A stretch of 64,000 bases of DNA from Malassezia japonica. Lineage: Eukaryota; Basidiomycota; Malasseziomycetes; Malasseziales; Malasseziaceae. The position numbers were made by a program, and so were the translations under genes. Within the stretch, counting starts at the first letter, position 1. Each line of letters begins with the position of its first letter. Shown piece after piece: positions 1-64,000 of the stretch. The DNA lies in the NCBI RefSeq assembly GCF_029542785.1, contig NC_083371.1, positions 496,001 through 560,000 on the forward strand, given 5' to 3'. The notes under the pieces were generated by a model, which made no database searches, was not told the DNA's origin, and worked only from the letters and a program-made list of their open reading frames with translations.

Positions 1-618
1 GAATCCGGCAAGATGGGCACGCCGTGGGACGCCGCGGCGGCCGACGCCCGTGCGAATGCGCCGGTGCCGCCCCCGAAGAAGTCGGCGGCCGACTTTTCGC
101 ACCCCCAGCCGCTGGTCGGCGTAATTATGGGCTCGGACAGCGATCTGCCCGTGATGCTGCCCGCCGCGCAGATGCTCAAGCAGTTCGAGGTGCCGTTTGA
201 GCTGACGATTGTCAGTGCGCACCGCACGCCCGACCGCATGCGCACTTATGCGAACGACGCGCGGGCGCGTGGCATGCGTATCATCATCGCCGGTGCGGGC
301 GGTGCCGCGCACCTGCCCGGCATGGTCGCCGCGCAGACGCCGCTCCCTGTGATCGGTGTGCCGGTCAAAGGCAGCACGCTCGACGGCGTCGACTCGCTGC
401 ACAGCATCGTCCAAATGCCGCGTGGCGTGCCTGTGGCGACGGTCGCGATCAACAACAGCATGAATGCGGGCCTCCTGGCCATCCGCATGCTCGGCACCGG
501 CATCCCGGCCTACCTCGACAAGATGCAGGCGTACATGGGCGAGATGAAGGACGGCGTCCTGCAAAAGGTCGAGCGCCTCCACACCGAGGGCTGGAACTAC
601 ACGCTGCCGGGCAAGTAA
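1..618 (+). CDS. ADE2: Phosphoribosylaminoimidazole carboxylase, C-terminal part (5' end outside window)
   Basis: This is the AIR carboxylase (PurE-type) domain of the fungal bifunctional Ade2, which converts AIR to CAIR in purine synthesis in the cytosol. The frame is open from base 1, so the N-terminal ATP-grasp part lies to the left of the window. Visible PurE motifs are GSDSDLPVM (substrate loop), [29 protein letters not shown] and [14 protein letters not shown]. The stop codon is TAA at 616-618. A 68-base gap with a CACGTG motif at 631-636 separates it from the next gene. The family call is firm; only the left boundary is unknown. Confidence 0.95.
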
Positions 619-686
619 GCGAGCTTGGCACACGTGATTTGTAGCGTAAATGAACGAGTCAGGGTCTTGACAATCTGCTTTTCTCG

Positions 687-2394
687 ATGAGCGCACAGAG
701 CCGTCTGTTTGCGCTTGCGTCGCACTTTGCGCCCAAGAGCGTCGAAGAGTACGACTATGTGATTGTTGGCGGTGGCACCGCCGGCTGCGTACTTGCGAAC
801 CGCCTCACGGAGGATGCAGGCGTCTCGGTCGCGGTCATCGAGGGCGGCGGCAGCGATGAGAAGGAGGACCGGTACGTAGACGGACTGACGCAGTGTCCTC
901 AACCTCCGCCGCTGGCTCGAACTCCTGGGGAGTGATCTGGACTACGGTTACACTACGACTGAGCAGCCGCGCGGCAACTCGCACATCCAGCACTCGCGCG
1001 CCAAGGTGCTGGGCGGCTGCTCGTCGCACAACACGCTCATCTCCTTCTTCCCTTTTAACGCGGACCTGGACAAGTGGCGCGACCACCACGGGTGCCCGGA
1101 CTGGGGCGCAAGCTCGCTCCAGCCGTACGGCACGCGCCTCAAGATGAACATCACACCGATTGCGCCGCAGCAGCGCAACCACGTCGTGCGCGACTGGGTC
1201 GAGGCGAGCAGCGCGGCGACCGGCGCGCCGGTCATGGAGGACATGAACGCACAGATTGCGTACCGCGGCGGCTTTTCGTCGGCAGTCGGCTTCTTCAACA
1301 TCTCGTACGACCCCTACAGCGGCTACCGCAGCAGCGCGAGCACGGCGTACATGCACCCTATCATGCCGCGCGGCGCGACGCCGCGCAAAAACCTGCACCT
1401 CTACTTGCACACATGGGTAGACCGCCTGGCGTTTGACGAGGCGGAGCCGACGCGCGTGCGCGGCGTGCACGCCGTCACAGCCACCGGCCAGCGCAAGATG
1501 ATCCGTGCGCGCCGCGAGGTGATCCTATCGGGCGGCGCGTTTGACACGCCGCGTCTGCTCCTCCTCTCCGGTGTGGGTCCCAAGGAGGACCTCGAAAAGG
1601 TCGGCATTGCGTGCCGCCACAATTTGCCTGGCGTCGGACTGAACCTCAACGACCACCCCGAGTCGATTATCCTGTGGGAGACGCGCGACACGCCCAAGGA
1701 GACGGTCATGTCGTCCGATGCGGGTCTCTTTGTGCGTGCGCTGCCGCCGGACGCGGAGCCGGTGCCGCACCCCGGTCCGGACCTCATGTTCCACATCTAC
1801 CAGGTGCCGTTTGTAGAAAACACCGAGCGCCTCGGCTTCGACGTGCCGAAGCACGCTATCTGCATGACGCCGAACGCGATGCGCTCGCGCGGCCGCGGCA
1901 AACTCTCGCTCGCGAGCTCAAACCCGAAGGACAAGCCGCTGATTGACTTCAAGTACTTCCAGGACCCCGACCACTACGACGAGCGCCTGTTTGTCGAGGG
2001 CATCAAAATCGCTCGCAAGGTCGCCGAGCAGGCGCCATTTGCGCAGCACCTCGTACGCGAGATCGCGCCGGGCCCCGAGTGCCAGACCGACGAGCAGATC
2101 TCGGAGTACGCGCGCAAGGCTGCGCACACCGTGTACCACCCTGCCGGCACCTGCCGCATGGGCACGCCGCCCGCGTACCGCGCGGGCAACGCCGACGCCG
2201 ACACGGTCGTCGTCGACCAAAAGAACCTGCGCGTCGTTGGCCTGCAAGGCTTGCGCGTGTGCGACGCGAGTGTGCTGCCCACCATTCCGTCTGTGAACCC
2301 CATGCTGACGATCCTCATGATCGCCGAGCGCAGCGCCGAGATCATCCGCAACGATGGATGGGTGAACGGCAAGCGTAAAGTGTACTTTGGATAG
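687..2394 (+). CDS. GMC-family FAD oxidoreductase (choline dehydrogenase / alcohol oxidase type)
   Basis: Two exons (687-871, 894-2394) are joined by a 22-nt intron and give 561 residues. The FAD-binding [13 protein letters not shown] motif is near residue 28. The first GMC signature ([14 protein letters not shown]) is only complete after splicing. The second signature is [16 protein letters not shown], and the C-terminal active-site region is [11 protein letters not shown] followed by [21 protein letters not shown] enzymes oxidise alcohols or sugars with FAD; the substrate cannot be read from sequence. No signal peptide is evident. The intron has a GTACGT donor and ends CTGACGCAG. Its stop is 15 bases from the end of the convergent GRAM gene. 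Confidence 0.9.
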
Positions 2395-2409
2395 ATTACT
2401 AGTATACAA

Positions 2410-5247
2410 CTACACTTTGCGCCAGACTTCAGAGCCGAGCGCGAGAAGTAGATTGAAGGCATCGTCTCGGTGGGACATGTTGGCAAGGTGCAGGGAGTTT
2501 TTGTTCCGCCGCGAAATCTTCATTCCGTTGCTGCTCCAGAGGAACAAGCGCAGCGAGTTGGTCTTGCGCAGGCCCACCACGTCGTCAAAGCGCGTCACAT
2601 AATGCTTTCCGGAGCTGCCCACCACATGTACAGGCGAGAAATAGAGATGGGTGGTCGTCACAATCAAATGGCCGGGGACACCATGGTGCTGGCACAGGAA
2701 ACTGCCCAGGCGCTTCTTGCTCATCGGCGCCTGGTTCGCGATCGGTGTCTTGGGCTCCGATTCGTCGCGACGCACAGCATGGGTTTGCGAAGAATCCAGG
2801 CTCGCAAAGCCGTCGAGCATCGGCTGGGGCGGCGTGCCAGCCGCACTGGGGTCGTTGGCATTGTGCTGCAGCCACTCTTGATAGTTCAGATGGCGCTGGC
2901 GCAGGAGCTGCACCGCGTACTGCGCATCGGTCGGCGAGCCAAGCACAAGCCACCACAGGGGGTTCAGGGGGCGGCGATAGCGGGGATAGTGCTCCTGCAG
3001 CGGCATCAGCGCAAAGAAGGAGAAGCCAATCGCAAAGAGCACCGTCTTGACCACGGTGTGCGCCGAACAGAACGTGACAAACGCAGCAGAGAGCGACAAG
3101 AGGACCACGGTGCGCTTGCTTGTCGCGGGGTTACGCCACAGCAAAATGTTCTTGATCTTCTCGTGGTAGTCGGCCACGTCCCCGGTCGCGACCTGCGACA
3201 CGACACCGTAGGTGTTCTGCCAGCGCTTGTAAATGTCCAGAATGTCTAGACGACTGCTGCGCTTCAGGCGCTCCGCCAGGCGGTTCGCATCCATACCACG
3301 GTGCATGCGCTCCTGCACACGCTGGTGCAGGTACGACTCGTCCGGCGGGAGGAAGCGGAACTGCAGCACATGGTAGATCAACATCACAAAGAACGCCGTA
3401 AAGAGCAAATCAGTGTACCACAAAACAAAGTAGATCATCGCCGCGGCCGCCGTACGCGTCGGGTCCTCCCACGAGTACATACGGCGCAGGTACGTCAGCA
3501 GTTGCTCCCAGAACGGTGCAATGATATAAAGACGCTCGACGTGCGAGCGCGCACGGGTTTCGCTGTACTTGGTCACCGGCGCGTCGTCCAAGTCGTTCGG
3601 CGCGTATCGTTCGATAAAGGCAAGGATATAGGCAATACAAAACGCCACACCATCCACATGGTCCTCTTTCGAGGGGATCTTGGTGGTGTGCGTCGACACA
3701 CGCGCCCGTTTGAGGGTCGGGCCCTCGGCGCCGGAGTTTGGCGCACTTTCGTACTGGTCCGAATCGTCCACCGGCGAGCAGACGGTCGTCGTGACCTCCG
3801 GTTTGTGGAGCAGGCCCTCTACAATGCCTTGCAGAGGACCATCCAACTCAACATGGTCTTCGTCGTGCTTGTCGAGGATCTCACCAGCCGAATTGGAACG
3901 CTTTAGCGACGTACCCGCACTCGGTTCCATAACGCAGTGCCCCGTCAGGCGGTTGTGGCGCTCGCCAGGCGTCGTACACGCCGACATTGGCTCCGGCGGC
4001 GCACCACTCGGCTGCAGCTGCTGCAGACCACGGTCAATGTGCATCAGCAGTTTGGAACGCTTGTGCGGATCGAGCTGCGCCAGCGCCGCCTGCTCGGAGT
4101 CCTCTTCCGTATTCTCATCGTCTTCGTCTGACGAGTACGCAAAGTCGTCCCACTGCGGCATGCGCGAAAAGTGCTGCGTGCTGCCCAGCAGGCGGACTTC
4201 GCGCGTATGCCGCGAAAAGTTTTGCAAGAACGTCTTGATTTCGACTTCGTCGAGCTCTTGCAGCGTCTTGCTCAGCGACTGCGAGTGGGGCGCGCTGGGA
4301 TGCAGCTCAGGCGCGCCATTTGCCGCCGAGGCAATCGGCGACTCGGACGCACTGATGAGGTTCCATGTATCGTGTCGAGGAAGGGTATCACGATCACTGC
4401 CATCGCGCGGATGCTGCTTTCCGCGGCGGTTGTACGCACGAGAAAACGGGTGCGCAAGGGGCGTGCCGCTGTGCCAGTTTCTCTTCTTGTTCATGCGGTG
4501 GGTGGGGTAGGAGAAGTAGTCTTCGCGCGCCGCGCCGTTTGCCTCGTCGTCCCCAGGCGAGTCGAGTTCGACTTCCGACTCGATAAACGGGAACTCGGTG
4601 TCGGTATTCACACCTTCTGAGGCAGAGCCGTGCCCATCCCGGTGGTGCCCGTGAAAGCGGTGGCGCATGTTGGGCTCGAGATGATCGCCTTCCCATGACC
4701 AACCGGACAGGGCAGGGACGTGATGTGTGAAGAACGACAGCCACGACTCATGCTGCGGGCAGTCAGATGCGTCATGGCCTGTCGGAAACTGTCCAGGCGC
4801 ACGCAGCTCGTCCGAATGATAGCCTTTCGCCACACTGTCTTCGTCCGGCGACGGTGGCGAGGGCCGCGAAACGGCCTCTGGTGGCGGTGCCACTGGCGCC
4901 TCTACCGGATCAAAAGCCAGAGAGTGTGGCGTCTGGACCTCGGGCGGTGCGAACGGCAGCGCCTTCTCGGTGGGGGGTGGGAGCGACCGAATCGATGGGA
5001 CCGAGGTTGGTGGTGTGTCGTCGCTGTTCACTAGACTTTGACGCCGCGAAAAAGTGTCCGACGGCGTGCTGCGTCCGTTTCGTGACCAGTAGCGAGAAAG
5101 GGGACGATCTGCGGACGTGGATGCACCTTTCGAGCTCGCGTTGGGCGCGTTGGCCCCAGGCTTGATGTGGAGCTTATCCATCAAGTTGCCCATCGAGAGC
5201 TTGGTGCCTCTGCGCTTTAAATTGGAGCGCTGTGGCGGTGGATCCAT
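2410..5247 (-). CDS. GRAM-domain multi-pass membrane protein
   Basis: A single exon encodes 945 residues. The first ~550 residues are polar and low in complexity (Ser/Pro/Asp/His-rich) and probably disordered. Hydrophobic segments follow around residues 640-665 and a pair around 745-785. The C-terminal ~110 residues look like a GRAM/PH-like fold (GHLIVTTTHLYFSPVHVVG, then RFDDVVGLRKTNSLRLFLW). GRAM domains bind membrane lipids, often at organelle contact sites. The layout resembles uncharacterised fungal GRAM/DUF3292-type membrane proteins. That is family resemblance only, and the function is unknown. It is convergent with the GMC oxidoreductase. Confidence 0.75.
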   Translation of the reverse strand: MDPPPQRSNLKRRGTKLSMGNLMDKLHIKPGANAPNASSKGASTSADRPLSRYWSRNGRSTPSDTFSRRQSLVNSDDTPPTSVPSIRSLPPPTEKALPFAPPEVQTPHSLAFDPVEAPVAPPPEAVSRPSPPSPDEDSVAKGYHSDELRAPGQFPTGHDASDCPQHESWLSFFTHHVPALSGWSWEGDHLEPNMRHRFHGHHRDGHGSASEGVNTDTEFPFIESEVELDSPGDDEANGAAREDYFSYPTHRMNKKRNWHSGTPLAHPFSRAYNRRGKQHPRDGSDRDTLPRHDTWNLISASESPIASAANGAPELHPSAPHSQSLSKTLQELDEVEIKTFLQNFSRHTREVRLLGSTQHFSRMPQWDDFAYSSDEDDENTEEDSEQAALAQLDPHKRSKLLMHIDRGLQQLQPSGAPPEPMSACTTPGERHNRLTGHCVMEPSAGTSLKRSNSAGEILDKHDEDHVELDGPLQGIVEGLLHKPEVTTTVCSPVDDSDQYESAPNSGAEGPTLKRARVSTHTTKIPSKEDHVDGVAFCIAYILAFIERYAPNDLDDAPVTKYSETRARSHVERLYIIAPFWEQLLTYLRRMYSWEDPTRTAAAAMIYFVLWYTDLLFTAFFVMLIYHVLQFRFLPPDESYLHQRVQERMHRGMDANRLAERLKRSSRLDILDIYKRWQNTYGVVSQVATGDVADYHEKIKNILLWRNPATSKRTVVLLSLSAAFVTFCSAHTVVKTVLFAIGFSFFALMPLQEHYPRYRRPLNPLWWLVLGSPTDAQYAVQLLRQRHLNYQEWLQHNANDPSAAGTPPQPMLDGFASLDSSQTHAVRRDESEPKTPIANQAPMSKKRLGSFLCQHHGVPGHLIVTTTHLYFSPVHVVGSSGKHYVTRFDDVVGLRKTNSLRLFLWSSNGMKISRRNKNSLHLANMSHRDDAFNLLLALGSEVWRKV

Positions 5248-6061
5248 CGTGAATGGTTATGCGCCCTGGAACGATCGGACGTGCACTCGGCAGGGCAATG
5301 CGCTAGCCGGGAGGTACGGTCGATCACACCTGTCAGACGAACAAATTCGTTAATAGTCACGCGGCCCTTTAAAAAGCGCTCGTGCGCCCTGTCGGCGCGT
5401 GAAACGTGCAGCCGGGCGGACCCGCGATCAGGTCACTACGAACAGCCTTAATATTTTGCCCGACGCGCCACTTTTCCCGCGCATCGGGAAATCGGGCATC
5501 CGGTGCCGTGATTGGGCGGGCCCAACAGGGTCGCTACGCCCGGTCGGACCGCGCGGAGTTCCTGGGACGGCGGCGTCGCGATGTGCCGCGGCGTGTCCGG
5601 GCGCACCGGCGAATAGAGACGGGGTATAGATGAAATAGATGAAAAGGGAGAGGCAATAGGGCCAAAGAGTTTACTTGGCAGGCTCTGTTGCGAGGCAGTG
5701 CCGAGCTTGGCAGCGCAGGGATGGCGAAGGAGTGGTGCAGTGATACTTGTTTGAAATGATTCAACTCACGCGGGCGCTTGATGGCCTGTCGATACGCCCC
5801 CGCGTGCACCGCAAGCGTTGGAAGGACTATACGAGCTGGCCCTACGGACTACGCCATACCTAACCCAACGCTCCGCTTGCCGCGCTTGTTCTCCCCACCA
5901 GCGGACCCTTAGGTTCCACGTGTCGCGCTGCGCGCACGCATCGCTACTACCTGGAATGACTGCGGCACATATACCCCAAGTATACGAGACTATGTCACGC
6001 TCCATCACACTTAACAAGAGAGAACGCATGGAAAACAGGGGCATGCCAAACAAGCTTGCGC
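5248..6061. other. Gene-free stretch between the GRAM gene and ARF1
   Basis: About 810 bases lie upstream of the GRAM gene and downstream of ARF1. Short ORFs here show no recognisable protein and no typical intron signals linking them. An ATTGG (inverted CCAAT) lies near 5512 and a CACGTG at 5917-5922. I saw no tRNA-like B box. It probably holds the GRAM-gene promoter and 5' leader plus the ARF1 3' end. Confidence 0.5.
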
Positions 6062-6791
<730 letters not shown>

Positions 6792-7144
6792 CTTGATTCT
6801 ACGCGCAGTGGTCCAAGTAACTCGAGTGGACGGCGGTCGGAAAACGACGACGCGCTCCGTGTGCCTCGTGCCAGTGTTTGGTTGGCCTAGTAGGTCGTGT
6901 TAGATCCGGCGCAATGCCCTAAGCCTGCGCTGGCGGTGCCGCAGCTGCCATGTGGCTTGCTGAGCAAATACCGCGCGGCGCGCCGGCCTGGTTTTCCTTA
7001 CTCTCCGTTCTGCTATACCAAGTCGGCGCGTCTGCTGGTGGCTCGTCGACATGGACGCGGAACTAGAGGAAGAAAGGGGGGCCACTAATGCATGCCGAGG
7101 GGTCTCTTACCCATGCTCGGGGCGCTTCGCTGCCTCCCTACATG
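6792..7144. other. Gene-free stretch upstream of ARF1
   Basis: About 350 bases lie between the ARF1 start (minus strand) and the end of the next minus-strand ORF. No convincing ORF or RNA gene is seen. It should hold the ARF1 promoter and leader. Confidence 0.45.
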
Positions 7145-7936
7145 TCAGAATGGGCGCCGTGTCCGTGGCTGCGCAAGGTACCATTCCCGTTCGAGGGCGT
7201 GCAGCCGCGTACGGCGCGCCGGCGTGAGCGGTGCTGGGCTTGGTGGTATGGGCGGTACTTGTGTGGCTGCACGCACTGCGTCGACGCGCTGCTGGAGCTC
7301 GACAGCGTAGGGTAGGAGCCATGGATCGTGTGGCGTGCCGCACGAGGCCCGACCCGCGTCGGCGAGGGCCAGAGTCGTCGAGGCGCGCGAGTGCTCTACG
7401 CCGCTCTCCACAACAATCCGCTCGCGCTCGCGCTCGATCCGTACACAGATAGACTGCAAGGCCGGGCGCCGCTTTTCAATCCGCAGCACATAGTCGCTTA
7501 CGTGCCCGGGCGGCGCGGCAAACACGGTGCAGATCGCGCGCGATCCTGGGTGGGTTCGTGACGCGTGGGCGCTCGCCCGCGTGTCGGTCCAGCAGGCGAC
7601 CGGCGTATGCGCATGGAGCCGCAGGAGCCACTGGACGCCGAGGCGGAAGTACGAAGCAGCCCAACTCGGGACCTCGCCTGCACACCTCTCCTCTGTCTCT
7701 CTTTCGGGAATAGCCGCGTCCGGCGCGAGCCTACGTGCTACGCCGAATGCGCGCGGCACGATGCGGACGTACGTCCATCCTACGTCGTGCGTCCCCCTTC
7801 TATGCGATGCGATGGTAAGCACATGGTGCAGATCTATCTCGATGAATCCATTCGGAATCGCCTGGTGCGTCGGCGCGACCTCGTCCCACGCCGCGAGCGC
7901 GAGCTGCCGCCCGACGAGCGCGGCGTGCGTCCACAT
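7145..7936 (-). CDS. Unrecognised protein, 263 residues
   Basis: The ORF is open over 264 codons and starts 41 bases from the divergent NBL1 start, the close spacing usual for real pairs here. I recognise no family. It is Arg/Ala-rich with no clear membrane segment or signal peptide. The start MWTHAALVGRQLALAAWDEV is the first in-frame ATG. Near the 3' end, a GTACC donor and a CTGAC...TAG acceptor would allow a splice that changes the tail from a QPRTRRPF ending to one ending in AAKRPEHG, so the C-terminus is uncertain. In GC-rich DNA some long ORFs are spurious; position and start make this one more likely real than not. Confidence 0.5.
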   Translation of the reverse strand: MWTHAALVGRQLALAAWDEVAPTHQAIPNGFIEIDLHHVLTIASHRRGTHDVGWTYVRIVPRAFGVARRLAPDAAIPERETEERCAGEVPSWAASYFRLGVQWLLRLHAHTPVACWTDTRASAHASRTHPGSRAICTVFAAPPGHVSDYVLRIEKRRPALQSICVRIERERERIVVESGVEHSRASTTLALADAGRASCGTPHDPWLLPYAVELQQRVDAVRAATQVPPIPPSPAPLTPARRTRLHALEREWYLAQPRTRRPF

Positions 7937-7977
7937 CGTGGCCGTGCGAGTTCACGTGACAGTGTTGTTGCGACACG
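7937..7977. promoter_or_regulatory. Short bidirectional promoter with TCACGTGA
   Basis: Only 41 bases separate the two divergent starts, and they contain TCACGTGA (CACGTG at 7953-7958), an E-box/Cbf1-like palindrome that recurs in intergenic gaps across the window. Confidence 0.5.
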
Positions 7978-8296
7978 ATGCCGCCCAAAAAAGGGGCCGG
8001 CAAGCCGGCGCTGTCGGAGGAGCAGATCGAGTACATCCTCGCCAACTTTGACCTTGAGTGTATGTCGCAATGCTAATGCAGCGGAGAAAATGCTTTCCGA
8101 GCTCAAAAATTCTGCGGACCGCCAGCTGACGGTCGCGCGCGAGCAGATGGAGGCGCGGCTGCACAAGATCCCTCCGGACGTGCGGAATATCACGCTGCAA
8201 GCCTACTATGACATGCACGCGGACACGGCGGGGTCCGAGCGTGGGCGCCAGCTCCCCCCCCTCGCGATGGCGAGTCTGCCGAACGGCAAGGCATGA
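7978..8296 (+). CDS. NBL1: Borealin N-terminal-like protein, chromosomal passenger complex subunit Nbl1
   Basis: Two exons (7978-8059, 8082-8296) around a 22-nt intron (GTATGT donor, CTAATGCAG end) give 98 residues. The spliced protein has the Nbl1/Borealin N-terminal pattern: ILANFDLESEKMLSELK followed by an amphipathic helix, a basic REQMEARLHKIPPDVRNITL and a short tail. In yeasts Nbl1 (~70 residues) bundles Sli15/INCENP and Bir1/Survivin and targets Aurora B to centromeres. The intron sits exactly between LDLE-like residues and the helix, so unspliced reading hides the gene. It ends 14 bases from the convergent RPA49 stop. Confidence 0.8.
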
Positions 8297-8310
8297 AATA
8301 CAACTATGGC

Positions 8311-9790
8311 CTAGCGGCGAGGCGGTCCGCGTTTCCGCTGCTGGGGGAAGACGACGGGGACCTTGAGGCGCCAGCGCTTGACTTGCTGCGTGACGACCTG
8401 GTCGTCGTCGACCTCGTGCTGTGTCTTTTGTGACGTGGTGCATCCCAGCGAGCGGAAGAGGTCGCTGACTCTGCGGTGAGCTCCTGTATACTAGCATACG
8501 TACCGTTGTGTAGGCACACTCAGTTCCTGCGCTAGAGGCTGTGGAGCGACGCTGAACTCGTCCAGGTGCAGCGCGAGCACCAGGATATGAGCAAAGAGCT
8601 TGGTCTCGGTCGTCGCCGTCATCACCGGTCTGGGTTAGGCAGGAAACGTACTTTTGCGATCCGCGCGCTTTCTCGGCAAAGCGTGACAAGAGGTCGTCCA
8701 TCAGGACCTCCTTCTCGCGGTCCGGCACGCGCATCTTTTGTGCAAGCAGCATGCCGCTTTCGTCGCCGCTCTTGCCGATGCTGCGCGCGTTGCGACGGAA
8801 GGACAGGAGGAGCGCCAGGTAGTAGCCCACGCGGACCAGCTCGGCGGCCTTGGACGCCGCGCCGTCGTTCTGTGCGGTTTGCACCACACTCCAGAGGCGC
8901 GGAAGGAGCCACGGCGAGGGCTGCGGAAGCATGCGCAGCGCCTTGCTGAGCTCCGACTGCGACTGGCAGGCAAGCAGCGCCTTGGTACCGAGCGCCTTGC
9001 GCACCGTCGGCGGCAGGAGCGTGTCGAGCGCGTACACGTCGGCGGGGTCCTCTGCATCGACATTCGCCTGGGGCAGCGCGCGGCTCGCGTTGAGCGCCGC
9101 CGCGAGCTCGCTCTCGGTCGGCAGGCTCGCGACCGACTCGTCGATGCCGCTCGCAACGTGCTCGAGCACGCTGTCCATATTCTCCGTGTTGACCTTCATC
9201 CGGTCCATGTTGCGCGCGGCCTGCTTCTGCTTCTTGTTGCCGAACGCCTCGCCCAGGTCGCGGCGCGCCCGCGAGTAGTCGAGGCCGTCGGCGGCGCTGC
9301 GCAGCGCCGATGCGCTCACGTCCGCCAGCGCCTTGACCGACCGGTTGAGCGTAAAGACAGGCACCGCACGCAGCGTTACCTGCTGCGTCTTTTTGTCGTA
9401 CACACCGAGCAGATACTCGCCCGAGTAGCCACGCGTGTCGCGGCGCAGCGCCGGCGGAGCGCTCGACGATGCGCCGAGGTCCCAGTTGGTCGAGAGGTAC
9501 TGCACCGTCGGCGTCTCGCCCGTGACAAGCAGGCCATCCTTCATGGTCGCCGCGCCGTTGTCCTCGCCGCTGTCCGAGGCGTGGTACAGAGAAAAGTCGG
9601 TCGAGGTCCCTGGCTGGAACTCGCCAAAGGAGGCGAGGACCGTGCCGAGCGGCGCGTCCTTATCCTGCACATGCACCACCGCCTTGCCGCTATCCGAATT
9701 TTCCTGCGTCTTGGCCTTCTTCTTCGCGGAGGTATCCATCTCGGCGTCCTTTGCACGGCGCTTCGACGAGCCGTCCTTGGCACCTGCCAT
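8311..9790 (-). CDS. RPA49: RNA polymerase I subunit A49
   Basis: Three exons give 474 residues; introns are at 8630-8651 (22 nt) and 8471-8503 (33 nt). A lysine-rich N-terminus leads into the dimerisation domain (FSLYHASDSGED, YLLGVYDKK, VTLRAVPVFTLNRSVK). The tandem winged-helix region then contains DTLLPPTVRKALGTK, VGYYLALLLSFRRNARS and, after splicing, KLFAHILVLALHLDEFSV. A49 pairs with A34.5 and aids Pol I initiation and elongation in the nucleolus. An in-frame ATG eight codons upstream (9814) exists; MAGAKDGSSKRRA at 9790 is the better start because the divergent gene begins at 9854. Confidence 0.88.
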
Positions 9791-9853
9791 CGTCGCGAAA
9801 CGAGCCCGGCGCAATTTTTTGTCGCTGAGTCAGCTCCTCCACTGTCTCTGACG

Positions 9854-11311
9854 ATGAGCCTGGCGCGACTGCTTCCCCGCGCGGCGCTGCGTGCGCCGTG
9901 CGTGCCGCGCGTGCCGCTGCGTGCCCTGAGCACGGCGGTGAACAAGGATGAAGGAAGGGGCGCGCTGATGCGTGTGCTTTCCGACTCGATCAAGGCGACC
10001 GGCCCGCTGACCGTGCCGACGTACATGCAGGCCTGCCTGACGAACCCCGATTATGGCTACTACGCCGGCAAGATGCACGACGAGGTGCACGGGATCCTGG
10101 GTGCACGCGGCGACTTTATCACCTCGCCCGAGATCAGCCAGGTCTTTGGCGAGCTGCTCGCCGTCTTTTTCGTGTCGCGCTGGCAGGCGGCCGGCATGCC
10201 GCGCAATGTGCGCATCGTCGAGCTGGGCCCCGGCCGCGGCACGCTGCTGAGCGATATGCTGCACACCTTTTCCGCGTTCCCCGAGATGATGTCGGCGATC
10301 AAGACGCTCGAGATGGTCGAGGCGTCGCCGTCGCTCCTCGCGCAGCAGGAACAATCGATCTCGGCGACGCTCCAGCGCCACAGCAAGAAGCTTGTCTCGC
10401 CCGCGACGCCCCTTGCCGAGCTCGGCGAGAACGAGATGCGTGCAGAGTGGTTCCCATCGTACCATGGCGTGAATGTCGACCCCGACGCGTGGACCATCGT
10501 TGTTGCGCACGAGTTCTTTGACGCCCTGCCCATCCACATCTTTGAGAAGAAGCTCGAGGGGTGGCGCGAGGTCTTGGTCGACATTGAGACCGACGCGAAC
10601 AAGTCCGGCGTCACGGTCCTCAAAGCTTCTGACCTCGCCAAGCCAAAGAAGGACGACGAGCCCCGTCTGCGCTTTGTCGTGTCCCCCGGCGCGACGCCTT
10701 GGTCGCAGCTCCTTGCGGCCAAGAACGAGCGCTTCCGCAACCTGCAGCCCGGCCAGCGCGTCGAGGTGAGCCCGTTGAGCTGGGCGGTGGCCCGCCGCAT
10801 CGGCGAGTGGGTCTCGGGCTACGATGCGCTAAAGGTCAAGAACGACGGCAGCGCCGAGGAGCTCACCGACGAGCAAAAGAAGGAGCGTGCGCGCCCCTCG
10901 CAGGGCGGCTGTGCGCTGGTCGTCGACTACGGTGCGGCGCGTTTCTTTAGCGACAGTTTCCGTGGCTTCCGCGACCACAAGATTGTGAGTCCGCTGGAGC
11001 TGCCCGGCCAGTCGGACCTGACGGCGAACGTCGATTTTTCCTTCCTGCAGTCGGCAATTGCCACGACGGATGCCGCGTCGCACGGTCCCATGACGCAGCG
11101 CGACTTTCTCGGCAGCCTCGGGCTGGGCCTCCGTGTAAAGAAGCTCGTCGAGGACAATGGGCCGTCGCGCGCCAAGGACATTGAACAGGCCGCGTCGCGC
11201 CTCATCGACAGCACCGGCATGGGCACGCAGTACCAGGTGATGTGCATCGAAGCCGCGCAGGCATCACACGCTGGCGAGCGCGAAAACCAAGAAGTCTATC
11301 CCTTTTTGTAG
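9854..11311 (+). CDS. Mitochondrial MidA/NDUFAF7-type protein arginine methyltransferase
   Basis: A single exon of 485 residues starts with a Ser/Arg/Leu-rich presequence (MSLARLLPRAALRAP) expected to target mitochondria. The MidA/NDUFAF7 fold is shown by YMQACLTNPDYGYYAGK, DFITSPEISQVFGEL, the SAM-binding IVELGPGRGTL, VAHEFFDALPIH and the C-terminal ALVVDYG. In animals the homologue symmetrically dimethylates NDUFS2 during complex I assembly. A complex I role here is inferred. The ATG at 9854 is chosen over an upstream open frame that is only the antisense shadow of RPA49. Confidence 0.9.
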   Translation: MSLARLLPRAALRAPCVPRVPLRALSTAVNKDEGRGALMRVLSDSIKATGPLTVPTYMQACLTNPDYGYYAGKMHDEVHGILGARGDFITSPEISQVFGELLAVFFVSRWQAAGMPRNVRIVELGPGRGTLLSDMLHTFSAFPEMMSAIKTLEMVEASPSLLAQQEQSISATLQRHSKKLVSPATPLAELGENEMRAEWFPSYHGVNVDPDAWTIVVAHEFFDALPIHIFEKKLEGWREVLVDIETDANKSGVTVLKASDLAKPKKDDEPRLRFVVSPGATPWSQLLAAKNERFRNLQPGQRVEVSPLSWAVARRIGEWVSGYDALKVKNDGSAEELTDEQKKERARPSQGGCALVVDYGAARFFSDSFRGFRDHKIVSPLELPGQSDLTANVDFSFLQSAIATTDAASHGPMTQRDFLGSLGLGLRVKKLVEDNGPSRAKDIEQAASRLIDSTGMGTQYQVMCIEAAQASHAGERENQEVYPFL

Positions 11312-11350
11312 TCGGAGTCGTAGCACGCTATGAATACATACGCACTCCAC

Positions 11351-12853
11351 CTATGCCTCGGTGGCAGGCGCCGCCTCGGCAGTCTCGTCGGCGTCCTGTG
11401 CAGGGCGCGCCTGGCCCTTGTTGCCGTTCTGGCCCTTGCCGCGGCGGCCGTCGGCACCCTGCGGCGGGTGCGCGCGGCGGTCCATGGCCTGCGCCAGGGC
11501 CGAGGTGCGGAAGGTGATGCCGCGCGTCTTGTCGATCACCGACTGGTATACGATCGGCCGCGGCTGGTTCATGCGCACGACGCCCTCCTTGAAATCGATC
11601 TTGGCGTCGGTCTTGGTATCGCAGATGAGCGTCACGATCCACTTCTCGCCGTCCTCCTTGGACATGTTGAGGCGCTTGGAGAGGTCGGCAATGTCGACGT
11701 TCTGGTGGATGCGGCAGTACACCTCGCTCACGAGGAAGCGCGCATTCTCCACGAACTCGTCGGCGTGCTCCTGCAGGAAAAAGTCCTGCTTGGCGACCTG
11801 CTCGGCCTTGGCGAGCTCCTCCTGCGCACGGTCAAAGTCGAGCTCGAGGTAGAGGTGGTGGAAGAAGTCGACAAAGGGATCAGGCTTGAGGCGGTACGAC
11901 TCCATCTGGATCACCTTGGAGAGCTCACGCAGCGCCGCCTGGGTCGTCAGCTTCGTCGTAGACGAGGTGTTGCTGTGCTGGCCCGCAGGGTTGCCGCTCG
12001 TCTCCACGACGTAACCGCGGGTCACCTGTCGCCGCGTGATGACGAGCGCGACGACCAGGTAGCGCAGCAGCCAGTAGCACGACATCTGGATCGTGGCGAG
12101 GTACGCGGGGCTCAAAAAGAGCTCAACGAGCTTGACGCGGCCCGCGGGGTGGTTGAAGAAGACAAACAGGCTCCAGTGCAGGAGCCAGATGCGCTTCTGC
12201 AGGATCTCCTCGTGCGCGACCTCTTTTCCGGCACCCGACACGGCCGAGGTCGTGGCGCGCTGCGCATCAATGTGCTCGCGCAGCAGACGCACGTCCTCCA
12301 TCGCGCGCTCCCACTCACCCGTGAGCGTGTCGCAGGCGAGCTTGCCCCACAGCGACGAGGCCGTGAGCTTGTTGTCGGTCGCGAGCACGCGGTAGTGGTA
12401 TAGGTACGAGGATGCCTCCTTGTAGTTGCCGCACGAGTAGTGGAAGTGGCCATAGTGGTAAAGTGCGTCGATCTGCTCAAGCGTCAGCTTGTAGTTCTGC
12501 TGGAGCCACTCGAGGTTCAGCGCCTTGTCCTGCTTCAGCGCGTTGGCCACGTTGGGGTCCTCGATGACCGAGAGCACCTTTTCGGCCTCCTTCTCCAGCG
12601 CGGCATTCTTGGCGATCAGCTGGTCGCGACGCTCCAGCACCTCCTTCGGCTCAGCCTCGTTGGGGCAGGCCTGCTTGTGGAATTGCAGCGTGTAGTCCAC
12701 CATGTTGGTGAGCTTCGCAAGGTCGTACTGCGCCTTGGCAAGGTCCTTGCTGTCAAAGAGATCGGTTGAGCTCAGGTGCGACAGCAAAGGGAACCCAAGG
12801 TGGGGGTCCAGGTACGCAAGCAGCGTTTGAGTGAGATCATATTGTGCTGTCAT
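11351..12853 (-). CDS. INT6: Translation initiation factor eIF3 subunit e (INT6)
   Basis: A single exon of 500 residues begins MTAQYDLTQTLLAYLDPHLG, the conserved eIF3e N-terminus. Helical repeats (YKLTLEQIDALYHYGHFHYS, NYKEASSYLYHYRVL) and a C-terminal PCI domain (ELDFDRAQEELAKAE, YCRIHQNVDIADLSKRLNM, ARFLVSEV) follow. eIF3e is part of the cytosolic eIF3 complex. A ~25-residue Ser/Thr/Asn-rich insertion (around NPAGQHSNTSSTTK) interrupts the conserved core and looks like a local loop. The last ~40 residues are Gly/Gln/Ala-rich. The in-frame extension upstream of 12853 is not needed. The 5' region holds an inverted repeat (see 12919-12955). Confidence 0.95.
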   Translation of the reverse strand: MTAQYDLTQTLLAYLDPHLGFPLLSHLSSTDLFDSKDLAKAQYDLAKLTNMVDYTLQFHKQACPNEAEPKEVLERRDQLIAKNAALEKEAEKVLSVIEDPNVANALKQDKALNLEWLQQNYKLTLEQIDALYHYGHFHYSCGNYKEASSYLYHYRVLATDNKLTASSLWGKLACDTLTGEWERAMEDVRLLREHIDAQRATTSAVSGAGKEVAHEEILQKRIWLLHWSLFVFFNHPAGRVKLVELFLSPAYLATIQMSCYWLLRYLVVALVITRRQVTRGYVVETSGNPAGQHSNTSSTTKLTTQAALRELSKVIQMESYRLKPDPFVDFFHHLYLELDFDRAQEELAKAEQVAKQDFFLQEHADEFVENARFLVSEVYCRIHQNVDIADLSKRLNMSKEDGEKWIVTLICDTKTDAKIDFKEGVVRMNQPRPIVYQSVIDKTRGITFRTSALAQAMDRRAHPPQGADGRRGKGQNGNKGQARPAQDADETAEAAPATEA

Positions 12854-13451
12854 CGTGGGCAGCACTCCGGTCGCAGCGTCCGGATCGTCACGAAAAGCTC
12901 CGCGGCAAAACCGACGCCGGCCCTTTTCTTCCAAAGAAAAGGGGCCTAGTAGGCCGCGGGCATGTAACACGTGATGCGCGCCAGCGAAATTTTCCAGCGC
13001 CGCCACGGCGCCGCGACGCAGGGGTGGGGCAGCAGCGCTGGAGGTGGATCGGCTTGGTGGATGGGCGTGCGGCGTGCGTACGGCAGCGAGAGGCAATGGA
13101 TCGCAAGGTCTTGCAGTATCGTAACTATCGCCGCCACCGTGCCAGGCGCGGCACGCTACGTAACTATCTATCGGACAAATATCTGACACTGAATGGACTT
13201 GGCAAGTGCCGTAGGAAAGCAGTCGCCTAGTACAGCATAGAGCAACATAGAATCACACTGGGCATTTACAATGCACATGGCACACACAATACTCGATACG
13301 CAACACTTCCGCCTCACACACAAACAACCCCTTTGCCATCCCTCGCCCACGAAACTCTCGCGGTCCATTTGGAGAAACACAGGTATGCGTTCACAGCTGT
13401 GTGAATTTTGACCACTACGTGGCTAATGTGACAGGAACGTTAACGAGTCCA
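12854..13451. other. Gene-free stretch between eIF3e and RPL36
   Basis: About 600 bases upstream of eIF3e and downstream of RPL36 (both minus strand). It contains the inverted repeat at 12919-12955, an ACACGTGATG motif (CACGTG at 12968-12973) and no credible coding ORF or RNA gene. Confidence 0.5.
12919..12955. repeat. Nested inverted repeats upstream of eIF3e
   Basis: The arm GGCCCTTTTCTT (12919-12930) pairs, across a 3-base spacer, with AAGAAAAGGGGCC (12934-12946) with one extra G. The right arm overlaps a second palindrome, GGCCTA-G-TAGGCC (12943-12955). It begins 66 bases before the eIF3e start codon, so it lies in its leader or promoter. This is seen directly; its role is unknown. Confidence 0.7.
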
Positions 13452-13924
13452 TTAGTGACCGGCGCGGCGCTGCTCGGCAATGGTGTTGGTGAGGATCTCC
13501 ATCTTACTAACGGTCAGCACTTTCGACACAGATATACGTACGCCTTCGCACGGCGCATGGTACCGACACGGCGCTTGATGAACTTACGCGCGCGCTTGTC
13601 CTGAATGGTCAGCAAGCTGTTCTCACAGTGCGCGCACTGCAATACACACCTTCGAGTTACGGATGAGCTCCATGGCGCGGCGCTCGTACGGCGCAAAGCC
13701 AGTGACCTCGCGGACAATGCTCCGGATGGTCTTGACGCGCTCGCTGGCGACGCCCTTCTTGGCGACACGCTTCTGCGCGGGCACGCGGCGCTCGGTCTGG
13801 TGACCGCGGTTGATACCCCAAACGAGACCTGCACATTGTTAGCATCCATGCTCTCTCACTGTGAAGAGTACGTACCAGAGCGGGGGACGCCTGCCTTGTG
13901 AGCCGGGTTCGAAGAGCTGCCCAT
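13452..13924 (-). CDS. RPL36: 60S ribosomal protein eL36
   Basis: Four exons give 113 residues; introns are at 13829-13875 (47 nt), 13601-13649 (49 nt) and 13507-13541 (35 nt). The spliced protein has the eL36 core GLVWGINRGHQTERRV, SIVREVTGFAPYERRAMEL and DKRARKFIKRRVGTMRRAK. This small basic protein belongs to the large ribosomal subunit. One donor is GTGTGT instead of GTACGT. Introns are two-fold longer than the 22-nt norm of the window, as in ARF1. The start at 13922-13924 begins MGSSSNPAHKAGVPRSG. Confidence 0.95.
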
Positions 13925-14063
13925 CTTGACTTGACGGTTGGTGTAGGAGAGAGCCGGCGGCGCTCTCTTCGACAAGGCATCCCTGCCTGAAAAATATCAC
14001 GTGATGGACTACATTTCGAGAGTGCTTACTAAAAAGGCCGTGCGCGGCCACTCCACACCAACC
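13925..14063. promoter_or_regulatory. Bidirectional promoter RPL36 / pICln
   Basis: The 139-base divergent gap has ATCACGTGAT (CACGTG at 13998-14003) midway. Close to the RPL36 start there is a 7-bp hairpin, AGAGAGC (13948-13954) and GCTCTCT (13962-13968) with a 7-base loop. Confidence 0.5.
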
Positions 14064-14736
14064 ATGCCCCTCGCCCCGCTGCGCGCGCCGCCGGCGTTTG
14101 CCGCGCCGGAAGAGCACGCAGAGATGCAGGCGTCGACGCCTGCCTCGTTTGAGAAAATCCCGCCGGCGCTCATTGCCGAGCTGTCGGACGTTGTGGTCAA
14201 ACTACAGCCCGTGCCACAAGTGCTGTGCGACGGCGAGGCACCCGACAGCCTCGTCCTCGCCGGGCGCGTGTGGGTGACGGAGGAGAGTCTCTCGTTCCTG
14301 CCAAACGCGTCCGAGTATGCAGGATTCCAGGTGTCTTACCCCCTGATTGCGCTGCACGCAGTGTCGCGCTCTGTGCCCGAGGACGTCGCGACGAGCGTGC
14401 CGAATGGCGACGCGTACCACGCGGACGCGTGCATCTACTGCCAGCTCGACGACCACCCGGAGCAGGACGACGAGGAGGACGAAGAGAACGTATGCGAGCT
14501 GTGGCTTGTAGTGCGCGATGCCGAGACACGTACGTCGCAGTGCTAACCCAGTCGACAAGCTCTTTGAGTCGCTCTCATACTGTGCCGCGCTCCATCCTTC
14601 GCTGGGCGCACAGGATGGCGATGATTCCGGCAACCCATTTGCAGGCATCGCGCCGTTTGGATCGGGATCGGACAAGGACACGGGAAGGGTGAGATCGGAC
14701 TGGCAGACGCCAGACGCTCGGTACCAGCCGTACTAG
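14064..14736 (+). CDS. pICln-like methylosome / splicing assembly chaperone
   Basis: Two exons (14064-14529, 14552-14736; 22-nt intron) give 216 residues. The PH-like pICln fold is visible in GRVWVTEESLSFLP, GFQVSYPLIALHAVSRS, CIYCQLDDHPEQ, an acidic loop (EQDDEEDEENV) and LWLVVRDAE. Helix LDKLFESLSYCAALHP is complete only after splicing. pICln binds Sm proteins for PRMT5-dependent snRNP assembly. A longer start at 14001 is possible; 14064 is closer to the family's length. The following gene is on the same strand. Confidence 0.82.
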
Positions 14737-14801
14737 CGTCTGCATAGACAGCAGCTTACACACTACAGAAACGCAAGGCCCCCGTGCCGTCCAACACGCT
14801 G

Positions 14802-15537
14802 ATGTTTGCAAATCTGCCTCCGGCCTTTTTTACGTCCGAGGCGCTCGAGACGCAGCTGCAAGAGCTGCTGTATACCTATGGCCCCGTGGTAGACTGGACA
14901 CCGCTGCCTGCGTTCGGGCGGGGCATTGCCGTGTTTGAGCGTGCGGACGACGCGGCGCGCGTAAAGCGCGCGCTCGACCGCCTGCTCCTCTTGTACGAGG
15001 ACGGAAGTGAGCACGTCCACACGGGTGATACACCGGCGAGTGGAAACGACGAGTAGGTTGACTTGCTGACGCAGCGTGTTGCGTGTGTACTTCTGCGTAG
15101 ACACGCCGCTGATCCTCTTGCCGGACGGCGAGTACGTGATTGCGCGCTCGGTCGATGCATACAAGCAGTACCTCGAACCGCCCGAGCCCGAGCGCGAGTT
15201 CCTCATCAGTCCCCCAGGCTCGCCGCCGGTGGGCTGGGAGCCGCGCTTGGAGGACGGGCCGAACAAGGAGACGCTCGCGCAGGACCTCATCGAGGCGCTG
15301 CACAAGCTGAACCAGGCGCCCGAGGCGGAGCCGGAGCACCTCGCCGCGGGCGAGCATGTGATCCTCTCTCCAAGCACCAAGGCGAGCGGCGCGCCGGGCG
15401 TGACGGTGCACGCGACCGACTCGCATGCGCCGACCTCTGCGCCACCCGCGCCGATCTCGTCGGTGAAGGCCACAGCCGATAGCCTGCTGGGCACTGCGCG
15501 GCCGGCAATGCAGCCGACGGCGCGCCCGCCTATGTAG
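14802..15537 (+). CDS. RCN1: Calcipressin (regulator of calcineurin), N-terminus uncertain
   Basis: Two exons (to 15052, from 15075; 22-nt intron, GTAGGT donor) encode an RRM-like domain: TLMFANLPPAFFTSEALE, WTPLPAFGRGIAVFER, then VLRVYFCVDTPLI. The calcineurin-docking segment is PEREFLISPPGSPPVGWEP, the hallmark SPPxSPP motif of calcipressins. The family binds and modulates calcineurin in the cytosol. The first in-frame ATG (14802) falls inside the first beta strand. The open frame continues upstream to 14769 after a possible acceptor (CACACTACAG), but no ATG-bearing upstream exon is evident. The true start may be in an exon overlapping pICln or may be non-AUG. Confidence 0.85.
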
Positions 15538-15557
15538 ATGTGTACGATACTATGATA

Positions 15558-16436
15558 TTACTCGTCATCGACCGTTGTGGACTTCGCCCCCTCCTTCTCG
15601 GGCACACTCTCCTCGTGCTGCTCCGCCAAGGGCTCCTCCTCGTACGGAGGTGCCTGGCCGGCCTGTGTGCGGTGGCTCGAGTTGGGATACGCGGCACGCA
15701 GGAATGCGCTCTCGTCAAAGTCCTCGGCCGTCTCAATCACCTCGTACATCGCCGAGGCCGCCTCGGGGGCCGGCACCTTGCCCAGGAGGAGGTCCATCGC
15801 AGGGATGGGCTGCCCGTAGAACTCGCGGTTGGCATCCTTGCGCTCCATAAGCACAGTGCCTTCGAGCGAGATGCCCGCGTACAGACCCTTGCTGCGCGAG
15901 TAGGAAAACATCGGCGCCATATGACCAACCGACACCATGCCCGAGCTGCCGCGGCCGATCGGGCCCGCTGCCGCGCTCATGTTGCCACCGAACGTGAGGT
16001 TGCCCGCAAGGCCGAACGAGCGCACGGCCTCCTCCGTGTTCATCACAATCACAAACTCGGTGAGGTCCGCGCCGATCTGCCAGCCGAGACCGACACCGCC
16101 GGTGACGATGCACGTCGGTGCCGACCACGAGCCGTCCGGGAGGCGCGCGGTCACGACACCGCTGCCTGCCTTTCCGGACCAACCCATCCCGGCCTTGACC
16201 ACGGTAAAGATTGCCAGGCCCTTGGCACGCATCAGCACGCGCTTCGGGATGGAGCTCATGATCGTATCGGGGTGACTCGGGTCCGCGAGGAAGTTCTTCA
16301 GGATCTTGGCCGCACGGTTGCACTCACTCGGCAGGCTGAATCCAGTCTGGAGCTGCGCACTTGCATTCTGCGCATACATACCGGCCTGTTGACCGGCGCG
16401 GCGCGCCGCCGCCTTCAGCTCGTCAAAGTTGGGCAT
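15558..16436 (-). CDS. SYLF-domain (Ysc84-like) lipid/actin-binding protein
   Basis: A single exon of 292 residues starting MPNFDELKAAARRAG. The whole N-terminal ~220 residues form a SYLF domain: CNRAAKILKNFLADPS, IPKRVLMRAKGLAIFTVVKAG, GWSGKAGSGVVTARL, GGVGLGWQIGADLTEFVIVMN, then SKGLYAGISLEGTVLMERKD. Yeast Ysc84/Lsb3 carry SYLF plus SH3 and work at endocytic actin patches. Here the SH3 is absent and an acidic tail (YEEEPLAEQHEESVPEKEG) replaces it. A start ten codons upstream (16466) is possible but leaves almost no space before the divergent BST1. Confidence 0.9.
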   Translation of the reverse strand: MPNFDELKAAARRAGQQAGMYAQNASAQLQTGFSLPSECNRAAKILKNFLADPSHPDTIMSSIPKRVLMRAKGLAIFTVVKAGMGWSGKAGSGVVTARLPDGSWSAPTCIVTGGVGLGWQIGADLTEFVIVMNTEEAVRSFGLAGNLTFGGNMSAAAGPIGRGSSGMVSVGHMAPMFSYSRSKGLYAGISLEGTVLMERKDANREFYGQPIPAMDLLLGKVPAPEAASAMYEVIETAEDFDESAFLRAAYPNSSHRTQAGQAPPYEEEPLAEQHEESVPEKEGAKSTTVDDE

Positions 16437-16467
16437 CGTCGGGAACAAACGCTCGAACCTCCACACG

Positions 16468-19400
16468 ATGGTGCGGAGCGCTGCCCGGGCGCTCGGCGCG
16501 ACGCCGGTCGTGGTGATGGTGATGGGCGGGCTGCTCTTGTGCTACGGCCTGCTAGCCTTTACGGCACTGCCAAGCATGCTGCGCATCGAGAACGGGTGCC
16601 GCATGTCGCAGATGTACCCGTCGTACGTGTCGCACAACGAGGCGCTGCGGCTGCATTCGCGCTCGGCCTCGCCGGTGATGAGCAAGTACTCGCTGCTCGA
16701 GTACCGCGAGTGGGACGAGCGTAAGCGTCCGATCGGTGAAAAGAGTGCGATGGCGGCGCTGTTTATCCCTGGAAATGCAGGGAGCTACGGGCAGGTGCGC
16801 AGTATGGCGTCCAGCGGCGCGACACAGTACTGGGTGACCACCGCGCCGATCCACGGGCCGGAGCGCGACAAGCCTCAGGAGGAGTGGAAGGATGGGCCGG
16901 GGCCGGTCGACTGGTACACGCTCGACTTTAACGAGGACTTTTCTGCGTTCCACGGCCAGACGCTCCGCGACCAGGCGTACTTTGTGAACGAGGCCGTGCA
17001 CTACCTGCGTTCGATCTACCCTGCGCCAGACAGCGAAAAGATGCGCGTAGATGAGCGCAATATCACCGTGACGCTCGTTGCACACAGCATGGGCGGCATT
17101 GTCGCCCGCCTCGCGCCGCACCTGCCAAACTACGTGCCGCGGAGCGTCGACACGATCATTACACTCTCGACACCGCACGCGTTTCCTCCGGTGCCGATCG
17201 ACCGCTCGCTCGAGGGGGTGTACGAGCAGGTGAACCACCAGCCGCCGCCCCACGATGAGCCGGCTCCGCTGCTGATTTCGCTTGCGGGCGGCGTGCTCGA
17301 CACGCAGCTGTCCTCGGACGCGTCTGCACTCGCGCTTGCAGGGATCCAGACGCCGCTCACGCGCATCTCATCGTTCACGACGGCGCTCTCGATGCTCTGG
17401 AGCAGCGTCGACCACCTTGCGGCGGTGTGGTGCGACCAGCTGCGCTACAAGATCGCCCGCGGTCTCTTGCTCGATTACAAGTACTTTGGCAAGGTCGCCG
17501 AGGACCGCAGCGAGCCAGACGAGCGCATCGAGCGCCACGAACTGTGGCGCAAGCTGCTGGGCGTGCCGCTCGACGGGGCGACTGCTGAGGAGGGCCATCT
17601 CGATGCCGTCGCCGCCCAGATTGGCCCGCCGCCGATCCGCGACTTGTCGCCGCGCTTTGAGCGCAAGGGCGAGGGTGATACCAACGTCTTTGAACAACAG
17701 CCCGGCTCCGAGATCCACCAGATTGTCCAGGGGCCGGGACCGCGCACCGTGCACGAATGGCCCGTGCAGCCGGACGAGTCGCTTTCGTTCGAGCTGCTGA
17801 CGAACCTGGCCGTTGGGCCGAGCCCGAATACCGGGCCGCCCGTCATGCAGGCCATCGAGCTTGTGACGGTCTTGTGTCAGCGTACCATCACACTCAATGA
17901 TCCGACCAAGATGGGACGCGCGTGGTGCCATGCGGTGCTCCCGACGCGCTACGAGACCCTGCCGCCGTCGCCTCCCCCACAAAATGCGCCGCAGTACCTG
18001 ATGGACTTTCCAAACGCTTCGCTGGTGTACGAGTCGCCGCCCGCATCCATCAGGCGCCTGCGCCTCTCTGCCGACTTTTTGCGCGAGAACCACATCCACT
18101 TTATCCGCACGGAACACCGCACGCAGGATGGCCAATACGCGGGCGCCGGCTCGCTGCACAGTCAGACACTGCTTACCTCGGGATGGAGTGAGGAGGATAT
18201 CCCCGTGCTGCCGGGCGCGCCTTTTGCCGGCAGCAAAACGTGGGCGCTTCCAGGCATGGATCTACCGAACCTCTTGTCGTCGCAAACGCCCGAAGGGCAC
18301 GGGCCGCACTGGTCGTGGGTATGGCCGCAGGTGGACTCGTCGCTCCTTGCATACGATCTCGAACTCGAGCCGGCGGCGTGTGCGCTCAGTCCAAACGTCA
18401 CCTTTATGCCGCGCACGGCGCCGATCCTGCGCGTGTCGAACCGCGCCACCAAAGACGCACGCGTCTATCCCTCGCTCGACGTCACAAAAAAGGTGCGTGT
18501 GCCGATGGCATTGCACGGAAACGCGCCGTTCATGCCGCGCTCGCGCCGCGGAACTGGCGGTACACTCCTCGAGCTCTGGGTGCCGGACCGGTTCGAAGGC
18601 ACGGTCTTTTCCAATACCTACAACACGAAGTGCCCGCTGCCGTTTGACCGCGTACGTCTGCGCGTGCGGTGGCGCGCAAGTGCAGCATTGCTTGTGCTGC
18701 GCTACCGCTTTGCGTTGCTTGCATGGCCCATTGCGGTACTTGCACTCGCCCACACCCGGTTCTTTGCGTCGAACCAAATGATGCCGACCGATGCGCTCGG
18801 CGGCCTCGCCACGCGCCGGTCGATGCTGGGGCTCTTGAGCGCGCCGTTCTGGGTGCAGCTCGCTGCACGCACCGCCGAGGCGATTGGCATGCAGGGACGC
18901 TGGTACTCGCTCGGCGTAGGTACGACCGACCTGCGCTTTGCTCTGCTCGGGCCACTGCTCATGTTCCTCGCGTACGGCATGGCGATGCTCCTGGCGCTCG
19001 TCTCGGAAATGTCCGTGCATCTCTTGTACCACGCGCTACTTCGGTACGCGCCCCATTGGGTGCCACTCCTCGCAGCAAGCCCCGCGCTGCCGGCGACCAA
19101 GCTCCCGTCGCGCGCCGAGCTCATACAGTGGGCGACGGACCGCCGCACGATCGCCTCTGCGGCACTGCTCGTTGGCTGCTGGATCGTACTGCCTTACCAG
19201 GTGCTGGTCCTCTCTGGCTTCCTGATGCACCTCGTGACCCTCTTTGGCTCGTACATTGCGTGGCAGGAGGCAGAAAAGGCGCCGCGCGCCGCACAGCCCG
19301 CCGAGTGGGAAACGGACGTGGCACCGCACGAAACGCAGCATGCACGGACACTGCGTGCACTGCAGTCACAACATGCCCAACACGCATGGCTGCATCTGTT

Positions 19401-20490
19401 CCTCATGTGGATGTTGCCGCTGCACATCCCGATCCTCGTCGTCTGGGTGCGCAACGTCAATGTGAGCATCCGCATGGGACTCACGCGCACCGAGCACGGG
19501 ATCGTGGCTAGCATGTTCCTCCTTGCGCTCGTGTACCTGTACGCGAGTCCGACGCTGTACGAGCGGCCGAAGTACAAGCGGTACATGCTCATTACCAAGG
19601 GCGTGTACATGGTCTTGTTTGCGACTTCGTTGGTGTACGGCATTCGCTTCACCTATACACAATACGAGGTCTTTCAGCTGGTGCTGGCATGGGAGGTGCT
19701 GCACCGCCTGTACGCTTTGTACGCATTGCCGCCACCGCCCGATGTACGTCAGGGCGAGCGCGAGATCTTTGTCTTGGAGCCGGTGCACTCGGCCTTGCCG
19801 GATGCGGTGCAAGGACCGGGGGATGTGCCGAGCATCACAGCATCGCTCGCAACACCCGCGCCAGAAAGCGACACGGCGCGGGCCGACCGCCTCGACGAGG
19901 CGTGGGCCGCGTACCTCGCCACGCTCGAAGAGTACCTCGCCGCTCGCGCGGCCATGTCGACCTCGATCGCCGCTGGATTCACTCAGCTGGCCAAGGCCAA
20001 GGTGGCGCTTGGTGGTTCGTTTGGGATGCGTGTGAGCCAAGACATGTACGATGCGCGTATGAAGGCGCGCGTGCATATGAATGACGGGCATCTCGAGCGT
20101 GTCCAGGACGAGCGTGTCCAGGACGAACCTGCGCCGTCCACGTCCGAGACGGGCCTGCGTCGCCGCCGCGCGGCTGCCTCGACCGAGGACGCCACCGAAA
20201 AGCCCGCTGCAGAGAATGCAGCCGAGACACCTTCTAAGGAAGAAGCCACCGAGCCCAAGGAGGCGCCGGTGCGTGCTCCGATCGGCTTCGACCCGCTGTT
20301 CCAGTTCAGCGGTCTGCCGCCGCCATCACTTCGATCAGCGCAGCAGCACTTCCGCGACGCGCTTGCGACGCTGGTCGACACACAAACTCCTATTGCCTCG
20401 GTTTCAAGTACAAATGCGATCTCTACGCTACAGCGGCGGCTGGTGGACCTCGAAAGCAAGATCCGCGCTTGCCACAGCGATCCAGCGTAG
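16468..20490 (+). CDS. BST1: GPI inositol-deacylase, Bst1/PGAP1
   Basis: A single exon of 1340 residues. A hydrophobic N-terminal anchor (VVVMVMGGLLLCYGLLAF) precedes the lumenal lipase domain: PGNAGSYGQVRS (oxyanion region), DFNEDFSAFHG and the nucleophile elbow VAHSMGGIVARL near residue 205. Several transmembrane segments fill residues ~730-1080. Bst1 removes the inositol acyl chain of GPI anchors in the ER, aiding export. The last ~250 residues add an Ala/Glu-rich stretch and a short helical end beyond the usual family core. It is divergent from the SYLF gene, 31 bases away. Confidence 0.93.
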   Translation: MVRSAARALGATPVVVMVMGGLLLCYGLLAFTALPSMLRIENGCRMSQMYPSYVSHNEALRLHSRSASPVMSKYSLLEYREWDERKRPIGEKSAMAALFIPGNAGSYGQVRSMASSGATQYWVTTAPIHGPERDKPQEEWKDGPGPVDWYTLDFNEDFSAFHGQTLRDQAYFVNEAVHYLRSIYPAPDSEKMRVDERNITVTLVAHSMGGIVARLAPHLPNYVPRSVDTIITLSTPHAFPPVPIDRSLEGVYEQVNHQPPPHDEPAPLLISLAGGVLDTQLSSDASALALAGIQTPLTRISSFTTALSMLWSSVDHLAAVWCDQLRYKIARGLLLDYKYFGKVAEDRSEPDERIERHELWRKLLGVPLDGATAEEGHLDAVAAQIGPPPIRDLSPRFERKGEGDTNVFEQQPGSEIHQIVQGPGPRTVHEWPVQPDESLSFELLTNLAVGPSPNTGPPVMQAIELVTVLCQRTITLNDPTKMGRAWCHAVLPTRYETLPPSPPPQNAPQYLMDFPNASLVYESPPASIRRLRLSADFLRENHIHFIRTEHRTQDGQYAGAGSLHSQTLLTSGWSEEDIPVLPGAPFAGSKTWALPGMDLPNLLSSQTPEGHGPHWSWVWPQVDSSLLAYDLELEPAACALSPNVTFMPRTAPILRVSNRATKDARVYPSLDVTKKVRVPMALHGNAPFMPRSRRGTGGTLLELWVPDRFEGTVFSNTYNTKCPLPFDRVRLRVRWRASAALLVLRYRFALLAWPIAVLALAHTRFFASNQMMPTDALGGLATRRSMLGLLSAPFWVQLAARTAEAIGMQGRWYSLGVGTTDLRFALLGPLLMFLAYGMAMLLALVSEMSVHLLYHALLRYAPHWVPLLAASPALPATKLPSRAELIQWATDRRTIASAALLVGCWIVLPYQVLVLSGFLMHLVTLFGSYIAWQEAEKAPRAAQPAEWETDVAPHETQHARTLRALQSQHAQHAWLHLFLMWMLPLHIPILVVWVRNVNVSIRMGLTRTEHGIVASMFLLALVYLYASPTLYERPKYKRYMLITKGVYMVLFATSLVYGIRFTYTQYEVFQLVLAWEVLHRLYALYALPPPPDVRQGEREIFVLEPVHSALPDAVQGPGDVPSITASLATPAPESDTARADRLDEAWAAYLATLEEYLAARAAMSTSIAAGFTQLAKAKVALGGSFGMRVSQDMYDARMKARVHMNDGHLERVQDERVQDEPAPSTSETGLRRRRAAASTEDATEKPAAENAAETPSKEEATEPKEAPVRAPIGFDPLFQFSGLPPPSLRSAQQHFRDALATLVDTQTPIASVSSTNAISTLQRRLVDLESKIRACHSDPA

Positions 20491-20521
20491 TGCAGTGATA
20501 GGCTACGAAGACATTAGGAGT

Positions 20522-20969
20522 TTACTCGTCGGTCTTGGCGACCTTGGACGACTCAGGCTCCTCCTCGCCATCATCATCTTCGTCGTCATCCTCGTCGTCA
20601 TCCTCGGCCTTGCGCTTGTTGCCGGATTGGGCGCTGGGTCAGATAGGGCACGTACGCCGACTCTCCCTCGTCGTCCTCGTCGTCCTCGTCGTCCTCGTCA
20701 TCGTACTCTTCCTCATCATCTTCCTCCTCCTCTTCCTCCTCATCATCTTCATCGTCGTCCTCGCCCTCGACCTGCTGTGAGCACGGGGCACATACAAAGT
20801 CCTCGTCCTCTTCTTCGTCGTACTCCTCGTCGTCGTCGTCACCCTCCTTCTTGCTGTCGTCGGCGGCACGCGCCTTACCAGCCTGCACATCCGACACGGC
20901 CGAGCCACCCTCAGGGGCATTGGCCGTAGCAGTAACTTCCTTGGTCTTCTCGGTCACCGTCGCGCTCAT
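20522..20969 (-). CDS. Highly acidic nuclear-type protein (Chz1/prothymosin-like)
   Basis: Three exons give 134 residues. After MSATVTEKTKEVTATANA come long Asp/Glu runs, a short GNKRKAEDDDED nuclear-signal-like stretch and an acidic end. Introns are at 20775-20795 (21 nt) and 20634-20655 (22 nt). The composition fits acidic histone chaperones such as Chz1 or prothymosin, but the canonical Chz motif is not seen, so function is only suggested. The first intron ends CACAGCAG, a tandem acceptor; use of the second AG makes a 24-nt intron and removes one Gln, both in frame. Confidence 0.7.
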
Positions 20970-21054
20970 CGTGGATATGGAACGGGAGCGGCGCGTCGTG
21001 CCCGATCGACGTGCAGATGTCCGTGCGTGACTGCATATATCGGGCCTATTAGGT

Positions 21055-22419
21055 CTACTCTCCACCCGCGCTACTTTCCGCGCGTGGAGGCGTGGCGTCA
21101 GGCGGCGAATCGCGTGGCGCCATCGCAGCCGCACACAGCGCCGCAAGGCCTGTGGGGAGCAGGGGGTCCGCGTCGCGCGCGTAGGAAAAGAGTATTTGTG
21201 TTTCGCGCTCGGTAAGACCAAATGTAGAAAAGGTGGAACCGGCCGAGGGAGCATGCATCCAATCTAGAGGGATCCACGCCTGCAGGACCGAGAGGGTATA
21301 GTGCCGAATGTTGCTGTTGGGCTGGGGAAGTTGTGCACGTACGAATGCGAGGATGGCGGATTCTTGGGGGGCACGCTCTGGGGTATCGCGCGGGGGAATG
21401 CGTAGCCATAGTTGGCCCAGTGTTCGCGCACATTCGAGTCCGGTCGCATAGGCTAGCGTCGAGGACGTGAGACCATGCCGGGCATAGACATCGACAAGAG
21501 TCGCCTCAAGCGGTTCCAGATCGTCTTTGTCTAGATCGCGAATCACTGATCGGCACGCTTCGATGGCAGCGAGGCGCAGATAGGGCGCGTCGGCGCGGCA
21601 CAGGGGCTGAAGCAGCTCCGTCATTCGTGACCGGCCCAGGAGCGCCGGCTGGCGCTCGGAAACCCACCGCAAGATGCGAACAATGGTGCGCAGCACGCCT
21701 GCATCTGTCTCGGGAGCACGGCGGCGGCGGGACGTATCGAGCATCTCGTGGACACGCTCCAGGAGGACCGGTGCTAGTTCGCAGTCGGGGCGGCTTTCGT
21801 CTTCGACCGCGTGCATCGCGTCCCACTCACTCAGCATACCATAGTACATCGCTTGCAGGCTCTTTTTTCTCACGCTCGCTTTATCGTGATACGACAGGTG
21901 CAGCAGCGGCGTCGAGATGGCTGGTAGGAGCTCGTAGCCGTGGGGAATGCCTTTGGCGAGCGACTGCAGCACGGCGTCGGATAGCGCCTTCTCCTGCACC
22001 ACCTGAACAATTTGTTCGCGCACTGTATTCCGCAGAAGAACCGGGGGTATGAGCGAATCGGACTCTGACGTATAGTGCACCCCCTCCGAGAGGTGCTCTA
22101 GCATGGACCATGCCACCACCGCGTCGCGTGCGCTCTTGGGTTGTGATAACACCTGTAGCATAGGCATCGTGCAGAATGCCAAGCGCTCGGTTCCACCCAC
22201 AAAAGGAGAATAGACCGTCTGACAGTAGAGGACCAAGAGCAGCGCGCTCCCCGCATCCATGGTCCCCCCCTGCGGAGAAAGAGACCGTTTGGCCTCTTCT
22301 AGTACGCGGTCGACTATCTCTTGTGTACTTCCGGTGTCGCTGGCGGCTTCCAATGCCCGGACGCACCGGAACTGGGCACGCGAGCACGCCCCGGACCGCA
22401 GCCAGGTTATCTCCTCCAT
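21055..22419 (-). CDS. Armadillo/adaptin-like helical repeat protein, unrecognised
   Basis: A single exon of 454 residues from MEEITWLRSGACSR. The sequence is an all-helical solenoid: LLHLSYHDKASVRKKSLQAMYYG resembles the adaptin pattern of neighbouring helices, followed by LLQPLCRADAPYLRLAAIEACRS. The length is about half that of AP-complex large subunits, and no ear domain is seen. It may be a reduced adaptin-like or importin-like protein. I cannot assign it. The upstream in-frame ATG (22488) would overlap the preceding TAM41 3' end, so 22419 is preferred. Confidence 0.55.
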   Translation of the reverse strand: MEEITWLRSGACSRAQFRCVRALEAASDTGSTQEIVDRVLEEAKRSLSPQGGTMDAGSALLLVLYCQTVYSPFVGGTERLAFCTMPMLQVLSQPKSARDAVVAWSMLEHLSEGVHYTSESDSLIPPVLLRNTVREQIVQVVQEKALSDAVLQSLAKGIPHGYELLPAISTPLLHLSYHDKASVRKKSLQAMYYGMLSEWDAMHAVEDESRPDCELAPVLLERVHEMLDTSRRRRAPETDAGVLRTIVRILRWVSERQPALLGRSRMTELLQPLCRADAPYLRLAAIEACRSVIRDLDKDDLEPLEATLVDVYARHGLTSSTLAYATGLECARTLGQLWLRIPPRDTPERAPQESAILAFVRAQLPQPNSNIRHYTLSVLQAWIPLDWMHAPSAGSTFSTFGLTERETQILFSYARDADPLLPTGLAALCAAAMAPRDSPPDATPPRAESSAGGE

Positions 22420-22468
22420 GGTGGACCGTGCGAAGCGGCGAAATTGGACGTATTTACGACTAACGAAT

Positions 22469-24345
22469 TTATTTCTTTTGGCCCTCACGGTACTGTGTCA
22501 GCTTTCGCACGTACCTTGTTAAACTTGGAAAGCAAGTAGCGCAGCGAGCGGCCAATACCCGCCGTGTACAAACCCTTGAGCGACTGGACCTGCGCAGGAT
22601 AGTTGACGGTCGCGGCGAGCTGGTCCTTGAGTACCTCGTTGAACGAGTCCTGCTGCACCACCGCCAGCCAGAAACGCGTAATGAGCGGGGGAAGCTGGTC
22701 ATTATTGGCGCTCGCGCCCGAGGCCAGGTTCTCGACCTTGGCGTCTGATTTGCTAAGCTTCTTGACCTCTGGCAAGACCTGCGGCGTAGCGGCATCGCGC
22801 TCAAATGCCTCCTCGCCCATCTCGCTCAGCTCCTTAAAGAGGGGGTGATGCGATGGGTTGCGTAGGTAATGCTTGATGATGCGCTTGCGCAGGTTCGCAG
22901 GCAGGTTCGATGCGATCGATGCGCGCGTGTTGGGCGAAATGTCTTGCTGAGGTTAGCCTAGCCACGCACCATCATCGTATGCCACTTGACCCCGCTTTCT
23001 GGCTCGACACGCACAAAGCGGAAACGGGTAACGAGGTCCGCGCACATGAAACGGAACCATGCCTTTTGGTTCTGCACAATGTTCTGCACCTTGTTTTGGT
23101 TCTCACCTCCCGGTACCTTCATGCGGAAGTCGCCCATGTAGCTCAGCGAGGCCATGGTGGTGTACAGATCCTCTTCCGTGAAGCGCTCCGGCAGCAGCAG
23201 GAACGAGACACGCAGCGCCGAGGCCAAGTTGGCCTGCTCAGCGATCGGCACGCGCCCATCGGTCGAGTCAAAGAGCGTCGCAATGGGCTTGTGCATGCGG
23301 CCACTCACGTAGAGCGTGTCCCACTGCAAGAGATCCTCACACATGCGGTCCACCGAAATCACGCCGTACTTGATAATCTGGGTCAGAAAAAATGACGTAC
23401 TTCGCCCTCCGACTTGACGTACGGGACATACCAGATCCCAGCGCCCATATTCTGCACCTTGCGCAGGGCCCAGTGGCCGCCCCAGCGCACCCACCAGGGA
23501 TAGTGATGGGGGTTGGTAAGCATGTTGCGAGCGTGCCACATGGCCGGGTTGCGCACGGCAATCACCATGTCGATCATCGGCGGCACACCGCCCGGCTGCT
23601 GCTTGGCCATCTTGGCCTGGCTAAAGACGCCGGAGCCATACGCAAAGGCGTACAGGAACTGGGGCAGGTTGATGACGTTGAGCACGTGCAGGAGCTTCTT
23701 GCGGTGCTCTGCCTCAGTCGTGGCGAGGCGCGAGATATGGGGAACGGTTGTCGGCAGGACAAACGACGCGGGGTACCGCTGGAAGCCGGCCTTGCGCGCC
23801 GCAGCGTCGTCCTTCTCGTCGGCTTCGCGCTCCGCAAGCGCGTCCTCACGGAATTCGTTGCGCTCCTTCTCCTCTGCACTCTCGCGCCCCTCTGCGGTAT
23901 AGTCAGACGGGTTGTACCCCTCCTTCTCGGCTGCTGCGTCGTACGCCTTGTCGGCTTCGCGCTCCGCCTCGGCGTCTTGGCGGAAATCGTCGCGCACGGA
24001 CTGCTCCTTGCTGACCTTTGAAGCGTAGTCTTGCGAATCATAGCCCTCCTTCTCGGCCGCCGCGTCGTACTTCTGGTCTGCCGCGCGCTCGGCCGCCGCG
24101 TCCTCGCGGAAATCCTTCCGGGTGCGGTCTTCGTTGCGCTCGGCCCAGCACAAGGACGAGCTCAGGCCGCGCTTCGTACATAGCAATGCTCCCGGCGAGC
24201 TCCGGAACGCAGTAGGCACCGCATAGCATAGACCCGAACGACTCGCGCTGCTCTGGGCAGCGCGCGCCGCGAGCCGTGTCATCGGTGTCATACCCCACAT
24301 GGCAGTGTCCCGTGGACTTCGGAGAACGGTCGGAAGTGGAGGCAC
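22469..24345 (-). CDS. TAM41: Mitochondrial CDP-diacylglycerol synthase Tam41
   Basis: Four exons give 602 residues; introns are at 23378-23400 (23 nt), 22947-22969 (23) and 22493-22514 (22). After a Ser/Arg/Ala-rich presequence (around MTRLAARAAQSSASRSG) there is an unusual charged repeat region (residues ~79-188). The catalytic nucleotidyltransferase domain follows: YAFAYGSGVFSQ, MIDMVIAVRNPAMWHARNM, NPHHYPWWVRW, then GVISVDRMCEDLLQWDTLY after splicing. Tam41 makes CDP-DAG for cardiolipin on the matrix side of the inner membrane. The last exon encodes only YREGQKK. The start could also be ATG 24300. Confidence 0.93.
23782..24111 (-). repeat. Three-copy charged repeat inside TAM41
   Basis: Three ~24-residue units, FREDAAAERAADQKYDAAAE..., FRQDAEAEREADKAYDAAAE... 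and FREDALAEREADEKDDAAAR..., start at residues 79, 121 and 165 with a 42-44 residue period. They lie between the targeting sequence and the enzyme domain. They are absent from the Tam41 core as I know it. Confidence 0.8.
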
Positions 24346-24365
24346 TTGACCGGTCTATGTGGAGG

Positions 24366-26043
24366 CTACGCCGGAGCACTGGCCAGGCGATCGTCGAGCA
24401 GGCCCTGCGTCTGGAGGTGTGCCATGACGCCGCCGACGAGGTGTAGGCTGCCGGCAACAAACACGTTCGGAGTTCCTCCGGCCTGCTTGGCACCCTGCAT
24501 CGCATGCTCGATGCTCGGCACGACAAAGACCTTGGCCTGGTCGTCGACCGACACGGTCAGCTGACCGTGCGCTGGCGCCGGGAGGCCGAGGAGCGAGCAC
24601 CAGGCGTGCAAGAGCTCCTGCTGCAGCGCCATGCTTGCGAGTTCATTCGGGTCGACTGCGCGCGAGACGAGGTCTGTGTGAGCTTGGGGACGTACCACTT
24701 GCCGAGCCGCCGTCGGCAAACGTATTGTTTGTGCAAAAGTAGATCTGAGCAAAGAATACCTTGGCCTCCTCCTTGGACATGGTCTTTTCGAGTTCTTCCA
24801 AGACCGTGCGCAAGAGCGTCATTCCCGAGCGGCCGTTGGTGCAGTTAAAGATGAGCACGCGAGGCTCCTTGGACGGCAACACCTCTTTCAGATACCACTG
24901 CACGCAGAACTGGATGCTCTCGATGGTATGCGCGCCGTCCAAAAAGTAGGTCGCGCCCGAGCTTGCGGCTGCCGGAACCGTCTGGCACCGGCCCGGCCAG
25001 AAAGCACGCTCGAGGCCCTGTGCGACGGCGTCCGAGACCTGCTCGCCGTCTGTCTGGAAGTGGTCCACGGCGCCCGGGAAGAGTTTGCGGCCCTTTTCGG
25101 ACGCGACAAACTCACGCACGAGCCCCACGGCGAGGCTCGCATTCGCGCGCTGGTGGTCGCCCGGCAGGCCGAGCGTGCGCGCATGCACCGCCGGCAGTTC
25201 GGGCACCACCTCAAACTTGGACGCGTGCACCTTTTTGGCGTATTGGTGCAGGACCTGCAGCGCACTCTCGCCCTGCTGTGTAGAGAGCGCTGGGGCACCC
25301 TCCTTAAAGATGCCCGCCTTTTGCAGCGCAATCTCCTCGATCGTGCTGCCGAGGATGGCCGTGTGGTCGAGACCCAGCGGCGTGACACCTGTCACGACTG
25401 GGTGGGTCACAATGTTGGTCGAGTCGTACAGGCCGCCGATGCCCACCTCGAGGAGCGTCGCCGCGACGCGCTCCGAGATGAACACGTGGAATGCGAGCAA
25501 GGTCATGAAGCGGAAGTAGATTGGGCGCAGCGGCGTCACGGAAAACTGGCGCTCGGTGTTTTGTTCGAGGCGCTCCCACACCTCCCAGAAGTACTTCGCA
25601 AATGTCTCCTCCGAGAGTGGCACGCCGTCGATGCGGATGCGCTCGCGTGCAGCGACCATGTGCGGCGAGGTATACAGGCCGATCTTTTCCGTGCCCTTGG
25701 TCCGCACAGTGCGCAGGAGCGAGTCGCAGAATGCGGCTGTTGATCCCTTTCCCTTGGTCCCTGTAATGTGAATGACGTTGATCTCGTCGAGCTCCTCGCG
25801 CTTGTGTCCGATACGCGCGAGGTACTCGGTCATTTCCGGCTCGTTGAGCTCGTTGACCGTCTTTCCGCTCTTGCGGATCGCCTCAATCGTGGCAGCATTC
25901 GACTGCAGCGAGTTGAGTGCGTCGATCGCAGCTGCGTACGTCCGTGCTTCGGTCATGATACTCCGGGTCCACGCGCGTAGTGCTCCACTCGCAGGTCGCG
26001 CCCAAGCGAGGCGCATGCCGACCGGAGAGCGCGCGCGGACCAA
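24366..26043 (-). CDS. MET7: Folylpolyglutamate synthase
   Basis: Two exons (26043-24696, 24673-24366; 22-nt intron) give 551 residues. Mur-ligase/FPGS motifs are HITGTKGKGSTAAF (P-loop), LYTSPHMVAARERIRI, EVGIGGLYDSTNI, TPLGLDHTAILG, FLDGAHTIES and LIFNCTNGRSG. The enzyme adds glutamates to folates. The first 29 residues (MVRARSPVGMRLAWARPASG...) look like a mitochondrial presequence. A second in-frame ATG (25956, MTEARTYAAAIDALNSLQ) would give a cytosolic form, as in animals where two starts give two isoforms. The last exon begins just after DGGSAS. Confidence 0.95.
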
Positions 26044-26362
26044 CAGTTAATATTACTAAGCAGCACGTGGTCTCGGCCGCAACGCTATCTAGTTTTGCCA
26101 GAATGCACGTGATATCATGGATCCGCGAGCCCCGCCAGTTCTTCGAGACGTGCCCTGGACAAAGCAGTGGAGAGCCGCGGAGGATTTCTCTTTTAACCAT
26201 CAAGGCCATCTGAGTGGATTCACTTTGGTGCGTATTTCTTGAGCGAAAAGGTGCACAGAACGATCGCAACAGCATACAAATACGTGCTGCCTGTTTTGCG
26301 TCGCGCGTTTTCGCTCATTCACTTTCCTAGAGATCAGCGTTACTAACACCCAACAGCCAACC
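26044..26362. promoter_or_regulatory. Bidirectional promoter FPGS / RPL6
   Basis: The 319-base divergent region carries CACGTG at 26064-26069 and 26106-26111. Its right part probably is an RPL6 leader with an intron (see 26228-26356). Confidence 0.5.
26228..26356 (+). other. Probable 5'-UTR intron of RPL6
   Basis: A GTGCGT donor at 26228 and a TACTAAC branch followed by an acceptor CAACAG ending at 26356 lie just before the RPL6 ATG (26363). The branch-acceptor match is strong; the donor is the best nearby but not the only option. About 129 nt, much longer than the coding introns. Inferred only. Confidence 0.5.
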
Positions 26363-27076
26363 ATGGCCCGCAACAGCACCGTTAGCCCTTACGTCGGCCG
26401 TCTCGGTCGCAGCGCCCTCTACTCGAAGAAGGGTGGCTACAAGCACGCTGGCCGCAAGCCTGCTGCTGCCGCCGAGGAGGCCCCCGTCGCCACCAAGGAG
26501 AAGACCGTTGGTGGTGCCAAGAACGCTGGCAAGCGTGTCGTGCCCACTACCAAGGCCCCGCGCTTCTACCCTGCTGACGACGTGCGCACCAAGAAGGTCA
26601 GCCGCAAGACTGCCAAGCCTGCCAAGCTGCGCGAGAGCATCACCCCCGGTACCGTGCTCATCCTCCTCGCCGGCCGCTTCCGCGGCAAGCGCGTGGTTTT
26701 CCTGAAGCAGCTCGACAGCGGTCTCCTGCTCGTCACTGGTCCTTTCAAGATCAACGGTGTGCCCCTCCGCCGCGTGAACCAGGCCTACGTTATTGCCACC
26801 AGCACCAAGGTCGACCTCGGCTCGTTCCAGGTTGACGCTAAGCTCGACGATGCATACTTCCGCCGCGAGAAGGCTGCCAAGACCAAGGCCGAGGCTTCCT
26901 TCTTCGCTGACCCCGCCAACAAGGCTCCCCTTCCCGAGAACAAGGTGGCTGACCAGAAGGCGCTTGACAAGGAGGTGATTGCTGCCGTGAAGAAGCAGGG
27001 CCCGATCCTTGCCAAATACCTGGCTGCCACCTTCTCCCTGTCCAAGGGTGACAAGCCGCACGCCCTCCGCTTCTAA
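26363..27076 (+). CDS. RPL6: 60S ribosomal protein eL6
   Basis: One coding exon of 237 residues. eL6 features are [13 protein letters not shown], the KOW-like core [40 protein letters not shown] and [10 protein letters not shown]. It belongs to the cytosolic large ribosomal subunit. Codons are strongly biased to C-ending forms (AAG, GCC, CTC), unlike weaker bias in the neighbours, as expected for high expression. The 3' end is convergent with PET127, 195 bases away. Confidence 0.97.
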
Positions 27077-27271
27077 GCGGATCGCTGCATGTGATGTCGA
27101 CCTCGCAGCTTGTACACAAGCTGCTTGGTACGGTCCTGCTCGAGCGAGGCTAGCCGCTCTTTGTTCGTAACGCGCGGCGTGCTTTGCAACGCAAACCGTA
27201 TCTGTTTCCAAAATAGGCTGGAATTGAACGCACTTTGAGTGCTGTTTGCCCATTGCATTGCCAACCAGGCG

Positions 27272-29532
27272 CTATAGTCTATGGTACAAAATAGGACGCT
27301 CCGAGGCGCGTGCCGCCTTCGCTTCCTCGGCCCCTTCACGACTGAGCTCACGCAGGCGGCGCGTCGTGCCGTCGGGCAGGCGCTGCCACTTGACCGACTG
27401 CTCTTCGACGACGACCGCGGGCTTGGGCACGGTCTGCGCGAGGGTCATGCCTTTGCGCTGCATCACTTCGCGGGTCGTGAGCTGGCCGGGCGCGCGGGGC
27501 ATACCGATCGCCTTACCGTTCTCACGCTCCTCAAGGAAGCGTATCAGCGCAGGCTCATACTGCGCAAGCGCATCCACACGCTCGCCTTCGCGCTCGTTGA
27601 GCGAGTCGACATTGGGAATGCACATCGCCTGGAGCGTTTGCTGGCGCTGGCGGATATCTTGCAGATTGCTGCGCATCTGCTCCTGGTTGAGCTCGTGGCG
27701 GGGCGTAATGCAGTAGTCGACGTGCCACTGCAGGTCCGACAGCGACGTCTTGGCCGAGCGCCCGTTGCGCACCTCTTCCAGCTGCGCATCAGTCATCGGA
27801 CCGTTGAGCGAGGCAGGGTCGACCGGGCCACGCACCAGCGCATCGTTCAGATAGCGGTCCATCGTGACGTCCAGCTGCATGATGCGCGATGCATCCGCAT
27901 TCTCGACCAGCACCGTCATGGCACTCGCTCCAGCGCGCGTTTCGAGCGTGACGCCGATGGACTCGTCGGGGAATTGCTCGGTCGCGGCGTCCAGCACCTT
28001 TTCCAAGAGACCCAGCGAGAGGCGGTAGGCCAACTCGCCCATCTCGGCACTGCCAAAGAGCCGGACACTCATCTCCTCGAGGCTAATGTACTGGAAGCCA
28101 AAGATCTGCGCCGTGTTGTGGTAGGCGACAAAGATGCCGTCCATGTTGCCGATGCGGGCTTGGAAGTTGTACTTGAGGAATGCGGCACGGACCATATCCC
28201 AGTACTCGCGCTCAAACGAGCTCCAGAGACCGTGCGCCTGGTCGACTTGGTAGCCAGATGCCTCGGCATAGTTGGCGCGGTCGTGGCGCACCGAGACGCA
28301 CGCGCGCGTCTTCAGGTCAAATGTGCGGTTCGGCAGCCGGGGGTCTTCACAGTCGAGCTGCGAGCGCATGAGGAAGCGCGACGTCTGCGCATAGTGGTAC
28401 GCCTCTTTTTGCTCGCGCGCTTTCTTGGGCAGCTTGTGGCTGTTGACCCGCTCGTACATGGTATATTCTTTCACCGGCGCGGTCAAAAATTTTTCAAGAC
28501 TCTTGCCGAGCGACGTGAGGACATAGTTGGAGTTGTCCACCTCGCCGTCGCTGCCTTTGTCGGCATCAATCGCATAAAAGCCGCTCGGCTGTCGCTGCAG
28601 GCGCACCGAAATCGGGAGCTTGGCGCCTTCGCTAAAGCCGGTCGGCATATCGCTAAAGCTGGGACTAAAGCCATGCAACTCCGGCTCCTTCCAGCGGCTC
28701 AACAGGTAGTAGCAGTGGCTCAGCAAGCCGGTCATGCTGCTCGTACTTCCGCAGTACTTCTTGCCTTGCTTCTTGGTAATCTCCAAGAGCTCTGGGTCCT
28801 TGCTGGACGTGAGATAGGGAGGGAGCGCATCGTAGTCGAACAGGTCCACGTCCAACACGTCCCGAATGCGCGGCTCGTAGTTGTAAATGCCGGTACGCTT
28901 ATCACGCAACCAATGCACGCCGGGGCTGGGTCAGAAAAGGTACACACTTGAACAAAACACGGTCCAGGCCGTGTGCAAGTCGCGAGACGTTCATCTTGCG
29001 CAGGGGCTTGACGGCTGGGTCAGTAGGGCGACGTACTCTGCACGGCAATGTCTGCAGCGGCCAGCCGGCCAGCGCGCTCGCCCGACGCACCTTGCCCGTC
29101 CGTGAACTCTTCCAGGCGCACGAGACGCGCGGCATCAGCCTCCTTTCCGCGCAAAAAGCTCGTGGGGCGCGGCGCGCGCTTCGACGAGGGGCGAGGAAAC
29201 GACACGACCTTTGGCGGGGGCGGCGCCGCCTTGGGCTGCGGCTCGGGCTTGTCCTCTTCTCCTTTGCCTACTTTCTTGGGCTTGTCCTCCTTCTCCTCCT
29301 TGCCCTTGACGCGCGACGCAACAGCCTTCTTGGCTGCGCGCTCATTGTTCCGCTTGCTACGCGCATGGAGCAGCACCAATTTGGTGTACTTTGACGCGGA
29401 TTTTTTTGGGCTAGGGGCGCTCGTATGAAATGCGCGTGTAGACGTGTGCAAATTCGGTACGCGGATTGCATGCGACACCAACGGTCCACGCCACGCTGCC
29501 CACATCCTTCGCCCTGCACGCGAGACGCACAA
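27272..29532 (-). CDS. PET127: Mitochondrial RNA-processing protein Pet127
   Basis: Three exons give 738 residues; introns are at 29015-29036 and 28926-28947 (both 22 nt). The N-terminus (MWAAWRGPLVSHAIRVPNLH and on) is a mitochondrial presequence, then a Lys/Pro-rich linker. The conserved block reads LAHGLDRVLFNPGVHWLRD after splicing, then YNYEPRIRDVLDVDLFDYD, KKYCGSTSSMTGLLSHCYY and QARIGNMDGIFVAYHNTAQI. Pet127 acts at the inner membrane in 5' processing and turnover of mitochondrial mRNAs in S. cerevisiae. The second exon is only 67 nt. The start is either 29532 or ATG 29505. Confidence 0.92.
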
Positions 29533-29614
29533 CGTTCGCGGGCGCCACAGAAATGTGATTAGTCATCGCCGGCGCCTGCTCTAGGCATACTATAGGGGTA
29601 TCGACACGCGTGTG

Positions 29615-30297
29615 CTAGTTTTCGACGTTCCATAGCCGGCACCTGTGTGAGACATGCGACGTACCATAGCTCGGGCGGCTGGAGTGGTTTGTAGCCATGT
29701 GACTCGAATTCACGGGGCCAAAGTTCGGAGAAGAAATAAACTGCGTTAGTCGCACAACGTACTGAGGTGGCCAATACACAGCCCAGCGACCTCATCGAGT
29801 ATATCCAGCTTGAACCCGCGCAGGGCCCAGTTCATCGCCGTGTACACGAATGGCTGGTAAGGAGCTGTGAAGACCAGCAGGCCAAAGAAGGCCATGCGTA
29901 TGTGGCGGTTCTTGCGGCTCCACAGGTACATGAGCACGTACGACAACCCATCCGACAGGAACGGCATGTGGACCACCGAGCTAGCTAGCAGGAGCATGAT
30001 GGACGCGATCAACAGGATCCATGCATATTCCGCGCGGCGCGACGCTCCGTACGCCTGCACCTCGAGCATGTACGAGTACCGCATCGCCATGAACAGGTGG
30101 AATAGCGAAGACATATCAATAGAACCAAAGTACAGGAACGTGGTGAGCACACGCCAGTACTGTCGCATGTGAAAGGTGAGGTACGACGAATAAAAGAGCT
30201 GGTACTGCGACACAAAGTCCAGTTTTTCCAGGATGATCAACGACACAGCGCCGACCACCCATACCGTGGTAAACGGCGGGAGGCTATCCAGGTTCAT
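29615..30297 (-). CDS. DER1: Derlin (ER-associated degradation)
   Basis: Three exons give 212 residues; introns are at 29741-29762 and 29643-29664 (both 22 nt). Derlin features are MNLDSLPPFTTVWVVGAVSL, the WR motif region (FHMRQYWRVLTTFLYFG), five to six hydrophobic segments, the LMYLWSRKNRHIRMAFFG loop and GHLIYFFSELWP after splicing. Derlins are rhomboid pseudoproteases that help retrotranslocate misfolded ER proteins. The tail after the second intron is just nine residues (CRLWNVEN with the shared W). It is divergent from the CapZ alpha gene. Confidence 0.92.
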
Positions 30298-30396
30298 AGC
30301 GCACCGTGCGCCGTGGTGGGCAGCGAAGGAAACGCACGACCTCCACGTGTCGATTGTCTCCGTGCCAACCTCCACTTCGGGTTGACGGACACGACG

Positions 30397-31674
30397 ATGA
30401 GCCACGACGCGAGCGGCGATGCGGCCGCACTCTGCCTGCCTATGCTGCTGAAAACACCACCGGGCCAGCTGAAGAATGTATTGCATGATGTAAAGGGGAT
30501 TGTGAGTGCCTCGCCGGGCGCCGTGTCCGAGGACGCTCTGCTCGCCCAAGCTCAGCCGTTCCTGGAACAACATAGCCATGACCAGCTTGCTGTCGCGCCC
30601 ATCGAGCACAATGGCAAGAAGGACGATGCAATTGTATGCGAAGCTGGTAAGCTGAGCACACCTAAGGGTGCGCGATACGTCCATCCTCGCCTGCAATGCA
30701 CGTTCCAATACGATCATGCGCAGGAGCTGGCCTCGGATGTGCAGCCCTTCTCTGACGCGCACGAGCTCGAGGCGCTGCGTGCAGCGCTTGACGAAAAGCT
30801 GGGAAAGTATGTGTACAACCACTTCCACACGGGCGTCTCGTCCGTCTTTCGCCCGACCGCCTTGGCGATTGCTGATCACCTTCCGGAGCCGGGTGTGGAG
30901 ACGGTCGGCGTGGAGAATGAGGACGTCGAGACCGAGACGAAGGACGAAATGATCGAGGAGGCCAGCAAGGCGAAGGACGAGGAAAACGCAAAAGAGACTC
31001 TTGCCGAAGCACAAGAGACTACCGAAGCACAAGAGCCTGCCGATGCAGACAATGCAATGGACACGGATGCGCCTTCTGAGCCGAAGGCGGAGCCTGCCGA
31101 AGCCGCGCCTGCCGAAGCCGCGCCTGCCGAAGCCGCGCCTGCCGAAGCCGCGCCTGCCGAAGCCGCGCCTGCCGAAGCCGCGCCTACGGAGGCCACGCCT
31201 GCAAAAGCTACGGCCACGAGTGCTGCCGAGGCGGCTCCTGCTGCCCCCACCGAATCGGCTCCTGCGGCGCTCACGGTGCACATTGTCGGCAACAAGTACA
31301 ATCTGCGCAACTTCTGGTCGGGGCGCTGGCGCTCGACTTATACCATCGACCCCAAGTCGTTTGCCATTGTCCAGGCCGCGATCTATGTGGACTCGCACTA
31401 CTTTGAGAACGGCAACGTGCAGCTCCATGCCGAGAACCACGACGTGCCGACTGTCGACGCGCCAGGCACAGAGCCGTCGACGGTCGCCCAGGCGCTAGTC
31501 GCTGCGATCGAGAAGCACGAGCAAGCGTACCAGTCGACGCTATTCACCGCTACGGACAGCCTTCGCGAGCAGGCGTTCAAGGCTCTGCGCCGCACGCTTC
31601 CTATCACGCGCCAAAAGATTGACTGGGACAAGGCCGTGTCATACAAGCTCGGCGCGGAGCTGGCCCAACAATGA
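30397..31674 (+). CDS. CAP1: F-actin capping protein alpha subunit with long acidic insertion
   Basis: A single exon of 425 residues beginning MSHDASGDAAALCLPMLL. Both CapZ alpha halves are present: the N-terminal part (TPPGQLKNVLHDVKGIV, YVYNHFHTGVSSVFRP) and the C-terminal part (YNLRNFWSGRWRSTYTID, YFENGNVQLHAENHDV, ALRRTLPITRQKIDWDKAVS). It caps actin barbed ends with the beta subunit. Between the halves lies a ~110-residue Glu/Ala/Pro-rich insertion with six perfect 15-bp repeats. Typical CapZ alpha is ~260-290 residues, so the insertion explains the extra size. Confidence 0.92.
   Translation: MSHDASGDAAALCLPMLLKTPPGQLKNVLHDVKGIVSASPGAVSEDALLAQAQPFLEQHSHDQLAVAPIEHNGKKDDAIVCEAGKLSTPKGARYVHPRLQCTFQYDHAQELASDVQPFSDAHELEALRAALDEKLGKYVYNHFHTGVSSVFRPTALAIADHLPEPGVETVGVENEDVETETKDEMIEEASKAKDEENAKETLAEAQETTEAQEPADADNAMDTDAPSEPKAEPAEAAPAEAAPAEAAPAEAAPAEAAPAEAAPTEATPAKATATSAAEAAPAAPTESAPAALTVHIVGNKYNLRNFWSGRWRSTYTIDPKSFAIVQAAIYVDSHYFENGNVQLHAENHDVPTVDAPGTEPSTVAQALVAAIEKHEQAYQSTLFTATDSLREQAFKALRRTLPITRQKIDWDKAVSYKLGAELAQQ
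31092..31181 (+). repeat. 15-bp tandem repeat, six copies, in CapZ alpha
   Basis: Unit GCCTGCCGAAGCCGC is repeated six times without change and encodes (PAEAA)n. The period is a multiple of three, so copy-number changes stay in frame. Perfect copies suggest recent expansion. Confidence 0.9.
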
Positions 31675-31772
31675 ACACGTGATTCTTTGTTGATGGTCCG
31701 TGCAACAATGGAGCGTCTGTGGCTGTACGCAGAAGGAGTACATAAATCATGCGTGCCAGAGGCTAGCTCTGC

Positions 31773-32606
31773 ATGCCTAGTGTGCAAGCTGTCCGTGAAC
31801 AACAGGTGCTCGTATTCCATGGTGGAAAGTTTCTCTCTCGAGACCCAGCCGAGTCACACACCAGTGATGCGAAGCGTGCCTGGATTCGCTGGCCGGCGCG
31901 CTTACGCGCCCCTGGCGGGCGCGAGTACATTCTGACGCACGAAGAAGCGCCCTTGTCTTTTAACACATGTTTGTATGTTTGTAAAAAAGGGAGCCTTGCT
32001 ACCTGTGCATGCCTCGAGCTGCACGCCAAGAGCCGCGTCGAGATCTGGGCGGCCGGAGGGGACACATTCTTGTCCGTGACCGGCTATGAACGCGAGCACG
32101 CAGCCGACGAGGCGCAGTGGGTCATTCCCATGGGCGGCGATGCCGGCCATGTCCATCAGTGCGAGCATAAGCTGCGCAGCTGCCTGCGCCGCCTCTCGCT
32201 GCTCGACCGCGAGTTCCGGCTCGGGGGCAGTGTGAAGCTTTACACGAACCCCGACCGCTCCCATGCACCGCAGTACCAGAGCAAAGTCGAGTGGCTGCTA
32301 GGCACCGACGCCTGCTACGAGATACCCAAGCACGACCTGCACTGCTTCGGCATTGTCCCTCGGCGTGCCATGCCCGAGACGCCACGCATCGACGCGTGCT
32401 TCAACGAGCTGCTCGCACAGCTCGAAGCCTACACCCTCCCGCTGTACCATTCTGACATGGACGCGTCGGACGCGTCGCCGCCCTCCCCCGAGATCTCGCC
32501 GCTGCTCTCGCGCATGCGGTGCTCGTCGTCTGCCGAGCAAACGGTCCCCCCCGCGGCGCACACACGGTCTTCTTTCATGTCATCGATGCCATCTGCGTCT
32601 ACGTAG
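31773..32606 (+). CDS. Unrecognised protein, 277 residues
   Basis: A single exon from MPSVQAVREQQVLVFHGGKF. I recognise no family. The middle part is mixed alpha/beta with several Cys/His (CACLELHAKSRVEIWAAGG, VHQCEHKLRSCLRRLSLLD), and the C-terminus is Ser/Pro-rich. No signal peptide or membrane span is seen. CACGTG at 31676-31681 lies upstream. It ends nine bases from the convergent LOS1 stop, the normal tight packing here, which supports a real gene. Confidence 0.6.
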   Translation: MPSVQAVREQQVLVFHGGKFLSRDPAESHTSDAKRAWIRWPARLRAPGGREYILTHEEAPLSFNTCLYVCKKGSLATCACLELHAKSRVEIWAAGGDTFLSVTGYEREHAADEAQWVIPMGGDAGHVHQCEHKLRSCLRRLSLLDREFRLGGSVKLYTNPDRSHAPQYQSKVEWLLGTDACYEIPKHDLHCFGIVPRRAMPETPRIDACFNELLAQLEAYTLPLYHSDMDASDASPPSPEISPLLSRMRCSSSAEQTVPPAAHTRSSFMSSMPSAST

Positions 32607-32615
32607 AACGTATCA

Positions 32616-35600
32616 TTAAGCGCCACGCGACTTGGCAATAAACGACTCGAGGTAGCGCTTGAGCGCCTTCGCTTCGAGCGTCTGGATATTTTGGGCGAGC
32701 TCCATTCCCATGTCCGACGGGCACTGGACGCTCGGCAGGTAGGCACCCGTGAGGTACTGAATGAATTCGTCTCCCCGCGCCTGGTAGATCGCCTTGAGCA
32801 GCGAGCTGAGCTCGGAGAGCACCAGCTGCGACTGGGCGTCGCTGGTATCAAACGAGGGCTTGCATGGGACCTGGAACACGAGCGGAAGCATGGCGTCATA
32901 CATGAACTGCTCAAAGCCCGGCAGGACCGCGGCAGCGTCATTGGCTTGGCGCGTGCCCCAGAGGGACACGAGACGAATCAGCACGCCGATCGCAGTGCGC
33001 TGCGTGAGCGGCTCGCCATTCTCAGCGTAGAACACAAGGCTCTGCAGCACCGACTGGAGCTGCTGCTGGTTCTTTTCCGAGACGAGCACGCCGTCGAGGC
33101 CCGCGGAAAGCAGTGCATTGACCAGACCAAAGTAGGCGCGTTCCATGTCCGAGCGACGCACTAGGTCGTCTGTGCCCTGTACGCCTTGGTTCAGGAACGA
33201 AAAGATGCGGTTGACGAGTACAATGAACAGATCGTCCATCACGTTGCGCACGTCCTTCTTGTATTTGTGGGTGATCAGCCCAAAGAAGTTGAGGAGGTCG
33301 ACGAGCTCTGACTCGGTCACCTCATTCACCAGTGCATTGATCAGTGTGGGTATGTACGGCAGCACGGCGGGGCCTGCCGAGGTGACGATGCGTGCAAACG
33401 CGCCACGCGCCGCTTCGCGGATGATCATAAACTGGTTCAGGGCCGTGAGCGCGAGCAGAATCTGCTCCGTCACCGGCTTGAACTCGGGGATCCACGCCGG
33501 CTCCGTCGAGCGGTTCGCGTCGTAGTCGGGGAACCCTTTCGCGAGAGTGCTCAGGGCCAGGATCAGGTGGTGCACCTGCAGCACGAGCTGCAGGTTGCTG
33601 CTGTCGGCGCCGAACGCTTGGACGGTCTGCTGCAGCTGCTCGGCGAGGGGCGCAGTGATCGCCTTGAAGAGCATCACCTGCGTCTCGGGCGTCGAGCCGA
33701 GCTGCGCAATGAGCAGGCCAGCCGTGTCAAAGAGATACAGCTGGCTGTCGAACGCGCCGGCCTTTTCGGTTGCCTTTGCGAGGGGGTCCTCTTCCGGCGT
33801 CACATCGGGCAGCACGGCCTGGATGTAAAAGGCCTCCTGCATGCCTTCCAGGAGCTTTGGGACAAACTCCGAGGGGATCGTCGTACGCGTATCCCGCACG
33901 AAGCGGTAAAAGAGGTAGTTGATCCGGCGGCGCATACCGACACGCGCGTTGCGCAGTCCACGGCCGTCCAAGAATGCCGAGAGAGCGCTCGGGATAAACT
34001 CGGGCCAGAGCAAGAAGCTCGACGAGTAGCGCACGATACACTCAAAGTACTGCAGCTGGACGACGGGGTGGGGGTGCTCGGAGATGTTGGAGCGGAACAG
34101 GCGCTGCATGATCTCGCCGAGCTGGTTCGCGGGCAGCGCCTGGTAGACCGACACCGATTGGCGCACGTTGCGCGTCTTGCCGTTCTCTTCCGGAAGCTGG
34201 ACAAACGAGTGCGGGCCGAGACCGACCTTGTTGCCGCGGATCGACGTGAGCACCTCGCCGCAGGTGTAGGTCGCGTACAAGCAGAGCTCGGCCTGCTCCC
34301 AAGGCAGCTCCTGCTGCTCGCCCATGGCCAGCGTCGAAAAGACAAGCGAGTGGATGGTGTTGGAGACCAACGGCTCGTCAATCGCAGCGATCGCACCGAG
34401 GATCATCTGGAGCTGCTTGCGCAGCTCGTAGAACTTGATGAGATGCTCGTCGTCCTCTTCCGCATCGTCTGCGTCCGCGTCCGCCGGGCCACCGACAAGC
34501 GACGAGTCCTCCCAGTCCATCTCGGGGTCGAACTTGAGCTTGCCCAGCACGAGCGCAATGAGCTGCGCGATAAACTCGCCCTGTGCCGGGCTCAGGCCCA
34601 CACCCATCGTCTCCCCTTGGCGCTTGGTCTTTTTGTACAGCGAAAGCACCAGGTGGATACACGGCAAGACCTGCTCCGTCGGCTCGTCGTACTCGTCCTG
34701 AAGAAAGGCGAGCACGAGCTGCAAGAGATCAAGGAGCTTGGCGTTTGCCACGTCGCGCGTCTCGCCCTCGGCCCCTGCATTGTCCTCGCAGATCTTGCAG
34801 AGCTCGGTGCAGAGCGCATTGACAAGCTTGGCGAGGTGCTCTCGCAGCTCGGTCTGTGCATCGTCGCTCGTGCCGCGCGTCGACGACTCTAGCGAGGCAA
34901 TGACCTCGTCGAGCTTCAGGCCCTGGATCAGCGAGAGCTTGTCCGCTGGCTTCATGCCCTTGGACACAATCTCGCACAGCGTATCCGCCGTGACGCACCG
35001 CAGCTGAGGGTGCTGCGAGTGCAGCGCATTGAAGAGGATCGTGACCGTATCCATGTTAATCACCAGGCCGATATCGATCCACGTCACATAGTCGCCCACG
35101 ACGGCCATCGCGACCTGAGCGAGACTTCCCGCGGCGCCCGCGTGCAGCATACGGGGCGCGTCGCTGAGTGGCACGCCCGACGCCATCGCCTGGAGCGAGT
35201 CCTGGATCACTTTCCACAGAAGCTCGGCGATGGTCGCGGCGTGGTGTGCGCGGATTTCGTCGCGGACCACGGCGTCGCGCTGCAGGCGCTCCTTGGTGCG
35301 TACCGAGCGCAAGGTGACGTCCGATCCGAGGTTCAGCGACAGATCGTGCAGGACACGCAGCACGAGGTCGGTCGCCATGACGTTCAGCGTGCCCTCCGGC
35401 ACCTGTTCGCTCGGCGGATGCGTCGTACAGAGCGACAGCAAAGCGGTCAGGAACGAGTACGAGCTGGTGAGGCTGTACGTCTGCAGCACGAGGAGCGCGA
35501 GCGTCTGCGCGAGCTTGTTCTTCATAAACACCACGCCCTGTTCTCCGTTCCCCGAGACAAACTCGTTGTGAAGGTAACTGAGCGCCGACTCTTGCAGGAA

Positions 35601-35904
35601 CCCGAGTGCCTCGGAAGGCTGCGCCATGGCGTGCATGCTACATGAGTCAGGGCACGTACCGCTTGTCCAAAAAGTCATCAACCAAGTTCAGCCCAAAGAG
35701 CCGCACTGCGTGCCCGTACTTGGGCGCATTGCCCTCGTCGCGGGCCACCCAGACCGCCCAGCCGGTGCTCCAGCTTTCGTGGGTGTTTTGTTTCAGCTGC
35801 TCCAAGTAAGCGAGCGCCTGTGGCACGAGGCTCGCGTCTGCCACGGACGCCGCATTGGAGGCTATCTCAACAGCCTGTATCAGCTGTACCTCCTGCGAAT
35901 CCAT
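32616..35904 (-). CDS. LOS1: tRNA exportin, exportin-T
   Basis: Two exons (35904-35660, 35637-32616; 22-nt intron) give 1088 residues. The N-terminal importin-beta-like region spans the intron ([20 protein letters not shown]). Exportin-T features include [61 protein letters not shown] and the core [20 protein letters not shown]. Los1/Xpo-t carries mature tRNAs out of the nucleus with Ran-GTP. The intron acceptor is TGACTCATGTAG. ATG 35916 four codons upstream is an alternative start. It is divergent from HEM15. Confidence 0.93.
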
Positions 35905-36041
35905 GAGCACTCTCAAGGAAGCATGCGTCTCGCTGACTCGTCCGAATCGTGCGCGACAAAAGGAACACTCGTCGCAGTTCTTCCATCACGTGACAATTCC
36001 ACGTGAATACGCCGGCCAGTCGCATTGCGGCCATTAGGACC
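35905..36041. promoter_or_regulatory. Bidirectional promoter LOS1 / HEM15
   Basis: Two CACGTG motifs 13 bases apart (35987-35992 within TCACGTGA, 36000-36005 within CCACGTGAA) lie just upstream of HEM15. Confidence 0.5.
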
Positions 36042-37238
36042 ATGCTGAGGCCTGTGCGTGTGGCGCTCCCGGGCGCGGTGCGTCTTTTCTCGTCGAGCAG
36101 GACAGTATGCAAGCCGCCGACGGCGGTCGTCATGATGAACATGGGCGGCCCCAAGGACCTGGACGAGGTCAACTCGTTTCTCACCCGCCTGTTCCTCGAC
36201 CGCGACCTGATGCAGCTGCCGTTCCAGTCGCGCCTTGCGCCGCTCATTGCGCGCCGCCGCACGCCCAAGATCAGGGACCAGTACGACCAGATTGGCGGCG
36301 GCTCGCCCATTCTGCGCTGGACGCGCTCGCAGGGCGAGGCGATGGCCAACATGCTCGACGAGCTCAGCCCCGCAACCGCACCGCACAAGGCCTATGTCGC
36401 GTTCCGCTACGCACGCCCGCTCACGGAAGACTGCATGGACGAGCTGGCAAGTGACGGAGTGACGCGCGCCGTCGCTTTTACACAATACCCTCAGTACTCG
36501 TGCTCGACGACGGGCAGCAGCCTCAACCAGCTCTACCGCGAGATTCAGGCGCGCCAGGCCAAGGCGCTCCCAGAGGGCCAGATCCAGTGGTCGGTCATTG
36601 ACCGCTGGCCGACGCAGCCGGGCCTCGTGCAGGCATTTGCGAACCGTGTCTTGGAGGCGCTGCAGCGCTTCCCTGCGGAGATTCGCTCGTCGGTGCCGAT
36701 CATGTTTAGCGCGCACTCGCTTCCTATGCAGGTCGTCTCGGGCCGCGGCGACCCGTACCCGGCAGAGGTCGCTGCGACGGTTGCTGCCGTGATGCAGGTG
36801 CTCGGCTGGACGAATCCCTACCGCCTGACGTGGCAGAGCCAGGTCGGTCCTTCGGCGTGGCTCGGGCCGCAGACCAGCGACACGGTCAAGGGCTGGGCGA
36901 AGCAGGGCCACAAGAACGCGCTGGTGGTGCCGATCGCCTTTACGAGCGACCATATCGAGACGCTCTACGAGCTGGACATTGAGCTCAAGGAGGAGGCGGA
37001 AGAGCACGGCTTGCACCTCGAGCGTGCGCCATCGCTGAACGACGAGCCCGTCTTTTTGCGTGCTCTTGCGGATACCGTCGCTGCGCACCTCGCACACGTC
37101 CAGGATGGCAGCGCACCGTACAACCGCGCAGCTGTGCCGTGGGCGCAGGGCAAGACGAGCCATCAGATGGGCCAGCGTTGCCCGGGCTGCATCAACGCCG
37201 AGTGCGGCGACCAAAAGCGCTTTTTCATGCAGGAGTAA
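36042..37238 (+). CDS. HEM15: Ferrochelatase
   Basis: A single exon of 398 residues with an Arg/Ser-rich presequence (MLRPVRVALPGAVRLFSSS). Ferrochelatase motifs are VVMMNMGGPKDLDEV, YDQIGGGSPILRWTRSQG, AFTQYPQYSCSTTGSSLN, catalytic His in IMFSAHSLPMQV, TWQSQVGPSAWLGP and IAFTSDHIETLYELDIEL. The C-terminal RCPGCINAEC cysteines, with an upstream Cys expected, fit the [2Fe-2S] type. The enzyme inserts iron into protoporphyrin on the matrix side of the inner membrane. An in-frame ATG 13 codons upstream (36003) lies inside the promoter motif cluster, so 36042 is preferred. Confidence 0.96.
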   Translation: MLRPVRVALPGAVRLFSSSRTVCKPPTAVVMMNMGGPKDLDEVNSFLTRLFLDRDLMQLPFQSRLAPLIARRRTPKIRDQYDQIGGGSPILRWTRSQGEAMANMLDELSPATAPHKAYVAFRYARPLTEDCMDELASDGVTRAVAFTQYPQYSCSTTGSSLNQLYREIQARQAKALPEGQIQWSVIDRWPTQPGLVQAFANRVLEALQRFPAEIRSSVPIMFSAHSLPMQVVSGRGDPYPAEVAATVAAVMQVLGWTNPYRLTWQSQVGPSAWLGPQTSDTVKGWAKQGHKNALVVPIAFTSDHIETLYELDIELKEEAEEHGLHLERAPSLNDEPVFLRALADTVAAHLAHVQDGSAPYNRAAVPWAQGKTSHQMGQRCPGCINAECGDQKRFFMQE

Positions 37239-37246
37239 CTATAGAA

Positions 37247-39289
37247 CTATCCCCACAGCGCATTCCATGCTCGCTGCATGAGACCCGGCTGCGCCGGGTC
37301 GGACGCATTTTCCGCCGGCGCAGCGCCGTCGGTAGGCGCATCGTCGGCAGGCGCAGCCGTGTCGGCGCCTTCAACGGCGCCCGGCACGCCCTCGCCGTCC
37401 TCGTCGAGAGTCTCGTCGGTCTCAAATCCGTCGTCCTGCGTGCCGTGCGCCTGTAGGAGCAGGTCGCGCGTCTCGGGGTCGACGTGCTCCATGAGCTGCT
37501 GCAGCTCGTCGACATTGAGGTTCTGCAGGTGCCGCAGGATCTCCCATGCACCTTGGCCGCCGGTCGCGCGCTGCTGCTGCTGCCGGCGCAGCTGGTCGCC
37601 GACCACGGCAAAGTACGCATCGTCGTACCGCGACCCGTGCGCTGGGGGAAGAGGGTCAAAGGTCTCGACACCGCCGGGGGGGTTGCGCACGGCCGGGGGG
37701 AAGAAGCGCGTGAGCTGCTGCTTCAGGTTCTCGGGCAGGTCCGCCACGACAATGTGGCGGTACACGCCCATCTGCGTCGCCTCGTCCGCCGCGCCGACCG
37801 TGACCTTGCCTTGCTCGAGCGCGCCGCGCACCGCGTCGAGGTTCGTGCGGAACCACTGCGCGATGGGCGCTTCTTTCCAGAGCGACAAGGAGCGGTGGAC
37901 GTACAACTGCGCAAGCAGCTCGTCAAACGCGGGGTCCTTGGCACTCCATTCGCCCCGCGTACGGAACGCGGCGCCTTGGGGCACGGGTGCGTCCAGCTTC
38001 TCGCACAGCAGCACGGTTGCGCAGGGGTGGCGCGCGATCGCAAGACGCAGGGCGGCACTGCTGCGGGTATGTGTGGTATCCCCCTCGTCTTTCTCGACCG
38101 CACGCAACGCAAGCGCACGCGCAAAGCTAGCGCCGACACTCCAGTCGAGCGCACCGCGCCACGTCTCGTTCGCAGCCGCCTTCTCCTGGTCGAGCGGCGT
38201 GCGGGCGGCGACATTGTCGAGGCTGCCGTGCTTCTGCACGGCTTTTGCACGCTCCGCCTCGAGCGCGTCAAGGAAGGTGAGCAGCCACGCATGCTGCTTG
38301 CTCTTGATCGCAAGGAAGTCGATCCAGAGCAGAATCGCATGGGGGTCCTTGGTATCCAGGCCAAAGAGCATCTTGCACCACTCTAGCGCCGTGCGCCACG
38401 TCCCGCGGCGGCCAAACAGGTCAATGTTACGGTGGCTCGCCAGCCACATGGCGCGGTTCTCGGCACGCAAAAAGTCCACCTGCGGCGGGCCGCTCGACGA
38501 CGTCAGGCCGGCGACAAACGGCGGCGAAGCCGAGCGCTCTAGCGCAAAGAGCGCGCGGTCGATAAAGTCGGACGCCTGGCCGAGGTCGCCTTGGTACCGC
38601 GACACGTCCGAGAGCTGCAGCAGCGTGTCAATGTGCCACGGAAAGACGCGGAAGAGCGCCATAAGCGCGCCGGTGTCGTGCGAGTTGACCGCCTGTGCGA
38701 ACTGGAACTGTGCCTGGCGATACGCGCGGCTGTGGTCCCAGTTGCAGATGCGGCCCTGCTTCGTCTCCTCGGTCGACATCGAGAGACCGACAAATGTCCG
38801 CGCAATGTCGGGCCACGTATTCTTGGGGGTGCACAGCACCGTGCGTGCGCGTGTATTGGAGTTGAACGCCGCACCGCGGTTCTCGCGGCCGCGCGCGCCA
38901 GAGCGTGTCGGAACACCGGACGAGTTCTTCTCACGCTCGTACGCCTTGATGGCCGCCGCGCCGAACTGGCGGCGCAGCTCCAGCGCGGGGTCGAGATGCG
39001 GAGGGTCCAAAGCAAGCACGCCACGCAACACGGCGTGTGGCGAGCTGGGCGCTTCCTGCTTGGGCTGCGCATCGGATTCGCCCTTCTTCGGCGCCTGTGC
39101 ATTCAGGAGCGCCGTCATCTCCTCGATCGACATGTCGTTCACGTCCTTGGACGCCTGGCCCTTGCCCTTTTGCTTCTTGGGCGCGGCGGTTTTGGGCGCC
39201 GGGGCTTCGGCCTCGGGCTCTGCCTTTTTCTTGCTCTTTTTCTTGTTCTTCTTCTTCTTGGAGGGTGCCGGGGTGGCCGCAGTCACTGG

Positions 39290-39320
<31 letters not shown>

Positions 39321-39497
39321 GCGACTTGGAGCTGCGTTAGTCGTGCCACGTACTGCCGCAAAGCCTAGCGCGGGCGGCGTGGCCTCGGCGGGCGGCTCCG
39401 CCTGCTCCGCTGGCTTTTGCACATCCGCCTGGAGGTTCTCGAGCTGCTCGAGCTCCTCCTGCTCACGCTGCTGGCGCCGATTCAGCTTCCGACTCAT
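37247..39497 (-). CDS. RQC1: Ribosome quality control protein Rqc1 / TCF25 homologue
   Basis: Two exons (39497-39354, 39331-37247; 22-nt intron) give 742 residues. The start MSRKLNRRQQREQEELEQLE and a Lys-rich stretch (KKKKNKKKSKKKAE) are typical of TCF25/Rqc1. The conserved core includes WDHSRAYRQAQFQFAQAV, FRVFPWHIDTLLQLSDVSRY, DFIDRALFALERSA, FFLRAENR-like region (VDFLRAENRAMWLASHRNID) and RTALEWCKMLFGLD. Rqc1 works with Ltn1 and Rqc2 on stalled 60S ribosomes. The C-terminus is acidic and Ala-rich. It is convergent with HEM15 (8 bases) and divergent from SCO1. Confidence 0.92.
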
Positions 39498-39556
39498 GTC
39501 GTTGCTGCAGAATGAATTCGGCCGACGGTGGCAATCATTCTTCGCGCACAAACCAC

Positions 39557-40562
39557 ATGAGCCTTGCACGCTCGATGAATGTGCCCCTCGCGGGGCTCCG
39601 CGCATGCGCGCGCCCTGCGACACTGCGTAGTGCTATTGGCAGCGCTAGTATGACGTCTGCATACCAGCTGCGCTACAGCTCGACACAGCCGAACAGTGGC
39701 AAGGAAAATTCCTCCGAGACTCCGAAGCCCAGGGCGCCGGAACCCGGCCTGCGCCGCGACGTCGTGGGGGTACGTGGACCTGCTAACCTAGCCATTCAAC
39801 CTTCCTGCTGGTATTTTGTTCGTTGCGACAGGCATTGGTCTATACTACTATTTCCAGCACGAGAAGCGCAAGGTCGAGGAGAAGCGCATGCTCGCGATGC
39901 AGGACCAGTCGGTCGGTCGCCCCCGCATCGGCGGCCCCTTTAGCCTGGTCTCTTCGACCGGTCACCCATTCACGGAGAAGGACCTACTCGGGAGCTTTTC
40001 GCTGGTCTACTTTGGCTTTACCAACTGCCCTGACATTTGCCCTGAGGAGCTCGACAAGATGTCAAATGTCGTCGACGCGGTTGCCGCGAAGCACGGCGAC
40101 GTGATTAACCCCGTGTTTGTGACGTGCGACCCCGCGCGCGACCGTGTGCCGTTGGTGGCGGAGTACATTGCCGACTTCCATCCCCGTATGATCGGCCTTA
40201 CGGGATCGTACGATGATGTGAAGGCCGCATGCAAGGCCTACCGCGTCTACTTTAGCACGCCGCCGGGCGCGGACCCGACAACGGACTACCTGGTGGACCA
40301 CTCGATCTTCTTTTACCTGATGGACCCTGAGGGCAAGTTTGTGGATGCGTTTGGCAAGAGCACGACGCAGGACGAAGTGCTTGCCAAGGTCCAGGACTAC
40401 GTAAAGCGCTGGAAGGCGGAGGGACTGCCGGTCAAGGAGGCGAATGCCAAGCATATTGCTGCTACGGACGGCCGCCCAAAGTCGACCGACGCCGAGCTCT
40501 TCTCGCCCCCTAGCCTTGTTCCTTCCAAGCCGCCGGCCGTGCAGCCGGCACGCCTCGTGTAG
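39557..40562 (+). CDS. SCO1: Cytochrome c oxidase copper chaperone Sco1
   Basis: Two exons (39557-39769, 39792-40562; 22-nt intron) give 327 residues. A presequence (MSLARSMNVPLAGLRACARP) and the membrane anchor PFNLPAGILFVATGIG, created by splicing, lead to the thioredoxin-like domain. The copper site is CPDICPEEL plus the conserved His in VDHSIFFYLMDPEG; VFVTCDPARDRVPLVAEY is also typical. Sco1 delivers copper to the CuA centre of Cox2 at the inner membrane. The upstream ATG at 39512 leaves only 14 bases to the RQC1 start, so 39557 is chosen. Confidence 0.94.
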
Positions 40563-41752
40563 ACCTTAGCACCTCTTGACAAAGCCGAGAACAATTTGGG
40601 CCCCGCAGAACAATTTGTCAGACTCGATCACACTGCGCCCGATGCAAGTGTTCATTGTGCTTATGCAGGGACCTGCACTGATAGAAGACACTTGTTCTTC
40701 GAACTCGTGCCATAGCAGACGTACTGATTATCAGTATGGCCACGTCAAGAGGGAATAGATAAGGTTACGAAACAGTGTTTCGGTGTGCCTTGCCCTAGGA
40801 CAGGAGCGAGGGCAGCGGGTGGGTCATCGCGATCGGGCTTACGCCGAAGAGCCGAAGATCATGATGAATTGGAGAACTCCACAGTCTATTGTGTATTATT
40901 GGTCCTGGGCTTGTCTGGCCAGGGGGAAGGAAGCTTTGGCAAGGCGACATCGTCCGTGCTTCGGCGGCTGCAGTGGATCCATAGGCAATCCACCCATTGT
41001 CAATCCCTACTCTCGTGCCTGCGTAGCTGGATGAGCCTTGTAATTCATTGTCTCTACTCTGCCCCCTGCTGCCTGTACTGCAAGCATCCCAAGCCGTGAT
41101 CCATTGGGACATCGGCGCATCTCTTAAACTCTAGTAGTCCAGCCGCGTCCGACCCAACCGTCACGGCTTTGCGATTGAGCTCCCCCTCTAGCGCCAACCC
41201 ATCGTACTCATCTGATCGGATTACGACCGGGTCTGGCATCTCTCGTGGCCAGGAACGATGTCAATCTCGCCATCCGCATACGCAGTTGGCCTTGTCCACT
41301 GTCGTTATCTTCTCATTACGACACTACCCCAGCATATTCGTGAGTCATAGCGACTAAATGCAATGCAGCATAGCCTCGCGTGTCCTATGACCCACGCCCG
41401 TTACTCAGGCCTGAATGTGGGGCAGGGCTGTCTGGCGCGTGCGTGATTGGCAACTTTTTTAGATAACGTGGCGTAATTCCTACAAGCAGCTATCTGCACC
41501 TGCACGCACGAAATGCAATTGGGAAATTGCGATTGTCCGTGCGCTGCTGCACCAATCAGCGAGATGCATAAAGATTCGTGCGAAGAACACGCGCTCGTGC
41601 CCCCCCACAGGACTCGTTTGGCGCGCATAGTTTACCGGTGGCAATAAGCACAGCGCATGGATCTGGGCTATCTGCCACACTCCATTCTTCCTATCTTCTG
41701 ATTGTCTTCTGCGACACGTATGCTCCTTGTATCCTTACGGGCCTGAGCGATC
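40563..41752. other. Longest gene-free stretch in the window, upstream of the HSF-domain gene
   Basis: 1.19 kb with only short ORFs, none with a recognisable product, and no GTACGT...CTNAYNCAG pairs, so a spliced gene is unlikely. CCAAT-type motifs (GATTGG near 41446, CCAATCAG near 41551) lie towards the right end. It probably is a long promoter and leader for the HSF-domain factor; a non-coding RNA cannot be excluded by eye. Confidence 0.5.
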
Positions 41753-43630
41753 ATGTCGAGTCGCCTTGCGTCGCAGCGCCCCATGCCCATTCCCGGGATG
41801 GGGGCGCCTGATATGGAACCCAATGTATCTCACTCACCGATCGAACTCCCTACGCCCCCCGACGAAGTCGCGTTGGGGGCTGACAGCACGCGCCGCCACG
41901 CGTCCGGCAAGGACTCGGCGGGCGTGTTCTATCCCCTGTTTGCCCGTCGCAGCTCGTTTGAGAAGGGCATGACCTCACCACTCGCCTCGCTGTACCGTAC
42001 GCCGCAGTGGGACCACTCGGCGAGCTCTACCTTCCGGTACGCTGGATTCCGCCCCTTTGGCGTGTCCTCTTTCCAGATGTCGGCAGAGCGCCGCAGTGGC
42101 GAGCAGGAAGAGGCCGTCGAGGATACCGACATGTCGGTCGACGACGTCTTCTCCGCTGGCTCGCAGCGCGATGACCGCCGCGTGCGGGTGGCGGACATGG
42201 AGGCCGTCGATCTCCAGGAGCCGAGCCCGGTGCTTGGCCCTCACTACCTGGACCACGAGGACAGCATCCCTCCGCTGGATGCGAGCTCGGCGGGCGGTCG
42301 CGCGCCGGTGCCGGTGCCGAGTGCATCCGGCTCTCTCTCCTCACGCCGCTCGTCGTTCCGCAGCATCGGCTCGCCAGCCGAGTCGGCGGGCCTCGCGATG
42401 ACGCCTGGCCCTAGCTCGCGCCGCGTGCCGTACTCGGTGCCGAGCCGCTCGCCCGGCCCAGTGGGCCCGCTGAGCCACGCGTATGCGATGAGCATGACGC
42501 CCTCGAACGGCGCAAGCCGTGCGCGCGTGCCCCAGTGGGCGAGCTCGCGGAGTGCGCGCCGTACGCCCAGCCGCTCTGTTGCGCTGAGCACGTCGGCCCC
42601 GTCACAGCACGCCATGTTTGCGTTTGACGACGACGAGACGGACGAGGAGTCTGGCTTGCCCGACGACGATGCGACAGAAGACGAAGGCGAGCCATACGAG
42701 CGGCGCCGCAGCTATACGGTCCCCTCGCGCTCGCCCTCGCCACCATACAGCTCCGAGTACGGGTATGAAGACGATGAGGCTGTGACCCGCGCTCGCAGCC
42801 GCAGCCGGCCCCGCGAAGATGCACGCTACGCGTATGCCGGCATGCGTGCCGCGCCACACGGATTCCCCTACGCGCGCAATACACCGCTGGGACAGCCCAC
42901 GCGCCCTGGGATCCGTGCGCACACGCCATACGCGACGTCGCTTCCCGCGCGCGTCGACCGCCACGCGCGTGGCCTTAGCACCTACGAGCCCGGGTGGCCC
43001 GTCGAGGACAGCAAGCAGCGCGCGCAGGTGCAGATGGCCGCGGCTGCGCTGGACCGTCTGTCGATGGCTGCAGACTCGGACGAAAAGCGTGCCGAGGCGT
43101 CGGAGCTGCCGCGGTCCATTGACGAGAGCGACGAGGTGGCTGCGATCCGCGACCGCCTCGGTGGTGCTGCGAACTGCTCGGCATTCATCTCCAAGTTGTG
43201 GCACTTGATGATTAATCCCGACCTCTATGGCAAGTACATTCACTGGAACGAGGGCGGCGACACGATCATTCTGAGCAACGACCCTGAAGTATCGGCTGAA
43301 TTTGCGTCCGAGATCCTGCCCAAGCTTTTCAAGCACGGCAACAATGCGAGTTTCGTGCGGCAGCTGAATCTGTACGGTTTCCAGCGCGTCTCGTCCTCGC
43401 GCCTGCTCGATGCGGCGGAGCTGCAGGCAATTGCGGCCAAAGGCCTCGACCGCGGCGAGCGCACTCCGTTCGACAAGGCACCGACGTCGTATAACACTGC
43501 CACGGAGCTGTACGGTGCCCATTCGAGTTTTGCACACCCCCGTTTCCGGCGAGGGCAAGAGACGTGGCTCGCGAGCATGAAGCCACGCTCCAGCAAGAAG
43601 CCCAAGCGGATAGCCGAGGAAGGAAAGTGA
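41753..43630 (+). CDS. HSF-type DNA-binding transcription factor with C-terminal DNA-binding domain
   Basis: A single exon of 625 residues. The first ~470 residues are disordered (Ser/Arg/Pro-rich with repeated SRSPSP-like and RRTPSRS elements and acidic DDDETDEES). The HSF domain starts near residue 477: AFISKLWHLMINPDLYGKYI, then HWNEGGDTIILSNDPEV, LPKLFKHGNNASFVRQLNLY and GFQRVSSSRLL. A longer wing insertion is followed by FAHPRFRRGQETWL. Classic heat-shock factors carry this domain near the N-terminus followed by a coiled coil; here neither is seen. The paralogous fungal families Sfl1, Skn7 and Mga1 are possible relatives. Direct evidence is only for DNA binding. Confidence 0.9.
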   Translation: MSSRLASQRPMPIPGMGAPDMEPNVSHSPIELPTPPDEVALGADSTRRHASGKDSAGVFYPLFARRSSFEKGMTSPLASLYRTPQWDHSASSTFRYAGFRPFGVSSFQMSAERRSGEQEEAVEDTDMSVDDVFSAGSQRDDRRVRVADMEAVDLQEPSPVLGPHYLDHEDSIPPLDASSAGGRAPVPVPSASGSLSSRRSSFRSIGSPAESAGLAMTPGPSSRRVPYSVPSRSPGPVGPLSHAYAMSMTPSNGASRARVPQWASSRSARRTPSRSVALSTSAPSQHAMFAFDDDETDEESGLPDDDATEDEGEPYERRRSYTVPSRSPSPPYSSEYGYEDDEAVTRARSRSRPREDARYAYAGMRAAPHGFPYARNTPLGQPTRPGIRAHTPYATSLPARVDRHARGLSTYEPGWPVEDSKQRAQVQMAAAALDRLSMAADSDEKRAEASELPRSIDESDEVAAIRDRLGGAANCSAFISKLWHLMINPDLYGKYIHWNEGGDTIILSNDPEVSAEFASEILPKLFKHGNNASFVRQLNLYGFQRVSSSRLLDAAELQAIAAKGLDRGERTPFDKAPTSYNTATELYGAHSSFAHPRFRRGQETWLASMKPRSSKKPKRIAEEGK

Positions 43631-43662
43631 GTGCGTTCATAGTCATGGTACATATAATGAGG

Positions 43663-46470
43663 CTACGAGTTCGTTCCGTACTTTTTCAGCAGGATCGCGG
43701 CCAGGCGCGGCAGCAGCTCACGCGGCGTCTTGGCTGCATTCGCAGGGTCCTTGCGCAGGGCCTGCCACTCGGTGCCGTACCTCGGCTCGGCCACATTAAT
43801 CTTCTCGAGGAGCTGCTCTTGCGCAGCCGTGTCGCCCTGCTTCGCCTGGTCCGTCTCAAACGCGTACCACCAGCCCCAGCCGTCGCCCCAGCCGCGGTTC
43901 GCGGCGAGGGCTTTGTCGAACCAGCTGCGCGCTTGGGCGTGCTTGCCTTCCTGCCAAAAGAGGCGCGCCACCGTGCAGATCACCTCGGCATTGTCGCCCG
44001 AGCGCCGCAGCGCGTCGGCCGCGCGCGTCTTGCGCGCTGGCTTCGGCTCGAGCCAAATCGAGTCGCTCCACAGGCGGCCCGAGGCGGGGCACGCTTGTAA
44101 GCCACGCGCCAGCATGCTCTTGGCCTGCGGCACGCTGCCGGCACGCAGCTCGATCGCCGCCGACTCGGCCCAGATCTCGTCGCTCTTTTCGTGCGACTTG
44201 CGCGCTTTTTCCATCAGCGCACGCGCACGGATCGCGAGGCCTTCTTTTTCCTCGAGGCGGCTGCTCAGCAGCCAGAGCGGTACAGACATCGGGCAGTGCT
44301 CGCGGCCGGTCGCGTACGCCTCGCGCGCGGCTCGCACTTCGGGTGCACGGTCGCTCGCGGCCGACGCGAGCTGCTCATGCAGCTGGCCGTGGACCATGTG
44401 CAGCTTGTCGGCTTTCGGGAAGCGGCCGAGCGCCTCTTGCACAAGCGCCAGACCGTCGCTGAGCGACCCATTCACGCGCTCAAACTGCACGCTCTTGAGC
44501 CACACGCGCACCGAGTCGACCTCTTTGCGCGCGCGCGCAAGAAGCATGGCGGCCGCCTTCTTCTCGCCTTGCTCAGCTTCGAGGTCGGCAGCCGCGAGCG
44601 AGATGGCCTCGGAGCCGATGTTGTGGTCAAAGGCGCGGATGAGCACCTGGCGCGCGCCTTGCACGTCTCGCGCAAGCTGCTTCTCTTTGGCATACATCAG
44701 CCAAAGTGCCTCGGCCTTCGGGCAGCTCGACACGGCGCGCTCGAGGAGCGCCTCGAGCGTGGCCGGCGTGCCGTGGCGCTTCTCCAGCACAGAAGCTTCT
44801 TGCCAGATTCCGAGCTCGTCGGGGAACTCGTGCAGCGCACACGAGTAGATCGCACGCGCCGTCTCGGGGTAGCCCTGCTCGAGGGCACCTTGCGCGTCTT
44901 CGACCCAGACACGACTGCGATCTTCTGGGTCAATGTCGATGTATACGGTCGCGCGGATGATCGCTGCACAGGTCAGCGGCGAGCCCTCACGCTCGACCTG
45001 TTCGGCCTCACGCAGCCACTGCTCGCGCGAAAGCACTGCACCGGCCTTTTCAAGAGACGCGACAGCCGACGCGACCGTCTTGTCGACGCGCTCTGCGGAC
45101 TCGCCCATCTGCTCGATCAGGCGCGAAGCCGCAATCCAGATTTCGTGTGACGTGGGAATGGTGCGCCGTGCCTTGTTCAGCACGCTCTTGGCCTCTTGTG
45201 GCGCAGAGAGACGCGCAAGCGTGAGCCAGAGCTCGACACTCATAGGGATCGCCTCGACGGCGCCTGCGAGCAGGATACGTGCGTCCTCCGGCGACTCTTC
45301 GAGGTTCACGAGCTCCTTCCAGAGCTTCACCGAGTTGGGAATGTGCTCGAGCGCCTTGCGCAGTACGCGCTTCTTGCTCTCTGGGTCGGTCTCGAGCTGC
45401 TCGGCACGCAGCCAGATGTTCACTGACTGACTCAGGTACTGGATGGCTTTGGCCAGGATCACCTTGGCATTGTCGACGGTGTTGAGACGTGCGCTCTCCA
45501 GCCACACGTCCTCGCTCTTGGGGCACTGCTCGCAGCCCTGCTGGATGACCTTTCGTGCAACGGCCATCTTGCCCGCCACCTCTTCGAGACGCGCAGCAGC
45601 GATCCAGCCCGGGGCGTGCTTTGGGTTCGTCTTGATGACCGAGTCAAGCAAACTCCGTGCCTTTTTGATGTCGCCAATCTCGACATCCGATTTGACCGAA
45701 ATGCCCGAAAGCTCGGTGAGATAGCCTTTGGGATCAATCGAGGACGACATGCCGGATGCCGCGATTGCACTGCTCGACGACGCCTGGTCGAGTTGGTGCG
45801 AAAAGACCTTGTTGCGTGCCTCGCCGATCTCGGTCAGCGAGCTCATCGTGCCGCCGACAGCGCTCTGTGTGCCATCCATGTCGACATCCGCCGCCTCGTT
45901 CTGCACCTGGTTCCGATCGCGGTTGCCGACCAGGACGCTGTCCGGCAGCGCATAGGTGCGGTTGTCACGACTCTCGCGCAGCGACGCGGCCTTGCGGCGC
46001 TTGGCAGTGAGGTTACCGGGCTCGGGCAGCGCCGCCCATTCCTCCGCACTTACGGAGGTGAGGTTGCGCTTCAGGTCGGCAAACTGCGCTTGGATCTTGG
46101 GCGTGCGTGCACGCTCCTCCTCGAGCTCGGCACGTTCGCGCGCCTCGCGCTGCTTGCGGCGGCGCTCGTCCATCTGCTGGTCGACGCTATCCCAGATGCG
46201 GTCCGCCTCCTCGTCATCACGCTCGTACACGGCCGAAGCAAACAGGCCACTCTCCTCTTCGGGATCCTGGTAGCGCTCCTCGTCCTCCTCGTCTTCCTCG
46301 CCACGCTTCGCACGCGCCGCAGCCACCGCCTCGTCTGACGGGCCCTCGCGTGCAGGGCCGATATCCGAGCGGGTCGTGAATCCGCTCGCACCACGACCTA
46401 GACCAGCGACGTACCCCGCCGGGGCCGGCTGCGAGAGGAACGCCAGCTTGTTCGGCTTGCCGGACGCCAT
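43663..46470 (-). CDS. PRP6: U5 snRNP splicing factor Prp6
   Basis: A single exon of 935 residues. The N-terminal PRP1 domain (LSQPAPAGYVAGLGRGASGF, RYQDPEEESGLFASAVYERD, ADRIWDSVDQQMDERRRKQR) is followed by about 20 HAT/TPR repeats (APGWIAAARLEEVAGKM, CEQCPKSEDVWLESARL, HIPNSVKLWKELVNLEE). Prp6 bridges U5 and U4/U6 in the tri-snRNP. The start MASGKPNKLAFLSQPAP is used; four more codons upstream exist. In a genome with so many tiny introns this factor is a central part of the machinery. It is divergent from HRQ1, 35 bases apart. Confidence 0.95.
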   Translation of the reverse strand: MASGKPNKLAFLSQPAPAGYVAGLGRGASGFTTRSDIGPAREGPSDEAVAAARAKRGEEDEEDEERYQDPEEESGLFASAVYERDDEEADRIWDSVDQQMDERRRKQREARERAELEEERARTPKIQAQFADLKRNLTSVSAEEWAALPEPGNLTAKRRKAASLRESRDNRTYALPDSVLVGNRDRNQVQNEAADVDMDGTQSAVGGTMSSLTEIGEARNKVFSHQLDQASSSSAIAASGMSSSIDPKGYLTELSGISVKSDVEIGDIKKARSLLDSVIKTNPKHAPGWIAAARLEEVAGKMAVARKVIQQGCEQCPKSEDVWLESARLNTVDNAKVILAKAIQYLSQSVNIWLRAEQLETDPESKKRVLRKALEHIPNSVKLWKELVNLEESPEDARILLAGAVEAIPMSVELWLTLARLSAPQEAKSVLNKARRTIPTSHEIWIAASRLIEQMGESAERVDKTVASAVASLEKAGAVLSREQWLREAEQVEREGSPLTCAAIIRATVYIDIDPEDRSRVWVEDAQGALEQGYPETARAIYSCALHEFPDELGIWQEASVLEKRHGTPATLEALLERAVSSCPKAEALWLMYAKEKQLARDVQGARQVLIRAFDHNIGSEAISLAAADLEAEQGEKKAAAMLLARARKEVDSVRVWLKSVQFERVNGSLSDGLALVQEALGRFPKADKLHMVHGQLHEQLASAASDRAPEVRAAREAYATGREHCPMSVPLWLLSSRLEEKEGLAIRARALMEKARKSHEKSDEIWAESAAIELRAGSVPQAKSMLARGLQACPASGRLWSDSIWLEPKPARKTRAADALRRSGDNAEVICTVARLFWQEGKHAQARSWFDKALAANRGWGDGWGWWYAFETDQAKQGDTAAQEQLLEKINVAEPRYGTEWQALRKDPANAAKTPRELLPRLAAILLKKYGTNS

Positions 46471-46505
46471 GGAGAAGAGCAAGGAGCACGTGATGTGGAG
46501 GGAGG
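46471..46505. promoter_or_regulatory. 35-base divergent gap PRP6 / HRQ1 with CACGTGAT
   Basis: CACGTG lies at 46487-46492 in the middle of the gap. At most a single factor could sit here. Confidence 0.45.
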
Positions 46506-49500
46506 ATGGCCGGTGCGACGATGGCGGCCCAAGCGGCGCAGGCGCCGTGGCCGGCGCCTTTGGAGGAGCTGGGGAAGACGTTCAAGGTACGAGGAGGCTC
46601 TTATTTAGGCGGTGAATACTGTATACACGTTCTGCTCTGCACACAAGCAACTTGTGACCTCGTTCGACACACTCAAGTCGAGCGTCCAGGCACTGACCAA
46701 GCGGTATGTCACACAGCTGACGCAGGCCACTCGAGGTCGACGATATCGCCAAGATGAAGGCAGTATGCCCGGATCTGATCGAATTTGCCTATGTGCCAAC
46801 AGCAAGCTTACACACTGAGGAGAGCGATCCGAAACGCAGGCGGACCGACGACGATTTGTACGAGCTGCCGGGTCAGGTAGCGCCGCAGTACACGCTCCTC
46901 TTTGAGTTTACCGACCGATCGGTCGATACGTCCAAAGCGACGGGGAAGCGGGTGCTCAATGTCAAAAGAGGTGCGTCACAAAAAGAAACGATTCGCGTGA
47001 TTGGCCGACGGAACGACATGTTTGAGCGCGCAATGAACACGATGCTCTGCGCATGCGAGGAAGCGGTACGTTTCTCTGCTTATCCAGAGCACCGATCCGC
47101 TGGTTCTAGTGATGGAGGCAGCACAAAAGTATGTGCCGGTACGCCCAGGCGAAGTTCCGCTGGACCACGAGCGGAGGACGCAGCGGGAGCGACTCGATGC
47201 ATGGGCACTCGATCCTGCATCCAAGCCGAGCGTCGCACAAATCCTGGCTGAACTCAAGGAGCAGCCATGGTGGCGCGAACAGATTGTGCCTGGTGGTCGC
47301 CGCACATTTCCAGCGCGGCCGGCCATCTATCTTGATCCGGAGCCTGCACTCGACGACGAAACGGCCACGGCGCTCAAGCAGGCGCACGGGATCTCGCAGC
47401 TGTACCGGCACCAGGCGCTTGCTGTGAATGCGTATCGCCGAGGCAAAAACGTCGTGGTATGCACAGGCACCTCGTCGGGAAAGTCGCTTGTCTACCAAAT
47501 TCCCATCGCGAGTGCACTTTCCCAGGACCCCGAGGCGACGGCCATGTGCATCTTTCCGACCAAGGCGCTATCTCAAGACCAGCTGCAATCGATGCACCGC
47601 CTCTTTTTTGCGTATACCTCGCTTGGGGGTGCATCAATCGCTACATACGACGGTGATACGCCTCGCGAGGAGCGCCGAGCAATTCGCGAATCTGTGCGTG
47701 TGCTCTTTACAAATCCAGACATGCTGCACCAGTCCATTCTTCCCCATGAAGAAATGTGGCGCCGCTTCTTTCGGGGTCTGCGTATCGTCGTGGTGGACGA
47801 GCTGCACGTCTATTCGGGCATTTTTGGGACGCATGTTGCGTTAATTTTGCGGCGCTTGCGCAGAGTGTGCACGGCGCTCGGCAACCCCAACGTGCAATTT
47901 GTGAGCTGCAGTGCAACCATTGCCAACCCTGCCACGCACATGGCGTCACTCCTTGCGCTGTCTGAAGACTCGATCGCAGTTGTCGACGAGGACGGGTCGC
48001 CATGTGGTTGCAAAGAATGGGCCGTGTGGAACCCACCGGAAATCGATCCCGACGGACTTGGCGGAGCGCGTGTCAGCTCGTACACCGAGGTGTCACAACT
48101 CTTTCGGCACCTCATTCTGCATGGCCTGCGCACGATCGTCTTTGCCAAGGTCCGGCGGACATGCGAGATTATTGTGAGACAGGTCCGCGAAGACCTCGCG
48201 CGCGATGGGCACACGGACCTCGCACAGCGTGTGCATGGCTACCGCTCGGGCTACTCGGCCGCCGACCGCCGCCAGCTCGAGCAGCAAATGTTTTCCGGCG
48301 ACATTCTTGGCCTAGTCGCCACGTCAGCTCTAGAGCTTGGCGTGGATATCGGCAGCCTGGATGCCGTCATCATGTTTGGCATGCCGTACTCAGCCGCGAG
48401 TATGTGGCAGCAAGCGGGCCGTGCAGGCCGGCGGCAACACGATGCACTCGTTGTCTTGCTCGCCGAGCCATTCTCGGTGGACCAGTACTACATGCGCAAT
48501 CCAGAGCTGATATTTACGCAGCCCCATGCGCCACTGTGGGTGGACACTCAGAATGAGTTTGTCCTCTCGTCACATATTCAGTGCGCTGCCCTCGAGGTGC
48601 CGATTGAGGTGCACGAAGACACGGCCTTTTTCGGGCCCCGCCTCGACGCACTTGCGCTGCAGCAGCTTGAAAAAGATGCAGCTGGGTTCTACCACTACAC
48701 AGATACAAGCGGCACACAGCCTGCCAAGTCCATCTCCATTCGAGGAGCGCGCCAAGAAACATACAAGTATGTCGATACCAACACCGGCGCTGTCCTCGAA
48801 GAAGTCGAGGTGGAACGTGTATTCTTTGAAGCCTTTCAAGGCGCTGTATTTTTACATCAAGGCACGACGTACATCTGCCAGGATGTATTGCATGACCACA
48901 ATGTCGCACTACTTGCGCGTGCCGACGTCATGTACCATACACGTCCCCGCGATCTGACCGACACAGATGCGACACAGACATGGCGGATTCGTACGCTCGA
49001 GCACGCCCATCTGCTCGCTTACTATGGCCAGGTAACGCTCACGTCGCGCGTCTGGGGCTACTACAAGGTCGACCGCCGCGCAAACATTCTCGACACGGTC
49101 GAAGTCGACTCGCCGCCCATGGTCCGCTCGACCAAAGGGCTCTGGATCGATGTGCCATGGTCGATTATCGAGCAGATCGCCGAGCACGGCATCAATGCAC
49201 CAGCCGCGATCCATGCCGCGGAGCATGCCATTTTGAGCCTGACACCGCTGTTTGTAGCGAGCGGCTCGGACGACGTGCGTACGGAATGCAAAGTTCCTCG
49301 CCGCGAGATCGGCGACAAGAAGCAGCCGACGCAGCGCAAGCGCCCATCGCGCTTGATCTTTTACGACAAGCCCGGGAACGATGCTGGAATCTGCGCACAA
49401 GTCTTTCAGCATCTCGATGCACTACTACGCATTGCGCTATCGGTCATTGAAAAGTGCCCGTGCCCCGACGGGTGTCCCGGCTGTATCGAGACACCATCGT

Positions 49501-49760
49501 GTGCCGGCGACGCCGTCTCGTCCAAAGTCGGTGCCGGAGCCGTGCTGCGTGGCCTGCTCGACCAGCCGGTCTTTGGCGAGCACGATCCAGTGCACTACGA
49601 GGAAGGCCACGCGGCTCGGCAGCTGGGCCAAACGGATGCACTACTACATACGCTTTGCTCGCCGGAGCCGGTGCCGATGCGCGACGACTCTATTACAGTG
49701 GAGCAAGTCGTGGAAGAAGCGATGGTCGCACGGCCATGGCCACGAAACGCGCATAGATGA
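46506..49760 (+). CDS. HRQ1: RecQ4-like DNA helicase Hrq1
   Basis: Four exons give 1062 residues; introns are at 46587-46608, 46704-46725 and 47066-47087 (all 22 nt). The Hrq1 N-terminus (WPAPLEELGKTFKAVNTVYT, then FCSAHKQLVTSFDTLKSSVQ) appears only after splicing. The helicase core has CTGTSSGKSLVYQIP (Walker A), VVDELHVYSGIFG (Walker B), FVSCSATIANP, TSALELGVDIGSLDAV and QQAGRAGRRQHDALVV. The C-terminal DUF1998-like zinc cluster is CPCPDGCPGCIETPSC. Hrq1 acts in crosslink repair and telomere maintenance. The first intron ends TTATTTAG, the weakest acceptor seen here. The stop lies five bases from the convergent gene. Confidence 0.94.
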
Positions 49761-49765
49761 TGTAC

Positions 49766-50504
49766 CTAGTTCCACGCATCGCGCTGGAGCGCAAGCGTCT
49801 GCGCGAGCGCCGTCCAGCCGTCTGCATCAGTCGCTTCGACGAGGTGTGTATTAGAGCGCGCAGACACGGCGTGCTGCTTGTACGCCGCAAGCACCGCATC
49901 GGCCTTGACGCCCGAAGAGGTCACGCCCGGTACAAACGCCACGACAAGCGTGTCGACCTGACGAGCGAGTTGCTCTAGGCGTGTGCAATACGACGCCAGC
50001 TCTTCGCCCTGGTTCGCCTCGCCGTTCCACAGCGAGGCATAGCCATTCTCGTTGACAATTACGAGCTCAACATGGCACTGGCACTGCAGAGCTCGCGCGA
50101 GCATGGCACGCCCCTCGGCGGTCGAATACGGCAGCGTGCGCAGCGTTTCAACGCCCGGCAGCGCCGGCTTCTCGCCCGAGGGCGAGCAGATAAGAGCGTG
50201 TACCTGGAACAGCACCTGGAGCTGTGCTAGAAGCCCATCGACGTTATTCTGCAAAGCACCGTTGTGCGTAAGCTCGTTTTTCAGCTCCGTATCCACCGGA
50301 AAAGAGAGGCTCAGTGTGGGGTTCTATGTGAGCGCAGCAACACACCTTTCCGCTGCGCTTTTTCGGCGCACCAGCTTGCCCCCCATCCAATTTATTTTCG
50401 GAGCGTGTCCAGCGCCAAACTGCCGCACCCACCACGGCCGCTAGGCCGACGGCCAACAGCGCGGCGCGCACCGGTCTCGGCGAACGTCCCTGCGCCGGGG
50501 GCAT
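49766..50504 (-). CDS. Single-pass membrane protein, possible Pex22
   Basis: Two exons (50504-50346, 50323-49766; 22-nt intron, GTGTGT donor) give 238 residues. A short positive N-terminus (MPPAQGRSPRPVR) is followed by a membrane segment (AALLAVGLAAVVGAAVW) and a basic stretch. Then comes an alpha/beta cytosolic domain (NPTLSLSFPVDTELKNEL, LQCQCHVELVIVNENG, LVVAFVPGVT). This order and length match Pex22, the peroxisomal anchor of the E2 enzyme Pex4, but the sequence signature is weak. Another single-anchor protein is possible. HRQ1 converges with only five bases between stops. Confidence 0.5.
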
Positions 50505-50561
50505 CTCGTGTGGAGGTGAAAGCAGAGTGGAGACAGCTACGTACAAGTTATCAAAAGACGT

Positions 50562-52427
50562 TTACTCCTTGTAGGTCGGAACCCACATCTGGCTGTTGAT
50601 CCAGTCGTGGAGTTCCTTGTCGGAGAGCTTGGCGGTGAAGCCGTCGTCACCGGCAAGGCCCTGCTTGTTGATGAGCTTGATGCAGCGCTGTGCAATCTGG
50701 TTGGAAATCTCGCGGACGCGCTCGAGCTTGGGGTAGATGCGGCCCTCTTTCTTCTCCTCCTCGGTCATTGAGTCGGCGAGGGCCAAAGCGGACGCGGTAA
50801 TGACGTCGTCCGTGATGTGGCGCGCCTTGGACAGGGCACCCGCAAGGCCCAGACCCGGGAAAATGTAAAAGTTGTTGCCCTGGTCCGCGAAGCGGGTCTT
50901 GCCCTTGAAGTCGACATTGTCGAAGGGCGAGCCAGCGGCAAAGATCGCCTTGCCATCCGTGAAGCGCAGTGCCTCCTCAAAGGTGCACTCCGACTTGGCC
51001 GTGGGGTTGCTGAGCGGGAAGACGATCGGGCGCTCGTTGTATTGCGCCATCTTCTTCAGCACGCCCTCGCTGAAGGTGCCGGGGACGGTCGAGAGACCAA
51101 AGATGACGGTCGGCTTGACGTAGTCAACAATGTCCTCGAGTTCCTTGAACTGCTTGTCGTCGTTGTCCTCGCGCGCAAAGTACTCCTTGTGCGACGCGAG
51201 CTTGTCACCACGGTTCTTGGTAATGAGACCCTTGGAGTCGGTGGTCCAGACGCGGCTGCGCGCCTCCTCCTCCGACATGCCGTGGATCTGGAAGAAGGAC
51301 ATGAGCTGCTTCGCAACACCGATCGCGGCCGAGCCGGCACCGACCATCAGAATGCGCTGGTCGATCAGGTCCTTGCCCGAAGCAGCGGAGCCCATGCGTG
51401 CGGCGTTGATAAAGCCACCGAGAATCACGGCACCAGTACCCTGAATATCGTCGTTGAACATCGGGTACTTGTTCTTGTACCGATCAAGGAAAAGGAAAGC
51501 GTGCTCACTGCTCCAGTCTTCAAACTGGATGATGAGGTTGGGGTACTTCTTGTGCAGCTCATACATGACCTCGTCCACAAACTCGGCCAGCTCCTCAGTG
51601 CTGGGACGCTTGCGGCGCAGGCCAAGGTACAGGGGGTCCTCGCGGTGCTCTTCGTTGTCGGTACCCACGTCGATCACGATCGGCATCGTGGACTGGGGGT
51701 GCACACCCGCACCCGCCACGTACAGAGAGAGCTTGCCGATCGAGATACCCAGGCCGTTCCAGCCAAGGTCACCGAGACCGAGGATGCGCGATCCGTCAGT
51801 GATCACCGCAATGCGCGGCACGTCTTGCGGGCGCGGCCAGTTGGAGACGCACTCGGCGACCGAGCCCTTGTCATCGATGGTGAGCGTCAGGCCCTCGGGA
51901 CGACGGAACATGTGCGAAAACTTCTGGCAGGCCTCGCCGACGACCGGAGTGTAGACCAGCGGCAGCGTCGAGCGCATGTTCTTGAGGATGTACGCGTAGA
52001 AAAGGCGCTCGTTGCGCTGGCGCAAGTTGGCGAGGGCAATATGCTTCTGGAAGCTAGTCGACTTGGTCGAGATCTGGTGCTCGACACGCTTCAGCTGCTG
52101 CTCCATCGTCTGCACCGACGGGGGCAGAAGGCCACGGAGGCCCATTCGCTGGCGCTCCTCCTTGGTGAAGCCAGTACCTGGTAGTGAGTCGTTTGCCCGT
52201 CACCTACCCTTGTTCGTGTAGATGTCACGGAGGCAGGCAGCACCACCGTACTCGTGCTGGTCGATCGAGTAATGGACCGCGTCTTGTTTCGCATCGGGTG
52301 TGGCCTGATCAGACGAGTGTACCCAACGGCGACATAGGTATGAGCCATGATTCACACAACGCCATGGCAGACCCATATGCTTAGCGCACAGGGCCTGCAC
52401 AGGTCTACTTACCTGAACGCTCTGCAT
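50562..52427 (-). CDS. MAE1: NAD(P)-dependent malic enzyme
   Basis: Two exons (52427-52208, 52177-50562; 30-nt intron with GTAGGT donor) give 611 residues. Malic-enzyme motifs are RDIYTNKGTGFTKEERQRMG (across the intron), VYTPVVGEACQKFS, TDGSRILGLGDLGWNG, the signature FNDDIQGTGAVILGG, LMVGAGSAAIGVAKQL and FPLSNPTAKSECTFEEAL. It converts malate to pyruvate and CO2. The N-terminus (MQSVQVSRPVQALCAKHMG, then RRWVHSSD) is basic and acid-free, suggesting mitochondria. A GTAAGT right after MQSVQ could be another donor, so the first ~45 residues are uncertain. It is head to head with MDH1. Confidence 0.93.
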
Positions 52428-52663
52428 CGTAATTTAGCCACCAAAGAAGCGGGTAGGGGACAGGATACTTCGCAGAGAAGTTTGTGATTCGGCAGCCGAG
52501 TCACCGTAGGATTCCCCCAGATTACGCAAGCATGCGTCTCGCACAGAGCCGGTCTGTGCGAGGCCACGTTTCAAGCACGTGCTGTAGTTCCGGGGCAGGC
52601 CGGCACGCTGCGCCAGGGCGGCGAACGGACGGGCCGGAGATCAGAGCGATCTTCCTCACCATC
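52428..52663. promoter_or_regulatory. Shared promoter of malic enzyme and malate dehydrogenase
   Basis: A 236-base gap between two divergent genes that use malate. It contains CACGTG at 52576-52581. Confidence 0.6.
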
Positions 52664-53780
52664 ATGTTCGCTCGTGCTGCTCTCCGTACCCCTGTCTCTG
52701 CTGTCCGCGCCCCTGCTGCCACCCGTCTGTTCTCGCAGACCGCCACTGCCAACCGCAAGGTTGCCGTGCTCGGTGCGTCGGGCGGTATCGGCCAGCCTGT
52801 ACGTACCTTTTTTTGACCCAGCTCTCGCTTCTCCTGAAGCTCAACAGGGACGTGACCGACCTCCGTCTCTACGACATCCGCCTCGCCCCGGGTGTCGCTG
52901 CTGACATCTCGCACATCAACACCCCGGCCAAGACCACCGGTTACGCCCAGGAGGACCTCGAGTCGGCCCTCGACGGCGCCGAGGTCGTCCTCATCCCCGC
53001 CGGTGTCCCCCGCAAGCCCGGCATGACCCGTGACGACCTGTTCAACGTACGTCGTACGACACTAACACTAGACGAACGCCTCGATCGTCCGTGACCTCGC
53101 CAAGGCCGCCGCCAAGGTCTGCCCCAAGGCCCACATGGCCATCATCTCGAACCCCGTCAACTCGACCGTCCCCATCGTCGCCGAGGTGTTCAAGAAGGCC
53201 GGTGTCTACGACCCCAAGCGCCTGTTCGGTGTCACCACCCTCGATGTGACCCGTGCCGCGACCTTCCTGTCGGGCATCGCCAACTCCAACCCCGAGACCA
53301 CCAAGGTCCCGGTCATTGGTGGCCACTCGGGTGTGACCATCGTCCCCCTCCTTTCGCAGGCCCCCGGCTCGGATGCCGTCTCGGCTGGCGAGCAGTACGA
53401 CAAGCTCGTGCACCGCATCCAGTTCGGTGGTGACGAGGTCGTCAAGGCCAAGGACGGTGCGGGCTCGGCTACCCTGTCGATGGCCTACGCCGCCGCCGTC
53501 TTCACTGAGAGCCTCCTCAAGGCCCTCAACGGCGAGAAGGGTGTCAAGGAGTGCACCTTTGTCGAGTCGCCTCTCTTCAAGGATCAGGCTGAGTTCTTCG
53601 CCTCGCCCGTCGAGCTCGGCACCGAGGGTGTGCAGAACATCCCCGCCCTGCCCAAGCTCACTGCTGAGGAGCAGAAGCTGCTCGACGCCTGCCTGCCTGA
53701 CCTTGGCAAGAGTACGTACTACGATTCACTAACAGACAGACATCAAGAAGGGTGTCAGCTGGGTCGCCGAGAACCCGTAA
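52664..53780 (+). CDS. MDH1: Mitochondrial malate dehydrogenase
   Basis: Four exons give 346 residues; introns are at 52799-52821 (23 nt), 53047-53071 (25) and 53712-53739 (28). The presequence is [20 protein letters not shown]. The NAD site reads [19 protein letters not shown] across intron 1. [48 protein letters not shown] and the active-site [16 protein letters not shown] follow. The end after intron 3 is [13 protein letters not shown]. The enzyme interconverts malate and oxaloacetate in the TCA cycle. Codon bias is strong (GTC, AAG, CTC), as in RPL6. Confidence 0.97.
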
Positions 53781-53824
53781 ATGGGTCGATAGTCAATAGC
53801 TATCCCAAACTACGCAAGTGCGTC

Positions 53825-54896
53825 CTAGATCAGCGTCGTGACCGACGTGTCCGTAAACGACTTCGAGTCCCAGCCTTGCGCGGGGTGCTGCAACACGCCA
53901 GCATCCTCCAGCACCTTGAGCGTGTGCTGCAGCATGCCAGACGACAGCGTGTACGCATTCGTCTCGAGCGCCTTGGCGTCGGTGGGCGTGACACCTTCGG
54001 GGTCGGGCGTCGCCTCGCCGGCCCAGCGCACATTCGACGCCCAAGCGGCAATGTCCTCGGGCTTGTAGTGGTGCACGCTCTCGATAAAGGCGTGCAGCGA
54101 GCGGTCCGCACGCGTCTGAGGGTTGGCAAATGCGGTGATCGACTCGTGGAGCTTGTGCAGGAACTCTTCGAGAAGCGACTTGTTGTCTTTCAGCGCCGTG
54201 TTCTTGCTCGCCGCAATCGTCCACGACGGCCACGGCGTGGGGAGCGAGCCAACAAAGCGCACCTCGCCAGCGTCCTGGAACGGCTTCGTGGTGAACCACT
54301 CCCACATAAAGAAGCCAGTTTCATGCCTGCGTTAGAATAGTAACGTACCCGGCGACTTGGTTCACACCGTCACGCAGCGTCTTGAAGTCGTTGTTCACGA
54401 CAAAGTCCTGCTTGGCGACCTTGCCGTCGGCATCCGTCCAGCCTTGCTGCAGGCCCAGCACACTCGCCATGAGGTGTGAGCCGCTGCCGAGACGACTCAC
54501 ACCGACCTTGCTGTCACGGAGGTCGGCCACCGTCTGGTACTTGTCGGCCGCGGGCGCAGTACCGGTGATGATCGCCCTGCGTTAGTAGAGGAACGTACCA
54601 GTTCAGACTGCTGCGCACGTAGCTGCCGACCAGTGCATAGTCCGTACGGCCTTTGGCAATACCGGCAATAAGCGCCTCGGTCAGTGCGACAGCCACATCG
54701 ATCTTTTGGCCGCCGGCATTGCTGGCATCGAGCGAAGTGAGCATCTGGCCCGTGCCAGACGGCTGCTCGACAAGCTCAATGTGCGCTTGGCCCTGCAATG
54801 AGAAAGTCGACATACCCATTCGGAAGAGGCAAGCTGCAGAAGGGGGGCAGCAAAGTGTTCGGGAACGAAACCCACGCGCAGCTTAGGACTCGCCAT
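53825..54896 (-). CDS. Periplasmic-binding-protein-like (NMT1/Ca3427-type) protein
   Basis: Four exons give 334 residues; introns are at 54793-54815 (23 nt), 54577-54598 (22) and 54327-54348 (22). The spliced start [20 protein letters not shown] and [39 protein letters not shown] and [20 protein letters not shown] match the type II periplasmic-binding fold of the NMT1/SsuA family. The closest group I know is the fungal Ca3427 family of Candida, whose ligand is uncertain (thiamine-precursor-like folds). There is no signal peptide, so it is probably intracellular. Vitamin-related ligand binding is inference. Unspliced frames break the gene into four pieces. Confidence 0.8.
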
Positions 54897-55146
54897 GGTT
54901 GAGGAACTCTACCGGACTGAAGCTGTCAACGCCCTCCTCCACACCGCACGTGCCGTGGAGCCTGCGCTTTGGCCATGTCGAGCATGCAGTGCGGCGATGT
55001 CGAGGTGCATGTTTCAATCCCGAGCTTCTACGGGGTCCATTTCGGGTACGAGCCCTGGCCATACTCTGTGGGACATTTGCTTACTGTAGCAGAACAGTTT
55101 CGAGCATACAAAGGGCTATTCGATTACGTAGGGTATACTCGTGTCA

Positions 55147-56260
55147 TTACTCCGACTTGGACTCCACAGCCTCAGGCGCAGGCTCTGCAGCAGACTCGGG
55201 CTCCTTCTCCGATGCTTGGGGAGCACTCTCTTCGCCTTCTTGCTGGACGTAAGGGGCGCAATCAGCAACAACCTTTTGTTCGAGCTGCAGCACGGCACCG
55301 GCCAGCAGGTCGATCTGGCGCTTGGCATCGGCAAGCGTGTGCGGCTCTTCTTGCAAAATGGATGCAATCTGCGCATTCGTAGCATCTTCCGGTGTCGGCT
55401 CGTACGCAGCTTCGACATTGTCTCCAAACTGGAACTGGGACCAACTGCCCGTATCAGTAAGCTGTCCCAGGCTTGTCGTGCATTGCTCCATCGTCAAGAG
55501 GAACGGTGTAAAATTTTGGGCAGACACCGTGATGACCTGGTAAGCTGTCAGGCCACCAAACACGCGTAGCCACTCTGGCAACGGGTTTGAGACGACCAGC
55601 TGCAGTTGCGCATAGGCAAACACCGCCTGGAGAAGGAGGCCCCAGAACGTGCCTGCACCGGTCGGCCGCGACTTGCCGCGCATCATGACCCACGCAAGAG
55701 CCTGGGCAAAGAGAAGCTGGACGTGGAGAACCCCCAGCGCGTCAATACCCCGCCGCATAAACTCGTTCATCGAGCTGAGACGCTCCCACGACTCGACATC
55801 GTTGCCAAACCTGTATAAGTCATTCCACCTACCGATCGTACGCGAATCGGAGCACCGGATCAGAGAGCGTGCTGTACGCCTGGCGCAGCGCCAGAAACTT
55901 GTCTTCGTGCTCGTACCCCGCCTTGTCAGGATGGTACACCTTGGCAAAGTGCCTGAACTGGCGCTTGATATCTGCCTCAGGCGCCCACGGCACCGTATGA
56001 AGCACGGTGTAGTAGTTTGTCTGCATGCCCAGCAGCGTACGGGACACGCAGTAGCCGAGATACAGCACGGCCACGAGCATGCGTGCAGCGTGCCAATGTG
56101 ACACCGCCGCGGCGCTCTTCGGCTCCGGTCGGCGGAGACGCAGCACATGGATGGGCATCGCATAAGCACATTGCAGCACCATACGAACGCCAAAGTTCTC
56201 TGCGGCGCCCCACAGGCCCCACAGCAGCACCTGGGTCACGACCGCCTGCACTGCTCCCAT
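55147..56260 (-). CDS. Membrane-anchored J-domain protein (Erj5-like)
   Basis: Two exons (56260-55833, 55810-55147; 22-nt intron) give 363 residues. N-terminal hydrophobic segments (VVTQVLLWGLWGAAENFGV, ARMLVAVLYLGYCVSRTLL) precede a J domain: NYYTVLHTVPWAPEADIKRQ, FAKVYHPDKAG with the HPD triad, and LRQAYSTLSDPVLRFAYDRF across the intron. Two more hydrophobic stretches (GTFWGLLLQAVFAYAQLQL) and an acidic Ala/Glu/Ser-rich tail end the protein. The order fits ER-membrane J proteins such as Erj5, which support BiP/Kar2. The organelle is inferred. Confidence 0.8.
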
Positions 56261-56346
56261 CGTTTCGGTAAGAGCAATAAATTGGCACGTGCACGACGCG
56301 GTGCCTTCTCTCTACGGCGGCCCAAGCGCGAAGTGCTGCACTAGGA

Positions 56347-58953
56347 ATGCACTCGCGTCGTCAGAGCAGTATGGTGCGTGGGCGAAATGCAGATACGCCG
56401 TACGAGCGCGTGGACGACAACGATAGCGGCCAGGACGAGGTCGAGCTCTCGCTCTTGGGCGACGGAGATAAAGGTGATCGCCATGGCGACGAAGAGTCGC
56501 TGCTTGACGACGAGGACAGCACGGTAAAGATGGTGCGCCAGATCGTACCCGAGACCGACATCCCGACGCTTCCCTCGCTCACCTTTCGGTCGCTGCTGCT
56601 GGGCTGTGCATTTACCGTGCTTGGCGCTGGCATGTCACAGCTCTTTTTCTACAAATCGAACGCGCCGGTATTCAGCAGCTACTTTGTGATTCTCGTGACG
56701 CTGCCGATGGCGCGTTGGATGGCGAGGAATCTCCCGGACAAGCGCGTAAGCATCTTTGGGTGGTCCTTCCGCTTGAATCCCGGACCGTTTACTGCCAAAG
56801 AGCACGTTCTGATTGCTGTCACGGTCTCGTCAGGCGCGACAAGCGCGTACGCGTCCGACATTATCAACATCCAGGAGCTCTTTTTTCGCCAGCACATGTC
56901 GGCGATTCCGGCACTCACCTTGCTCATCACGACGCAGGTGATTGGGTTTGGATTCGCGGGACTCGTGTACAACCTTTTGGTGCGGCCGCCGTCGATGGTG
57001 TACCCCAGCACGCTCGTTACAGTCTCGCTGTTTAATACGCTACACGACACAGAGTCATCGCTGACGCGCGTGCGAATGCGCTTCTTTGTGATGGTATTCT
57101 TTGGCATCCTCTTTTACCAGTTCCTGCCGACGACCTTTTTCCCGACAATGAGCAGTGTTGCGGTGCTGTGCTACGTGAATCGCAGCAGGGTGACGCAGAT
57201 TCTGAGCTCGGGCTACCGCGGATTTGGCATTGCCAACCTGAGCTTTGATTGGAATGTGGTCGGAAACAGCGGCCCTCTCTTCCAGCCGTGGTGGGCAGCG
57301 CTCAATTTCTATGGCGGTCTGATCGGCATGATGTACGTTGTGATGCCGCTGCTCTACTTTTCCAATTTTTGGAACGCCAAGTCATTCCCCGCAGTGTTGA
57401 GCTCGGGCCTGTTTACCACAAACTATACCAAGTTTGACGTGGACGGCGTGCTGCAAAAAGACAATACGCTCGATATCGCAGCATGGAACGAGAACAAGCC
57501 GATGCTTCTTACGCCCTTTTGTACGTACCTTTACTGACGCAGTCGCCCTCTCGTATGGAATTAGTGTACGTCTTCCCTCTGACCCAGTTTGCCGTCTTGA
57601 CCAGCACGGTACGCATTGCGCCTGACCCAGATTATGCATGTGGTGCTGTGGCACGGCAAGGATGTGAAGAAGGCCATGTTTAATCCAGTCTACTCGGTAC
57701 GGGCTTGGGCTGACACAGGACGTGCACAACCGACTCATGCAGTCGTACCCCCTCGTGCCCCAGTCGTGGTACCTGTCGACGCTGGTGCTGTCGCTCGGTG
57801 CAGCAATTGTGCTGGTCATGACGACGCCCCTACAGTTTCCGGTACGTTACTACGCTGACGCAGGTGTGGGGCTTGCTGCTCTCCGTCGGCATGTCGCTCT
57901 TTTTCCTGATCCCGATTGGCATTCTCAAGGCAGTGAGCGATACAGGCGTCGGCCTGAATGTGATTACCGAGTACGTTGCATGCCTCACACAGATTTGTCG
58001 CTGGTTTCCTTATTCCCGGAAAGCCAATCGGAAGTACGTGTGTCAACTAACCCAGACGTGTGCTGGAAGTGCTACGGCTACATGAGCTGTGCACAGGCCC
58101 TAGACATGATTGGCGACCTGAAGCTCGCCCACTATATGAGTACGTTTTTTCTTCTCACCCAGAAATCAACCCCAAGCACATGTAGGTACACTGGCTGACG
58201 CAGGTTCCTTTCGCAGTTGATGTACGTGACTGTGCTAACGCAGTGGCACTGTGATCGGTACGTGTCCTGGCTTATGCAGGTTGTGTTGTGAATTACATGG
58301 TCGTGTGCGTCGTGCTTGCCCCCGAGAATGGGTACCGTGCCTTTTTGGACGGAAGTGGTACGTGGCAATACTAACGCAGTGCCCGACCCCAGCGGCCAGT
58401 GGGACGGACGGTAGGTTTTTTTTGGCTCACGCAGCAAAGTCCACATTTTCCGGTCGGCGTCGATTATCTGGGGCGCCGTTGGCCCCGAGCGCTTCTTTTC
58501 CGGTGAGTACCGCAAGTTGTACTGGGGATTTGCGCTCGGTGTCGTGATTCCGTTCATCCCCTGGCTCCTGCACAAGCGCCTCGAGCGCATGAAGAACAAG
58601 GTGCTGCGCGAGTCGATCTTTAGCAAGACGGTCGTGCCAATTATTCTGCACGGTGCCATCGCTCTTCCCGCCACGCCGACTAACGTATGTCTCTCTGCTC
58701 ACACAGATCATTATTGGCGGCTTTGCCTGTGCGTTTTTGTCACAGAAATGGGCACGCGAGCGGTATCCCGACTGGTTCGCCAAGTTCAAGTACGTTGTCT
58801 TTCTAACTCAGCTATGTTCTTTCAGCCGCTTTGGACGCCGGTGCTTCTGTCAATGCGCTCATTGTCTTTGTTCTGTCCATCACCATGTTCAAGTGGTGGG
58901 GCATGCCGCACTTCTTTGCGGGGAACGACGCCGAGCATTGCCAAGCCCCATGA
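56347..58953 (+). CDS. OPT-family oligopeptide transporter with 15 tiny introns
   Basis: Sixteen exons give 757 residues. The long first exon (56347-57520) carries an acidic cytosolic N-terminus and the OPT motif NPGPFTAKEHVLIAVTVSSG. Fifteen introns follow at 57521, 57566, 57609, 57697, 57842, 57971, 58034, 58140, 58182, 58222, 58258, 58358, 58411, 58685 and 58790; thirteen are 22 nt, one 23 and one 24. Spliced, the tail gives KDVHxxLM-type (YSDVHNRLMQSYPLVPQSWY), GFLIPGKPIGNVCWKCYGYM and FNYVLSAALDAGASVNALIV, all OPT hallmarks. OPT proteins import small peptides or glutathione at the plasma membrane with protons. Exon lengths sum to 2274, exactly 758 codons. Confidence 0.95.
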
Positions 58954-58990
58954 TGTAGATTAGCTAAGCAACCCCGTTGCATCCGCCTCC

Positions 58991-60190
58991 ATGCCTGGCC
59001 CAGTCGGGGTCCGTGTGGCGGCGTGCGCGGCAGCCCTCTTGGCATGCGTGCATGCCGCATACCTCCCAGAAACTTATACGAGAGCATCTAACGCGCAGCA
59101 TGTTCCTACGCTGGCCTGGGATCGCCGCCAGGTGTCGAGCCATGATGGTATGCTGCATGGTTCCCCCGGGGCGACCGTCACGCCCTCTGGCGCTACCGGC
59201 AGTGCAACATCGCCGACGTCGTCCCCGGCCCCTGTTGACCCCGGGGGTGGCGGCTCGTCCATCTTTAGCTATCCCTTTGTGACGCTTGCCGTGGTCGCCG
59301 TCGGTGTCTTTGTCCTAGTGGTCATTGCGATTGCCATCCGCCTTTCGATCTGGAACCGGCGCTCGCAGTCAGGGCAGTATGCGCAAGGAGATGGAATGTA
59401 CATGCCGCCGAACCTCTTTTCCACGGTTCCTGCTGTGGATCCGGTGCAGCCACCGACGCTACTGGAAAAGACGGTTGCGCCGCACGCATTCGACGCGACG
59501 AAGCCAGTCACGTCGCAGGCGCCCGACTGGGCCGCCATCCAGCCTGTATCCGTGTGCTTCGACAAAGACTCTTCGGACAAAATTCGCACGTCGCTCAACG
59601 CACCGCAAGACGCAAACGACCCGGCGAGTAACGAGCCACTGGTCGGCAGTGCGCAGGTTACCTGCTTGGTCTCCTTGCCTACGTCGCGCACTGTCTTCCC
59701 CGCACGCCTGCGCAAGCGCTCCGGAAAAGACCAAAAGTGTTCAGCTTTTAACCCGCTCTTCCAGGGGTCACAGGTCAGCTACGCAGGTGATCTGACCGGC
59801 GATCTCTCGCGCACTGGCTCGCTGAAGCGTGCGCCGAGTATTGCGTCGCGCATGTCCGCAAAAGAAACGAGCGACGCACGTCGCGATGCGTACTTCCAGA
59901 CGATGGAACGCGAGGCGAGCGAGGGCGGCCTCGCGCCGCCCCGCCCCCCCTTGACTCGCAACGACTCTCATAATTCGGTCGGGCCGACAGAGCAGGCGCC
60001 TGTTGACGACGACGAGCATGTCGGCATCTTTGCATTTGGTTCCGTTACTCTCCCCATTCAAAAGTCGCGTACGACTGGATTCTCGGAAAAGAACTCTTCG
60101 CTCACGAAAGCAGACCTCCTCGCGTTGATGGATCAGGCACACAATGTACATGCCCCTGTGAAGCCCGAGGATGTGCATACACACACATAA
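58991..60190 (+). CDS. Type I single-pass membrane protein of unknown function
   Basis: A single exon of 399 residues. A signal peptide (VRVAACAAALLACVHAAY) is followed by ~70 Ser/Thr/Pro/Gly-rich residues. One membrane span (FVTLAVVAVGVFVLVVIAIA) ends in a basic stop-transfer (RLSIWNRRSQ). The ~285-residue cytosolic tail is Ser/Thr/Asp-rich with possible phosphosites (RTGSLKRAPSIASRMS) and a conserved-looking VGIFAFGSVTLP. The layout resembles small fungal wall sensors (Mid2/Wsc-like) without a Wsc domain. That comparison is topological only. Confidence 0.75.
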   Translation: MPGPVGVRVAACAAALLACVHAAYLPETYTRASNAQHVPTLAWDRRQVSSHDGMLHGSPGATVTPSGATGSATSPTSSPAPVDPGGGGSSIFSYPFVTLAVVAVGVFVLVVIAIAIRLSIWNRRSQSGQYAQGDGMYMPPNLFSTVPAVDPVQPPTLLEKTVAPHAFDATKPVTSQAPDWAAIQPVSVCFDKDSSDKIRTSLNAPQDANDPASNEPLVGSAQVTCLVSLPTSRTVFPARLRKRSGKDQKCSAFNPLFQGSQVSYAGDLTGDLSRTGSLKRAPSIASRMSAKETSDARRDAYFQTMEREASEGGLAPPRPPLTRNDSHNSVGPTEQAPVDDDEHVGIFAFGSVTLPIQKSRTTGFSEKNSSLTKADLLALMDQAHNVHAPVKPEDVHTHT

Positions 60191-60203
60191 TACTATAGAT
60201 ACC

Positions 60204-61319
60204 CTACGACCATGTGCGCTGCATAATCGTCTGGATCGCCTCTTCCACATTGTTGGAAATGATGGTGGGGGTGTGTGCCGGGGGGCCTTCGACGTCGCGG
60301 AAGACGCCGGTGCGGACCAATGCGGAGGACCAGCCAAAGTTATTTGCGCCCATAATGTCCGACGCGGGATTGTCGCCAACCATCCAGATGTTCTCCGGGG
60401 CGACGTGCAGCTCACCCTCCTTGGACGAGTTGCGCAGGAGCTGCTGCATGAGGCCGTTGGCGAAATCGTATGTGACCTTTTCCGGCTTGCCAAAGGTCAC
60501 CGCCTCGATCTCGTCGCCGTCCGTCACGCGGCGGTACACGGCTTCGAGCGCAGTGCGGAAAGCGCCCTGGCCGAGGCGCGCGACACTAAAGTCGTTGCCC
60601 CACAAAAGGTCGCCGTGCGAAAAGTAGATCGGGACCTTGGGGCGGCGGCGCAGCTCTTCGTTCGTGAGCACCGTGCCAAACACGCCCTTATCGGCGCGCA
60701 TAATGTCGATACAGTACTGGATATCACGGCCCCACTCGCGGCTGTCGTGGAAGACAAAGATCGCCGCAAACTCGACCTGCGAGAAGTCGACGTGGCGCAC
60801 GGCCGCCTGTTGGTCGGCCGCCGGCGGCGCGTACGGGAACGAAGGGGGCGCATAGGCTTGCAAGTCGTGCACCGTGTACACCTGCTTAAAGCCGTACCCC
60901 TCGAGTACGGAGCGCGAGGCGCCCGCAGGGAGATCGGGGCCGCCGATCATCAGCACGGGCTTGTCCTGGTAGAGGGGAAGGAGCGAGTTCATCACCGTGT
61001 GCGCCTGGATGACCTGCGCAGGCACCACCTTTTGCTGGAAGTCGTTCGACAGGTCTACCGCGCGCTGGCTCTCGTCGCGGCCGCCGCTGTTGGTGATAAA
61101 GAGATAGGGCACCTTTTGATTCCAAGGATTCTCGCCTTCGAGCATTTTGAGGGTGCGCAGCGCTTCCGGCAAGACGACCGGCCCCTGCTTGAGGACACCG
61201 TCAATGTCAAACGCGATAGCAATCGGTGTGCGTTCTTTCGTAGTGGCGATCGTGCGCGTGCGCAGCGCCGGCACGGCGCCGCGCGGCAGCATGCACCGCG
61301 TGCGGCCTAGCAAGCTCAT
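60204..61319 (-). CDS. HAD-superfamily hydrolase, HDHD5/CECR5-type
   Basis: A single exon of 371 residues with a mitochondrial-type N-terminus (MSLLGRTRCMLPRGAVPALR). HAD motifs are IAFDIDGVLKQGPVVLPEAL (motif I DxDG), PYLFITNSGG (motif II), TFGKPEKVTYDFANGL (motif III region) and MVGDNPASDIMGANNFGW (motif IV). The family contains yeast YKR070W and human HDHD5, mitochondrial proteins of unknown substrate. Its stop is 13 bases from the convergent membrane-protein gene. Confidence 0.9.
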   Translation of the reverse strand: MSLLGRTRCMLPRGAVPALRTRTIATTKERTPIAIAFDIDGVLKQGPVVLPEALRTLKMLEGENPWNQKVPYLFITNSGGRDESQRAVDLSNDFQQKVVPAQVIQAHTVMNSLLPLYQDKPVLMIGGPDLPAGASRSVLEGYGFKQVYTVHDLQAYAPPSFPYAPPAADQQAAVRHVDFSQVEFAAIFVFHDSREWGRDIQYCIDIMRADKGVFGTVLTNEELRRRPKVPIYFSHGDLLWGNDFSVARLGQGAFRTALEAVYRRVTDGDEIEAVTFGKPEKVTYDFANGLMQQLLRNSSKEGELHVAPENIWMVGDNPASDIMGANNFGWSSALVRTGVFRDVEGPPAHTPTIISNNVEEAIQTIMQRTWS

Positions 61320-61394
61320 CGGAGGAAGCGGAGGTAGGTGCTGACTAAGGAAGTCCGTGCGCGGTTACCGGTCGGGACCTCTTGCCACACCATC

Positions 61395-61954
61395 ATGACA
61401 TTCCGTCTCGCTACCCGCCCCGCTGCGCAAGCTCTTCGTGTTCCCAAGACGCCGCTCGTGCGTACAGTGACCAGCCTGAGCAAGGTTGCGTACACCGCCA
61501 AGGCCGAGTCGAGCGGCGCCGGCCGCAACGGCGATGTGAAGCTGCGTGAGGGCGGCCCCCTCAAGTTCCAGCTTACGCTCCCCAAGTCGCTCGGCGGCTC
61601 GGGTGAGGGCCACAACCCCGAGCAGTTCTTTGGTACGTATCTCTACTGACCCAGCGCTCGGCTACTCTGCGTGCTTCCTGAGCGCGGTCAACGCTGTGGC
61701 GCGCGCCCAGAAGGTCAACCTCCCGAAGGATATTGAGGTGCACGCGGACGTGAGCATTGGCACGCCCGAGGGCCGCCAGGGCTTTGGCCTCGCGGTCGAG
61801 CTGCTCGTCAAGGCTTCGTATGAGGCCGCGCAGAGGGAGGAGCTCGAGGGCGTCATCAAGGCTGCGCACGAAATGTGCCCCTACAGTAATGCAGTGTACG
61901 TATCTATGCTAACGCAGCCGCAACAACATCCCGGTCAAGGTGTCCCTTGCCTAA
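61395..61954 (+). CDS. Ohr/OsmC-type organic hydroperoxide reductase
   Basis: Three exons (61395-61632, 61655-61895, 61918-61954; both introns 22 nt) give 171 residues. The core reads VAYTAKAESSGAGRNGDVKL, GEGHNPEQFFALGYSACFLS across the intron and AAHEMCPYSNAVRNNIPVKV. Both reactive cysteines of Ohr (Cys in GYSACF and Cys in HEMCPYS) are present. Ohr reduces lipid and organic peroxides, using a thiol donor. The N-terminus (MTFRLATRPAAQALRVPKTP) looks mitochondrial. Ohr is mainly bacterial, so old transfer is possible, but the introns show it is fully adapted. Confidence 0.92.
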
Positions 61955-62104
61955 GTAGCGCGTTCCGTCGGTAGTATACACACCTCCACTACCACGTGCC
62001 TCCTCTCGACACGACGGCCCCGACCGCGACGTGCGACGCCCTGAGAGTGCGCCGCGATAGTGTGCCGAAACGTGCCTAATCTCTAGTCATATTGTATACT
62101 GGTG

Positions 62105-62401
62105 ATGCTGGGCCTTGGTACCATCTTTTACACGGCGCTCCTGCTCGTCAATGCGATCGCTGTGCTGAACGAGGACCGATTCTTGAACCGAAGTACGTCA
62201 TGCCCCTAACGCAGTCGGCTGGTCGACAAACTCGCGTAGCATGAGCTTTGACGATACCGGCGATGCGGGCGTCAAAGCGCGGCTCGTCAACTTGATCAGC
62301 GCCGTGCGGGTCCTCCTCCGAAGTACGTCTCCCCCACTGACAAAGTCCCCCTCATCGCTGTGAATATCATTGTAATTTTCTACGAGTTGATCCTAGGGTA
62401 G
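62105..62401 (+). CDS. YOS1: ER-Golgi transport protein Yos1
   Basis: Three exons (62105-62192, 62215-62322, 62346-62401; introns 22 and 23 nt) give only 83 residues. The spliced protein is the Yos1/IER3IP1 family: MLGLGTIFYTALLLVNAIAV, LNEDRFLNRIGWS, VKARLVNLISAVRVLLRIPL and AVNIIVIFYELILG, with a hydrophobic segment at each end. It works with Yip1-Yif1 in COPII transport. The second acceptor is CTGACAAAG, an AAG rather than the usual CAG. No single ORF is long enough to show it. Confidence 0.93.
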
Positions 62402-62600
62402 ATAGCATGCAATTCCTGCGCTGCTGAGCATCTATTTTTGCCTGCCACCTTTGGGCGTATTTTGCCCATCCTGCGCATTTCTCCGGCCTTCCGGTGTTGG
62501 TTGGGAATTTTGTGGATCGCTGGATCGGGCGTGTCGATTCTATTCGGTTGACCCGTGTTGATCTACGCCCGCCATTCCCCATCCGGCGACATCAAAACCG

Positions 62601-64000
62601 ATGTCGTACGAGGACATGGATGCGCTCGCCATAGGGCCTGTTGACCCCTACCTATCGGCAGGGGGGCCCAGCGGCGCGCCGCGCCCGCCGCCGCGTAGCG
62701 AGGCGAAGGAGCAGCGCCGCCGGAAGCGGCGGATGCAGCTTGCCGCTGCGCTCGTCGAGGCGGACAACGACGAGATCCAGCGCCGCGTCGCATTCCTTGC
62801 GTCGATGGATCCCAAGGCCAAGGACCGCCCCACGCAGGTCTCGCTCGTGCCAAAGTACGCCAACCAAAGCGTCTTGTTTCACGAGGCCCTCGCTGGGTAC
62901 ACGCAGCAGACGCGGCCGGTGTACGTCCACACGCCCCAGTCGATGCGCGAGCTTACCCGCTCGTACCTCGGCATGGGCGCACAGTGGATTGGCGACGACT
63001 CGCAGGAGATGCACATGATCGACGATAGCACTGCCCAGCGCGGCGACATGGCGTCGGTTGAGAGCGTTGCCCAGAACCTCTTGCAGCTGCAGCTCTCGCC
63101 GAAGCAGTTTGGATCGCCGTTTGTTGCATGGCAGCCGCCAGAGCCGCAGCCGCCAGAGGAAGCGCCGCCCGAAGCGCCCGAGCTGGAGCGGCCCGCCTTG
63201 CGCTCCTCGTCGTCGATGCCGTCGCTGACAGAGGCCGTCAAGGAGGAGCGGGACGAGGTGCCGGACGTGTCGATGGACACGACGCAGACCAGCGCACAGG
63301 ACCTGACGCGCAGCGCGCTCATGCTCCAGCGCATTCGCAAGTCGCGTGTCATTTCCGAATCCAAGAGCGTCGGCGATGCGGACCTCAGCGAGGACATGGA
63401 CGAGCCGCCCGCCGAGCCAGCGGAAGCCAGCCAAGTCTCAGAAGAGCCAAGTGTGGACGCCGAGCCGGAGCAGCCGCCGCCGGTCGAGCCGACATCCGAC
63501 CTGCTCGGCTTCCGCGCGCGCGTTCTCAAGCCCAGGGCGGAGCGCCGCCGGTCGAGCCGGCGGCACTCGCTCGCGGTGTCTGGCTGGCCAGAAGAGTCGG
63601 CACTGGCCGAGTCTGCACCCGAGACGCCCGCGATTGAGCAGAACCACCAGCAGGAGTCGCACTCGGACATGACGACACGTCAGCTGCAGCGCCTCTTGCA
63701 GGGCAAAGGCGACGTGGACTCGCAGCACGGCACGTCGGATGCGGGGCACAGTGCGAATAGTGCGCCCCTCGAGAACCTCGCGCCGATGCTTGCCCGCCGC
63801 GAAACGGCGCGTGCAAACGATCTCACGTCTGCCAAGTGGACGAAGCGCAAGAGCGGACTTCGCGCACTCTTTCCCTTTGAGCGCCGCAAGCCCCCCAAGG
63901 CGCATGCGAACGAGCCCACGGACAAGCCCATGATCCAGCTCGACACGGGCGACGAGAGCGTCGGTGCGCCGCAGTGGCGGGGCATGATTGAGGAGTCGCC
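62601..64000 (+). CDS. Unrecognised Ser/Pro/Glu-rich protein, 3' end outside window
   Basis: The frame is open for 466 codons from ATG 62601 (MSYEDMDALAIGPVDPYLSA) to the window edge. After a basic stretch (EAKEQRRRKRRMQLAAALVE), a more ordered segment (IQRRVAFLASMDPKAKDRP, LVPKYANQSVLFHEALAGY) looks conserved. The rest is low-complexity with Glu/Pro runs and SRRHSLAVSGW-type phosphosite motifs. No family is recognised. Consistent codon use and the start after a 199-base gap from YOS1 support a real gene. Confidence 0.65.
   Translation, partial: MSYEDMDALAIGPVDPYLSAGGPSGAPRPPPRSEAKEQRRRKRRMQLAAALVEADNDEIQRRVAFLASMDPKAKDRPTQVSLVPKYANQSVLFHEALAGYTQQTRPVYVHTPQSMRELTRSYLGMGAQWIGDDSQEMHMIDDSTAQRGDMASVESVAQNLLQLQLSPKQFGSPFVAWQPPEPQPPEEAPPEAPELERPALRSSSSMPSLTEAVKEERDEVPDVSMDTTQTSAQDLTRSALMLQRIRKSRVISESKSVGDADLSEDMDEPPAEPAEASQVSEEPSVDAEPEQPPPVEPTSDLLGFRARVLKPRAERRRSSRRHSLAVSGWPEESALAESAPETPAIEQNHQQESHSDMTTRQLQRLLQGKGDVDSQHGTSDAGHSANSAPLENLAPMLARRETARANDLTSAKWTKRKSGLRALFPFERRKPPKAHANEPTDKPMIQLDTGDESVGAPQWRGMIEES

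Follow-up and report, generated by a model that had tools for sequence, protein, structure and literature searches.

Are the introns of this Malassezia japonica locus held at a single, very small length, and if so, what would hold them there? The first-pass annotation of the window (the whole 64,000-nt stretch analysed here) had described spliceosomal introns fixed at 22 nt, 38 of them among a total of 58. This observation is real: a needle-sharp mode at 22 nt is confirmed for the predicted introns of the genome.

Length distribution of the predicted introns

The gene models used here were made in this analysis rather than taken from published annotation. With both motif and length scored, they yield 60 window introns, of which 37 measure 22 nt and 45 measure 21-24 nt, together with 12 introns of 25-49 nt and three doubtful ones (108, 308 and 379 nt). 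The 308-nt join conceals one further 22-nt site, 29643-29664; once it is added and the two other doubtful introns are dropped, the totals equal the earlier 38 of 58, an agreement claimed for the totals only.

Predicted 22-nt introns (position in the window, strand, gene, basis):
872..893, +, GMC oxidoreductase; model, junction inside GMC_oxred_N
8060..8081, +, Nbl1/Borealin-like; model, inside Pfam match
8630..8651, -, RNA polymerase I A49; model, inside Pfam match
14530..14551, +, Voldacs family; model, inside Pfam match
15053..15074, +, calcipressin; model, inside Pfam match
20634..20655, -, acidic protein; model only
22493..22514, -, Tam41; model, edge of Pfam match
24674..24695, -, folylpolyglutamate synthase; model, junction outside aligned part
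28926..28947, -, Pet127-like; model, outside Pfam match
29015..29036, -, Pet127-like; model, outside Pfam match
29643..29664, -, Der1-like, probable further intron; motif site within modelled 308-nt gap
29741..29762, -, Der1-like; model, inside Pfam DER1
35638..35659, -, exportin-T; model, outside Pfam match
39332..39353, -; model only
39770..39791, +, SCO1; model, outside Pfam match
46587..46608, +, HRQ1 helicase, weak 5' site; model, inside CDT1-like match
46704..46725, +, HRQ1 helicase; model, inside CDT1-like match
47066..47087, +, HRQ1 helicase; model, outside Pfam match
50324..50345, -; model only
54327..54348, -, Ca3427-like; model, inside Pfam match
54577..54598, -, Ca3427-like; model, edge of Pfam match
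55811..55832, -, DnaJ; model, edge of Pfam match
57521..57542, +, OPT transporter; inside Pfam OPT, alignment
57566..57587, +, OPT transporter; Pfam OPT, alignment
57609..57630, +, OPT transporter; Pfam OPT, alignment
57697..57718, +, OPT transporter; Pfam OPT, alignment
57842..57863, +, OPT transporter; Pfam OPT, alignment
57971..57992, +, OPT transporter; Pfam OPT, alignment
58034..58055, +, OPT transporter; Pfam OPT, alignment
58182..58203, +, OPT transporter; Pfam OPT, alignment
58222..58243, +, OPT transporter; Pfam OPT, alignment
58258..58279, +, OPT transporter, preceded by 14-nt exon; Pfam OPT, alignment
58358..58379, +, OPT transporter; Pfam OPT, alignment
58685..58706, +, OPT transporter; Pfam OPT, alignment
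58790..58811, +, OPT transporter; Pfam OPT, alignment
61633..61654, +, OsmC-like; inside Pfam OsmC
61896..61917, +, OsmC-like; inside Pfam OsmC
62193..62214, +, Yos1; inside Pfam Yos1

Above 22 nt the lengths tail off to 49 nt in the window models.

Predicted introns of 23 nt and longer:
6092..6124, -, ARF1, 33 nt; product alignment to PDB 5uf8
6183..6218, -, ARF1, 36 nt; product alignment to PDB 5uf8
6436..6461, -, ARF1, 26 nt; product alignment to PDB 5uf8
6555..6594, -, ARF1, 40 nt; product alignment to PDB 5uf8
6688..6736, -, ARF1, 49 nt; product alignment to PDB 5uf8
8465..8503, -, RNA polymerase I A49, 39 nt; inside Pfam match
13507..13541, -, ribosomal protein L36, 35 nt; inside Pfam match
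13601..13649, -, ribosomal protein L36, 49 nt; inside Pfam match
13829..13875, -, ribosomal protein L36, 47 nt; inside Pfam match
20772..20795, -, 24 nt; first model read 21 nt, 20775-20795
22947..22969, -, Tam41, 23 nt; inside Pfam match
23378..23400, -, Tam41, 23 nt; inside Pfam match
52178..52207, -, malic-enzyme-like (named by eye), 30 nt; model
52799..52821, +, malate dehydrogenase, 23 nt; junction gap-free against PDB 2dfd
53047..53071, +, malate dehydrogenase, 25 nt; junction gap-free against PDB 2dfd
53712..53739, +, malate dehydrogenase, 28 nt; junction gap-free against PDB 2dfd
54793..54815, -, Ca3427-like, 23 nt; model, outside Pfam match
58140..58162, +, OPT transporter, 23 nt; Pfam OPT, alignment
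58411..58434, +, OPT transporter, 24 nt; Pfam OPT, alignment
62323..62345, +, Yos1, 23 nt; inside Pfam Yos1

Of the claim of a fixed length, the part that stands is that 22 nt is by far the commonest value. Neither ARF1 (26-49 nt; its modelled 181-aa product aligns gap-free to PDB 5uf8) nor ribosomal L36 (35-49 nt) has any 22-nt intron, and in a 264-kb sample (the window plus 200 kb of contig C1) 22-nt introns make up 110 of the 186 modelled, the other 76 having other lengths, so that longer introns are not nearly absent here as they are in Stentor.

The final models carry a length prior that favours 22 nt, which partly shapes the counts of 37/60 and 110/186; a motif model free of this prior gave 29/58 in the window and 92/186 overall. 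Part of the gap between the two sets of counts consists of pairs of 22-nt introns fused across a short exon. Independent of the prior are all pattern counts and a motif-free gene model, which used only codon statistics and GT..AG under a flat length prior (10-250 nt). The latter placed 41 of its 161 introns at 22 nt, and in 40 of these 41 the sequence CTNAY, a feature unused by the model, lies exactly at positions 14-18. Eleven decoy dinucleotide pairs run through the same model, unlike GT..AG, produced no 22-nt peak (0-4 introns at this length, none with CTNAY in place); their junction totals (149-172) resemble that of GT-AG, and therefore only the 22-nt peak counts as evidence.

The pattern counts agree with this picture. 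Genome-wide, the strict layout GTRNGT-N7-CTNAY-NYAG, which spans 22 nt, occurs at 3,112 sites against 9 for the reversed-pattern control. When the spacer is varied (GTRNGT-Nx-CTNAY-NYAG), there are 388 sites at 23 nt (control 5) and 75 summed over 15-21 nt (control 47), only 4 of the 75 being of 21 nt and at least one (C2:554038) being nested within the 22-nt intron at window position 58034. On both strands of the window, a scan for GTRNGT..CTNAY..AG found 35 sites at 22 nt where 20 first-order Markov random sequences predict 0.5, with one site at 21 nt and five at 23 nt. Applied to the 264 kb, a stricter motif found 2 sites in the whole range of 15-21 nt, 103 at 22 nt and 8 at 23 nt; 10 second-order Markov sequences put the expectation for 22 nt at 0.0. 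The gene models, which reward motif and length, use 99 of these 103 as introns.

The proteins point the same way. Of the 37 modelled 22-nt junctions in the window, 25 fall inside a Pfam match, 3 at a domain edge and 6 outside, the remaining 3 belonging to proteins outside the Pfam scan. These 25 junctions, together with alignment to nine fungal proteins, bear out the earlier statement that removing the introns leaves continuous conserved proteins. Overall, motif scan, motif-free model with decoys, homology and genome-wide counts uphold the view of spliceosomal introns with a 22-nt mode.

Inner geometry and spliceosome components

The 5' site reads GTRNGT, mostly GTACGT, and in the 22-nt layout the branch A stands at +17, with five bases between it and the intron end. 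Of 107 sites of 22 nt matched loosely in the 264 kb, 106 have this five-base tail, and among the 176 modelled introns no longer than 60 nt, 150 have a tail of 5-6 nt. Among 16 modelled introns of 23 nt, the added base lies before the A in ten (A18, tail 5) and after it in six (A17, tail 6), A16 occurring in none. No intron with a clear branch motif in the 264 kb needs an A nearer than +17. The best-scoring A does precede +17 in six of the 176, of which three (two 22-mers and one 24-mer) have a second motif at +17 or +19; the other three (35, 36 and 39 nt), which show no clear motif near the 3' end, may be false models.

Within the linker, a signature specific to the 22-nt introns is observed: the share of G at +8 is 54% in both of two separate sets (n=103 and 61) and that of C at +9 is 67% and 54%, compared with 25% and 36% in 100 23-mers and, for 45 introns of 25-60 nt, 20% and 22% (G8C9 jointly, 22 vs 23 nt, p=4.5e-5). 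We considered a mini-hairpin of +8/+9 with 13/14 and rejected it: the twelve position pairs with the strongest dependence do not include 9/13, and the table for that pair gives no sign of compensatory changes.

These features look like those of U2-type spliceosomal introns. Canonical U6 (ACAGAG) and U2 (GUAGUA) RNAs were found over the cut-off, the branch motif CTNAY near the 3' end fits the GUAGUA of U2, and SF1 match scores exceed the cut-off. An Rfam model search of the genome did not find U1 snRNA, control genomes being negative too; of the 17 sites that match the 11-base U1 5'-end pattern, none leads into a U1-like loop or an Sm site, and the 5'-end-plus-loop pattern has no match. Loss of U2AF65 is unsupported, given a 224-bit match across most of the family (under the 310-bit cut-off). 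Also unsupported is loss of METTL16 as the cause of the +4 C in the 5' site: a match over the cut-off is present to Methyltransf_10, which we take to be the family containing METTL16, a profile that matches in bacterial control genomes as well.

Explanations for the 22-nt geometry

We consider it probable that U2-type introns have shrunk here to the smallest geometry accepted by the spliceosome, with the branch A at +17 and five nucleotides after it. The computed basis comprises the pinning of both inner distances (+17 and 5), the peak at 22 nt with its cliff below and decay above, the canonical U2 and U6 and the continuous conserved proteins, from which we infer both that the predicted introns are spliced and that the cliff below 22 nt is steric. 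The 5' site (+1 to +6) would have to pair with U1 and later with U6, and the branch motif (14-18) would have to be bound by SF1 and later by U2; only seven nucleotides are left as a linker, and with one less both sites presumably could not be bridged. Small deletions would shorten introns until the floor is reached, and because they would continue up to that point, introns would pile up there. The dominant length indeed lies at the lower edge of the distribution (4 sites at 21 nt, 3,112 at 22 and 388 at 23), and this shape, a cliff under 22 nt and a decaying tail over it, supports a physical floor on intron length, as the first-pass annotation had proposed. Codon bias is higher in the 26 genes with 25-60-nt introns (median 0.50) than in 61 genes (0.39; one-sided p=3e-5), a comparison that left out four reference genes, three of them from the longer-intron group. 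As genes of high codon bias are more often off the floor, we would guess that 22-nt introns splice less well, with the exception that some high-bias genes do contain them. Counts fall 8:1 between 22 and 23 nt, more sharply than a bare floor requires, so 22 nt may be favoured and not merely tolerated. Nor would a purely steric floor lead one to expect the +8G/+9C signature.

The signature gives some weight to a different possibility, less likely in our judgement, in which the 22-nt introns form a separately recognised class and the whole 22-mer acts as one composite signal aided by +8G/+9C. The strict 22-mer is almost self-sufficient, given its excess over the control and the modelling of 99 of 103 such sites as introns, and +8G/+9C is enriched relative to both 23-mers and introns of 25-60 nt. 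On the other hand, longer introns have identical 5' site and branch motifs, a partner RNA or protein for +8/+9 is only putative, G8 and C9 co-occur only at the frequency expected from independence, and a short linker could produce this composition as a side effect. In a fuller version, which we hold to be just as tentative, most introns would be read as one 22-nt word with both inner distances at their lowest value, the only state in which +8G/+9C would matter; a direct contact of these bases with U6, Prp8 or the branch-site complex would replace separate two-site and polypyrimidine-tract recognition, and longer introns would persist in highly expressed genes owing to the slowness of the minimal form.

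Selection on reading frame, proposed for Paramecium to act through nonsense-mediated decay, appears improbable here. The first-pass annotation had stressed that 22 = 3n+1 makes every retention a frameshift. This is true by arithmetic, and 97 of 110 single retentions lead to a stop inside the modelled coding region, so that faulty messages could be cleared by decay. A role for 3n+1 in setting the length nevertheless finds no support in the second commonest length, 23 (3n+2), in a 24-60-nt tail with no deficit of 3n (19/15/16 for modulo 0/1/2 in the 264 kb, small numbers) or in in-frame stops, which are no commoner in 3n introns of the 23-60-nt tail (10/19, against 7/15 and 16/32 for the others, again small numbers); the pinning of both inner distances would also be unneeded. 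Still less likely is the spread of a mobile or templated, introner-like unit, in which the shared length would reflect common descent. Thousands of sites do share length and inner spacing, but instead of many copies of similar sequence the 264 kb contain 103 of 103 distinct ones, also in the 7-nt spacer; insertion phases are even (36, 37 and 37), and the same 5' site and branch motif also mark coexisting introns of 23-49 nt. That the segments are not introns at all but assembly errors, frameshifts or DNA elements removed before transcription is hardly credible: although the case is built from DNA sequence, splice-site and branch motifs recur across the genome in a set order, U2 and U6 RNAs that match them are present and decoys fail.

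Shrinkage to a floor also agrees with excerpts of the M. restricta literature (PMC9241646, PMC6473144), in which RNA-seq-guided annotation permitted introns down to 15-20 nt and gave a median of 30 nt; very short introns are therefore spliced in the genus.

Known short introns and public Malassezia models

Ultra-short introns are an already known kind. The nucleomorph of Bigelowiella natans, an endosymbiont's relic nucleus, is AT-rich, unlike the genome studied here. The two have in common tiny introns and a compact genome. Bigelowiella introns are given as 18 nt long (PMC12316389). The earlier placing of 22 nt near the known lower limit is fair: the 23 nt of Trichomonas is counted among the shortest lengths known, together with 18 nt for Bigelowiella and 15 nt for Stentor (PMC12316389). 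In Stentor coeruleus only introns of 15-16 nt are annotated, with the branch A at the 10th position in most 15-nt introns (PMC9505925), so +17 is no general spliceosome limit. Shared with Stentor are a near-invariant length, one branch-A position, a 5-nt tail after the A and a conserved U2/U6 core (PMC9505925); the genome here differs in its 22 nt, A at +17, strong CTNAY, ~62% GC and tail of longer introns, whereas Stentor lacks a strong branch consensus (PMC9505925). In Yarrowia lipolytica, Trichomonas and Giardia, too, the branch motif is anchored at a constant spacing from AG and a polypyrimidine tract is lacking (Irimia and Roy 2008, PMC2483917), two nucleotides separating motif and AG in Yarrowia as here (PMC2483917). 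They are, however, described as intron-poor, with rather long introns in Yarrowia (PMC2483917), while introns are common here and the spacing between branch and 5' site is pinned too. Type B introns of Trichomonas vaginalis (to 23 nt) form, as here, a very short class beside longer ones, with the branch motif fused to the 3' site, but in an intron-poor genome (PMC12316389) as opposed to the thousands of 22-nt sites here.

Malassezia introns have been described as very short, with reported means of 37-79 nt and M. sympodialis counted as intron-poor, in excerpts on M. restricta and M. arunalokei (PMC9241646, PMC6473144), M. globosa (PMC4634964) and M. sympodialis (PMC8476143) and in a review (PMC7426719). 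The 22-nt mode, the +17 floor and the branch geometry are unreported in the excerpts of Malassezia literature searched, key genome papers lying outside that search. New here are the absence from 264 kb of an A nearer than +17, the +8G/+9C mark of 22-nt introns and the broken OPT models.

The OPT model with 15 introns scores 501.8 bits in Pfam over positions 2-622 of 623, falling to 455.5 bits when exons of 21 and 78 nt are absorbed into introns, and the M. furfur and Tilletiaria proteins align gap-free through its 14-23-nt exons. Seven of eight aligned public Malassezia OPT models lose, insert or garble sequence, or end, at sites of 22-24-nt introns here, M. vespertilionis being the one with no such breakage. 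Some of these models, compared as proteins and not as DNA, also differ at other places. Gene finders that require longer introns may damage models throughout the genus.

Thousands of introns sharing one minimal geometry offer a natural measure of how short a span a fungal spliceosome can bridge: branch A +17 forms a sharp limit, and lengthening by a single nucleotide, from 22 to 23 nt, alters the linker sequence. This organism is also far more closely related than ciliates are to the yeasts on which spliceosome structures are based.

A 22-nt intron mode and its support from conserved proteins

The intron mode of 22 nt proposed in the first-pass annotation is supported by motif counts, a motif-free gene model and protein matches, and more strongly than was stated there. 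In the window (both strands), the pattern GTRNGT..CTNAY..AG occurs at exactly 22 nt in 35 sites versus 0.5 in first-order Markov random sequence, with one site at 21 nt and five at 23 nt. With the stricter ending CTNAY-N-Y-AG, the window combined with 200 kb of contig C1 of the same genome yields 103 sites of 22 nt (0.0 in second-order Markov sequence), all 103 distinct in sequence; 99 of them serve as introns in same-strand gene models, which themselves reward the motif. Over the entire genome (8.43 Mb, 9 contigs) the strict pattern has 3,112 matches, as compared to 9 for its own reversal, used as the control.

The motif-free analysis used codon statistics derived from long open frames and a gene model run on both strands, in which introns of 10–250 nt were weighted equally at all lengths and the end dinucleotides were the sole requirement. 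With GT..AG, 41 of 161 introns were 22 nt long, 40 of these 41 carrying CTNAY at exactly positions 14–18 and 40 carrying GTRNGT. The 11 decoy dinucleotide pairs gave 0–4 junctions at 22 nt and none with CTNAY at positions 14–18. The total number of junctions is not taken as evidence, since such a model patches frames with junctions for any dinucleotide pair, and GT..AG, with a score gain of 2,157, came out only slightly above the decoys (1,901–2,105). The evidence for introns is the sharp 22-nt peak, accompanied by a motif that the model had not seen.

The claim that intron removal restores continuous conserved proteins also held, the products matching known families across the junctions. The models place 37 introns of 22 nt in the window; 25 fall within a Pfam match, 3 at a match edge and 6 outside, and the other 3 are in proteins outside the Pfam scan. 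One example is the OPT transporter gene with 15 predicted introns (13 of 22 nt, one of 23 and one of 24), whose product spans positions 2–622 of the 623 of the OPT family (501.8 bits); the score drops to 455.5 bits if the 21-nt and 78-nt exons are absorbed into introns. In alignments the spliced protein shows 84% identity to the M. furfur and 87% to the M. obtusa protein, and its close named matches are Malassezia first, then other Ustilaginomycotina (among 120 of 588 matches listed), which places the genome in the genus Malassezia. Its exons of 23, 21, 19, 18 and 14 nt have gap-free alignments with the M. furfur protein and with that of Tilletiaria, a fungus outside Malassezia. At 58163–58257, exons of 19, 18 and 14 nt, supported by relatives, are flanked by introns of 22–23 nt, so that these exons are shorter than the introns beside them. 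ARF1 (five introns of 26–49 nt) gives a 181-residue product that is gap-free over residues 1–179 against its best solved match, and malate dehydrogenase (introns of 23, 25 and 28 nt) has no alignment gap at its junctions.

Seven of the eight public Malassezia OPT models aligned (P0001, P0003, P0006, P0008, P0034, P0061 and P0071) show losses, insertions, garbling or ends at the sites of 22–24-nt introns described here, a subset deviating at other places too; the M. vespertilionis model (P0007) has no such defects. Elsewhere in the window, the model at 27272–30297 joins a Der1-like and a Pet127-like gene via a 308-nt gap and is probably two genes, and the protein predicted at 30397–31674 contains AEAAP units repeated in a run.

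Intron anatomy, lower length limit and reading frame

The 22-nt intron consists of a 5' site (GTACGT, or GTAGGT, GTATGT, GTGNGT), a free spacer of seven bases, the branch motif CTNAY, one further base, a pyrimidine (C or T) and AG. The branch A is base 17, followed by five bases, in 106 of 107 loosely matched 22-nt sites. Among 176 modelled introns of up to 60 nt, the tail after the branch A is 5 nt in 127, 6 nt in 23, 7–12 nt in 21, 3 nt in one and at least 21 nt in four, and in longer introns it is mainly the stretch from the 5' site to the branch point that is extended. In six of the 176 the branch A with the best score comes earlier than +17; three of the six carry a further motif at +17 or +19, and the other three lack a clear one close to the 3' end.

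Genome-wide counts with a 5-nt tail, independent of our gene models, rise from 4 at 21 nt to the 3,112 at 22 nt and fall to 388 at 23 nt; the range of 15–21 nt holds 75 sites versus 47 for the control across all seven lengths. This one-sided cliff would fit a shortest span that can be bridged. In this inferred picture the 5' site would pair with U1 and then with U6, and U2 with the branch motif, leaving seven bases that would have to bridge the gap between them.

This linker has a base signature at +8 and +9, which differs between length classes.

Base preferences in the linker
Introns; +8 G; +9 C
22 nt, 103 sites (window and C1:200–400 kb); 54%; 67%
22 nt, 61 listed forward-strand sites (rest of C1); 54%; 54%
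23 nt, 100 sites (first listed of 388, contigs C1 and C2); 25%; 36%
25–60 nt, 45 introns; 20%; 22%

Given the difference between 22-nt and 23-nt introns, one added base therefore seems to relieve the linker constraint. Longer introns favour A at +7 with C or T at +8 (40% versus 10–11%, p=1.4e-5), which would lengthen the pairing to U6 or U1.

The first-pass annotation had also stressed that 22 is of the form 3n+1, making every retention a frameshift. In the models, a single retained 22-nt intron leads to a stop inside the coding region in 97 of 110 cases. A role for 3n+1 itself found no support: multiples of three are not avoided among modelled introns of 24–60 nt, and in-frame stops are no commoner in 3n introns than in the others. 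The insertion phases of 22-nt introns are even (36, 37 and 37), and the 3n+1 length is apparently a side effect.

Splicing machinery

The ACAGAG box of U6 and the branch-binding stretch of U2 are unchanged, and the genome encodes SF1, a U2AF65-like protein (224 bits, under the family cut-off) and a Methyltransf_10 protein, of the family that includes METTL16. The Methyltransf_10 match (contig C8, 266816–267695) is divided between two frames near 266960 with one internal TGA, consistent with a short intron. No U1 snRNA was matched genome-wide by the Rfam model (control genomes were likewise without a match) or by two 5'-end patterns. In the whole genome ATACNTACCTG has 17 matches, none of the 17 with T at N, so that the usual 5' end of U1 was not found. 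Of 164 sampled 22-nt introns, 77% have C at position +4 of the 5' site and 2% have A, and this C would not pair with the U6 A in the standard manner, an unusual choice given the intact U6 box and the Methyltransf_10 protein. Among other RNA genes, two tRNA genes (L039:2185–2276 and L030:1797–1879) carry anticodon-region insertions of 13–21 bases, which are probably tRNA introns; a snR60-like C/D snoRNA lies at L030:788–894.

Codon bias, longer introns and relation to known short introns

Median codon bias is 0.50 in genes with a 25–60-nt intron (n=26) versus 0.39 in genes with only 20–24-nt introns (n=61; one-sided p=3e-5), in a small sample that excludes the four index reference genes, three of which carry introns of at least 25 nt, a choice possibly favouring this result; genes without short introns (n=64) have 0.41. 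Of nine proteins from high-bias genes put through the family scan, eight had a match. High-bias genes with introns of 26–49 nt include those for ribosomal proteins S27, L19 and S30, superoxide dismutase and a CoA-ligase; as exceptions, certain high-bias genes hold only 22–24-nt introns.

In the literature consulted, Malassezia introns are described as very short (PMC7426719), the RNA-seq-guided annotation of M. restricta permitted introns down to 15–20 nt (PMC6473144) and gave a mean of 37.2 and a median of 30 nt (PMC9241646), and means of 76 and 79 nt are given for M. globosa (PMC4634964). M. sympodialis is grouped there with intron-poor fungi (PMC8476143), whereas 95 of 155 of our gene models have introns. 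No report of a 22-nt mode in Malassezia was found in the part of the literature searched. The nearest parallels in that literature are Stentor (15-nt introns, A at 10, tail of 5) and, through their anchored branch points, Yarrowia and Trichomonas. The 22-nt introns probably belong to the known kind of ultra-short U2-type introns; what sets them apart, and merits testing, is the floor in length, the linker signature and the link with codon bias.
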